Source of the DNA: Tannerella sp.
Lineage (GTDB): Bacteria > Bacteroidota > Bacteroidia > Bacteroidales > Tannerellaceae
Direction of reading: 5' to 3'
Length of the DNA: 35,123 nt
Assembly: GCA_031265585.1 (NCBI GenBank)
Contig: JAISCL010000067.1
Location: forward strand, 1-35,123
Part shown: positions 1 to 35,123 of the stretch, in pieces
Position numbering within the stretch: the first letter of the stretch is position 1
How the letters are laid out: each line of letters opens with the position of its first letter
Made by a program: the position numbers and the translations under genes
Notes under the pieces: model-generated
Told to the model about the DNA's origin: nothing
The model's database searches: none
Seen by the model: the letters and a program-made list of their open reading frames with translations, nothing else

Positions 1-459
1 CAGCACGCCCGCCTCGAAGAACCGCAGGAAGCATACGCCATTCTGCACCGGATGCTGACCGACATCAGCATTCATCCGCGGGCGGAAGACAGCCAGGTGA
101 CGCCTTCGTTCGAAGGAAACCAGGCCATCCAGGGCATCACGGCCGGAATAGCCGAGATGCTGATGCAAAGCCACAGCTCGGAGCTGTCGCTTCTTCCGGC
201 ATTGCCCTCGCAGTGGCCGACCGGCGAAATCACCGGCCTGCGCGCCCGGGGCGGTTACGACGTCAGTCTGGCATGGCGGGACGGACAACTGTCCGCAGCA
301 AACATCACGGCGCAGCTCGACAACACCTGCCGGCTGCGTACGCGGATACCCGTAAAAGCGCTGTCCGGCAAAAAAGAAATCCCCGTCAAACAGCTGGACG
401 ACTGCCTGATAGAATTTGAAATAAAAGCCGGCGAACGCATCCGAATCATCCCGAAGTAA
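1..459 (+). CDS. C-terminal end of a GH95-like alpha-L-fucosidase (5' end outside window)
   Basis: The reading frame is open from base 1, so this is the last 152 residues of a larger protein. The stretch GNQAIQGITAGIAEMLMQSH, followed by a leucine/proline-rich LLPALPSQWPTGEITGLRARGG segment, matches the end of the (alpha/alpha)6 barrel and the start of the C-terminal beta domain of glycoside hydrolase family 95. That family releases fucose (or galactose) from plant and mucin glycans, usually in the periplasm. The catalytic residues lie upstream of the window and cannot be checked. In GH95 proteins the equivalent of SFEGNQAIQ normally reads as a DGNFG-like motif, so this may be a divergent member. 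No terminator is obvious downstream. Confidence 0.75.
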   Translation, partial: QHARLEEPQEAYAILHRMLTDISIHPRAEDSQVTPSFEGNQAIQGITAGIAEMLMQSHSSELSLLPALPSQWPTGEITGLRARGGYDVSLAWRDGQLSAANITAQLDNTCRLRTRIPVKALSGKKEIPVKQLDDCLIEFEIKAGERIRIIPK

Positions 460-468
460 AGTGTCATC

Positions 469-600
469 CTAAAAAAACTTTATGGAATTTACTGCTTCGT
501 CCGGCATAGTAGACTTGACAATTTTGTCTTCGTCCTGAAATACCTTGACATTGTCCCGTTCAATCCGGAAAAGATATTTGAGAGTGTCATTTGCCCCCAT
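469..600 (-). CDS. Possible small hypothetical protein (43 aa)
   Basis: A short minus-strand frame starts at ATG 600-598 and encodes MGANDTLKYLFRIERD and so on, with a charged, plausible composition. It ends just beyond the fucosidase stop. It lies in the 211-bp gap between the fucosidase and the sensor kinase, which otherwise holds only the kinase promoter. I recognise no family and no clear promoter on this strand. It may be a chance ORF or a decayed remnant. Confidence 0.2.
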   Translation of the reverse strand: MGANDTLKYLFRIERDNVKVFQDEDKIVKSTMPDEAVNSIKFF

Positions 601-636
601 TTTTATCCGTCTGTGTGTATATTGAAAATTTTCATG

Positions 637-644
637 TACATTTG
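637..644 (+). promoter_or_regulatory. Bacteroidota -7 promoter element for the sensor kinase
   Basis: TACATTTG fits the Bacteroidota -7 consensus TAnnTTTG and lies 26 nt upstream of the ATG at 671. No convincing -33 TTTG is present at the usual 19-21 nt spacing. Confidence 0.45.
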
Positions 645-670
645 CAATCGAACTAAAACAGTGAGGCAAT

Positions 671-1924
671 ATGATTTTACAGAAAAAGAAACCGTATTTC
701 GCCGGGCGGGAGTTTTCGCGGATGATGCTTACGGAATTTAACCGTTCGCTGATGCTTATCGCGGACAGGGAACTGTTGGTGACTAACATTGTATCGAAAA
801 TCAAACAGATTTCGCCGGTTGAGCGGATTGTTGTTTTTTTGCTGAATCTCGAAACGGAAAAGTATATCCGTACAGGAGGAAAACGGCAGGAACAGGACGA
901 ACTGTTCCGGAATATTCAGTTTACGCCTCACAGCAAACTGACCAACTGGCTGTCGGTGAATGAAAAATGTTTCCAGGTTTCCCGGTCGGGAGAGACGATG
1001 ACTTATCTGTCGGACAAAGAACGGGAATTGCTGCACGAGACCGGCATCGAACTGATTTTCCCGCTGAAGGTGATGAACCGGCTGAACGGCTTCGTGATGC
1101 TGGGCGCCCGTTCCGACGGGAAAGTTTTCTTCGGACAGGACATTGACCTGCTGAGCCTGCTGTTCGACCAGGCGGCTTTTGCCCTCGAAAATACCGCTCT
1201 CTACGAGGAACAGAGTGCGCGCATCAAAAAGATGTACCGCGCCGACCGCCTCGCGATACTCGGACAGTTGGCGGCAGGTGCGGCGCACGAGATCCGCAAT
1301 CCGCTGACTGCCATCCGCAGTTCTATACAATACCTGGCAAAGGGTATGCGTGATTCCGACAAGGTGGAGATGATCAGCGAGTTGATGGAAGAAGTAGACC
1401 GTATCAATAAAATCGTACAGGGACTGCTGTCGTTTGCCAAGCCCTCCGAGTTGGAATTTGCCCGTGTTGATGTCGCGCAACTGTTACGGCAAACACTAGT
1501 CCTGCTGAACAATACCCTTGTCCGGGAACAGGTGGAGGTGAGTTTCGACATTCGCGTCAAAAACACCGTCGTTACAGCCGACATCTCTCAGTTGAAACAG
1601 GTATTCCTCAACATCATCCTCAACGCCGTGGAAGCGATGGAAAACAGTGGGACAAAACTGTTGACGCTGGGCATTGAAAACGGACGCTCACTGGATTACC
1701 AGTCGCGATACCTGCTGATTACCGTTGCCGATTCGGGGAAAGGCGTCGAACAGAGCGACCTTGAAAATATCTTTAACCCTTTTTATACCACCAAAAAGGA
1801 TGGAACGGGACTGGGTTTGCCCATTTCGTACGGCATCGTCAACCGCCACGGCGGTGAGATGGAGGTGAACAGCGCGCCCGGCAAAGGCGCTACGGTGGTG
1901 ATTAAGCTCCCGCAAACGATATGA
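671..1924 (+). CDS. GAF-domain sensor histidine kinase (NtrB/AtoS type)
   Basis: This is a 417-aa cytoplasmic kinase with no membrane segment. Residues about 20-180 form a GAF-like sensory domain. The HisKA domain follows, with the phospho-acceptor H206 in AHEIRNPL. The HATPase_c domain shows N317 (N box, NIILNAVEAM), DSGKG near 354-358, an F box at about 368-375 and GTGLGL at 378-383. It should autophosphorylate on H206 and pass phosphate to the response regulator that starts 23 bp downstream, so the two form a two-component operon driving sigma-54 promoters. The signal sensed by the GAF domain cannot be told from sequence. The ATG at 671 fits the -7 promoter element just upstream. No Shine-Dalgarno is evident, as is usual in this phylum. 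Confidence 0.9.
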   Translation: MILQKKKPYFAGREFSRMMLTEFNRSLMLIADRELLVTNIVSKIKQISPVERIVVFLLNLETEKYIRTGGKRQEQDELFRNIQFTPHSKLTNWLSVNEKCFQVSRSGETMTYLSDKERELLHETGIELIFPLKVMNRLNGFVMLGARSDGKVFFGQDIDLLSLLFDQAAFALENTALYEEQSARIKKMYRADRLAILGQLAAGAAHEIRNPLTAIRSSIQYLAKGMRDSDKVEMISELMEEVDRINKIVQGLLSFAKPSELEFARVDVAQLLRQTLVLLNNTLVREQVEVSFDIRVKNTVVTADISQLKQVFLNIILNAVEAMENSGTKLLTLGIENGRSLDYQSRYLLITVADSGKGVEQSDLENIFNPFYTTKKDGTGLGLPISYGIVNRHGGEMEVNSAPGKGATVVIKLPQTI

Positions 1925-1947
1925 AATGAATATAATATGGAAATAAC

Positions 1948-3312
1948 ATGAATGCACGCATTTTAATAGCCGACGACGAGGCTAAAATCAGGAAAGTGAT
2001 GACCCTGCTGTTGAAGGACGAAGGATACGAAGTATCGGCAGTAGTAGACGGTCTGTCGGCGGTGCACGAGGCGGAACGCTTCTTGCCGGACGTCGTCCTG
2101 CTTGATCAGCAAATGCCGGACATGACGGGTATGGAAGCGCTCAAGCGGATAAAGGGCGCATATCCCGAAACGGTCGTTATCATTGTCACGGCGCACGGGT
2201 CTATCTCGCTGGCGGTAAATGCCATCAAGGACGGCGCGTATGATTTTATCGAAAAACCGTTCAACAACGACAATTTGCTGCTCGTCGTGCATCGCGCCCT
2301 CGAATACAAAAACCTGTCGGGCAAACTGAACCGGATGAAAAAACGGTTCGATGAAACGCAAGCGCTCGGTCAGATCGTAGGAAACAGCGCCAAGCTGCAA
2401 CAGGTGATGGCGCAGGTTCGCAAGGTTGCTGTCACGTCCGTCACGGCGCTGATACTCGGTGAGAGCGGAGCCGGCAAGGAGTTGATTGCGCGTGCCGTGC
2501 ATAACCTCAGCCTGCGCGCAGACCGGCAACTGGTAACGGTAAACTGTGGGGCGATCCCCCTGCCGCTTATTGAAAGCGAGCTGTTCGGACACGAGAAGGG
2601 TGCGTTCACGGATGCGCGGGAGATGCATCAGGGGTCGTTTGAACAGGCGGACGGCGGGACGCTTTTCCTCGACGAAATAGGCGAACTGCCGCCGGAAGCG
2701 CAGGTCAAGCTGTTGCGAGCGCTGGAAAACCGCACCATCACCCGCGTAGGCGGTAAAAAGCCCATTGCGATAGATGTGCGCATCATCGCGGCGACCAACC
2801 ATAACCTGGAGGAGAAGGTGCGGCAGGGCGATTTCCGCCTTGATTTGTTTTACCGCCTGAATGTCTTCACGATACAAGTCCCCTCGTTGCGTGAGCGTCG
2901 CGACGATATTCCGCAGTTGGTCGACTATTTCATCGCAAAATACAACCGGATGCTGGATTTGAATGTCACCGGAATCACTCAACAGGCTATTAACCGGTTG
3001 ATGCAGTACGAATGGCCGGGAAACATCCGCGACCTGGAAAATGCCGTGCAAAGCGCCATGATTTTATCCCAGAATGGCCTCATCGACGCAGACTGCTTGC
3101 CGATGCGTATCAAAGGCTACCCGCAGTCCATCGAGGCGGAGTTGCTGGAGGAAACGGAACCGAACATTATCAAAAAGATGAACTCTGCCATGGAGAAGAA
3201 ATTAATCGAGGATACGCTTAAACGTTATGACTATAACCGTACGCTAACCGCCAAGTCTTTACATGTCAGCAGGAAAACGCTGTTTAATAAAATGCGAAAG
3301 TATGGGTTGTGA
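1948..3312 (+). CDS. Sigma-54-dependent response regulator (NtrC/AtoC family)
   Basis: The 454-aa protein has three domains. A receiver domain (about 1-120) carries D9/D10, phospho-acceptor D53 and K103. The AAA+ sigma-54 activation domain (about 140-375) has Walker A GESGAGKE at 171-178 and Walker B GGTLFLDE at 236-243. A C-terminal Fis-type HTH (about 410-454) contains AKSLHVSRKTLFNKMRK. The sigma-54 contact loop reads GAFTDA at 218-223 instead of the usual GAFTGA. It partners with the kinase just upstream and would open promoters with -24/-12 elements. The last codons overlap the beginning of a transposase remnant, so the 3' boundary has been remodelled, but the HTH appears complete. Confidence 0.93.
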   Translation: MNARILIADDEAKIRKVMTLLLKDEGYEVSAVVDGLSAVHEAERFLPDVVLLDQQMPDMTGMEALKRIKGAYPETVVIIVTAHGSISLAVNAIKDGAYDFIEKPFNNDNLLLVVHRALEYKNLSGKLNRMKKRFDETQALGQIVGNSAKLQQVMAQVRKVAVTSVTALILGESGAGKELIARAVHNLSLRADRQLVTVNCGAIPLPLIESELFGHEKGAFTDAREMHQGSFEQADGGTLFLDEIGELPPEAQVKLLRALENRTITRVGGKKPIAIDVRIIAATNHNLEEKVRQGDFRLDLFYRLNVFTIQVPSLRERRDDIPQLVDYFIAKYNRMLDLNVTGITQQAINRLMQYEWPGNIRDLENAVQSAMILSQNGLIDADCLPMRIKGYPQSIEAELLEETEPNIIKKMNSAMEKKLIEDTLKRYDYNRTLTAKSLHVSRKTLFNKMRKYGL

Positions 3313-3427
3313 TGTGAACAATAAATATAACCCGGACATTTATCATCGCCGTTCTGTCCGTCTGAAAGAATACGATTACTCACAGGAAGGGATGTATTTC
3401 GTGACGATTTGCGTCCAAAACCATAGG
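3302..3427 (+). pseudogene. N-terminal remnant of a RAYT (IS200/IS605-like Y1 transposase)
   Basis: The translation YNPDIYHRRSVRLKEYDYSQ followed by EGMYFVTICVQNH is the typical start of REP-associated tyrosine transposases in Bacteroidota. Similarity stops after about 36 residues, before the HUH metal-binding motif and the catalytic tyrosine, so the fragment cannot be active. It begins inside or just after the stop codon of the response regulator. It ends at a small cluster of direct and inverted repeats, where a minus-strand gene takes over. It is an insertion scar; a second, longer RAYT fragment lies at 34273. Confidence 0.7.
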
Positions 3428-3430
3428 TGT

Positions 3431-3489
3431 CCGGGGCGCTCCGGAAAGTCACTGTACCCCTACAGTCTGTTCCCGGACGCTCCGGGAAG
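3431..3489. repeat. Repeat cluster at the broken RAYT end
   Basis: Two imperfect 18-bp direct repeats (3431-3448 and 3472-3489, sharing CGGnCGCTCCGGnAAG) flank a perfect hairpin, ACTGTA-CCCC-TACAGT, at 3451-3466. The cluster sits exactly where RAYT similarity ends. Confidence 0.5.
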
Positions 3490-3495
3490 CAAATG

Positions 3496-4218
3496 TCACC
3501 CATTTGTGGGGTCATTTTCTTCTTCTTCCTCTTCTTCGTCTTCGTATGATTCGTCGCCGTCGTCTGTCGTCAACGGCTCGTCGTCTTCCGTGTATTCACT
3601 GTTGTAGGGGAGGTTGCGCCAGATGTCCTTAATTATTTTCCGGTCATAATAATACTCGTCGAGTTTTTCCCTGCTGTATCCGTAGTACGTGTCCGCATCG
3701 TAAAAGTCCGGCCGGTGCAGCTTTTTCGCATTGGAGTGTTTTTCCGCTACATAGTCGTTTGTAATGAAAAAGACGGAGTCGTCCCTGATTTCGTCGATAT
3801 ACATCAGGGAGTATCCTTCGTCGTATTTCAGGCAGTATACGTCGTTGAGCTGGGGTGATTTATAGAATGATTCCCTTTTTTTGTTGTCAAGCTGCACGGA
3901 GAGGATGATGTTAAAAATAAAGACGATAAAGAGTAATAATCCGACCCATTGCCAGAACGGGGGCTTTTGGCTTTTCTTAAATTCATACAGCCGGCTGTGC
4001 AGGATTTCCGGCGTTTCTTTCAGCTGAAATTCCTTTCCGCAGTGTTGGCACCGGATGACCATCCTTTTGTAGAAAGGGAAAAGCGGTACCCACATGATGT
4101 GGGCATGTCTTGAAAACACGGTAGCGGTCAGGGTTCCCTTTTGTCCGCAAGCGGTGCAGAATCCATCCTCGAAAGTTTTAGTTTGAAGCCTGGCTTCACG
4201 ATATCCGTAAATAATCAT
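3496..4218 (-). CDS. Zinc-ribbon, single-pass membrane protein with acidic tail
   Basis: The predicted 240-aa protein starts MIIYGYREARLQ. It has two CxxC knuckles (CTACGQ near residue 22 and CQHCGK near residue 57) that form a zinc ribbon, then one hydrophobic segment (WVGLLLFIVFIFNIILSV, about residues 90-107). A tyrosine-rich domain follows, and the C-terminus is a run of Asp/Glu. Zinc-ribbon membrane proteins with this MIIYG start are common in Bacteroidota but have no assigned function. I chose ATG 4218 over the longer frame because a TAnnTTTG element lies 20 nt upstream and inside the longer version. The final residues DPTNG are encoded by a small CCCAnnnnTGGG palindrome, so the end may have been altered by repeat insertion. 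Confidence 0.65.
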   Translation of the reverse strand: MIIYGYREARLQTKTFEDGFCTACGQKGTLTATVFSRHAHIMWVPLFPFYKRMVIRCQHCGKEFQLKETPEILHSRLYEFKKSQKPPFWQWVGLLLFIVFIFNIILSVQLDNKKRESFYKSPQLNDVYCLKYDEGYSLMYIDEIRDDSVFFITNDYVAEKHSNAKKLHRPDFYDADTYYGYSREKLDEYYYDRKIIKDIWRNLPYNSEYTEDDEPLTTDDGDESYEDEEEEEEENDPTNG

Positions 4219-4238
4219 GGTGTTAAAATTTGAATGTG

Positions 4239-4246
4239 CAAATGTA
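4239..4246 (-). promoter_or_regulatory. -7 promoter element of the zinc-ribbon gene
   Basis: Read on the minus strand this is TACATTTG, a perfect match to TAnnTTTG, 20 nt before ATG 4218. It supports the shorter start. Confidence 0.5.
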
Positions 4247-4296
4247 GGTTTTTTTTTAATAATTCCCATTTAATCGGCGGAAAATTTATCCGTGAG

Positions 4297-6273
4297 CTAC
4301 GGGATTTCATTTAGCCACAGGCGGGCGGAGGCATCGCTCGGCATGCGCCAGTCGCTACGGGGGGAGAGGCTGACGGATCCTACCTTGGGGCCGTCGGGGA
4401 GGCAGCTGCGCTTGAATTGCTGGGAGAAGAAGCGACGCAGGAATGTCCGGAGCCATTTTTTGATTTCCGGGTCGCTGTACTTTTCCCCGAAGGCCCGTCC
4501 GGCGAGGAAAAGGATCTTTTCCGGCGGCGCTCCGAAGCGTATGAAATGATACAGGAAGAAGTCGTGCAGTTCGTAGGGGCCGACGAGATGTTCCGTTTGC
4601 TGGCTGATGGCGCCGTCTTTGCCGGGCGGGATCAGTTCCGGACTGACGGGCGTGTCTGCGATGTCCAGCAGGGTCTTTTGCGTTTCCCGGTCGGACAGGT
4701 TGTTCGCTGTCCATCTGACAAGGTAGCGGACCAGCGTTTTCGGGATGCTGACGTTCACGTTGTACATCGACATGTGATCGCCGTTGTAGGTGGCCCATCC
4801 CAGCGCCAGCTCGGACAGGTCGCCGGTTCCGATCACGATGCCGTCGGTCATGTTTGCCAGATCCATCAGGATCTGGGTGCGTTCCCGCGCCTGTGTGTTT
4901 TCGTAGGTGATGTCGGCGGTTTTCCCGTCGTGCCCGATGTCTTTGAAATGTTGCCTGCATGCGTCTTTGATGGGTATTTCCCGGAAGGAGACGCCGGACT
5001 GCTCAATCAGGGATACGGCGTTCCGGTAGGTGCGTCCCGTTGTTCCGAAGCCGGGCATGGTCACGCCGAGGATGTTTTTGCGTGGAATATTCAGCATGTC
5101 GAAGGCGCGTACGGTGACCATCAGCGCCAGCGTGGAATCCAGTCCGCCGGAGATGCCGGCGACGGCGGATTTTGCGCCGGTATGCTTGAGCCGCCTGATC
5201 AGTCCGAATGTCTGGATGTTGAATATTTCCTCGCACCGTTCTTTCAGCGCGCCGTCTTCTGCCGGTACGAACGGGTACGGGTCGACCTGCCTGCCGAACG
5301 CGCCCCTGCAGGGAGCGAGGTCGAAGGATATCCGGCGCGCTTTGGCTGCGGATCCGTTCCGGCAGGGTAGGGTGAAGCTCGTGTTTACCAGCCTGTCGTG
5401 TTGCAGGCAGTCGATGTCTATGTCGTTTATGACCAGTTTGTCATCCGTGTTAAACCGTTCGGATTCGCTTATGATCGAGCCGTTTTCGGCAATGAATCCT
5501 TTTCCTGTGAAGACGGCGTCGGTGCCGGATTCTCCGAATCCTGCGGCTGCATATACGTATCCGGAGATGCAGCGTGCGGATTGCTGGGCGATAAGCGATT
5601 TGAGGTACCGGTTCTTGCCGGTGATCTCGTTGCTGGCCGACAGGTTCAGGATGATGTTCGCTCCCTGCAGGGCTGATTTTGAGCTTGGCGGGACGGGCGC
5701 CCACAGGTCTTCGCAGATTTCAATGCCGACGACGGCTTCACAGGTGCTGTGATCCTTTTTGCCGGAAGGGTTTTCCGCGTCGCCGGTCTCGAACGGAGGC
5801 TTTGCAACGAATAAAAGGTCGGTTCCGAACGGGTGCATTTCATTTCCGATCCGTACCGTATCCGATTGGAGCCTGTTCGCGGAAGAAAACCATCGCATTT
5901 CCTGAAATTCTTTATAGTTCGGGATAAACGTTTTCGGAACGACGCCCCGGATACGTCCGTTCTGAAAAACGACCGCCGTGTTAAACAGGTTGTTTTCCGC
6001 TGCCAGAGGCATTCCTGCGGCGCATAACAGGTTCAGCGCTGCCGTTTTTTTTACCAGTTGGAGCAGGGCTTCCTCCGCTTCGTGCAGCAGCGCCTGCTGT
6101 GCAAACAGGTCCATACAGGTGTAGCCCGTGATGCACAGTTCCGGGAAAACCATTATTTGCACTCCCTGTTCGTCCGCATTCCGCATGAGCGATTCGATCC
6201 GCCGGATATTTTCCGTGCAGTTCGCCACTTCCGTCACCGGCGCTGCCGCCGCTACTTTTACAAATCCATTCAT
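4297..6273 (-). CDS. nadE: Glutamine-dependent NAD+ synthetase
   Basis: The 658-aa enzyme catalyses the last step of NAD+ synthesis, ATP- and glutamine-dependent amidation of deamido-NAD+. The N-terminal nitrilase-type glutaminase domain shows the expected triad: E45 (VFPELCITGY), K114 (VVPKTFIPNY) and C187 (GIEICEDLW). The C-terminal synthetase domain carries the ATP-pyrophosphatase loop SGGLDS at 375-380. The length fits the two-domain bacterial family. I use ATG 6273 (MNGFVKV), not the longer upstream frame. It has a purine-rich GGGAAAGAA in front and a -7 element 25 nt upstream that would otherwise lie inside the coding region. The gene is monocistronic between the zinc-ribbon gene and the galactose operon. 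Confidence 0.95.
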   Translation of the reverse strand: MNGFVKVAAAAPVTEVANCTENIRRIESLMRNADEQGVQIMVFPELCITGYTCMDLFAQQALLHEAEEALLQLVKKTAALNLLCAAGMPLAAENNLFNTAVVFQNGRIRGVVPKTFIPNYKEFQEMRWFSSANRLQSDTVRIGNEMHPFGTDLLFVAKPPFETGDAENPSGKKDHSTCEAVVGIEICEDLWAPVPPSSKSALQGANIILNLSASNEITGKNRYLKSLIAQQSARCISGYVYAAAGFGESGTDAVFTGKGFIAENGSIISESERFNTDDKLVINDIDIDCLQHDRLVNTSFTLPCRNGSAAKARRISFDLAPCRGAFGRQVDPYPFVPAEDGALKERCEEIFNIQTFGLIRRLKHTGAKSAVAGISGGLDSTLALMVTVRAFDMLNIPRKNILGVTMPGFGTTGRTYRNAVSLIEQSGVSFREIPIKDACRQHFKDIGHDGKTADITYENTQARERTQILMDLANMTDGIVIGTGDLSELALGWATYNGDHMSMYNVNVSIPKTLVRYLVRWTANNLSDRETQKTLLDIADTPVSPELIPPGKDGAISQQTEHLVGPYELHDFFLYHFIRFGAPPEKILFLAGRAFGEKYSDPEIKKWLRTFLRRFFSQQFKRSCLPDGPKVGSVSLSPRSDWRMPSDASARLWLNEIP

Positions 6274-6298
6274 TTCTTTCCCGGTTTTATTCCGCCGG

Positions 6299-6306
6299 CA
6301 AAAATA
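6299..6306 (-). promoter_or_regulatory. -7 promoter element of nadE
   Basis: The minus strand reads TATTTTTG (TAnnTTTG), 25 nt upstream of ATG 6273. Confidence 0.5.
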
Positions 6307-6373
6307 GGCATTAATTTGATAATACACCCTTTTTGCAGTTGAAAATTTAACCCGCGCGGGGCGGTTTTATGCT

Positions 6374-6415
6374 AAAGAAAAAACGGGCTGTTCGCTTTCA
6401 TGGAACAACCCGTTT
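6374..6415 (-). terminator. Rho-independent terminator of the galactose operon
   Basis: Arms AAACGGGCTGTTC (6381-6393) and GAACAACCCGTTT (6403-6415) pair with one mismatch around a 9-nt loop. On the minus strand the hairpin is followed by TTTTCTTT, directly after the galK stop. Confidence 0.8.
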
Positions 6416-6439
6416 GTGTAATTAGCGTGTGCGACTGTT

Positions 6440-7576
6440 TTATGCCAGCTTACGCGCCCCGTCATTGATTACGACGTCATAGACTTTCGGATATTTGCCG
6501 AACTTGTCCTTATAACATTCTTTCGCTTTTTCTATAAATGCATCGTAAAGTTCGTCCCTGACCAGGTTTATTGTGCATCCTCCGAAGCCGCCGCCCATTA
6601 CGCGGGAACCGGTGACGCCACATTCTTTGGCAATCCCGTTTAGGTAGTCCAGTTCGATGCAGCTTACTTCATACAGTTTGCTCATTCCGCAGTGTGTTTC
6701 ATACATCTTTTGTCCGACGGTCTCATAATCGTTCGCTTTCAGGGCTTCGCACACATCCAGGACACGCTGTATTTCCTCAATTACATATTCGGCGCGCATG
6801 AAGTCTTCCGCGCTGACTTTTTCTTTTACGCCGTTGAGCTGTTCTATCGTCGCATCCCGTAGAAATTCAACACCGATTGCCTTCGCTGCGTTTTCACAGG
6901 ATTCGCGGCGTTTGTTATAGGCTGAAGATGCCAGTTCGTGCTTTACTAATGTGTCGAGCAGTACCAGTTTGTATCCTTTCGGATCAAAGGGGTAATATTC
7001 ATATTCCAGCGAACGGCAGTCGAGGCGGATCAGGCTTCCCTTTTTTCCGAATACGGAGGCAAACTGGTCCATAATGCCGCAGTTTACGCCTACATAATTA
7101 TGTTCGGTGGCCTGTCCTATCCTTGCAAGTTCAAATTTGTCGATGCCCAGGTTGAACATGTCGTTCAAAGCATACACATACGTACTTTCGAGGGCGGCGG
7201 ATGATGACATGCCTGCCCCGAGAGGGACGTCTCCTGCAAATGCCGTGTTGAAACCGGCAATCCTGCCTCCGCGCTTGGTGATTTCCCGGCATACGCCAAA
7301 GATATATTTTGCCCAGCTTGTACGTGGAGCGTCTTCTTCGTTCAGGCCAAATTCGACATAATCTTTCAGATCTATTGAATAGGCGCGGACTTTGTTGGTT
7401 CCGTTTGTTTTCAGCTCGGCAATCATCCCTTTATCAATGGCTCCGGGAAAAACAAAGCCACCGTTGTAGTCGGTATGTTCCCCAATCAGGTTGATGCGTC
7501 CCGGTGAAGCATATACCGATCCTGTGCTTCCGTCAAAATGTTTGATAAAACGACTTCTTACGTGTTCTATATCCAT
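6440..7576 (-). CDS. galK: Galactokinase
   Basis: The 378-aa GHMP-family kinase phosphorylates alpha-D-galactose to galactose 1-phosphate, the first committed step of the Leloir pathway. It shows the galactokinase signature GRINLIGEHTDY at 26-37, the ATP-binding motif PLGAGMSSSAALE, NCGIMDQFASVFG with the likely catalytic Asp, and the C-terminal glycine-rich GGGFGGCTINLV. It is the last gene of a minus-strand operon galM-permease-galK with gaps of about 36 bp, and a hairpin terminator follows. No uridylyltransferase (galT) or galE is in the window; they must lie elsewhere if the pathway is complete. Confidence 0.97.
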   Translation of the reverse strand: MDIEHVRSRFIKHFDGSTGSVYASPGRINLIGEHTDYNGGFVFPGAIDKGMIAELKTNGTNKVRAYSIDLKDYVEFGLNEEDAPRTSWAKYIFGVCREITKRGGRIAGFNTAFAGDVPLGAGMSSSAALESTYVYALNDMFNLGIDKFELARIGQATEHNYVGVNCGIMDQFASVFGKKGSLIRLDCRSLEYEYYPFDPKGYKLVLLDTLVKHELASSAYNKRRESCENAAKAIGVEFLRDATIEQLNGVKEKVSAEDFMRAEYVIEEIQRVLDVCEALKANDYETVGQKMYETHCGMSKLYEVSCIELDYLNGIAKECGVTGSRVMGGGFGGCTINLVRDELYDAFIEKAKECYKDKFGKYPKVYDVVINDGARKLA

Positions 7577-7612
7577 AATTTTTCACTCTTTATTTATAAT
7601 TAATCAATATGT

Positions 7613-8923
7613 TTAATCTACGGGAATGTCTTTATTTACGTTTTTACTTCCTGCCAGTGCATAATATAACATGTACGCCATACCGGCTACGGGGACAAGG
7701 TATGAGATCATGTAGGTTGACATGTCGGCCACCCAGTTCTGTACCAGCGGAAGGATCCCTCCACCGACGACCATCATCATAAAAATGCCGGAGCCTGCCG
7801 CCGTATATTTTCCAAGTCCTTCGGTTGCAAGGTTGAAAATTCCACCCCACATGATCGAGGTGCATAATCCGCAGAGGACAAGCAATAATGCGCTAAGCGG
7901 CACTTCCGTTACGGCAAACCCGGAACCGGTGAAGACCGGCATGGACGATTTTACGGCTACCGGAGAGGCTATGGCGGCCAGTATAAGCAGGATACCTAAT
8001 CCGGATGCAAACGTCAGCATTGTTTTACTTGAGACTTTCGCTCCGATCATGCTGCCTAAAAATCTGCCGACAAGCATGAGGAACCAGTATGTTCCGGCCA
8101 CAAATCCGGCAACGGTCGCTCCTACATTTCCCGCTTCGGGGTCTTCCAGGAAGAAATTAAGGGTTCCCGGTATGCCTACTTCCACGCCTACATAGACGAA
8201 AATCGCAATGGTGCCCAATACGAAATGGCGGAAAGCCCACGGACTTTTTTCATAAACAATGTTGTCTTTCTTTTTATCCGCATCCGGATCCCGTATGGGA
8301 ATCATTGAAAGGATTAAAAACGCGGCGGCAAATACGCCCATTGCGATGAACAGTACAAGATTGACGTCGGAGATAGCGGTGTCTTTTGTCACTACGCCGA
8401 TCAGCGCTCCTATGAACATGGGAGTTACGGTTCCGGTCAGCGAATTGCATGTTCCTCCGATTTGGATCAACTGGTTTCCCTTGTTTCCGCCCCCTCCGAG
8501 CAGATTCAGCATCGGGTTAACAACCGTATTCAGCATACAGACGGAGAACCCTGCGATGAATGCGCCGAGCAGATAAAGATAGAAATTGGCAGGAAGGCCG
8601 AACAGTTGCGATCCGACCCCGATGATACCTGACAGGTACTGGGTGAATACGCCTAACAACCCTACTGCGATTGCAAGTAATGCGGTTTTTTTGTAACCGA
8701 TTTTGATTAAAAGTTTGCCGGCCGGAATACCCATGAAAAGGTATGCCAGGAAATTCATCATGTTACCCATCATTCCCAGGAAGTTGGATCCTTCGATTCC
8801 GGGTTGATTTTTCCAGATTACTCCGATAGGCGCTGCAAGATTTGTTACAAATGAAATCATTGCAAAAAGGAACATCATTGTAATAATCGCAATTATGCTC
8901 CCGTTCTGTTTTTTTTGTGTCAT
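7613..8923 (-). CDS. gluP: MFS glucose/galactose transporter (FucP/GluP family)
   Basis: The 436-aa hydrophobic protein has about twelve membrane helices and the feel of the FHS family of major facilitator sugar:H+ symporters. Examples are the long amphipathic loop after TM6 (RDPDADKKKDNIVYEKSPW) and the repeated MGMGG/GGGG turns. Its position between aldose 1-epimerase and galactokinase matches the Bacteroides galactose operon, so galactose or glucose uptake across the inner membrane is the likely role. The gaps to both neighbours are about 36 bp, consistent with one transcript. The symbol follows Brucella GluP-type transporters and is tentative. Confidence 0.85.
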   Translation of the reverse strand: MTQKKQNGSIIAIITMMFLFAMISFVTNLAAPIGVIWKNQPGIEGSNFLGMMGNMMNFLAYLFMGIPAGKLLIKIGYKKTALLAIAVGLLGVFTQYLSGIIGVGSQLFGLPANFYLYLLGAFIAGFSVCMLNTVVNPMLNLLGGGGNKGNQLIQIGGTCNSLTGTVTPMFIGALIGVVTKDTAISDVNLVLFIAMGVFAAAFLILSMIPIRDPDADKKKDNIVYEKSPWAFRHFVLGTIAIFVYVGVEVGIPGTLNFFLEDPEAGNVGATVAGFVAGTYWFLMLVGRFLGSMIGAKVSSKTMLTFASGLGILLILAAIASPVAVKSSMPVFTGSGFAVTEVPLSALLLVLCGLCTSIMWGGIFNLATEGLGKYTAAGSGIFMMMVVGGGILPLVQNWVADMSTYMISYLVPVAGMAYMLYYALAGSKNVNKDIPVD

Positions 8924-8959
8924 AGCGAAAAGATTTTTATAATTAGTAATTAGTTCTGT

Positions 8960-10036
8960 TTATTTCACTGAAAATTTATATACGGTCTGGCTTTCAAAAA
9001 CCTCGCCGGGGCGAAGGGTGGTTGAAGGGTACTCCGGTTTGTTCGGGCTGTCGGGAAAATGCTGCGTTTCCAGGCATAGCGCCGCTCTTTCGGGGTAGCG
9101 CTGCCCGTTTTTTCCGGTTAAACGGCCGGTCATCCAGTTGCCCGTATAAAGCTGAACGCCGGGTTCTGTGGTATACGTATCCATTACGATGCCTGTTTTT
9201 GGAGAGATGCAGCGTGCACAGAACGAAAGTTCATTCTCCGTTTTGTTCAGTATGTAGGTATGGTCATATCCCTTGCCGAAAGTAAGCTGCTCGAAATGAT
9301 CGTTTATACGTTCGCCGACGGCATGAGGCTGACGGAAGTCCATCGGTGTTCCTTCCACTTTTTCTTTCGGGCCGTAGGGTATCGCGGTACTGTCTGTCGG
9401 AAGATAGTAATCCGCATTAATGGTGAGCAAGTGGTCTCCGATAGACGGATCACCGGCTCCCGAAAGGTTGAAATAAGAATGGTTGGTCAGGTTTACTACC
9501 GTTGGCCGATCCGTAACGGCATGGTAAGAGATCACCACTTCATTGTCGTCCGTAAGACGGTATATGACCGTTGTATCCAGTTTGCCGGGAAAACCTTCTT
9601 CCCCGTCTGCCGAAGAACAGGTTAGCTCTGCGGTCTGCTTATCCGTTTGTTTCATCTCCCAGACGACGGCGTTAAAGCCTTTGATCCCGCCATGCAGGCT
9701 GTTGGGGCCATTGTTGATCGCCAGTTTGTCGTAGACAGCGCCATCCAGCGAAAACCGCCCTGCGGCTATTCTGTTTCCATAGCGTCCGCATACGGCGCCG
9801 AAATAGGGTTCTTCGGATGCCAGGTAGTCGCTGATGGATTGATGTCCGGTTACTACGTCTGTCAGTTTCCCGTTTTTGTCCGGAACCATAATGGATACAA
9901 TTTTTGCTCCATAATTCAGGATCGTTACTTCAGCGCCGTTTTTGTTTGTGAGCACACAAAGATTAATTTCCTTTCCGTCAACTGTTTTCCGGAAATCAGC
10001 CAAAAGCAGACCGGAAAGTGTCTGTTCATTCTTCAT
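8960..10036 (-). CDS. galM: Aldose 1-epimerase (mutarotase)
   Basis: The 358-aa enzyme interconverts alpha and beta anomers of galactose and glucose, supplying alpha-galactose to the kinase two genes downstream. Family residues are visible: H115 (NSLHGG), H186 (NLTNHSYFN) and the general base E323 (CLETQHFPDSPN). It has no signal peptide, so it is cytoplasmic, unlike some Bacteroidota mutarotases that are exported. It is the first gene of the galactose operon. The ATG at 10036 is followed by MKNEQTLSGLLLADFRK and is preceded by a near-consensus -7 element. Confidence 0.95.
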   Translation of the reverse strand: MKNEQTLSGLLLADFRKTVDGKEINLCVLTNKNGAEVTILNYGAKIVSIMVPDKNGKLTDVVTGHQSISDYLASEEPYFGAVCGRYGNRIAAGRFSLDGAVYDKLAINNGPNSLHGGIKGFNAVVWEMKQTDKQTAELTCSSADGEEGFPGKLDTTVIYRLTDDNEVVISYHAVTDRPTVVNLTNHSYFNLSGAGDPSIGDHLLTINADYYLPTDSTAIPYGPKEKVEGTPMDFRQPHAVGERINDHFEQLTFGKGYDHTYILNKTENELSFCARCISPKTGIVMDTYTTEPGVQLYTGNWMTGRLTGKNGQRYPERAALCLETQHFPDSPNKPEYPSTTLRPGEVFESQTVYKFSVK

Positions 10037-10058
10037 AAAGATTGTTTTAAATTGAGCG

Positions 10059-10066
10059 TAAAATTA
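10059..10066 (-). promoter_or_regulatory. Likely -7 element of the galM operon
   Basis: The minus strand reads TAATTTTA, one base off TAnnTTTG, 22 nt before the galM start. No operator could be identified. Confidence 0.3.
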
Positions 10067-10173
10067 GTGTTATTATTTAATATGATACGACCTGGAAAGA
10101 TGTTTTAAAACATATTTCCAGACGATTTTGATTTAATTTTCTGACAATAAGACATGATCATAAACTATTTTTT

Positions 10174-10181
10174 TAAATTTG
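10174..10181 (+). promoter_or_regulatory. -7 promoter element of the beta-barrel-like gene
   Basis: TAAATTTG matches TAnnTTTG about 63 nt upstream of the GTG start at 10245. It makes a competing 39-codon ORF beginning upstream (10154) unlikely. Confidence 0.45.
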
Positions 10182-10244
10182 CAGTCTTTTTCATAATGGT
10201 CGCATTGGCAATATTGCTATTGATCATGTTAACTGACAGAAAAA

Positions 10245-11495
10245 GTGTGGAAAGTGGGAATACGCCTGTTTAATATATGTTTGGTCTGTTGTGCCGTATT
10301 TTTTTTATCCGGCAGGGAAGAACTTTGTGCGCAGTTGACAGACCTGCTGTATAGATCCGATAGCCATATAGACACCTTGCGCAAGGGACAGCTGTCGCTG
10401 GAAATAGATAATATTTCCTTTTTCAAAAACAATGAGTTTTCTTCAACCGTTCAAAAAGGATATACGCTGCCCGGGTTCTGGTTGCAGTTAAAGACCTCCT
10501 ATTACCCGCTTACAAATCTAAAACTGGAAGGAGGGGTTCATTCCATCTGGTTCTGGGGGAGCACCCGGTATCCGGCATTTGCCTATAAGGGGATCTCTAC
10601 CTGGAACGGGCAGGATTATGCGCGCAATGTACATGTCCTGCCTTATTTCAAAGCGCATATTGCTCTTTCGGAACATGTGGATATTGTTTTAGGCGATATT
10701 TACGGCAATTCCAACCATCATTTGATAGAGCCGCTATATAATCCGGAACTGAATCTGACCTCCGATCCGGAAACCGGCCTGCAACTTTTATATCGTTCGA
10801 AATGGCTTCATTTCGATACGTGGGTGGACTGGATGACCTATATTTATAACCTGGATACCAAACAGGAGTCCTTTGTCGCCGGGGCATCCGCCTGTTTTAT
10901 GGCAAATTCTCCGAAGTCTCCTTTTCATGTCTATTTTCAACTGCAGGGTTTAGCGCATCACAAGGGAGGGGAGATTGACATAACGGACGAAGATGTGCAA
11001 ACCGTCGCGAACGGTGCGGCGGGTGCGGGAGTGACATGGAACAGCAACCGCAAAGTCCTTCGATTTATAAATGCAGAGTTTGATCTGGCAGGTTATAATT
11101 TCCCCAAAGGACGTGCATATACATTTGACAAAGGGGTTGGTTTCTATACCAGACTGACCGTGCAACTGTCGAACTTCAATGTCCGGACTTCTTACTGGTC
11201 CTGCAGGAATTTTATGCCGGTTTTCGGCAGTGCGTTTTACGGTTCCATCTCCACAAAGGAAAAAGATATGTTATACGAAGACCCTGCACTTCTTTATGTT
11301 GGCGCCGATTATATACATCCTTTAAGTAAAGGTTTTGCCTTCGGCATGAAGGCTGAGGCGTATTGCTATTTATCGGGAAAAATGTATAACCGGAATACGG
11401 GAATCTATGCACCTTCCGCTTTCGGTAACAATGCGAGTTATTCCATAGGTGTCTGTTTGCGGATTAATCCGTCGTTTTTACTGAAACAGTATTAG
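10245..11495 (+). CDS. Exported beta-barrel-like outer-membrane protein, unknown role
   Basis: The 416-aa protein has an N-terminal signal peptide (hydrophobic ICLVCCAVFFL, then a likely cleavage near LCAQ). The body is rich in alternating aromatic and polar residues, glycines and repeated beta-strand-like stretches (for example SLEIDNISFF, LKLEGGVHSIWFWGS, FAFGMKAEAYCYLSG). That suggests an outer-membrane beta-barrel; I recognise no named family. The start is GTG; no in-frame ATG occurs between the promoter-like TAAATTTG and the signal peptide. The 3' end overlaps the convergent HTH gene by 32 bp, with both C-termini encoded on opposite strands of the same DNA. Confidence 0.65.
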   Translation: MWKVGIRLFNICLVCCAVFFLSGREELCAQLTDLLYRSDSHIDTLRKGQLSLEIDNISFFKNNEFSSTVQKGYTLPGFWLQLKTSYYPLTNLKLEGGVHSIWFWGSTRYPAFAYKGISTWNGQDYARNVHVLPYFKAHIALSEHVDIVLGDIYGNSNHHLIEPLYNPELNLTSDPETGLQLLYRSKWLHFDTWVDWMTYIYNLDTKQESFVAGASACFMANSPKSPFHVYFQLQGLAHHKGGEIDITDEDVQTVANGAAGAGVTWNSNRKVLRFINAEFDLAGYNFPKGRAYTFDKGVGFYTRLTVQLSNFNVRTSYWSCRNFMPVFGSAFYGSISTKEKDMLYEDPALLYVGADYIHPLSKGFAFGMKAEAYCYLSGKMYNRNTGIYAPSAFGNNASYSIGVCLRINPSFLLKQY

Positions 11496-12645
11496 CTGCC
11501 GCAGAGAGGAATAATTCCAGGCTATCGTCGGGGCCTAATCCGAATCTTTTTTTCAGACGGTAACGAAGGCCGTGTACTGATGCCGGTTCGATGGAAAAGC
11601 AGGCTGAAACTTCTGCAATTTCCAGCCCTATTATAAAGCATATACAGTATTTAATATATTGTATGGACAGGTTGCCGTCGTATCTGTCTTTGATGTTGTT
11701 TATAGATGCTTCGTTTAAATGGAGGAGCTTTTCACTGTAATCCTTTTTGTTTTTCAGGTGTTTGTTTATTAACTTTTCCAGGTCTTCCTTAATGACTTCG
11801 CAGATCGGAAGTTCTTTTGAATGAGCAGGCAGCAGGTTCTCATAAGTGCGAAGGAAAACATCCAGATCATCCATGTTATCCAGTCCGAAATTTTTCTTTA
11901 ACCGGTATCTTACCATGTGTACAGAGGCCTGTTCTATGGAAAAACAGGTGGAGACTTCCCCGATTTCCATACCGATCGAAAAGCATGCACAGTATTTTAT
12001 ATAAGGTATGGAGAGATTTCCGTTATAGGCATTTTTAAGCGCGGAGATATATTGTCCGTCAATGCGCCCCAGCGATTTGACGTAGTCTTTTTTATCCGGG
12101 AGTTTTTTGGTAATCAGCCGGGCGATATCTTCTGTGACTGATTTCAGAAGGGGTTCTTCCGCCCCGACGGATTCCTGTTTTTTATCGTTTATCCCGTTCA
12201 TACGGCAGTCAGGTAGCGCTTCATCCTTTTCCGGCAGCGCTTTGACAGCCTGTTCTTCTTCCATTTTAAGATGGAGCTCCGCATCCTCTTTTTCGGCTTT
12301 TATCAAAGCCGGGCGACGTTTTAGACTTTTCTTTGCCGAATAAAACCATAGCCAGAGCAATACGATGGCCGCAACCGGCAAAAGGGCGACCAGGATCAGC
12401 ATGACGGTTAATTTTACCTGGCGGGCATTTATCACTTTTAATTGTTCAATGATTTGCTGTTCGGTCTCGCTGTATTTTTTTTGCTCAAACAGAGAAGGGG
12501 CGCCGGCATATTTTGTCCGGCTCATGACGCAGGCATCCCCCGTCGTTATTCCTTCGTTATTTAAATATACGTCAGTTGTGTCTTCCTGTGCATGTAAGAG
12601 AGAACAGAAGAACAAAAGTAGTATGAATGATGCCTTTTTGTTCAT
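11464..12645 (-). CDS. Membrane protein with tandem LuxR-like HTH domains
   Basis: The 393-aa protein starts at ATG 12645 with a signal-like N-terminus (ASFILLLFFCSLLHAQ). A short exported segment follows, then a membrane helix at about 79-102, then a charged linker and two copies of the same cytoplasmic domain. Each copy reads roughly NGNLSIxYIKYCxCFxIGxE, then IxEVSxCFSIExASVHxxRYR, then LKKxFGL (about 205-255 and 323-370). This resembles the C-terminal HTH of the membrane-anchored TPR/LuxR-like regulators common in Bacteroidota. Its TPR sensor is missing here. The tandem duplication could let one protein bind paired half-sites. DNA binding is inferred from family resemblance only. Confidence 0.6.
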   Translation of the reverse strand: MNKKASFILLLFFCSLLHAQEDTTDVYLNNEGITTGDACVMSRTKYAGAPSLFEQKKYSETEQQIIEQLKVINARQVKLTVMLILVALLPVAAIVLLWLWFYSAKKSLKRRPALIKAEKEDAELHLKMEEEQAVKALPEKDEALPDCRMNGINDKKQESVGAEEPLLKSVTEDIARLITKKLPDKKDYVKSLGRIDGQYISALKNAYNGNLSIPYIKYCACFSIGMEIGEVSTCFSIEQASVHMVRYRLKKNFGLDNMDDLDVFLRTYENLLPAHSKELPICEVIKEDLEKLINKHLKNKKDYSEKLLHLNEASINNIKDRYDGNLSIQYIKYCICFIIGLEIAEVSACFSIEPASVHGLRYRLKKRFGLGPDDSLELFLSAAANTVSVKTTD

Positions 12646-12671
12646 TAACAATATTGTTTCTATTGCACCGG

Positions 12672-12679
12672 CAAAAATA
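12672..12679 (-). promoter_or_regulatory. -7 promoter element of the tandem-HTH gene
   Basis: The minus strand reads TATTTTTG, 26 nt upstream of ATG 12645. The match supports ATG over the TTG that opens a slightly longer frame. Confidence 0.5.
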
Positions 12680-12734
12680 GAAAAAAAATGATAAATATCA
12701 AATTATGATGTTAGCTTTATTGATAAGTGGAAAT

Positions 12735-12751
12735 GCGATGCATCGCGTCTC
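12735..12751. repeat. Truncated REP palindrome fragment
   Basis: GCGATGCATCGCGTCTC is the centre and right arm of the 28-bp palindrome found intact eight times downstream. The left arm is lost. It lies at the 5' edge of the broken ATPase fragment. Confidence 0.7.
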
Positions 12752-12761
12752 CTTCGAATGG

Positions 12762-13035
12762 AAGCAAACTTATTTGCTTTTCACGCTGATGGGGCAGTTT
12801 GTGCAAACCGAAGTAAAGAATAATAAAGGGAACCGACGCCGTAGTAAAAACGGTCGGCAATATCTACGTTTTCGAGTTCAAAATAGACAGCAATGCCACT
12901 GCCGAAGATGCCCTGAAACAAATTGACAGTAAAGACTACGCAATCCCCTACGCTGCAGACCACCGAAAAACGGTTAAAACAGGCGTAGCGTTTTCGCAAA
13001 AAGAACGGGGCGTAAAACGATGGTTGATAGAATAA
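12762..13035 (+). pseudogene. C-terminal remnant of an AAA-ATPase / PD-(D/E)XK (DUF1703-type) protein
   Basis: The fragment reads LLFTLMGQFVQTEVKNNKG in one frame and, after a frameshift near 12828-12832, GTDAVVKTVGNIYVFEFKID and on to GVAFSQKERGVKRWLIE in another. Together this is the end of the AAA-ATPase family with a C-terminal nuclease-like fold, widespread in Bacteroidota genomes. The GxDxV...YVFEFK pattern corresponds to the PD-(D/E)XK core. The whole ATPase domain is missing. A partial REP palindrome marks the left boundary, suggesting that deletion or insertion at the palindrome removed the 5' part. Confidence 0.75.
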
Positions 13036-13135
13036 TACCTGCACCCCGTCGTTGAGCGCGCGAACATGGAAATAACTTTGTTTTTGTGAGGAGATAAAAA
13101 AATAATCGTCGAATCGTGTTTTTTTTCAAATAAAA

Positions 13136-13167
13136 TTTGGATTATCAAATCAATCGCATTATCTTTG
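13136..13167 (+). promoter_or_regulatory. Full Bacteroidota promoter before the AG-repeat ORF
   Basis: TTTG at 13136-13139 (-33 box) and TATCTTTG at 13160-13167 (-7 box) are separated by 20 nt. This is one of the best consensus promoters in the window. Transcription would start near 13174, shortly before ATG 13192/13204. Confidence 0.7.
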
Positions 13168-13203
13168 GCAGCAAATTTTATAACAATCTCTATGATAACC
13201 GCT

Positions 13204-13328
<125 letters not shown>

Positions 13329-13329
<1 letters not shown>

Positions 13330-13407
13330 TACATTTAATGTACGCGCACGTGCGTATACTAAAAATCAATCAAATAAAAAAAATAAGAAACCTGTTATTC
13401 TCAGGTT
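13329..13407 (+). other. Structured leader: three small palindromes after the AG-repeat ORF
   Basis: GTACAT-TTA-ATGTAC (13329-13343), the perfect palindrome CGCACGTGCG (13345-13354) and AACCTG-7 nt-CAGGTT (13389-13407) follow each other between the small ORF and the terminator. Confidence 0.55.
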
Positions 13408-13438
13408 CTCATATAAATTTTTATCGTAAACCGTTCAG

Positions 13439-13484
13439 GCTTGTGAGGGGAAGGTTGTATCCTTCCGTCACAGGCTTTTTTTTT
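13439..13484 (+). terminator. Strong rho-independent terminator upstream of the HU-like gene
   Basis: The left arm at 13439-13454 and right arm at 13461-13475 form an 8-bp and a 6-bp stem with a small internal loop. Nine T residues follow at 13476-13484. An outer 10-bp inverted repeat, CGTAAACCGT (13425-13434) and ACGGTTTACG (13508-13517), brackets it. It could act as a competing or stabilising stem. Confidence 0.8.
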
Positions 13485-13588
13485 GTCCGGCGGGAAAGGT
13501 GCAGGATACGGTTTACGAACAGGAATGGAAAGCGACGTCATGGTTTAGAGAGAATTTATTATGTTACACAAACTTAATTCTTTATATT

Positions 13589-13975
13589 ATGGCACTTAAA
13601 TATAAAAGCATACAGAGAATACAGCCGGGAGTGGCTGGCGGAGGTGCGAAGAAATACTACGCATCGATCGTAATTGACGGCGAAGTGACGGTAGACGACT
13701 TGGTGAAGGAAATTGAAAAATTCAGCGCACTGAGCGAACCGGATATTCGCGGAGTGATTGTGGCATTGGAGAACGTGATTCAGAACAAACTGGCCGACAG
13801 CAAAATGATACGGCTCGAAAAACTGGGAACGCTTTATCCGACGCTGCACAGTACAGGTAAAGACAGGGAAGAGGACGTGGACAGCCGTTCCATCCGCAGT
13901 ATATGGGTGAACTACCGTCCCGGTTCCCGGATCCTGTCTACTATGAAAGATGCCGGAGTTAAAAAGACGGTATAA
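13589..13975 (+). CDS. HU-related DNA-binding protein
   Basis: The 128-aa protein beginning MALKYKSIQRIQPG belongs to the HU_rel group of Bacteroidota, with an IHF/HU-like fold in a distinct arrangement. The N-terminal half resembles DUF/HU hybrids (DGEVTVDDLVKEIEKFSALS), and the RLEKLGTLYPTLHS segment contains the HU arm region. Family members bend or coat DNA and are often encoded in many copies beside surface-protein and mobile loci. I use ATG 13589, where similarity starts, not an upstream extension. A terminator sits about 105 bp before the start, so the gene needs read-through or a weak promoter of its own. The stop codon overlaps the first of the 22-bp repeats. Confidence 0.8.
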   Translation: MALKYKSIQRIQPGVAGGGAKKYYASIVIDGEVTVDDLVKEIEKFSALSEPDIRGVIVALENVIQNKLADSKMIRLEKLGTLYPTLHSTGKDREEDVDSRSIRSIWVNYRPGSRILSTMKDAGVKKTV

Positions 13976-14076
13976 CGGATGGCTATCTGTTACCAAACGG
14001 ATAGCTATCGGTTGCCCAACGGATGACTGTCCGTTACTCGACAGATAGCTATCGGTTACTTAACGGATAGCTTGAG
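13974..14076. repeat. 22-bp tandem repeat, about 4.7 copies, with palindromic core
   Basis: Units of AACGGATAGCTATCGGTTAC plus two bases repeat at a strict 22-bp period from 13974. Copies differ at a few positions, and the last one is partial. The core GATAGCTATC is a perfect 10-bp palindrome in copies 2 and 4. Even spacing at about two helical turns would place a bound dimer on one DNA face. Confidence 0.8.
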
Positions 14077-14085
14077 ATTCCACCA

Positions 14086-14129
14086 CATCACGCCTGTTTT
14101 TTTCAGGACGTCGCCGGGCAGGCGTGATG
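14086..14129. terminator. Inverted repeat downstream of the HU-like gene
   Basis: CATCACGCCTG (14086-14096) and CAGGCGTGATG (14119-14129) are perfect 11-bp arms around a 22-nt spacer that starts with seven T residues. It could be a terminator or a protein-binding dyad; no T run follows the right arm. Confidence 0.5.
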
Positions 14130-14184
14130 CGGCAGGAATTGAGAAACAAATAATTTAGAATGTGGTATTTAACAGTTGCGAATC

Positions 14185-14685
14185 ATGTTTTACATACGAA
14201 TCAACAAAATCAAAGTATTCAACAACCGGGAAGGCTTTCTCGGCCTGTTCAACTGTGCTGAAATGCAAATTTACAGCCATGCCGCCGGATATTTCGTCGA
14301 AGAAGTCCCTACAGTCCCTCCGGTCCCTACAGTCTCTATAGTCCCCCCACCCCTAACCCTGACCGACCTGATCACCCTGGACAAACCCGACAGACAGTTC
14401 ACTCCGCCGGAACGGACCGTCTCGGTCGAACAGCTCGCCCCGGACAGATACCGCTATACCGTATACCGCCAGTTCCGCGCCTACGATACGCTGGAAGACA
14501 GCCTCGCAGACCATTTGTCCTTGCTCAAAGGCCCGCTTTACAGCGCCGCCTGGCCCCACCGTCACGACCCCCGCGAATACGCCCGCCGCATCGCCGGAAC
14601 GTATGCCACCAGCCCGGACTACGCTAAAACGCTGGTTGTCGTGATTGACAAAATGGAAAAGACGGTTGCGAATCTTGAATTATGA
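14185..14685 (+). CDS. Chimeric protein: short N-domain, Pro linker, half of a glucosaminidase domain
   Basis: The 166-aa product starts MFYIRINKIKVFNNREGFLG (an upstream TTG would add three residues). A proline-rich linker is encoded by a 9-bp repeat. Residues about 85-160 read FRAYDTLEDSLADHLSLLKG, then YARRIAGTYATSPDYAKTL. This is the C-terminal half of the Glucosaminidase (GH73/FlgJ-like) domain that cuts peptidoglycan. The catalytic Glu lies in the missing N-terminal half, so hydrolysis is unlikely. The C-terminal part is markedly more GC-rich than the first 120 bp, which supports a fusion of unrelated pieces. There is no signal peptide. It may be a pseudogene product or a wall-binding remnant. 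Confidence 0.5.
   Translation: MFYIRINKIKVFNNREGFLGLFNCAEMQIYSHAAGYFVEEVPTVPPVPTVSIVPPPLTLTDLITLDKPDRQFTPPERTVSVEQLAPDRYRYTVYRQFRAYDTLEDSLADHLSLLKGPLYSAAWPHRHDPREYARRIAGTYATSPDYAKTLVVVIDKMEKTVANLEL
14305..14349. repeat. 9-bp in-frame tandem repeat (proline linker)
   Basis: Five units of the type GTCCCTACA encode the Val-Pro-Thr linker at the join between the two parts of the chimeric gene. Confidence 0.7.
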
Positions 14686-14898
14686 ATTATAATAACGGAA
14701 AAAATGATAAAACCGGAAAAACACAGTGTATATGCCCCCCTGAAATTACCCACAAATGGGGTTTTCTACTTCCTGATTTATGATGTCCTTTGCAGGTACA
14801 TATTATCCGGCAATCCGCAGGGGATTGCATCGCCCGAAATGATTAGATGGTGTGCCATTTCCTTACGGGTAGAGGATATATATTAATGTATAGTAATA

Positions 14899-14921
14899 AC
14901 CACCTTCGCAAGGGACATAAA
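14899..14921 (+). promoter_or_regulatory. Leader hairpin copy 1 (GCAA loop)
   Basis: CCTTC-GCAA-GGG lies about 18 nt before ATG 14932 and is followed by the A-rich ACATAAAATAAAAAAG. The preceding 14686-14898 holds no convincing gene, only a CCCACAAATGGGG palindrome at 14746-14758. Confidence 0.5.
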
Positions 14922-14931
14922 ATAAAAAAGA

Positions 14932-15672
14932 ATGAAAAAGAATTTAATTATCAGAACGTTATTGGTGTCAGGATTGCTTTCGACTGTGATGACATACGGA
15001 CAGGTGATTTCTCTACCAAAAGAAATTGTTTACGGAGGCATGACGCTTCTCGACATAGATTTAAACCCGGACAAAGGAACCCGACAAAGGTTTGGGTTTT
15101 CATACGATCTGGGCATTCGTATCACAAAAGTTAGTTTTATATATTTAGGATTTATACATTCGGATGAAGATATGTTTGACCCTAAGTATGAAAATCCGTG
15201 CGGGACGTTTAAATATGTTTCTCGCGGGACGTTTTATGGTGACTATACGGTTCATGATGACGGGAAAGTATTTTACTCACACAGACGTAATGGTTTTTTA
15301 ATCGGCAGTCCTTTGGGAATATCATTAGGTAAAATAAGCGTATATGCAGGACCGTTATTTTCTATTGACCATTTTACGAGAGGGCATGTACATACACCGA
15401 AAAGTGTAGGAAATCCATGGGGAGCGCCGAGTTATGATGATAGTAAAATAAAAGTACCCGGAGATTATCCATACGAGACGCCCGTTCTTTTTGACGACGA
15501 CCCTGATACATTTAATAAAGGAAACAAAATTGCATTTGGTGTATTATCTGCATTAAGTTTCAGGTATGTACGACTAAATTACAGGTTTTTACATTACAAT
15601 ACACAATTGTACGGGGGCGAACGCAACACACATAACATAGGAATTTCCGTACAGTTATCTGCCAGAGAATAA
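14932..15672 (+). CDS. Exported beta-barrel-like protein, unknown role
   Basis: The 246-aa protein has a signal peptide (KKNLIIRTLLVSGLLSTVMTYGQ, cut near Q24). The mature chain has alternating beta-strand-like segments (LSALSFRYVRLNYRFLHYN, GISVQLSARE at the end) typical of small outer-membrane barrels. Family not recognised. It opens the long plus-strand array and carries leader hairpin copy 1 immediately upstream. The base composition is AT-richer than the preceding chimeric gene, and there is no Shine-Dalgarno. Confidence 0.6.
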   Translation: MKKNLIIRTLLVSGLLSTVMTYGQVISLPKEIVYGGMTLLDIDLNPDKGTRQRFGFSYDLGIRITKVSFIYLGFIHSDEDMFDPKYENPCGTFKYVSRGTFYGDYTVHDDGKVFYSHRRNGFLIGSPLGISLGKISVYAGPLFSIDHFTRGHVHTPKSVGNPWGAPSYDDSKIKVPGDYPYETPVLFDDDPDTFNKGNKIAFGVLSALSFRYVRLNYRFLHYNTQLYGGERNTHNIGISVQLSARE

Positions 15673-15777
15673 GAACATAAAAAACGACACATGCTTTAAG
15701 ATAATCCCGCACACAGCATAACCGAATATTTTACGAACCAGACAAACGATTGAATAATAACTTTAATAACAAAGCAA

Positions 15778-16404
15778 ATGAAACAGAAAACTGACAAGAC
15801 AAAAAAGGAAATGACACAAAGAATGTATTTCATTACCCTGCTGTCGAGAATCATCCTGACTTTGGTGCTAAGTGTACATGCGCAAACTGCCCCGATAGGC
15901 AAGACCGGCCTTTACTGGGAACTGAACGGCGACACGCTCGTCATTACCGGCGAGGGCAAAATGCCGGATTATTTCAGTGCTTACAGTGTATCGAAAGTAA
16001 GCGATGTGACGAATTATCGCCTTTATCTGCGATCACCCTGGTATTCCAGTCGGGAGAATATTTATACGGTGGATATACAAACCTCCGGTCCGACGACGAT
16101 TGGAAGCGATATTTTTGCAGGCTACCCGAATCTTGTCAGCGTCCATATACCAGCAAACGTGACGACGATTGAAAGGTATGCTTTTCACGTCTGCCCGAAT
16201 CTGAATGAAATCACGGTTCACTGGACGAATCCCTCGGTGTGTCGTGTCAGCAAGCCTGCATTTATGAAATCTACGTTTAAAAAATTGACTCCGGGTAATA
16301 TTACGCTGCGTGTTCCCGAAGGGACAGCTGTCAAGTATCAATCCCACTGCGCCTGGAAGAAATTCCGGATAACAGAGGAGGCGGAGAACACGGATAAAAT
16401 GTAA
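15778..16404 (+). CDS. Secreted BspA-type (LRR_5) protein
   Basis: The 208-aa protein has an N-terminal hydrophobic signal (FITLLSRIILTLVLSVHAQ). The motif GLYWELNGDTLVITGEGKMP then matches the N-cap found ahead of BspA-like repeats, including the one at 30691. One or two leucine-rich LRR_5 repeats follow (LVSVHIPANVTTIERYAFHV) and the usual end VPEGTAVKYQSHCAWKKF. Such proteins bind host proteins or partner surfaces. The frame opens at ATG 15778, but ATG 15811 or 15823 leaves a better signal peptide and turns the preceding A-rich bases into leader. REP copy 1 lies 40 bp after the stop. Confidence 0.7.
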   Translation: MKQKTDKTKKEMTQRMYFITLLSRIILTLVLSVHAQTAPIGKTGLYWELNGDTLVITGEGKMPDYFSAYSVSKVSDVTNYRLYLRSPWYSSRENIYTVDIQTSGPTTIGSDIFAGYPNLVSVHIPANVTTIERYAFHVCPNLNEITVHWTNPSVCRVSKPAFMKSTFKKLTPGNITLRVPEGTAVKYQSHCAWKKFRITEEAENTDKM

Positions 16405-16443
16405 GAATGAAAAGAATGAAAGTGCAGTTGTTGGGCGGTTGCG

Positions 16444-16471
16444 GTAGAGACGCGATGCATCGCGTCTCTAC
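16444..16471. repeat. REP palindrome copy 1
   Basis: GTAGAGACGCGATG followed by its exact reverse complement, 40 bp after the stop of the LRR gene. It is flanked on the left by the conserved GTGCAGTTGTTGGGCGGTTG and on the right by TTAGCCCGGCGCAGTC. Confidence 0.95.
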
Positions 16472-16531
16472 GATTAGCCCGGCGCAGTCGAGCGGAGGTA
16501 GAGAATATATATTTATAAATAAAAAAAGGAT

Positions 16532-17581
16532 ATGAAAGAAAGAATGTTAGCTGCTATTGCAGTAAGTATGAGTTTGTGGATGATTTTTGCGTGTTCGCAG
16601 AAATATCAGGGTGAATTGTTGCCGGTGCAGGACGAAAGTACAGGCAAATGGGGCTATACCGACACCATAGGGAAAAGCGTGATTGCGCCCAAATGGGACG
16701 TGGCCGGCATTTTCTCGGAAGGTCTGGCGGCGGTAGAAACAGATGGAAAATGGGGATTCATTAACAGAAACGGAATAGAATCCATTCCTGTGAAATATGA
16801 TGCCGCTTTTGCTTTTTCCGGCGAAAATGCTTTAGTGGCGCTGGATAGACAATGGGGGAAAATTGATAAAACAGGAAAGGTATTTCTGCCTTTGGAGTTT
16901 GATTCTATCGGAACATTTTCCGAGGGCCTGGCAAAAATAAATTCAAACGGAAAATGGGGATATATGGATACTGCCGGAAAAGAAGCCATTCCTGCGAAGT
17001 ATGATAAGGTCGAACCCTTTTCCGGAGGTTTGGCATCGGTCGAGTTGGATGATAAAGCGGGCGTGATAGATATCTCCGGAAAAGTAGTAGTCCCTTTTCA
17101 GTTTAAGGGATTACAAAAACTTATTGGCGTATGGTCGATGAAAAGAATATCGTTCCATACGGATCCTAACGATGTCGAGGAGATTAGCATGGCATTGGGA
17201 GTTCCGGATGAATCTTTAAACAAAGAAGATCACTTGCTATCCTTTCAGGAAGAAGGAATATTTCATTCCGGTATTGACATGTCGGACGGCAGTATTTTTA
17301 AAAACGGAAAAGCGACCGCTTTTAAGAAGAATAATAAATGGCAATGCGACAATTTTGTCAAGGGTGAATCGGGAAAGAATAATTTTATTTTTTCCTGTGA
17401 CCTCAAATTATCCCTCGAAAGCGAAGACCTTAATTACAAATTATTCCTCGAAACTGAGAACAGTCTCCGTATTGAAGTTTTTGAGAAAATCAAAAGAGAT
17501 CCATCTTCCGTTTCCGGTTATATGACGAAAGGCGGTATCGTGCCGATGCATCATACATTGACATTTATACGACAAAACTAA
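16532..17581 (+). CDS. WG-repeat lipoprotein with lipocalin-like C-terminus
   Basis: The 349-aa protein has a lipoprotein signal (MSLWMIFAC, likely acylated Cys21), then about five WG repeats (GKWGYTDTIGK, GKWGFINRNG, RQWGKIDKTG, GKWGYMDTAGK, DKAGVIDISGK). The region from about 195 starts LIGVWSMKRISF, like lipocalin-like domains, and ends LTFIRQN. WG-repeat proteins are surface-exposed and common in Bacteroidota; no activity is established. The start ATG at 16532 follows AAAAAAAGGAT. A two-hairpin 3' element begins about 15 bp after the stop. Confidence 0.75.
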   Translation: MKERMLAAIAVSMSLWMIFACSQKYQGELLPVQDESTGKWGYTDTIGKSVIAPKWDVAGIFSEGLAAVETDGKWGFINRNGIESIPVKYDAAFAFSGENALVALDRQWGKIDKTGKVFLPLEFDSIGTFSEGLAKINSNGKWGYMDTAGKEAIPAKYDKVEPFSGGLASVELDDKAGVIDISGKVVVPFQFKGLQKLIGVWSMKRISFHTDPNDVEEISMALGVPDESLNKEDHLLSFQEEGIFHSGIDMSDGSIFKNGKATAFKKNNKWQCDNFVKGESGKNNFIFSCDLKLSLESEDLNYKLFLETENSLRIEVFEKIKRDPSSVSGYMTKGGIVPMHHTLTFIRQN

Positions 17582-17595
17582 GAAATCTCATTTTC

Positions 17596-17649
17596 GGTCG
17601 GCGTAGCGTTTTTCGTCGCGCTGGCTTAAAAGCAAGGCGCAGCCTTGCA
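17596..17649 (+). repeat. Two-hairpin 3' element, copy 1
   Basis: A CGGCGTAGCG arm with a CGCGCTGG partner is followed by the perfect hairpin GCAAGGC-GCA-GCCTTGC. It starts 15 bp after the WG-gene stop. Confidence 0.65.
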
Positions 17650-17684
17650 GCGTGGCACCGCCGACCACACAAAACTTCGGCGGG

Positions 17685-17737
17685 GCGGAACCTGAAAAGC
17701 CTTACGAGTAGGGAATAATTTAAAATGTAAAAGTATT
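17685..17737 (+). repeat. Leader related to the 30.6/32.6 kb leaders
   Basis: GGCGGAACCTGAAAAGCC, then GAGTAGGGAA and a TTAAAA-rich stretch up to the ATG resembles the leader before the genes at 30691 and 32623. Here the downstream gene has no signal peptide. Confidence 0.5.
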
Positions 17738-18079
17738 ATGGGATTATTTGATTTTTTAAACTCGAAATCCGCGATTGAAAAAGATAGAATAAGGACAGAC
17801 AAACAATTGCGTAAGCTCAGGAAGGAGATTGAGAAGAATAAGAAATTACTGGGCACTTTAGAGTGGGAGCATCATCCGGATGGCACACGCTATACAAAGC
17901 AGGACTGTGTCGCCTATGCATTTTTGTATTGTGTAAAAAAGCAATACGATCGTGGAGGGGAGAAATTTGATATGGATACCGCCAAATGGTTGCTTGATAC
18001 CTATTGCGGTGGTTCCGATACATATAACGGCCTCTTTTTGCTGAAATTCATGATGGCTTGCGCAAATGAGGGCAAATAG
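17738..18079 (+). CDS. Hypothetical cytoplasmic protein (113 aa)
   Basis: Begins MGLFDFLNSKSAIEKDRI, with a basic, possibly coiled-coil stretch (RKLRKEIEKNKKLLG, about 26-42), then a compact cysteine-containing helical region. It has no signal peptide or membrane helix. I do not recognise a family. The first twelve codons and the TATT before the ATG resemble those of the 40-aa ORF at 21285, so a shared start module is likely. It is followed 20 bp later by two-hairpin element copy 2 and then REP copy 2. Confidence 0.5.
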   Translation: MGLFDFLNSKSAIEKDRIRTDKQLRKLRKEIEKNKKLLGTLEWEHHPDGTRYTKQDCVAYAFLYCVKKQYDRGGEKFDMDTAKWLLDTYCGGSDTYNGLFLLKFMMACANEGK

Positions 18080-18099
18080 GATACAGGGAGGAGATTCCC

Positions 18100-18167
18100 C
18101 GCTCGGCGTAGCGTCTTCGTTGCGCCGGGTTAGAAGCAAGGCTCCGGCCTTGCAGAATCAGGGAACG
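18100..18167 (+). repeat. Two-hairpin 3' element, copy 2
   Basis: CGGCGTAGCG-TCTT-CGTTGCGCCG pairs over 10 bp with G-T pairs. A second hairpin, GCAAGGC-TCCG-GCCTTGC, follows. The element starts 20 bp after the stop at 18079. Confidence 0.75.
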
Positions 18168-18231
18168 GAATAATGGAGTTGAAAATTGAAAATGAAGACA
18201 AGGATGAAAGTGCAGTTGTTGGGCGGTTGCG

Positions 18232-18259
18232 GTAGAGACGCGATGCATCGCGTCTCTAC
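18232..18259. repeat. REP palindrome copy 2
   Basis: Perfect 28-bp palindrome with the same left flank (GTGCAGTTGTTGGGCGGTTG) and right flank (TTAGCCCGGCGCA) as copies 1 and 4. Confidence 0.95.
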
Positions 18260-18348
18260 AATTAGCCCGGCGCAATCCGGAGACTGCGCCGGACGGAAGA
18301 ATCCGAATAGATTTCAGTATATGGATAAAATAAAGAGATTAATTAACA

Positions 18349-18370
18349 GCTCCTTCGCAAGGAATGGAGC
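18349..18370 (+). promoter_or_regulatory. Leader hairpin copy 2 (GCAA loop, longest stem)
   Basis: GCTCCTTC-GCAA-GGA, a two-base bulge, then GGAGC, gives an 8-bp stem 17 nt before ATG 18388. It is followed by ATAAAACAGACAAAAAA. Confidence 0.6.
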
Positions 18371-18387
18371 ATAAAACAGACAAAAAA

Positions 18388-19047
18388 ATGAACAGAATGA
18401 ATTTAAGAAAAAAAGCAGTGAGATTGACCGTTGTGTCGATGATTTATGCAATGCCGGCGCTATGTGCGTACGGGCAGGATGTATCGGAAACAGCGGAAGT
18501 AACAGCCGCACCGGAACCAGTAGAAACAATAGAAACATCGGAAGCGGCGGCAACCGTCGTAAGCGCTGTTTCGGACGTTTCGGAACTTGAAACAATGCTT
18601 GCGTTTGAGGAGTTTAACTTTTATGACGCGGCCTTCACGCAAACCGGCGCGCCGGCGTATCGCAGGAAAAGCCCTTTCCTGGCATGGTTCCTGTCATGGC
18701 TCTATCCCGGTATCGGACAGTTCTATAACGGCCAGGCCGGAAAAGGCATTGCAATGACGGCGGTTGCTACGGGAGGGTTTGGACTGTGTATTGCCGCCGT
18801 TCAAAAGGAGGACGACAATCTGGGCGCCATCGGGGCGCTCGTTCTTACCGGCGTTGCCCTGTGGTCGATGATAGACGCTCCCGTTTCGGCCGGCAAAATC
18901 AATCGCAGGAATACGGCCCTGACGTGGGATGTTGGCAATGGCGCACAGCTCAACTTGCGTCCGACCCTCTCGTACGAAAATCCGCTGAAAGGGGTGCAGT
19001 CGGGCAGGGAACTGCGTAGTGGCCTGTCGCTCAGGGTGGACTTCTGA
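18388..19047 (+). CDS. Exported TM2/DUF5683-like membrane protein
   Basis: The 219-aa protein starts MNRMNLRKKAVRL (an upstream in-frame ATG at 18364 lies inside the leader hairpin zone). The signal peptide ends near AYGQ30. After an acidic Thr/Ala/Glu linker, residues about 94-170 contain RRKSPFLAWFLSWLYPGIGQ, then FYNGQ and further hydrophobic helices. This is the pattern of TM2/DUF5683-type small membrane domains. The function of those domains is unknown. The leader and signal peptide are nearly identical to those of the BspA/PEGA-like gene at 28020, although the mature proteins are unrelated. Confidence 0.65.
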   Translation: MNRMNLRKKAVRLTVVSMIYAMPALCAYGQDVSETAEVTAAPEPVETIETSEAAATVVSAVSDVSELETMLAFEEFNFYDAAFTQTGAPAYRRKSPFLAWFLSWLYPGIGQFYNGQAGKGIAMTAVATGGFGLCIAAVQKEDDNLGAIGALVLTGVALWSMIDAPVSAGKINRRNTALTWDVGNGAQLNLRPTLSYENPLKGVQSGRELRSGLSLRVDF

Positions 19048-19137
19048 CGGTCAGGATTCCCGCCGGAAGCATTGCTGACGGCCGTTTTCGGGAAAACATT
19101 ATGGTAAGAGAAGAACAGCCCCCCCCCATAAGTGGGG

Positions 19138-19168
19138 TTGTGGGCTGTTTAAGCACCCTGTATTTTTG
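19138..19168 (+). promoter_or_regulatory. Promoter of OMP copy A
   Basis: TTG at 19138-19140 and TATTTTTG at 19161-19168, 20 nt apart, give a full -33/-7 match. The spacing is conserved in copy B at 24184-24214. Confidence 0.7.
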
Positions 19169-19230
19169 TGGCGGATATCAGTGACTTTATAAAGTCAATG
19201 AGATGCCATTCAAATAATTAATGTAAAACC

Positions 19231-19242
19231 GCCCGAAAGGGC
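19231..19242 (+). promoter_or_regulatory. Leader hairpin copy 3 (GAAA tetraloop)
   Basis: GCCC-GAAA-GGGC, a GNRA-type loop closed by four G-C pairs, 15 nt before ATG 19258. Confidence 0.6.
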
Positions 19243-19257
19243 ATAAAGAGAAAAGAA

Positions 19258-19920
19258 ATGAAAATAAAGTTGTTAAAAAACAGAATTGTATTACTGGCTA
19301 TCGTAACGGTTGCCGCAGTAGGGAATGTATGGTCGCAAACAGTTTCAAGCGAAGATGCCCGCAAAACCCGGTGGGGTATCAAGGGCGGGATTAATATTGC
19401 GACGGTCGATATTGAAAGCGAGAACGAGATTGTTCCGCTGGAATCTGTCACCGGAGCAGTGGCAGGCGTAACGCTTGATCATTCAATTACACCCTACCTG
19501 TTTTTCCATTCGGGACTTGAAATCAGTATGAAAGGCTTTGGGATAAATTCCGACAGCGGTTCTACGCTCACATCTACGGCGGTCTATCTGCAACTTCCGG
19601 CAGCAATAGGTTGTAAGTTCAACATCGGCAGGGGATGGAAGATAGGGCTGCGCATGGGATTTTACCTTGCCCAGGGAATTGCAGGCAATACCTCGGCTAC
19701 CGTTTCAGGAGAATCCGACAGCGTAAGCACTTTTGGCGACAAAATCCTTAATCCTTTCGACGCGGGCATGTTGATTGGCAGTTCCTTCCAGAAGGGAAAA
19801 GTCGTTATCGGGACACAAATCGAACTGGGCCTTACCGAAACGAACGGCGACAATTTCAAGGTTACGGGAGCAAAGGCGCATAGCAGCAATGTTTCGATTG
19901 CGGCAGGGTTTGTATTTTAG
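19258..19920 (+). CDS. Outer-membrane beta-barrel protein (OMP_b-brl type), copy A
   Basis: The 220-aa protein has a signal peptide ending at VWSQ (about residue 27). The barrel domain then has TRWGIKGGINIATVDIESEN, TPYLFFHSGLEISMKGFG, YLQLPAAIGCKFNIGRGWKI and a final strand VSIAAGFVF that ends in Phe, the usual barrel terminus. It is a member of the small OmpX/PorT-like barrel families of Bacteroidota. A paralogue with high identity lies at 24303, and both keep the same promoter, leader hairpin and signal peptide. Differences concentrate in loops, as expected if loops face selection. Confidence 0.85.
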   Translation: MKIKLLKNRIVLLAIVTVAAVGNVWSQTVSSEDARKTRWGIKGGINIATVDIESENEIVPLESVTGAVAGVTLDHSITPYLFFHSGLEISMKGFGINSDSGSTLTSTAVYLQLPAAIGCKFNIGRGWKIGLRMGFYLAQGIAGNTSATVSGESDSVSTFGDKILNPFDAGMLIGSSFQKGKVVIGTQIELGLTETNGDNFKVTGAKAHSSNVSIAAGFVF

Positions 19921-19944
19921 GTTTGGAATGAAAAATAATCACTA

Positions 19945-19954
19945 TCCGCAAGGG
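19945..19954 (+). promoter_or_regulatory. Leader hairpin copy 4 (weak, GCAA loop)
   Basis: TCC-GCAA-GGG with only three pairs, followed by GACACAAAG. It lies 62 nt before ATG 20017, farther than in the other genes. Confidence 0.3.
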
Positions 19955-20016
19955 GACACAAAGCCAAAAGTAAAATGGGATAAGAAGGTATTATTAACTT
20001 TAAAAATAAAAACAGG

Positions 20017-21006
20017 ATGAACAAAAAATTATCAATTCTCGTATTAATAAGCATCGCCACGATGATGTTTACCGGATGTAACTCCAAAAATGCGGAAACA
20101 CATTCCCGGAGTGAAAATGCAGGCGCAAACGACGTTCCATCAAGTATTACTCAAAAAGCAAAAGAGAGCGGTAAAAGCTCAATAGGGAGTGAAAATGTCA
20201 GCACAAACGACGTTCAATCAAGCATTACTGAAAAAGCAAAAGAGAGCGGTAACGGCATGATAGATCTTATCAGATCGTGGGGAGAGAAGATCGCTGCATC
20301 CAATAAGAACGTGGAGGTATATTCTTTACCGCTTTTGCCACAGACCAAAACCTGTATGACAATACCCGTAGTTTTTCATCGGGATGATCCGGTTGCGAAT
20401 ATGCGCGATTTTATTGAAGTAGTCAATGAAATCAGTGAGCAAATATTTATAAAGCCTAAATTGGAAGACAAAATGATGGGTATTTTTTTGGGCTTTGCTC
20501 CTGATGGAGAGGCGGTCTGCGGACTGTCCATGTATCCGCAGGAACAGGTATTTTCACTGGAAGGAATTGATTTTACATCGGAAAAGGCCGCTGTTTACCG
20601 TCAAGCATTTAATACATTAGTGAAGAATAAAACGGGGAAAACGAACATTTGCGAATGGGATTGTTTTATTTTCAGGTCCATGAAACCATCAAAAATTGAA
20701 GATCTTTCGGATATGGGCGAACGGACTGTTACAGGCGTTGCAGGCACCACCATTATCTCGCTTTACAAGCTTGAAAGCGGGATTGCGAATCTTCTTCTGT
20801 CAAATAAAAATATGTTGGAACAAATTTTTTCCGCATCTTCAGAAAGTAACGACAGTAAAGCTATTATGAAAACAGGATTTCCTGTCAGCACTGTCTGGTT
20901 TGACGGTTCCGGCAAACGTATTATGGCAGAAATGGCAAGGCAACTTCCTGATGGCAAAATCAGGAAAGAACGGAAATGGTATAACGGTTATTCCATGCCC
21001 CAATGA
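20017..21006 (+). CDS. Lipoprotein of unknown function (329 aa)
   Basis: A lipoprotein signal with lipobox FTGC (Cys21) is followed by a linker containing a tandem duplication: SENAGANDVPSSITQKAKES, then a second copy SENVSTNDVQSSITEKAKES. The remaining 240 residues form a mixed alpha/beta domain with no motif I recognise (VVFHRDDPVANMRDFIEVVN, GIFLGFAPDGEAVCGLS). It is exported and probably tethered to the outer membrane. The two-hairpin element copy 3 starts 28 bp after the stop. It sits between an outer-membrane barrel and the TIR gene, but functional linkage is not shown. Confidence 0.65.
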   Translation: MNKKLSILVLISIATMMFTGCNSKNAETHSRSENAGANDVPSSITQKAKESGKSSIGSENVSTNDVQSSITEKAKESGNGMIDLIRSWGEKIAASNKNVEVYSLPLLPQTKTCMTIPVVFHRDDPVANMRDFIEVVNEISEQIFIKPKLEDKMMGIFLGFAPDGEAVCGLSMYPQEQVFSLEGIDFTSEKAAVYRQAFNTLVKNKTGKTNICEWDCFIFRSMKPSKIEDLSDMGERTVTGVAGTTIISLYKLESGIANLLLSNKNMLEQIFSASSESNDSKAIMKTGFPVSTVWFDGSGKRIMAEMARQLPDGKIRKERKWYNGYSMPQ

Positions 21007-21034
21007 TTTTTTATAAATAAAACGATGTGGAACC

Positions 21035-21103
21035 CCGCTCGGCATAGCGTCTTCGCTGCACCTGGTTAAAGCGAGGCTTTGGCCTTACAAAATCCGGGAA
21101 CAG
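21035..21103 (+). repeat. Two-hairpin 3' element, copy 3 (decayed)
   Basis: Same order of parts as copies 2 and 4, but several stem positions are mismatched (GCATAGCG arm; GCGAGGC against GCCTTAC). The rest of the 278-bp gap to 21285 shows nothing recognisable. Confidence 0.65.
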
Positions 21104-21284
21104 AAGCATTGAGTTAAAAGTTGAAAATGAAAGAACAGTCAGAAAACTAACCGACCGGATATGGATTGCAGATATCATTGAAGACAGGTTATGATAGATG
21201 ATAGAAAGAAAAAATAAAGAAGACTAAAGGACAATGTTTTTAGAATGATACAAATTATAAATTTAAATGAAAGGAAAAATTATT

Positions 21285-21407
21285 ATGGGATTATTGAATT
21301 TTTATTTAAACATGGCAGACTGTAATGTCCTGCAGAAAGCAAAAAAGATGAAAAACAGTGATGTAGTGAAGCATCTGATGGATAACAGGTTTGCTGGGGA
21401 GGTTTAA
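21285..21407 (+). CDS. Small ORF upstream of and coupled to the TIR gene (40 aa)
   Basis: MGLLNFYLNMADCNVLQKAK and onward, with a helical, charged C-terminal half. Its stop lies 2 nt before the TIR-gene ATG, so translation could be coupled. The TATT-ATG-GGATTATT start resembles that of the gene at 17738. It may be a small partner or a regulatory leader ORF of the TIR protein, or a truncated start module. Confidence 0.4.
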   Translation: MGLLNFYLNMADCNVLQKAKKMKNSDVVKHLMDNRFAGEV

Positions 21408-21409
21408 TT

Positions 21410-24076
21410 ATGGCGACAGATATTCTTTTTTTGGCAAATACGCCGCTTTCCGATTCGAAAATGAATTGTTACAGAGTTTTACGGAATAAGTTCGGTAAAA
21501 AAATAGATGTTTGTTCTCTTGAAATGCTGTCAACAAAAGAGTCTGTAAAGGCGGTCTTTTATCCTGTTACCCGGGAGGATCTTTTATCAAAAGAATTTTC
21601 AGATGTTGCTGAGATCATCTTAAAGCGTTTCAACAAAAGAAGTGGACTTTGGTTCAGATTCTACCTCTTTCCTGTGGATTTCCCCCAAAGCGAACTGACC
21701 AGCCTGATTGATTCACAAAGCATAGATGCGCTGTCAAGAATTGGAGACGTTGTTCATATTGTCCCGAATACCTTACAGGAACTCATCAAACAAATCGAAT
21801 ACTATTTGGCCAACCGGAACAATATTCGAAGATATTATGGATTTCGCGCGATGGAAGGTTATTTCCGGCTGATATTCGGTCTATTAGCAAAAGTGATCTA
21901 TGCTATTGCTTTTGCAATGGTCCTGTTAAAAGACTTTCAATTTGCGAAAATTTTACCTGATGCGACTTTTATTGAATTATTTAACCGATACTATGAATGG
22001 CATCCCCTGCTCACATACGGAATTGTTATTGCTCCATTGCTTTTCTTTGTAACTTTTTTACTCAGGAAAAGAGGAAGCCGGAATATTGGTATTTCCGACG
22101 AATATACTCGTTTGATCGAATCCAATAGCGACATGTTTTCATTGTTTATTTTACTTTGCGGCACATATTCCGGGATACTTCAGTATATTTTTTACAGAGA
22201 AGAACTTGGTTTGGGTATTTGGAACCTCTTGTTTATGGTTTTGATAGGCTGTTTGATAAATCTGATCGGACGCCAGTATTATATCGGAAAACGCATGTTT
22301 ATTCTAAGACACTTAAGAGCGGATAAACACACAAAAGCCGGAAAAAAACTTCCCGGAAAACTGACCGGACATTCCAGTAGTGTTATGGAAAAAATGCTGC
22401 GGTTGCCTTTGTTTTTACATATTTCAAATCGACCGCGCGTTTTCTGCAGTTATACACATTCTTCTGGATGGTCGAAAGAACAGGTGAATACCGTATTGTC
22501 TGAGTTCAATCGCTACGGAAGCGAGTGTTTCGTAGATCACAGTTCCATAGCAGTGGGTTCCTCGTGGAGGCATCAGTTGCGTCAAGCGATGTCCGACGCA
22601 GATTATGTGATTTGCTTCTGTGATGAAATAAGTTGTAAAAAGCCCTGGCCTGCGGCAGAGCTGGAAGCTGCATTGCTTCTGCGTTCCTGTATGATTGCTC
22701 CGCATATTACGGTAGTCTGTCCACGTGATATGAGTGATGAAAACGTGGATGGAATGATGCCTGTTTTTAAATATGCGTTTTTGAACGAAGGACTTCCGAC
22801 TCGTTTTGTAAAACTGATCAGGCAGAGCGGAAACGTGGTCAGGAACCTGTCAAAACATGGATATTTGCTTCAGGAGGATTATTTGGATAGAAGTCTTGCG
22901 GGTAATACTCCAATACTGTTTTGGATTCCCTTTGTGCTGTTTTCATTTCTATACGGAATAGTAGGATTTTTTACAAGTATATTGCCTTTTCTGGCTCTTA
23001 TTGCGTTTGGCGTTTTTTTTGTTACGACAAACAGTGAAAATTTATTGACTGCATTTGATCAATTAGGGGATATTTTGGTTAATTCAAACAGTTTCTATAG
23101 TTGCTTATTAATGGGGACGATTTTCTATATCCTCAGTAGTATTCTTTCGTCATTCTATTGGAGAAATATTGTTTTTAGATTGGCTAAAAAACAGAATGGA
23201 CTAAAAAGAACAATTACGTCCCTGGTACAAATTCTTTTTTGCGTGTTTTCCATTTTAACTTTTATTCCCGTCGTTACTGATTTGAATTTAACCTGGATCG
23301 TGACTGTTTTCTGCATTTGTTATATCGCGATGAGTGCTGTATCGGAAAAATATATATTCGACCATGATTTTGGCGAAGTCATAAGACGGAATCAGGTTAT
23401 TATGCCGTCCGCATCGAAAAATCCTCTGCCGGGTATGGCTGAATTTCGCATAGAACAAATGATGCATTTAAGAAAGAGAAAGGGTCTTCTAAAACCGATG
23501 TACAATTTTTTCAAACGTTATAAAGGTACGCAAATCATTGATTTATATGGGCGTGGACAGAATGATCCTGATCTGAAAGGCGCATTTGATAAGCTCGTTG
23601 AACTAAAAGACGATTTGCTTAAATGCGGTCATTCACACAACATTGCCTTGCTATTTGATGATTTGGGCGAATATGCGGGATTGCTTGGCCGGTATCAGGA
23701 ATGTCTGAATTATTACGAGCAATGTACGGAGTTTTTATACGCATCTTTAGTCAGTGGGTATAAAAATTATTCAACAATATACTCTATCTATTACAAAATG
23801 GCAAAGGTTTATTTAAAGCTGGGTAAATGTGAAGAGGCAGGTAAATACGCATGGTATGCCATGCATGGTATTTATCAAAACCGTTGCCTGATGGATGATC
23901 ATCTGAAAAAAATCCGGCGCGGCTCTAATGATAATTCACTTTTTTTGTTTTTTCGAAGTATCAGGCATGCTTTTTTAGACCGTTCTGTTACAATCGGGTT
24001 TAAGCTTTTGTTTAATGGGGACAAGGTGTTGTTTGAAGAGGTAAAAAAATTCAGGAAAGCTATCCAAGATACTTAA
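21410..24076 (+). CDS. TIR-domain membrane protein with N-terminal alpha/beta domain and TPR-like C-terminus
   Basis: The 888-aa protein, the largest in the array, has five parts. Residues 1-140 form an alpha/beta domain (ATDILFLANTPLSDS...) of unknown kind. About four membrane helices follow between 150 and 290. A TIR domain at about 342-440 reads VFCSYTH, FVDHSSIAVGSSW, ADYVICFCDE and WPAAELEAAL; E417, four residues after W413, is in the place of the NADase catalytic Glu. About five more helices lie between 500 and 645. The C-terminal region (about 725-830) has helical hairpins (DDLGEYAGLLGRYQECLNYY, MAKVYLKLGKCEEAGKYA) of TPR type. Bacterial TIR proteins often cleave NAD+ in antiphage defence. 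The membrane-embedded TIR with cytosolic TPR is not an arrangement I recognise. A 40-aa ORF precedes it by 2 nt. Confidence 0.75.
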   Translation: MATDILFLANTPLSDSKMNCYRVLRNKFGKKIDVCSLEMLSTKESVKAVFYPVTREDLLSKEFSDVAEIILKRFNKRSGLWFRFYLFPVDFPQSELTSLIDSQSIDALSRIGDVVHIVPNTLQELIKQIEYYLANRNNIRRYYGFRAMEGYFRLIFGLLAKVIYAIAFAMVLLKDFQFAKILPDATFIELFNRYYEWHPLLTYGIVIAPLLFFVTFLLRKRGSRNIGISDEYTRLIESNSDMFSLFILLCGTYSGILQYIFYREELGLGIWNLLFMVLIGCLINLIGRQYYIGKRMFILRHLRADKHTKAGKKLPGKLTGHSSSVMEKMLRLPLFLHISNRPRVFCSYTHSSGWSKEQVNTVLSEFNRYGSECFVDHSSIAVGSSWRHQLRQAMSDADYVICFCDEISCKKPWPAAELEAALLLRSCMIAPHITVVCPRDMSDENVDGMMPVFKYAFLNEGLPTRFVKLIRQSGNVVRNLSKHGYLLQEDYLDRSLAGNTPILFWIPFVLFSFLYGIVGFFTSILPFLALIAFGVFFVTTNSENLLTAFDQLGDILVNSNSFYSCLLMGTIFYILSSILSSFYWRNIVFRLAKKQNGLKRTITSLVQILFCVFSILTFIPVVTDLNLTWIVTVFCICYIAMSAVSEKYIFDHDFGEVIRRNQVIMPSASKNPLPGMAEFRIEQMMHLRKRKGLLKPMYNFFKRYKGTQIIDLYGRGQNDPDLKGAFDKLVELKDDLLKCGHSHNIALLFDDLGEYAGLLGRYQECLNYYEQCTEFLYASLVSGYKNYSTIYSIYYKMAKVYLKLGKCEEAGKYAWYAMHGIYQNRCLMDDHLKKIRRGSNDNSLFLFFRSIRHAFLDRSVTIGFKLLFNGDKVLFEEVKKFRKAIQDT

Positions 24077-24183
24077 TTACAATAAAATAGAAAGATTATG
24101 GAATTAGGTAGAGTAAGGATGCTAAAAACTTCAGGGATGAAAACGGGAATGAAAGTAATAATGTTATTCCCCCATAAGTGGGA

Positions 24184-24214
24184 TTGCGGGCTGTTTGAAC
24201 ACTCTGTATTTTTG
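24184..24214 (+). promoter_or_regulatory. Promoter of OMP copy B
   Basis: TTG at 24184-24186 and TATTTTTG at 24207-24214, with 20-nt spacing, identical to copy A. Confidence 0.7.
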
Positions 24215-24275
24215 TGGCGGATATTGGTAACTTTAGATAATTAGGAGATGCCATTCAAATAGTTAATATAAAACC

Positions 24276-24287
24276 GCCCGAAAGGGC
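24276..24287 (+). promoter_or_regulatory. Leader hairpin copy 5 (GAAA tetraloop)
   Basis: GCCC-GAAA-GGGC, 15 nt before ATG 24303, as in copy 3. Confidence 0.6.
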
Positions 24288-24302
24288 ATAAAGAGAAATG
24301 AA

Positions 24303-24965
24303 ATGAAAATAAAGTTGTTAAAAAACAGAATTGTATTATTGGCTATCATAACGGTTGCCACGGCAGGGAATGTATGGTCGCAAACGGTTTCAAGCGAAGA
24401 TGCCCGCAAAACCCGGTGGGGTATCAAGGGCGGGATTAATGTTGCGACGGTTAATATTGAAAGCGAGAACGATTTTGCTTCGCTGGAATCTGTCCTGGGG
24501 GCAGTGGCCGGCGTAACACTCGAACATTCGTTTACACCCCGCTTCTTTTTCCATTCGGGACTTGATATCAGTGTGAAAGGTTTTGAAATGGCTTCCGGCA
24601 ACAGTTCTACGCTCACCTCTACGGCGGCCTATCTGCTGCTTCCGGCAGCAGTAGGTTATAAGTTCAACATCGGCAGGGGATGGAAGATAGAGCCGCGCCT
24701 GGGATTTTACCTGGCCTGCGGAATTGCAGGCAATACCTCGGCTACCGTTTCGGGAGAATCCGCCACGGTAAGCACTTTCGACGATGACATCCTTAAGCCT
24801 TTCGACGCGGGTACACTGGTTGGCGCTTTCTTCGACAACGGGAAAGTCGTTATCGGGATACAGGTCGAACAGGGCTTTACCGAAACGAACGGCGACAATT
24901 TCAAGGTTACGGGAGCAAAGGCGCATAACAGCAATGTTTCGATTGTAGCAGGGTATTTATTTTAG
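24303..24965 (+). CDS. Outer-membrane beta-barrel protein (OMP_b-brl type), copy B
   Basis: The 220-aa paralogue of the gene at 19258 has the same length, the same signal peptide (VWSQ) and the same barrel framework (TRWGIKGGINVATVNIESEN, YKFNIGRGWKIEPRLGFYLA, final strand VSIVAGYLF). Changes cluster at about residues 60-110 and 155-180, where surface loops are expected. The repeat covers promoter, leader and gene, about 0.8 kb, with 4.2 kb containing the lipoprotein and TIR gene between the copies. Homologous recombination between them could delete that interval. Confidence 0.85.
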   Translation: MKIKLLKNRIVLLAIITVATAGNVWSQTVSSEDARKTRWGIKGGINVATVNIESENDFASLESVLGAVAGVTLEHSFTPRFFFHSGLDISVKGFEMASGNSSTLTSTAAYLLLPAAVGYKFNIGRGWKIEPRLGFYLACGIAGNTSATVSGESATVSTFDDDILKPFDAGTLVGAFFDNGKVVIGIQVEQGFTETNGDNFKVTGAKAHNSNVSIVAGYLF

Positions 24966-24999
24966 GTATTGAGTTGAAAAAGATAAAAAAACAGGAGAC

Positions 25000-25536
25000 A
25001 TGAGAAAATTTCAAGCAATAGCATGGGCTTTGTTCACGGTGTTCATTGCCATCATAGGATTTTCAGGTTACAGCGACGGTAGTAGCTATATGGAGTGGTT
25101 CGGCATGAAACTTTCCGAAACGGAATTTCTTTGGCTGATTGTCGCCTTTGTTGTCAGCGATATTTTCGTCCTTGTAGCAGCATTCAGAAAGAGTGGGTTT
25201 GCTGAAGACAAGTTCGTTGAAAACATGAAGATGAATGCAGAGCAGATAGCCGCTGAATCGACTGAGCTGGAGGCTCCGTGTGCCGTATTGCTGAAGCGGA
25301 CAAGCAATCTCATTGGCGCTGCCCTGGGAGTTCGCGTATTCCTGAACGGCGTGGAGCAGGGAGTGTTGAAAAACGGCAATATGATTATGATGCAGACAGT
25401 GCTGGATCATAATGAACTTACAGTCCGCTACAATGGAAACGACTCCGTTCGCACGCTCAACTTCGACGCTAAGTCGGGCGGATATGTTCGCATCAAACTT
25501 AAATACATTAAGGTACAGCTGACGATTGAAAAGTAA
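25000..25536 (+). CDS. Two-helix membrane protein with a C-terminal beta domain shared with the 28020 gene
   Basis: The 178-aa protein has membrane helices at about 5-23 and 43-62, then a short linker. Residues about 90-178 form a beta-rich domain with VRVFLNGVEQGVLKNGNMIM and LNFDAKSGGYVRIKLKY. The same domain ends the protein encoded at 28020 (LRVYLNGAEQEKLENGATIE, FDALPGGEIQINY), where it follows an LRR region. It is PEGA-like in length and strand pattern, but I do not claim membership. Two-hairpin element copy 4 begins 15 bp after the stop. Confidence 0.6.
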   Translation: MRKFQAIAWALFTVFIAIIGFSGYSDGSSYMEWFGMKLSETEFLWLIVAFVVSDIFVLVAAFRKSGFAEDKFVENMKMNAEQIAAESTELEAPCAVLLKRTSNLIGAALGVRVFLNGVEQGVLKNGNMIMMQTVLDHNELTVRYNGNDSVRTLNFDAKSGGYVRIKLKYIKVQLTIEK

Positions 25537-25551
25537 GAATTTAGAATTATA

Positions 25552-25622
25552 CCGCTCGGCGTAGCGTCTTCGCTGCGCCGGATTAGAAGCAAGGCTTTGG
25601 CCTTGCAAAATCCGGGAACAGA
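25552..25622 (+). repeat. Two-hairpin 3' element, copy 4 (best preserved)
   Basis: CGGCGTAGCG-TCTT-CGCTGCGCCG forms a 10-bp stem with a TCTT loop. A second stem, GCAAGGC-TTTG-GCCTTGC, follows. Confidence 0.8.
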
Positions 25623-25698
25623 ACTGTTGAGTTGAAAATTGAAAATTGAAAGTTGAAAATGAAGACAAGGATGAAAGCGCCGTTATTAGGTGGTTGCG

Positions 25699-25726
25699 GT
25701 AGAGACGCGATGCTTCGCGTCTCTAC
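25699..25726. repeat. REP palindrome copy 3 (one central mismatch)
   Basis: Same 28-bp element with GATGCTTCGC at the centre instead of GATGCATCGC. The left flank is diverged (GCGCCGTTATTAGGTGGTTG). From here to 25890 I see no supported gene, only a short ORF at 25818 that runs into the next leader. Confidence 0.9.
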
Positions 25727-25896
25727 ACCTGAAATCCTGTTTTCCATATCATTCCATTTTGAATGATGCGGTAAAGGTAGTAAATAATTCAATATTCAAT
25801 TTAAAAACAGATATGTCATGAACAAAAAGATTTTTCAAAGCGGCCGGCGCCCGTATAATTTTACTGCGGATGATGAAAAGAAAAACAGTAATAACC

Positions 25897-25909
25897 GCCC
25901 CTTATGGGC
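25897..25909 (+). promoter_or_regulatory. Leader hairpin copy 6
   Basis: GCCC-CTTAT-GGGC, with the stem kept but a different loop, 15 nt before ATG 25925. It is followed by ACAAAATAAGAAAGA. Confidence 0.45.
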
Positions 25910-25924
25910 ACAAAATAAGAAAGA

Positions 25925-26767
25925 ATGGAAAATATGATCACATTGTACGTGCGTTTCGATATTGACGCCGTAAAGAAAAAGTTTGATACCGGCGTTTACG
26001 GTGCGGCGTGCTACAAAACCGTATTCCGAAACCTTCCGGCGAATCTGTTGCAGGGTTGCCACGTATCGATGGGCGACTCCAATGCAACGCTGAGCGGACG
26101 GGAGTACGTCTGTATCATCGGGCTGTCCGCACCGGAGAAGCAGTTGCAGTCTATCCGCGAGGCGTTGAGCCGGAACGGTGAATTTTCGTCCGTATGCGCC
26201 GGCAATCCGCTGGCGCTGGCGTCCGTCGAAACGGAACCGCTTGTATCGGACGGTGTCTATACCGCCGACGGCGGACTCTTGGACAGTTGGGCAAAAATGG
26301 CGTTCGATTCGCTGCAAGAAGCGCCCCCCGAACAAACGGAAACGCCGCCACCGCCCCTCCGTCCGGACACAGCCGAAGAAACACGGGCAAACGCGCCCAA
26401 ACAGCGACACGGATGCCTGACCACATGGCTGGTGATCATCCTGATCGGCAATGCATCGGCAATGATTATGGGACTGCTGGCAGACCATCCTATCGGAATT
26501 GTGCTGGCTTTTCTCGGACTGATAAATATCGGTTGCGTCATACTGCTGCTGACCTGGAACAAAATCGGATTCTATGGCCTCGCGCTGACGTCGATCATCA
26601 TCTTTATTATCAATTTATATCTGGGAGTAAATATAATACAGGCAATAGCCGGATTTTTCGGGCTGTTTATCCTGTGGGGCCTGCTGAACCAGACAAAAAA
26701 CGGCGTATCCGGATGGGAAAATATGAAGAAAATTGACTGGTCAAGTCCTGCAGATAAATTGGATTGA
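25925..26767 (+). CDS. Integral membrane protein with N-terminal cytoplasmic domain (280 aa)
   Basis: Residues 1-125 form a soluble alpha/beta domain (NMITLYVRFDIDAVKKKFDT...). A proline-rich linker (about 137-155, EAPPEQTETPPPPLRPDTAE) follows. A C-terminal membrane domain has about four helices (LTTWLVIILIGNASAMIMGL, GIVLAFLGLINIGCVILLL, LTSIIIFIINLYLG, GFFGLFILWGLL) and ends GWENMKKIDW. The membrane part resembles small unnamed Bacteroidota membrane domains. GC content is clearly higher in the soluble half than in the adjoining genes. Function unknown. Confidence 0.6.
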   Translation: MENMITLYVRFDIDAVKKKFDTGVYGAACYKTVFRNLPANLLQGCHVSMGDSNATLSGREYVCIIGLSAPEKQLQSIREALSRNGEFSSVCAGNPLALASVETEPLVSDGVYTADGGLLDSWAKMAFDSLQEAPPEQTETPPPPLRPDTAEETRANAPKQRHGCLTTWLVIILIGNASAMIMGLLADHPIGIVLAFLGLINIGCVILLLTWNKIGFYGLALTSIIIFIINLYLGVNIIQAIAGFFGLFILWGLLNQTKNGVSGWENMKKIDWSSPADKLD

Positions 26768-26805
26768 GATTCAAAATTAAAAACGGATAAATAACAGTAT
26801 GAACC

Positions 26806-26822
26806 GCCTTCGCAAGGGGGGC
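26806..26822 (+). promoter_or_regulatory. Leader hairpin copy 7 (GCAA loop)
   Basis: GCCTTC-GCAA-GGGGGGC, partly through G-T pairs, 17 nt before ATG 26840. It is followed by ATAAAACAAAGAACAAA. Confidence 0.55.
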
Positions 26823-26839
26823 ATAAAACAAAGAACAAA

Positions 26840-27289
26840 ATGAAAAAGAAATTATGGATTGCCGTAATGGCATTAGTCAGTCTGTCGCTGTCATGGGCGA
26901 TGGCGCAGGAGAAAACGAAAGCACCCGCTACGGCGGCTCAAAAAACAGAAGCTGTAACATTTAAATTTAAAGGTGGAAGCTGTCAGGTAAGCGAGATTTT
27001 TCTGAACTCCACGTTTGCACCGGGGAACATAAAAGACGGAGAAAAGCCTTTTCTCATAAACTTCGCTTACACCCTGAACAGAGGCGTTGAAAGCGACGCC
27101 CTTTCCGTCCTGTACAATGAAGGGAAGTTTGTAGCCCCGGATGGGAAAACCTATAAAGCGGGTGCGGCGCTGTCGAATGATACTACTTATAGCTTGATAG
27201 TAGCCGTCCCCAAAGATCTGAATGTGGAAACGCTCAGTTTTGTATTCGGCAATCAGAAAGTGCCACTGAAACCATTTATCAAAAAATAG
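26840..27289 (+). CDS. Secreted protein of unknown function (149 aa)
   Basis: A signal peptide (LWIAVMALVSLSLSWAMAQ, cleavage near Q23) and an Ala/Thr/Lys linker are followed by a roughly 110-residue beta-sandwich-like domain (VSEIFLNSTFAPGNIKDGEK, SLIVAVPKDLNVETLSFVFG). It has no catalytic motif or cysteine pair. I recognise no family. It is spaced only 48 bp from the next lipoprotein gene, whose leader hairpin occupies the gap. Confidence 0.6.
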   Translation: MKKKLWIAVMALVSLSLSWAMAQEKTKAPATAAQKTEAVTFKFKGGSCQVSEIFLNSTFAPGNIKDGEKPFLINFAYTLNRGVESDALSVLYNEGKFVAPDGKTYKAGAALSNDTTYSLIVAVPKDLNVETLSFVFGNQKVPLKPFIKK

Positions 27290-27297
27290 TATTAACC

Positions 27298-27320
27298 GCC
27301 CCTCTCTCTTGCGGGGGAGC
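27298..27320 (+). promoter_or_regulatory. Leader hairpin copy 8 (longer loop)
   Basis: CCCC (27299-27302) can pair with GGGG within 27313-27317 around a pyrimidine-rich loop. The usual AGCACAAAAACAG tail follows, 17 nt before ATG 27338. Confidence 0.4.
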
Positions 27321-27337
27321 ACAAAAACAGAAGCAAA

Positions 27338-27838
27338 ATGAAAAAGGTATATTTTAAAAGAAGAAAAGGCGTCCTGAGAGGCGCAGTGATGGGATGTATG
27401 CTGTTGTTTGCAGCAATAATGCTAATGACCGGTTGCGGGACGCGAAAGACGGCGACCCCGGCCTCAGCTGACGCGGTCGAACGGCAGGAGACGGAGAATC
27501 TCCGGGCGGATGATGCCAGCGCCCTGCTGCATATTTACCGCCCGAAATCCTTTGTCGGCGCAGTCGTAAGTTATCACATCCACATGGGTGACGAGCCGCT
27601 CTTCCGCGTGACGAACAACAGTAAAACGACGGTCAGGGTGACGCGCGACGGACTGCAATCCCTGTGGGGAAGGACGGAAGCGAAATCCGAAATCCCCCTG
27701 GAGATTGAATTTGGAAAGGAATACTACATCCGGTGCGGGGTGAGTATGGGCGCTTTCGTGGGACGGCCCGCATTCACGCTGATGGACAACCGGACGGGAA
27801 AAACTGAGTTTGACGCCGTTCGCATCAAGAAAAAGTAA
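27338..27838 (+). CDS. DUF2846-like lipoprotein
   Basis: The 166-aa lipoprotein has a basic N-terminus, a hydrophobic segment and lipobox MTGC (Cys33). The mature domain reads ASALLHIYRPKSFVGAVVSY, then FRVTNNSKTTVRV, EIPLEIEFGKEYYIRCGVS and FTLMDNRTGKTEF. This is the order of strands in DUF2846/PEGA-type lipoproteins, whose function is unknown. REP copy 4 lies 44 bp after the stop without a two-hairpin element. Confidence 0.65.
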   Translation: MKKVYFKRRKGVLRGAVMGCMLLFAAIMLMTGCGTRKTATPASADAVERQETENLRADDASALLHIYRPKSFVGAVVSYHIHMGDEPLFRVTNNSKTTVRVTRDGLQSLWGRTEAKSEIPLEIEFGKEYYIRCGVSMGAFVGRPAFTLMDNRTGKTEFDAVRIKKK

Positions 27839-27882
27839 GTCTTGCAAGGATGAAAGTGCAGTTGTTGGGTGGTTGCGACGCT

Positions 27883-27910
27883 GTAGAGACGCGATGCATC
27901 GCGTCTCTAC
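27883..27910. repeat. REP palindrome copy 4
   Basis: Perfect 28-bp palindrome. The left flank carries an extra GACGCT compared with copies 1 and 2, as in copy 7. The right flank TTAGCCCGGCGCAGTCCGG is shared with copies 1 and 2. Confidence 0.95.
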
Positions 27911-27986
27911 GATTAGCCCGGCGCAGTCCGGAGACCGCGTAGAATGGGGAATTTCAGTGCATGGATAAAATAAAGATATTAAAACC

Positions 27987-28002
27987 GCTTCCGCAAGGGA
28001 GC
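27987..28002 (+). promoter_or_regulatory. Leader hairpin copy 9 (GCAA loop)
   Basis: GCTTCC-GCAA-GGGAGC gives six pairs including one G-T, 17 nt before ATG 28020. The tail is ACAAAACAGACAGAGAA. Confidence 0.6.
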
Positions 28003-28019
28003 ACAAAACAGACAGAGAA

Positions 28020-28850
28020 ATGAACAGAATGAATGTAAGAAAAGCAGTAATGAGATGGACTGTCGTGTCGATGGTTTATGCAATGGTAGCGCTGAGCGCG
28101 TACGGGCAGGAGATTGGCGGAGAGATGACGTCCGAGGTGAAGTGGCGTATTGAGGGTGAAACGCTGTATATAAGCGGGAAAGGGGTGGTGCCGACTACTA
28201 TGTTTGGACAGCAGTCGCCCTGGTACCCGTACCGTTCACAGTTCCATGCGGTAGTGATCGAAGAAGGCATCACGGAGGCAGGTAAATATTTGTTTAACGG
28301 CTACAAAAACATTACCTCCCTGACGGTTGCAGGAAGTGTCGATGTCCTTGGCAGCTATTCGTTTTCCGGCTGCTCCAGGCTCGCGACGGTAGAAGTCAAA
28401 AGCGCTCTGCCGCCAGGTATCAACATCGCTACATTTTACCGGTCGAAAACCAAAAAGGCGAAACTCATTGTGCCGAAAGGGTGCATAGCCGAATATAAGG
28501 ATACGTCTTACTGGAAGAAATTCGGCGCTGTGGAAGAAAGTGATCAGGTGGCAACGGATGCGGAGGACATCGAAAAGAAGATTGACGCGCCATGCACCGT
28601 TCGCCTGTACCGGGAGCCGCGTTTTAGCGGAGGATCGGCCACGTTGCGCGTCTATCTGAACGGTGCGGAGCAGGAAAAGCTGGAGAACGGAGCAACCATT
28701 GAAATGAAAACCGACCGGCTGAAAAACAGAATTGACATCAAATGGCTCAAATCGGATCTGGGATACTTCCGTTTTGACGCCCTGCCGGGAGGTGAAATTC
28801 AAATTAACTATTCGGCTGCTACGGGAAGTTTTAAAATTATGGAGGAGTGA
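28020..28850 (+). CDS. BspA-type LRR protein with C-terminal PEGA-like domain
   Basis: The 276-aa protein has a signal peptide MNRMNVRKAVMRWTVVSMVY ending near AYGQ, nearly the same as that of the gene at 18388. Residues about 35-165 are BspA-like: EVKWRIEGETLYISGKGVVP, an LRR_5 repeat with ITSLTVAGSVDVLGSYSFSG, and the closing VPKGCIAEYKDTSYWKKFG. Residues about 190-276 are the same beta domain as in the 25000 gene (APCTVRLYREPRF, LRVYLNGAEQEKLENG, FDALPGGEIQINY). A surface role is inferred. A two-hairpin element begins only 4 bp after the stop. Confidence 0.7.
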   Translation: MNRMNVRKAVMRWTVVSMVYAMVALSAYGQEIGGEMTSEVKWRIEGETLYISGKGVVPTTMFGQQSPWYPYRSQFHAVVIEEGITEAGKYLFNGYKNITSLTVAGSVDVLGSYSFSGCSRLATVEVKSALPPGINIATFYRSKTKKAKLIVPKGCIAEYKDTSYWKKFGAVEESDQVATDAEDIEKKIDAPCTVRLYREPRFSGGSATLRVYLNGAEQEKLENGATIEMKTDRLKNRIDIKWLKSDLGYFRFDALPGGEIQINYSAATGSFKIMEE

Positions 28851-28854
28851 TCCC

Positions 28855-28890
28855 CCGCCTGGCGTAGCGTCTTCGATGCACCGGGTTAAA
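28855..28890 (+). repeat. Two-hairpin 3' element, copy 5 (first hairpin only)
   Basis: GGCGTAGCGTCTTCGATGCA followed by CCGGGTTAAAA; the second hairpin is missing and the next gene starts 11 bp later at 28902. Confidence 0.65.
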
Positions 28891-28901
28891 ACATTATAAA
28901 C

Positions 28902-29234
28902 ATGAGCTTTTCGGGTGATATTAAAAAGCTGGCCGGATTCAAATATGTGACTACCGGCGACGGGAAAAAGTATGACGTGGACGATTTGGTTCTATTGATT
29001 ACAAATTCGCGCGATAAAAAGGAAATCGGGATGGCCGTAACCCTGTTCCTTGCTGTCGCCAAGGTGTCTTTGAAAAAAGGTAAGGAGAAAGAAGCGCAGG
29101 CTCTCATGGCAGGAATTATGCACCTTGTAAGCAAGCGGAATGATGATGTGTTCAACCTGGAAGATGTCCGGGAACTGATTGTTAATGCGGACTTGAAAGA
29201 TGCTGCCGATAAAATATCCGGCACACCGTTATGA
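28902..29234 (+). CDS. Hypothetical cytoplasmic helical protein (110 aa)
   Basis: Begins MSFSGDIKKLAGFKYVTTGD, with no signal peptide. The chain is largely alpha-helical with amphipathic stretches (GMAVTLFLAVAKVSLKKGKE, AQALMAGIMHLVSKRNDDVF). No family is recognised. It is one of the few soluble, unexported products in the array, along with the gene at 17738. The distance from the element copy 5 remnant to its ATG is 11 bp. Confidence 0.5.
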   Translation: MSFSGDIKKLAGFKYVTTGDGKKYDVDDLVLLITNSRDKKEIGMAVTLFLAVAKVSLKKGKEKEAQALMAGIMHLVSKRNDDVFNLEDVRELIVNADLKDAADKISGTPL

Positions 29235-29261
29235 CGCAATGATAGGACTGTAAATGTAAAA

Positions 29262-29274
29262 CGTCCGAAGGACG
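29262..29274 (+). promoter_or_regulatory. Leader hairpin copy 10 (GAA loop)
   Basis: CGTCC-GAA-GGACG forms five perfect pairs with a stem sequence different from the other copies, 51 nt before ATG 29326. Confidence 0.45.
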
Positions 29275-29325
29275 GGCTGTAACAAATTTTTAAAATGTAA
29301 GAAAAATGAAAACAGTAGAAAAAAG

Positions 29326-29541
29326 ATGAAAACGTATTTAAGAATTTATGTGGTAACATTCATTTGTGCAGCGCTGGGATATTTCTGCGGACAGGATGCA
29401 GGCGGTGAATGGGCGACCCGCGGATCAGCCGTCGACCCTGCGATGCTGCCTGAAAAGCAGGATACCGGGCGCGGTTCAGGTAGAGACGCGATGCATCGCG
29501 TCTCTACAAAAAAAAACAGGGCAAGACCTGCGAAGCCATAA
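29326..29541 (+). pseudogene. 5' remnant of a WG-type lipoprotein gene cut at REP copy 5
   Basis: The start YVVTFICAALGYFCGQDAGG matches the signal and first residues of the WG lipoprotein at 33461 (YAIVFICAALGYSCEQNANS). The WG domain never arrives. After about 50 residues the frame runs through REP copy 5 (GRDAMHRVST) and stops in the next gene's leader. It looks like a signal-peptide module separated from its body at the palindrome. Confidence 0.7.
29480..29507. repeat. REP palindrome copy 5
   Basis: Perfect 28-bp palindrome immediately followed by A9 and the leader shared with copy 6. Confidence 0.95.
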
Positions 29542-29580
29542 GAGCAGGAATAATTGAAAATTGAAAAGTATATGAAAAAG
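29508..29580 (+). repeat. Shared leader after REP copies 5 and 6, first copy
   Basis: CAGGGCAAGACCTGCGAAGC and the following AAGAGCAGGAA...ATTGAAAATTGAAAA recur at 33397-33468 with very few changes. The next gene differs (WK-repeat lipoprotein here, WG lipoprotein there). CCTGC and GCAGG can pair. Confidence 0.8.
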
Positions 29581-30606
29581 AAAAATTCAAATTATGTAAA
29601 ACAGGCGCTTGCGGCAATGGTTTGCTGCTTTGCGATGATGACTTCATGCGGTGACAAAGAGGAAGATACCGGGAAAGAAGATGTGGCGGTGTATGTTTGC
29701 GGCGCTGAAATAGATCCTGAAGATAGAGAGGACGGGGATATGAAAGCGGTGCTGTGGAAAGACGGCAAAAAACAGTTTCTTCAGCCTTCCGCAGGGAAAA
29801 CAAGTTCAGTAGCCAGTTCTGTTTTTATATCCGGAAACGGTGATATCTATGTTGCCGGCTCCGAGTATGACGAGGAGAGCGATGACAACGCCGTTTTGTG
29901 GAAGAATGGCGTCGTGCAGCCCCTTCCCAGAAGCGGTTCCGACGCTGGGGCATACTCTGTTTTCGTATCGGGAAATGATGTCTATGTATCCGGATATGAT
30001 GACGAATGGGATGACGAACGGGATGATACGTATGCAGTTTTATGGAAAAACGGCAAGGAACAGTTCCTTACGGATGGAAGCAATTTCGCGGCAGGCTTTT
30101 CGGTTTTTGTATCGGGAAATGATGTGTATGTTGCAGGGTGGGAAGAGCAGGTAAGTGATTATCATGCTGTGCTTTGGAAAAACGGCGTTGCTCAATACCT
30201 GACCGACAGAAAGGATGGTTCCGTAGCCAATTCTGTTTACGTATCGGGAAAGGATGTGTATGTTGCCGGAAGTGAAGGAAACTATGCTGTGCTTTGGAAA
30301 AACGGCGTTCCGCAAAAACTTACTGACGGCAGAGAAGCACTTGCAGCTTCGGTACGCGTTGCAGGCAATGATGTCTATGTATCCGGAAGGGACGGCGGCG
30401 ATCATGCGGTTTTATGGAAAAACGGCATTCCACAAACCCTTTCCGGCACCGAAGATTTTGCAGTAGCCTCTTCCGTCTTTGTTTCAGGGAACGATGTTTA
30501 TGTCTCAGGCTTCGTATCAGATGGGGGAAAGTTGTGGAAAAATGGCGAAGAGCAAACCCTTTCCGGCGCACAAAACTCTATTGCAATATCTGTTTTTGTT
30601 AAGTGA
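29572..30606 (+). CDS. Lipoprotein with seven WK-type repeats (beta-propeller-like)
   Basis: The 344-aa lipoprotein starts at ATG 29572 (MKKKNSNYVKQ; the upstream ATG 29554 lies in the leader), with lipobox MTSC. The rest is seven repeats of about 40-45 residues, each with a VFVSGNDVYVSG strand pair and a LWKNG turn (LWKDGKKQFL, LWKNGVVQPL, LWKNGKEQFL and so on). Repeats of this kind fold into beta-propellers, and seven matches a common blade number. No catalytic motif is seen. Near-identical repeats at the DNA level suggest recent expansion. It should be exported and possibly surface-exposed. Confidence 0.7.
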   Translation: MKKKNSNYVKQALAAMVCCFAMMTSCGDKEEDTGKEDVAVYVCGAEIDPEDREDGDMKAVLWKDGKKQFLQPSAGKTSSVASSVFISGNGDIYVAGSEYDEESDDNAVLWKNGVVQPLPRSGSDAGAYSVFVSGNDVYVSGYDDEWDDERDDTYAVLWKNGKEQFLTDGSNFAAGFSVFVSGNDVYVAGWEEQVSDYHAVLWKNGVAQYLTDRKDGSVANSVYVSGKDVYVAGSEGNYAVLWKNGVPQKLTDGREALAASVRVAGNDVYVSGRDGGDHAVLWKNGIPQTLSGTEDFAVASSVFVSGNDVYVSGFVSDGGKLWKNGEEQTLSGAQNSIAISVFVK

Positions 30607-30629
30607 TACGAAATAAACAGCTACAAAAT

Positions 30630-30823
30630 ACGGCGGAACCGAAAAGCCGGATAAAAGAGTAGGGAACAAATATTTAAAACAAAGAAGTATATGAAAAAGA
30701 TGAACTGTAAAAATGAAAAGAGCGCCCTCGGCGGCGCGCTGAAACGCCTGGGAATGGTATGTCTGCTTATATGGGGCGTATGGTGTATGGCAGGTTGCGA
30801 CAAGGATGACGATGACCTGGAGG
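30630..30823 (+). repeat. Shared leader plus lipoprotein signal module, copy A
   Basis: About 190 bp of leader and signal-peptide coding sequence recur at 32562-32753 with roughly seven differences. After the signal the two proteins have nothing in common. Confidence 0.9.
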
Positions 30824-32289
30824 AAGAAACGGAGACGGGTTTCACACAGAGCGGAACAGCGGGAAGCCTTACATGGTCGCTCTCCGGCGGAAAGCTGACC
30901 ATCAGCGGAAACGGGGCAATACCGGATTACGGTTATGAAGAGTCTCCCTGGTACAGTTTCTGGGAACATATTACCGCCGTCATTATCGGAAAGGGCGTGA
31001 CAACGATTGGAGGGAATGCTTTTCTGAATTGCCGCAGCCTGACATCCGTGACCATTCCCAACAGTGTGACAACGATTGAATACGGTGCTTTTTACAATTG
31101 CAGCAGTCTGACGTCCGTGACCATTCCCAATAGCGTGACAGCGATTGCAGAGTCTGTTTTTGCCAGTTGCCGCAGTCTGACATCCGTGACCATACCTAAC
31201 AGTGTGACAGCAATTGGAGAGCGGGCTTTTTCCTATTGCTACAGCCTGACGTCCGTGACCATACCTAACAGTGTGAAAAGGATTGGAGAGTGGGCTTTTT
31301 CCGGTTGCAGTAGCCTGACATCCGTGATCATTCCCAACAGCGTGACAACTATTGAATACGGTGCTTTTTCCGGTTGTAGCAGCCTGACGTCCGTGACCAT
31401 TCCCAACAGCGTGACAGCGATTGGAGATGGACCTTTTTCCGGTTGCAGCAGCCTGATTGCCATTAAGGTGGAGAATGGGAGTTCCTGGTCTTCCATTAAC
31501 GGTATTTTATTCAATAAAGCCGGGACTGTTCTGATTCAATATCCGGGAGGAAAATCCGGGCATTATAACATTCCCAACAGCGTGACAGTGATTGGAGGGG
31601 CTGCTTTTGACGGTTGCAGCAGCCTGACGTCCGTGACCGTTCCCAACAGCGTGACAACGATTGGAGGGGGTGCTTTTTCCTATTGCAGCAGCCTGACGTC
31701 CGTGACCCTTCCCAACAGCGTGACAACGATTGGAGGGTTTGCTTTTTCAGATTGCAGCAGCCTGACATCCGTGACCCTTCCCAACAGCGTGACAACTATT
31801 GAGTACGATGCTTTTCACGGTTGCAGCAGCCTGACGTCCGTGACCATTCCCAACAGCGTGACAACGATTGGATGGTCTGCTTTTTACCGTTGCAGCAGCC
31901 TGACGTCCGTGACCATTCCCAACAGCGTGACAACGATTGAATGGTCTGCTTTTGCCGGTTGCAGCAGCCTGACGTCCGTGACCATTCCCAACAGCGTGAC
32001 AACTATTGCAAGCAGTACTTTTGCCAGTTGCAGCAGCCTGACGTCCGTGATCATTCCCAACAGCGTGACAACTATTGAATACGGTGCTTTTTACAATTGC
32101 AGCAGCCTGATGGATGTGACCGTTGAATGGGAAGAGCCGCTTTTTTTCATTGTAAGCACTGCGTTTGACCGTGTACCGCTGTCTTCCTGTACCCTGCACG
32201 TTCCTGACGGCACGAAAGCCCTCTACCAGAAGGCCGCTGTCTGGGAGGAGTTCGGAAACATTTTTGAAGATGCGGAGGGATGGGAATGA
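30691..32289 (+). CDS. BspA-like leucine-rich repeat lipoprotein (frameshifted before T9SS tail)
   Basis: The 532-aa product has a lipoprotein signal with lipobox CMAGC (Cys36). An N-cap (SLTWSLSGGKLTISGNGAIP) and about 15 LRR_5 repeats of 23 residues follow (SLTSVTIPNSVTTIEYGAF). Repeat 7 is interrupted by a 20-residue insertion beginning IKVENGSSW. The usual closing VPDGTKALYQKAAVWEEFGN comes next. The frame stops at 32287, but a T9SS sorting domain continues in another frame at 32280. One missing G in the run at 32282-32284 explains the break. BspA-like proteins bind fibronectin or other cells and are surface-exposed. A lipoprotein signal combined with a T9SS tail is unusual. Confidence 0.85.
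   Translation: MKKMNCKNEKSALGGALKRLGMVCLLIWGVWCMAGCDKDDDDLEEETETGFTQSGTAGSLTWSLSGGKLTISGNGAIPDYGYEESPWYSFWEHITAVIIGKGVTTIGGNAFLNCRSLTSVTIPNSVTTIEYGAFYNCSSLTSVTIPNSVTAIAESVFASCRSLTSVTIPNSVTAIGERAFSYCYSLTSVTIPNSVKRIGEWAFSGCSSLTSVIIPNSVTTIEYGAFSGCSSLTSVTIPNSVTAIGDGPFSGCSSLIAIKVENGSSWSSINGILFNKAGTVLIQYPGGKSGHYNIPNSVTVIGGAAFDGCSSLTSVTVPNSVTTIGGGAFSYCSSLTSVTLPNSVTTIGGFAFSDCSSLTSVTLPNSVTTIEYDAFHGCSSLTSVTIPNSVTTIGWSAFYRCSSLTSVTIPNSVTTIEWSAFAGCSSLTSVTIPNSVTTIASSTFASCSSLTSVIIPNSVTTIEYGAFYNCSSLMDVTVEWEEPLFFIVSTAFDRVPLSSCTLHVPDGTKALYQKAAVWEEFGNIFEDAEGWE
30985..32110. repeat. 69-bp coding tandem repeat (LRR array)
   Basis: About 15 units at 69-bp spacing, many nearly identical (CATTCCCAACAGCGTGACAA recurs). 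Repeat number may vary between strains. Confidence 0.9.
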
Positions 32290-32504
32290 TCCCGACGGCA
32301 GAGATGCAAGTTCGTATTTACGGCCATCTGTTATCCGTTGACAGTCCCGCCGCCGAACAGATTGCGATCTATTCCGCCGGCGGACAGTTGCTGTACCGTG
32401 TGCAGAAGCCGGCCGGTCAGGCTGCGTTCGAGTGGAACAGTTTGTCGCGCGGCGTGCTGATTGTCCGCGGTAGCAGCAGATGGATGGAGAAAGTCGTGAA
32501 GTGA
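32280..32504 (+). pseudogene. T9SS C-terminal sorting domain detached by a frameshift
   Basis: QVRIYGHLLSVDSPAAEQIA, IYSAGGQLLYRVQKPAG and SRGVLIVRGSSRWMEKVVK are the three conserved blocks of a type A T9SS sorting domain, which directs export through the Por secretion system. It overlaps the last 10 bp of the LRR gene in the +2 frame and has no signal of its own, so it is the broken tail of that protein, not a separate gene. Adding one G at 32282-32284 would give one 600-aa product. Confidence 0.85.
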
Positions 32505-32561
32505 AAACCGTTCGGACTTCCATCCTGAGAATCCTTTAATCAAGTAAATCAAGGTCAAAAA

Positions 32562-32753
32562 ACGGCGGAACCGAAAAGTCGGATAAGAGAGTAGGGGACA
32601 AATATTTAAAACAAAGAAGTATATGAAAAAGATGAACTGTAAAAATGAAAAGAGCGCCCATGGCGGCGCGCTGAAACGCCTGGGAATGGCATGTCTGCTT
32701 ATATGGGGCGTATGGTGTATGGCAGGTTGCGACAAGGATGACGACAACCTGCT
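32562..32753 (+). repeat. Shared leader plus lipoprotein signal module, copy B
   Basis: Second copy of the module at 30630, from GGCGGAACCGAAAAG to the first residues after the lipidated cysteine. Confidence 0.9.
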
Positions 32754-33054
32754 GGGAAAAACGGGAACGGTCACATACGACGGCAACACGTATACCGTCA
32801 GTGTGGAAGAAATCGGAAAAGACTCGCAGGGGTACACTTATGTCACACTGACGGGCGTGCCGGCGCTGATGAACATCCAGGGCGGGAATGTAAGCCCGGT
32901 GATCAATGCAAAAATCACGGTGGGCGGTTCCACCTTCGAAGCGAACAAATTCTCTTTCGTGACAGGAGGCATGACGTATTATTTTCCGACCAAAAAAGAC
33001 CCGGAAAAAATCACCCTCTACAGCGGTAAAGGCTCCACCCTTCTTGTATTCTGA
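32623..33054 (+). CDS. Small lipoprotein, beta-rich, sharing its signal with the LRR protein
   Basis: The 143-aa lipoprotein has a signal MKKMNCKNEKSAHGGALKRL with lipobox CMAGC, nearly identical to that of the LRR gene 2 kb upstream. The mature part is unrelated: a beta-rich domain of about 105 residues (GTVTYDGNTYTVSVEEIGKD, INAKITVGGSTFEANKFSFV, YYFPTKKDPEKITLYSGKGS). Family not recognised. It is probably an outer-membrane or surface lipoprotein. Confidence 0.7.
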   Translation: MKKMNCKNEKSAHGGALKRLGMACLLIWGVWCMAGCDKDDDNLLGKTGTVTYDGNTYTVSVEEIGKDSQGYTYVTLTGVPALMNIQGGNVSPVINAKITVGGSTFEANKFSFVTGGMTYYFPTKKDPEKITLYSGKGSTLLVF

Positions 33055-33080
33055 AAGTTGAAAAGGAAAGGAGGAAAGAA

Positions 33081-33311
33081 ATGAAGAAAAAGAGTATAGG
33101 AAAAAAGGCGCTTGGTGTTTTTTTAATACTTGTGGTAATGGCAGTGGGCATTGCCCTGGCTGTATGGTTTACGAAGCTTTACATCAACAGCGGTGCACGT
33201 GCTGTAATATTCTACGGATGGATACCGATACCGTTTATTGCGCTTCCGGCTTTACTGCCGCCCATCTTCGCATTGTGTGTCGCGTCTTCAATCAGGGAAA
33301 GATTTTTTTGA
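33081..33311 (+). CDS. Small two-helix membrane protein (76 aa)
   Basis: MKKKSIGKKALG, followed by a helix at about 12-33 (VFLILVVMAVGIALAVWFT), a short loop with NSGARA, and a second hydrophobic segment at about 44-68 (GWIPIPFIALPALLPPIFAL), ending RERFF. AGGAAAGGAGGAAAGAA, 10 nt upstream, is one of the few strong Shine-Dalgarno-like sequences here. No family is recognised. Two-hairpin element copy 6 starts 27 bp after the stop. Confidence 0.6.
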   Translation: MKKKSIGKKALGVFLILVVMAVGIALAVWFTKLYINSGARAVIFYGWIPIPFIALPALLPPIFALCVASSIRERFF

Positions 33312-33337
33312 CAATCAAAAATTGCCGGAATCACCTT

Positions 33338-33367
33338 CCGCTCGGCGTAGCGTCTTCGTTGCGATGC
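33338..33367 (+). repeat. Two-hairpin 3' element, copy 6 (fused to REP copy 6)
   Basis: CGCTCGGCGTAGCGTCTTCG runs directly into the palindrome at 33369. The second hairpin is missing, as if replaced. Confidence 0.65.
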
Positions 33368-33368
33368 C

Positions 33369-33396
33369 GTAGAGACGCGATGCATCGCGTCTCTAC
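33369..33396. repeat. REP palindrome copy 6
   Basis: Perfect 28-bp palindrome between element copy 6 and the leader at 33397. Confidence 0.95.
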
Positions 33397-33468
33397 AAAA
33401 AAAAACAGGGCAAGACCTGCGAAGCCATAAGAGCAGGAAGAATTGAAAATTGAAAAGGATATGAAAAA
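33397..33468 (+). repeat. Shared leader after REP copies 5 and 6, second copy
   Basis: Near-identical to 29508-29580, here ahead of the WG lipoprotein gene. Confidence 0.8.
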
Positions 33469-34078
33469 AGTAAAGTTTAGAAATGGAAGATGCACATCAG
33501 TCAGCATTATTTATGCAATAGTGTTTATTTGTGCAGCGCTGGGATATTCCTGCGAACAGAACGCAAACAGTGAATGGAAATGGGTTGAAGGGCCTGCGTC
33601 CGGAAAAGCAAAAACCGACAATTCGGAAAAACTGATCCCTAAAGAGGAAGACGGCAAATGGGGTTATGTCAATCAGGCCGGCGAATGGGTGGTTCCTCCG
33701 CAGTTTTCAGTAGCCGAAGAGTTTTCGTTCGGGGTTGGCAAGGCGATTCTCGTGTATCCGTATCCGGTCTTTTTTGATGTACATGGCATTGAAATAATCA
33801 AAACCTCATTCAAGATTAGCGGGATGTTTGGAGGAAATATGACCATTACCGGCGTAAACGGATATGAATGTAAGGGTATCAAACTGGAAGACATCGGCAA
33901 TTTTTCGGAAGGATACCTCACTGCACGTTCCGGTGGCAAATGGGGGTATCTCCACAGAACCGGAAGCTGGGCTGTTAAACCCCAGTTCGAAAAAGCCGGC
34001 GACTTCAGGAACGGCGTCGCAAAAGTAAAACTGGGAGACAGGGAGGGATATATTGTTTTGAAAATGGAAAGGTGGTAA
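33461..34078 (+). CDS. WG-repeat lipoprotein (short)
   Basis: The 205-aa protein starts at ATG 33461 (MKKVKFRNGRC), with ATG 33443 lying in the shared leader. The lipoprotein-type signal ends LGYSCEQ. Two clear WG units follow (DGKWGYVNQAGEWVVPPQFS, GGKWGYLHRTGSWAVKPQFE), with a diverged unit between. The last, GDREGYIVLKMERW, ends abruptly. It is shorter than the WG protein at 16532 and has no lipocalin-like tail. Its signal matches the orphan 5' fragment at 29326. Confidence 0.75.
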   Translation: MKKVKFRNGRCTSVSIIYAIVFICAALGYSCEQNANSEWKWVEGPASGKAKTDNSEKLIPKEEDGKWGYVNQAGEWVVPPQFSVAEEFSFGVGKAILVYPYPVFFDVHGIEIIKTSFKISGMFGGNMTITGVNGYECKGIKLEDIGNFSEGYLTARSGGKWGYLHRTGSWAVKPQFEKAGDFRNGVAKVKLGDREGYIVLKMERW

Positions 34079-34133
34079 TAGGTTAAAAAGGAAGATATGG
34101 ATGAAAGTGCAGTTGTTGGGCTGTTGCGACGCT

Positions 34134-34161
34134 GTAGAGACGCGATGCATCGCGTCTCTAC
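34134..34161. repeat. REP palindrome copy 7
   Basis: Perfect 28-bp palindrome, 55 bp after the WG-gene stop, with the left flank GTGCAGTTGTTGGGCTGTTG. A further GTGGAAACGCGG-like remnant lies just downstream (about 34170-34185). Confidence 0.95.
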
Positions 34162-34272
34162 AATACACGGCGCACCGCGTTTCCACAATAACAACGGTTA
34201 TGGGATGCAATGCAGCGGCAATACAAAAATCGCACTGGTAACGAATTAGATAATATAAAAATATAGGGCAGG

Positions 34273-34623
34273 ATGGCAGACAAATTTAAAAACACATACC
34301 GCATACCGCCGGCGCGGTGGCAGGACTGGGATTACGGGTCAAACGCCGCGTATTTCGTAACCGTCTGCACCGCACACCGCGAACGGTTTTTCGGGGAAAT
34401 CAGCGATGGCAGGATGCGCCTGTCCGAAACCGGAAAAACCGTACAGGTCGAATGGCTGAAAACGCCTGGGTTACGACCCGATATGAATATCATGTTGGGC
34501 GAATACGTGGTTATGCCTAATCATTTTCATGGGATTATCGTGATTAGTGAAAACCGGTATAATGTGAAGGGGGGCGGCGTAGAGACGCGATGCATCGCGT
34601 CTCTACAAATGAAAAAAAATTAA
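34273..34623 (+). pseudogene. RAYT transposase truncated at REP copy 8
   Basis: The 116-aa frame begins MADKFKNTYRIPPARWQDWD and contains AAYFVTVCTAHRERFFGEIS and the HUH motif in MPNHFHGIIVI. This is the REP-associated tyrosine transposase (Y1) family that processes single-stranded REP hairpins. About 100 residues in, the sequence passes into REP copy 8 and stops. The helix carrying the catalytic Tyr is missing, so the protein is probably inactive. The break at one of its presumed substrate palindromes is notable. Confidence 0.8.
34579..34606. repeat. REP palindrome copy 8
   Basis: Perfect 28-bp palindrome inside the 3' end of the RAYT frame; it supplies the residues VETRCIASLQ and the stop soon after. 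Confidence 0.95.
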
Positions 34624-34633
34624 CAGTAAGACA

Positions 34634-35123
34634 ATGAAAGAAACAAACAAAAAGCCGAAACTGTCGGCTGAGATTTTTATTATTCCGGTAGAGGAAAACC
34701 GGTATCTGGTCTATGCGCCCCTGCGGAAGGCCGCCTTTGTGGGTAATGCGCCGGTGGTTAACTTCCTGGCGGATTTGAAGGAAGGCGTTTACCGCGCAGA
34801 GGCAGACCCGGACGGGACGATCGCCGAGTTTCTGCGTCGGCTGGAAATCGTGGACGCGGGCACCGAAACGCCGCCCTCTGGACTGTGCGAGGGCGCACCC
34901 GAACCGGTGGGCGTATCGCTCTTCCTGACCACGGCGTGCAACCTGCGCTGCACGTACTGCTACGCTTCGGCGGGCGACACCGTGCGCGAGAAAATGCCGT
35001 TCGACGTAGCCGCGCGCGGCATCGACTTCGTGCTGCGCAACGCCGTCCGCCGGAAAGCGGAGCAGATCGAAATCAACTACCACGGCGGCGGCGAGCCGAC
35101 CGTGCACTGGGCGGTGCTGACCC
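34634..35123 (+). CDS. Radical SAM/SPASM-type protein, 5' part (3' end outside window)
   Basis: 163 codons are visible. An N-terminal domain of about 95 residues (FIIPVEENRYLVYAPLRKAA, FVGNAPVVNFLADLKEG) has the size and hydrophobic pattern seen ahead of radical SAM peptide-modifying enzymes. The cluster motif CNLRCTYC (CxxxCxxC) follows near residue 105-112, then HGGGEPTVHW. These point to an anSME/peptide-maturase-like radical SAM enzyme using a 4Fe-4S cluster. Which substrate it modifies cannot be told. GC content is much higher than in the array, so this is probably resident chromosome resuming. No precursor-peptide ORF is visible just upstream. Confidence 0.85.
   Translation, partial: MKETNKKPKLSAEIFIIPVEENRYLVYAPLRKAAFVGNAPVVNFLADLKEGVYRAEADPDGTIAEFLRRLEIVDAGTETPPSGLCEGAPEPVGVSLFLTTACNLRCTYCYASAGDTVREKMPFDVAARGIDFVLRNAVRRKAEQIEINYHGGGEPTVHWAVLT

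Follow-up and report, generated by a model that had tools for sequence, protein, structure and literature searches.

The window analysed here is a 35,123-nucleotide stretch from the genome of a gut bacterium, Tannerella sp., available as a draft of 383 contigs (estimated contamination 3.72%). Between positions 14932 and 34078 (14.9-34.1 kb), it carries 22 open reading frames (ORFs), designated A1 to A22, all on the same strand, whereas control stretches of the genome are of mixed orientation (Table 1). Using a simple hydropathy rule, an N-terminal hydrophobic segment was found in 17 of the 22 ORFs, and A8 and A11 have internal hydrophobic stretches. BLASTP analyses revealed little mutual relation among the bodies of these genes, with the exception of LRR proteins (A2/A14/A18), WG-repeat proteins (A3/A22), outer-membrane barrels (A6/A9), a domain common to A10 and A14, and 19 residues directly past the shared start of A18 and A20. 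The description made by the sequence-only reading, about 22 mostly unrelated genes on the + strand encoding mainly exported or membrane proteins, is largely upheld. A17, A18, and A20 carry a K-(D/E)2-type motif past the lipid-bearing cysteine (C-GDKEED, C-DKDDDD, and C-DKDDDN, respectively) that agrees with the export signal consensus of surface lipoproteins given in PMC5080379, and a surface location is predicted for their products.

Homology to the sister species G006 stops at about position 12705. The island adjoins a conserved block of galactose genes; in the six congeners whose contigs extend past this block, no array genes were found beside it. The array head includes two copies of TANNTTTG, which we take to be a promoter-like motif, and a leader with parts that match many other loci in the genus. 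At the other end, a homolog of the radical SAM gene was observed near an A13-type gene in one congener (G028).

Table 1. Features of the array and its borders, from left to right.
Position	Strand	Feature	Remarks
12727-12752		Degenerate REP copy	Near left edge of non-syntenic stretch
13073-13346	+	Array head: two TANNTTTG sites (13073, 13160), small leader ORF, (AG)n tract (ca. 13272-13316)	
13499-13975	+	HU-HIG DNA-binding protein gene	PF18291, E 9.9e-29
14176-14685	+	Internally shortened glucosaminidase-type gene	445- and 454-aa homologs in the same genome
14932-15672	+	A1, predicted exported	Hairpin leader 14894-14926
15778-16404	+	A2, LRR_5 protein	Profile match
16444-16471		Double-foot REP (palindrome)	
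16532-17581	+	A3, WG-repeat protein	Lipoprotein-like start
17682-17714	+	DUF805b-like leader of A4	RF02914, 29.1 bits (cut-off 35.6)
17738-18079	+	A4	No signal found in sequence
18097-18196	+	Two-hairpin 3' element, TTGAAAATTGAAAAT tail	Related copies 17595-17650, 21033-21131, 25552-25652, 28853-28890, 33338-33363 (partial)
18232-18259		REP	
18341-18380	+	Hairpin leader of A5	Weak leader-model match, 16.8 bits, E 0.097
18364-19047	+	A5, weakly TM2/DUF5683-like	Start module common to A14; start 18388 used in start-module/leader comparisons
19223-19252	+	Hairpin leader of A6	Leader model
19258-19920	+	A6, outer-membrane barrel	
20017-21006	+	A7, lipoprotein-like	
21410-24076	+	A8, membrane protein with TIR domain	PF13676, E 1.2e-10
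24268-24297	+	Hairpin leader of A9	Leader model
24303-24965	+	A9, outer-membrane barrel	A6 paralog
24969-25638	+	A10 unit: gene (25000-25536) and 3' element	Between TTGAGTTGAAAA copies 24969-24980 and 25627-25638
25699-25726		REP	1 mismatch
25889-25919	+	Hairpin leader of A11	Leader model
25925-26767	+	A11, membrane protein	
26798-26832	+	Hairpin leader of A12	Leader model
26840-27289	+	A12, predicted exported	
27290-27331	+	Hairpin leader of A13	Leader model
27338-27838	+	A13, DUF2846-like (below cut-off)	N-terminal hydrophobic segment
27883-27910		REP	
27979-28012	+	Hairpin leader of A14	Leader model
28020-28850	+	A14, LRR_5 protein	Start module common to A5 (-175 to +91)
28902-29234	+	A15	No signal found in sequence
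29326-29413	+	A16, N-terminal remnant	Like A22 signal region
29414-29479		Dispersed repeat fused to REP	
29475-29554	+	DUF805-type leader of A17	REP 29480-29507 replaces first hairpin; RF03081, 39.3 bits (cut-off 51.1)
29572-30606	+	A17, predicted lipoprotein	K-(D/E)-type motif past cysteine
30624-30838	+	DUF805b leader and signal module of A18	RF02914 at 30630-30665, 46.5 bits (cut-off 35.6)
30691-32289	+	A18, BspA-type LRR lipoprotein	
32280-32504	+	A19, small ORF	Overlaps A18 end
32556-32770	+	DUF805b leader and signal module of A20	RF02914 at 32562, 31.4 bits, below cut-off
32623-33054	+	A20, predicted lipoprotein	
33081-33311	+	A21, membrane protein	
33364-33443	+	DUF805-type leader of A22	REP 33369-33396 replaces first hairpin; RF03081, 38.0 bits, below cut-off
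33443-34078	+	A22, WG-repeat protein	Start 33461 used in start-module/leader comparisons
34134-34161		REP	
34273-34623	+	Truncated RAYT (REP-associated tyrosine transposase)	NF047646, E 1e-5, below cut-off
34634-35122	+	Radical SAM gene	Cut by contig end

Shared spacers, leaders, and the REP palindrome

Spacers separate the genes at 23 of the 24 junctions lying between 14685 and 34634. After masking of the palindrome, 16 of these 23 array spacers matched another array spacer (17 pairs), as compared with none of 42 control spacers, a set from which one longer spacer had been dropped; without masking, these numbers rose to 17 (36 pairs) and 4, respectively. No spacer with a partner was found in 60 random masked control sets. 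The flanks share parts beyond chance, as the sequence-only reading had proposed, but the order that it considered as recurrent (a gene followed by 3' hairpins, the palindrome, a leader hairpin, and the next gene) is, in our reading, complete in 2 of the 23 spacers only (A4-A5 and A10-A11), the others containing subsets of these parts or none. Several genes end in a common tail composed of hairpins and TTGAAAAT repeats.

The leaders are of three unlike types: an AACC hairpin, DUF805b, and DUF805 with a REP in place of the first hairpin. The AACC hairpin has no match in Rfam, and support for its pairing is weak, with shuffles scoring as high in 36 of 500 cases for cells paired and in 81 of 500 for covariation. 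Examples of this hairpin from three congeners (G016, G018, and G019) were used in building the leader model, and the G018 example did not reach an E-value of 0.05 in the search with that model. Array matches to the Rfam families DUF805 (RF03081) and DUF805b (RF02914) comprise one leader above the family cut-off, that of A18, and four below; a DUF805 copy located outside the array, on contig C170, passes the cut-off with 60.6 bits. As with the array leaders, RNAs of these families in the genus often occur immediately upstream of coding regions, and DUF805-type leaders also precede non-array genes and genes without a signal. In contrast to the Rfam DUF805 family, the A17 and A22 leaders carry a REP as first hairpin and, unlike in both Rfam families, the type of leader here differs between related bodies.

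As in vsp and vpma genes, unlike bodies can share their 5' region and signal. The leader and signal modules of A18 and A20 are 93% identical (30624-30838 vs 32556-32770), with no body similarity beyond the shared start, and A5 and A14 also have leader and signal in common. Sharing is limited to the leader in A17 and A22 (98% identity over 100 nt). The edges of the shared modules vary from +6 to +147 nt past the start codon and, with three leader types and such variable edges, no common core site was seen across the spacers.

The palindrome, GTAGAGACGCGATGCATCGCGTCTCTAC, has GTAG at one end, CTAC at the other, and a palindromic stem, the features of a GTAG double-foot REP. It was found at 98 places in the genome (up to 3 mismatches), as compared with 0 for the reversed control, and its 8 copies in the array, against 0.40 expected from the genome-wide density, correspond to a 20-fold excess over the genome mean. 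The RAYT gene beside the array retains the NHFH motif and contains a REP (34579-34606) after HuH. This resembles the GTAG-tagged RAYT/TnpA-REP subclass 2.4, which is abundant in Cyanobacteria and Bacteroidetes according to PMC3733652 and PMC6006769, with its GTAG...CTAC "double foot" and a REP inside the transposase gene past HuH. In contrast to members of this subclass, the C-terminal (Y) part of the gene is absent, and it is the sole RAYT match in the genome at E<=0.01; in congeners, 10 of the 11 matches have open frames of 147-248 aa. Several array REPs also differ from the described GTAG REPs in being copied jointly with their flanks. Contrary to an array-specific set of parts, the palindrome, a dispersed REP, and leaders of the DUF805 type are both found at other loci of the genome. 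The shared flanks are in part common genome-wide, which goes halfway toward the second of the two observations that would speak against the sequence-only reading.

Gene order and leader types among congeners

Of the 41 genomes compared, 40 are multi-contig drafts, and several of the contigs used are short. In congeners, members of the array families stand alone or are arranged differently, with changed order in G016, G018, and G019. Pairs that are adjacent elsewhere include A14-A5 (G019 and G016), A5-A17 (G018), and A15-A9 (contig C192), none of which are adjacent here. Gene order is not fixed, contrary to the first of the two observations that would have refuted the sequence-only reading. On C192, the A15 homolog precedes the A9 homolog, which is not followed by A10. 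The tail on C192 also matches 18173-18261 (92%), so that this join need not reflect the loss of A10; as judged by comparison, the presence of one unit varies at a join within the repeated tail. The place of a second array was examined in 10 congeners: it is a 167-bp gap in one and is occupied by two other genes in three, and one of the two flanks is missing on the sequence examined in the remaining six.

Leader types also differ before related bodies. The A17 leader is of the DUF805/REP type here, an AACC hairpin (recognized by sequence) in G018, and DUF805 before an A17-type gene in G026. A5 is preceded by DUF805b in G018 (40.0 bits), whereas in G016 and, as a weak match, in the present array it follows the AACC hairpin; neither of the two was seen before A5 in G019. 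Shared starts were found in four other genomes (G016, G022, G028, and G037).

Whether leaders follow the genome or the body was addressed with a nonrandom set of 48 genes from 11 genomes, in which congener loci had been identified by their resemblance to the array or its leaders. Strong matches, defined by a DNA score of at least 60 for the leader and early codons, occurred in 15 of 206 pairs of unrelated bodies within genomes and in 10 of 851 pairs between genomes. The 15 pairs are distributed among G022 (5), G028 (4), the genome of the window (3), G016 (2), and G037 (1), and are not independent, the 5 of G022 coming from four genes. For non-array genes, there was 1 strong match in 2,781 pairs within genomes and 0 in 14,751 between. 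With genome labels shuffled, values as high as the observed one were obtained in 7 of 3000 trials for the mean, 18 of 3000 for the upstream 60 nt, and 0 of 3000 for the number of strong pairs; when the genome of the window was left out, this happened in none of 3000 trials for either mean. Upstream regions of homologous bodies from different genomes were at baseline (18.3 vs 19.0). In these comparisons, the leader and early codons follow the genome more than the body. As protein sequences, however, signal peptides remain partly associated with their body across genomes, in an analysis that included two mislabelled family pairs, and free shuffling of signals and bodies is therefore too strong a claim. 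Of the reassortment initially proposed, species comparison retains the part concerning leaders and, to some extent, export signals.

Probable remodelling of a surface-protein island

The explanation we favor, with a probability of about 0.65, is that the array, an island specific to this lineage and made up mostly of genes for surface proteins, has been remodelled through recombination among its repeated start and tail modules. The transferable start module, found at the beginning of many of its genes, would consist of a short RNA leader, the start codon, and early codons, including in places the signal peptide. Homologous recombination or gene conversion between such modules would copy starts among genes, which would explain why unrelated bodies have common starts, and would add, remove, or reorder gene units, the REP riding along as a dispersed RAYT-type element not needed for remodelling. 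Comparative data provide the modules found across unrelated bodies, the leaders tracking the genome, the changed gene order, and the absence at the sister-species site; they support reassortment between species rather than an exchange witnessed in action, and suggest ordinary recombination between repeats, more likely than an integron-like cassette machine. General recombination is the probable agent, the leaders may serve translation or mRNA stability, possibly in a long transcript, and selection may favor surface variation. Some of the shared starts could be old duplications with diverged bodies.

Like an integron, the array consists of small, mostly unrelated genes that face the same way and have repeated flanks. 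This analogy, drawn by the sequence-only reading for the layout, is not supported as a mechanism: a Pfam scan of 30 window proteins detected no integrase or other recombinase, attC-like constant ends were not seen, the spacers holding differing subsets of elements with flanks variable in type and extent, and REPs are absent from G016 and G018 despite reordering and shared or swapped starts. A closer parallel is offered by the variable lipoprotein loci of Mycoplasma (vpma, vsp, vsa), in which, according to PMC2268961, clustered surface genes have differing coding sequences behind 5' untranslated and signal-coding regions that are conserved, with a recombination site at -1 to -72. A dedicated site-specific system for cassette exchange or phase variation, either integron-like or of the Xer type as for vpma, in which a recombinase encoded elsewhere acts at a leader site and brings different genes behind an expressed start, would account for this layout, for the (AG)n tract in the array-head leader, and for the occurrence of just two TANNTTTG sites in the array spacers (before A6 and A9). 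We regard it as improbable: unlike the Mycoplasma loci, the array has several unrelated body families and several, partly genome-specific, leader types, all genes are co-oriented and thus provide no inverted copies for switching by inversion, and neither a tyrosine recombinase among the scanned proteins nor a constant site was found.

Rearrangement driven by RAYT activity at REPs, which would move or join flanking gene parts, is suggested by the local density of REPs, by the relict copy close to the island edge, by the REP that bounds the A17/A22 leader block on the left, by the REP in a slot held by another hairpin in related leader copies, and by the repeat after the A16 remnant, similar stretches of which (37-69 nt, 88-90%) lie beside REPs on contigs C97, C119, C158, and C244. 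This alternative is weakened for congeners, where order changed with 0 REPs (G016, G018) or 1 (G019). Flanks were inspected for 53 of the 98 copies; 45 of those inspected are non-array copies, of which one (C192) has the leader-slot flank and four the repeat found left of 29480; with the only RAYT match of the genome truncated, we give it a low probability. Plain duplication and divergence, in which a small number of ancestral genes for exported proteins were copied in tandem and their bodies diverged while selection on the leaders kept the starts, would fit the related bodies (A6/A9, A2/A14/A18, A3/A22) and the two leader types that are described RNA families. It is improbable in view of starts 93-98% identical before bodies devoid of detectable similarity (A18/A20, A17/A22) and of the unlike leaders of homologous bodies across species. 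An assembly artefact, metagenome bins having fused different loci at repeats, is conceivable in a draft with this number of contigs and this estimated contamination, but highly improbable given that shared starts and changed order recur in other genomes and that repeats in the array are mostly short or imperfect. A more novel reading, in which each genome of this Tannerella-like group keeps its own current start module and actively copies it onto unrelated surface genes at several loci, homogenising starts genome-wide, with copying targeted by the leader RNA or by a hairpin-recognizing enzyme, is speculative and unlikely; if true, incoming genes would thereby acquire a translation start and an export signal that function in their host.

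Bacteroidota are regarded as depending little on Shine-Dalgarno pairing. Remodelling between repeated modules would provide a measurable case in this phylum where leaders and, to some degree, export signals act as exchangeable modules for unrelated proteins, the leader sequence tracking the genome while the body tracks the family. It places two Rfam RNA families, DUF805 and DUF805b, in the context of surface genes with a high turnover, and offers a test bed for signal-body reassortment independent of a dedicated recombinase. Should comparisons of strains confirm it, the expression and export of newly acquired genes in this phylum would be easier to understand.

Layout and shared spacers of the array

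The window is the entire contig C79 of a draft genome of 4.88 Mb in 383 contigs. Its galactokinase is matched best, among named records, by 'Tannerella sp.' metagenome bins, which probably come from termite guts. As the sequence-only reading had proposed, 22 ORFs (A1 to A22 in window order, A16 being a remnant) all lie on the plus strand between 14932 and 34078, and most qualify as exported or membrane proteins under a simple hydropathy rule, with an N-terminal hydrophobic segment in 17 of the 22 and internal ones in 2 more. No match to the TIR protein A8 was found in named genomes. The claim of shared flanks was confirmed when spacers were cut with 30 nt of the following gene, the palindrome was masked and the remainder compared: 16 of the 23 array spacers matched at least one other at E<=1e-5, making up 17 pairs, versus 0 of 42 controls drawn from six stretches of this genome (a further spacer, of at least 700 nt, being left out), and 0 of 60 random control sets yielded any pair. 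Spacer sharing is therefore real and far stronger than in control stretches. The full order described earlier (gene, 3' hairpins, palindrome, leader hairpin, gene) did not hold up, as only 2 of 23 spacers (A4-A5, A10-A11) display it by reading. Array tails comprise one or two hairpins and TTGAAAAT repeats.

A radical SAM gene occupies 34634-35122; in a congener locus (L364, G028:C5, 1390-4449), a radical SAM gene adjoins a WD40-repeat protein near an A13-type gene, and a comparable set may extend the window's array past the contig end.

Features of the window and shared start modules (module extents relative to the start codon)
Feature	Position or extent	Strand	Remark
RAYT-type fragment	3263-3420		N-terminal; by eye, similar to a second RAYT-type transposase; unmatched in Pfam and NCBIfam
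Putative ATPase remnant	12752-13046		frames presumably a C-terminal remnant, PD-(D/E)XK-tailed family
Overlapping repeats	13974-14083		immediately 3' of HU-HIG gene; four copies, 22-bp spacing, cores like AACGGATAGCTATC
DUF805b	30630-30665		46.5 bits, above cut-off (Rfam)
DUF805b, weaker	32562; 17682		Rfam
DUF805	29475; 33364		below cut-off (Rfam)
RAYT-like ORF	34273-34623	+	REP after NHFH motif; C-terminal part missing
A18/A20 start	-67 to +147		93%
A17/A22 start	-92 (REP first base) to +7		98%
A5/A14 start	-189/-175 to +91		81%
G016 A14/A5 start	to +91		79%
G028 A13/X start	-63 to +13		94%
Another G028 pair	to +6		shared
G037 A13/neighbour start	-36 to +21		95%
LRR_5 family	A2, A14, A18
WG repeats	A3, A22
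Outer-membrane barrels	A6, A9
TIR-domain membrane protein	A8
DUF2846-like protein	A13		match below cut-off

Leaders and the REP palindrome

Three leader types precede array genes. The DUF805b and DUF805 families also occur outside the array, which holds 3 of 7 and 3 of 8 of their own-genome matches, respectively, and throughout the genus these RNAs precede genes of many kinds. The third type (AACC, a GC hairpin and AYAAAA) had no Rfam match at E<=1 and was modelled from 11 sequences, including five array leaders and that of C192, a contig of the same genome with a second array. The model R1, whose structure was shifted, served for the window search, and the corrected R2 for the search of 41 genomes of the genus, the window's included. 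R1 matched eight array places, among which A1, A5 and A13 were outside the training set, and one place outside the array (E 0.89). At E<=0.05, R2 matched in 15 of the 41 genomes, and all six of its matches in the window's genome, of which the array holds five and C192 one, were training sequences. Covariation support for the AACC hairpin was weak and was abandoned as proof. A small-ORF leader with an (AG)n tract (window 13179-13346; loci L154, L162, L164-L169, L171) recurs in many genus genomes and, by its sequence, looks like a slipped-strand (phase-variable) leader; we take the genes downstream of it in L165, L166, L167 and L169 to be SusC/RagA receptors from their appearance.

The REP (a 28-bp GTAG...CTAC 'double-foot' palindrome) occurs at 98 places genome-wide with up to 3 mismatches, and the RAYT-like ORF is the only match to a REP-associated tyrosine transposase found in the genome. 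Flanks were viewed for 53 of these copies. Eight of them belong to the array; of the other 45, 40 lie between ORFs and 5 within ORFs of at least 100 aa. Among these 45, one copy (C192) had the array's leader-slot flank. A repeat of about 66 nt left of REP 29480 (29414-29479), directly after the A16 remnant, is common to four outside copies (C97, C119, C158, C244); such REP-joined repeats (L173, L178, L184, L191) are dispersed over at least 5 contigs, the window's included, in both orientations, and are perhaps a REP-linked miniature element. Stretches like TATACTGTGYGCGG beside several REP copies (L172, L179, L186, L196, L201) are perhaps a separate one. At one slot of C192 (L102 ~1626-1645, compared with window 16435-16476), another hairpin-like stretch, AGGCAGGAGTCCTGCTTT, stands where array copies have the REP. 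The A17 and A22 leaders have a REP in the position of the first DUF805 hairpin, while the native hairpin is present in most congener DUF805 RNAs examined and in own-genome copies on C170 and C221; REPs thus seem to take over sites of existing hairpins. It was also considered whether the Rfam family's own first hairpin might be a double-foot REP; this was dropped, since across 29 matches from congeners and the window's genome most such hairpins are of the AATGG...CCATT type, with a loop that is not a palindrome.

Gene order and start modules across the genus

The block galK-MFS-galM-10245-11464 is kept in six close congeners (G035, G008, G007, G013, G006, G032), and tblastn over ~2 to 30 kb past the block found none of HU, glucosaminidase or array genes beside it; the remaining congener loci examined either have only part of the block or run into a contig end. 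Homology to G006 ends at ~12705, close to a relict REP. On these alignments, the array is lineage-specific. The second array, on C192, is smaller and shares part of the head of the window's array. Both flanks of its place occur in 4 of 10 congener loci examined, with a 167-bp gap in G007 and two other genes in G004, G006 and G039. It also encodes a 1,501-aa protein (L102 1731-6236) with DUF4062, AAA/NPHP3_N-like and WD40 matches. PADLOC returned weak matches for A8 and none for this protein; together, the two proteins hint that the arrays may also carry conflict-type genes.

In the between-species comparison that had been named beforehand as a test of the earlier reading, gene order proved not to be fixed. 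Array families occur alone or with other neighbours (A7 in G031, A10 in G008, A11 in G018, A13 in G018, G028 and G037), and the congener adjacencies A14-A5 (G019, G016), A5-A17 (G018) and A14 beside a WG gene (G022) are all absent from the window. Leaders vary too: A17 has a DUF805/REP leader in the window and an AACC hairpin in G018 that is recognised from the sequence and falls below the R2 threshold, with a DUF805 leader before a related gene in G026, and A5 has DUF805b in G018 and an AACC hairpin in G016 and, weakly, in the window. Related bodies can carry different leader types in different species. Four G022 genes, spread over two contigs, have in common a GC-rich leader of their own.

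Starts were compared by local alignment (-60 to +84, strong pairs scoring >=60) for 48 array-type genes from 11 genomes, a sample gathered via similarity to the window's array and its leaders, with body homology assessed by blastp from residue 36 and A8, A16 and A19 left out. Among unrelated bodies, strong pairs numbered 15 of 206 within genomes (G022 5, G028 4, the window's genome 3, G016 2, G037 1) and 10 of 851 between genomes; for 188 non-array genes of 8 genomes, the figures were 1/2,781 and 0/14,751. Of 3,000 genome-label shuffles, 7 reached the observed mean, 18 the upstream-60 mean and 0 the strong-pair count, and with the window's genome removed (29 genes), no shuffle reached either mean. 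Across genomes, the upstream 60 nt were no more alike for homologous bodies (18.3) than for unrelated ones (19.0). The first 28 residues were more alike between homologous bodies of different genomes than between unrelated ones, in an analysis with two mislabelled family pairs, so signal peptides partly track bodies; this speaks against purely genome-following starts.

Proposed recombination between repeated modules

The comparisons establish, for these sequences, shared modules, their genome-specificity, changed order and leader type, and lineage-specific presence. The repeated start and tail modules would recombine by homologous recombination or gene conversion, and the best explanation, to which we give a probability of about 65%, is a surface-gene island remodelled in this way. 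The A10 junction may be an example. On C192, the homolog of A9, frame-shifted there and 87% identical, runs straight into the sequence found after A10 in the window (96%), which also matches the A4-A5 spacer (92%). The window's A10 unit is flanked by two copies of TTGAGTTGAAAA (24969, 25627), and the C192 join reads TTGAGTTGAAA-GTTGAAAATG, therefore lying inside the repeated TTGAAA tail. The simplest reading would be gain or loss of the A10 unit, in whichever direction, via short direct-repeat recombination, though the join may have another history.

Integron-type cassettes were rejected as the mechanism, as edges vary and no integrase was seen among the 30 window proteins scanned. Right edges of shared starts are variable, and some left edges lie at or near the leader start. 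A recombinase encoded elsewhere in the genome is improbable, and the variable edges and unlike leader types argue against one site. Remodelling at REPs, driven by REP and RAYT, would suit the palindromes in the A17 and A22 leaders and is improbable, because G016 and G018 have no REP and G019 has one, yet similar patterns occur there; REPs are thus not needed, and their role as a necessary shuffling site was rejected. The genomes are drafts, the window's array extends to the contig end, and an assembly artefact behind the array is very improbable.

The only spacers with the motif TANNTTTG, presumably promoter-like, are those of the head and those preceding A6 and A9; with two sites within array spacers and 8 across the whole 20.4 kb, the motif is not above its level in genes. 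A scan of 15000-34700 listed no plus-strand terminator-like site in spacers. Given these consensus scans, most of the array may be transcribed as a single unit in which many genes are preceded by a leader; one phase-variation operon was left as an inference.

The nearest functional parallel found for these arrays is the Mycoplasma vsp/vpma/vsa systems, where conservation covers the 5' untranslated and signal regions and recombination falls within -72 to -1 (PMC2268961). Although a recombinase, an inverted gene and a constant site were not found in the present arrays, the layout is common to both.
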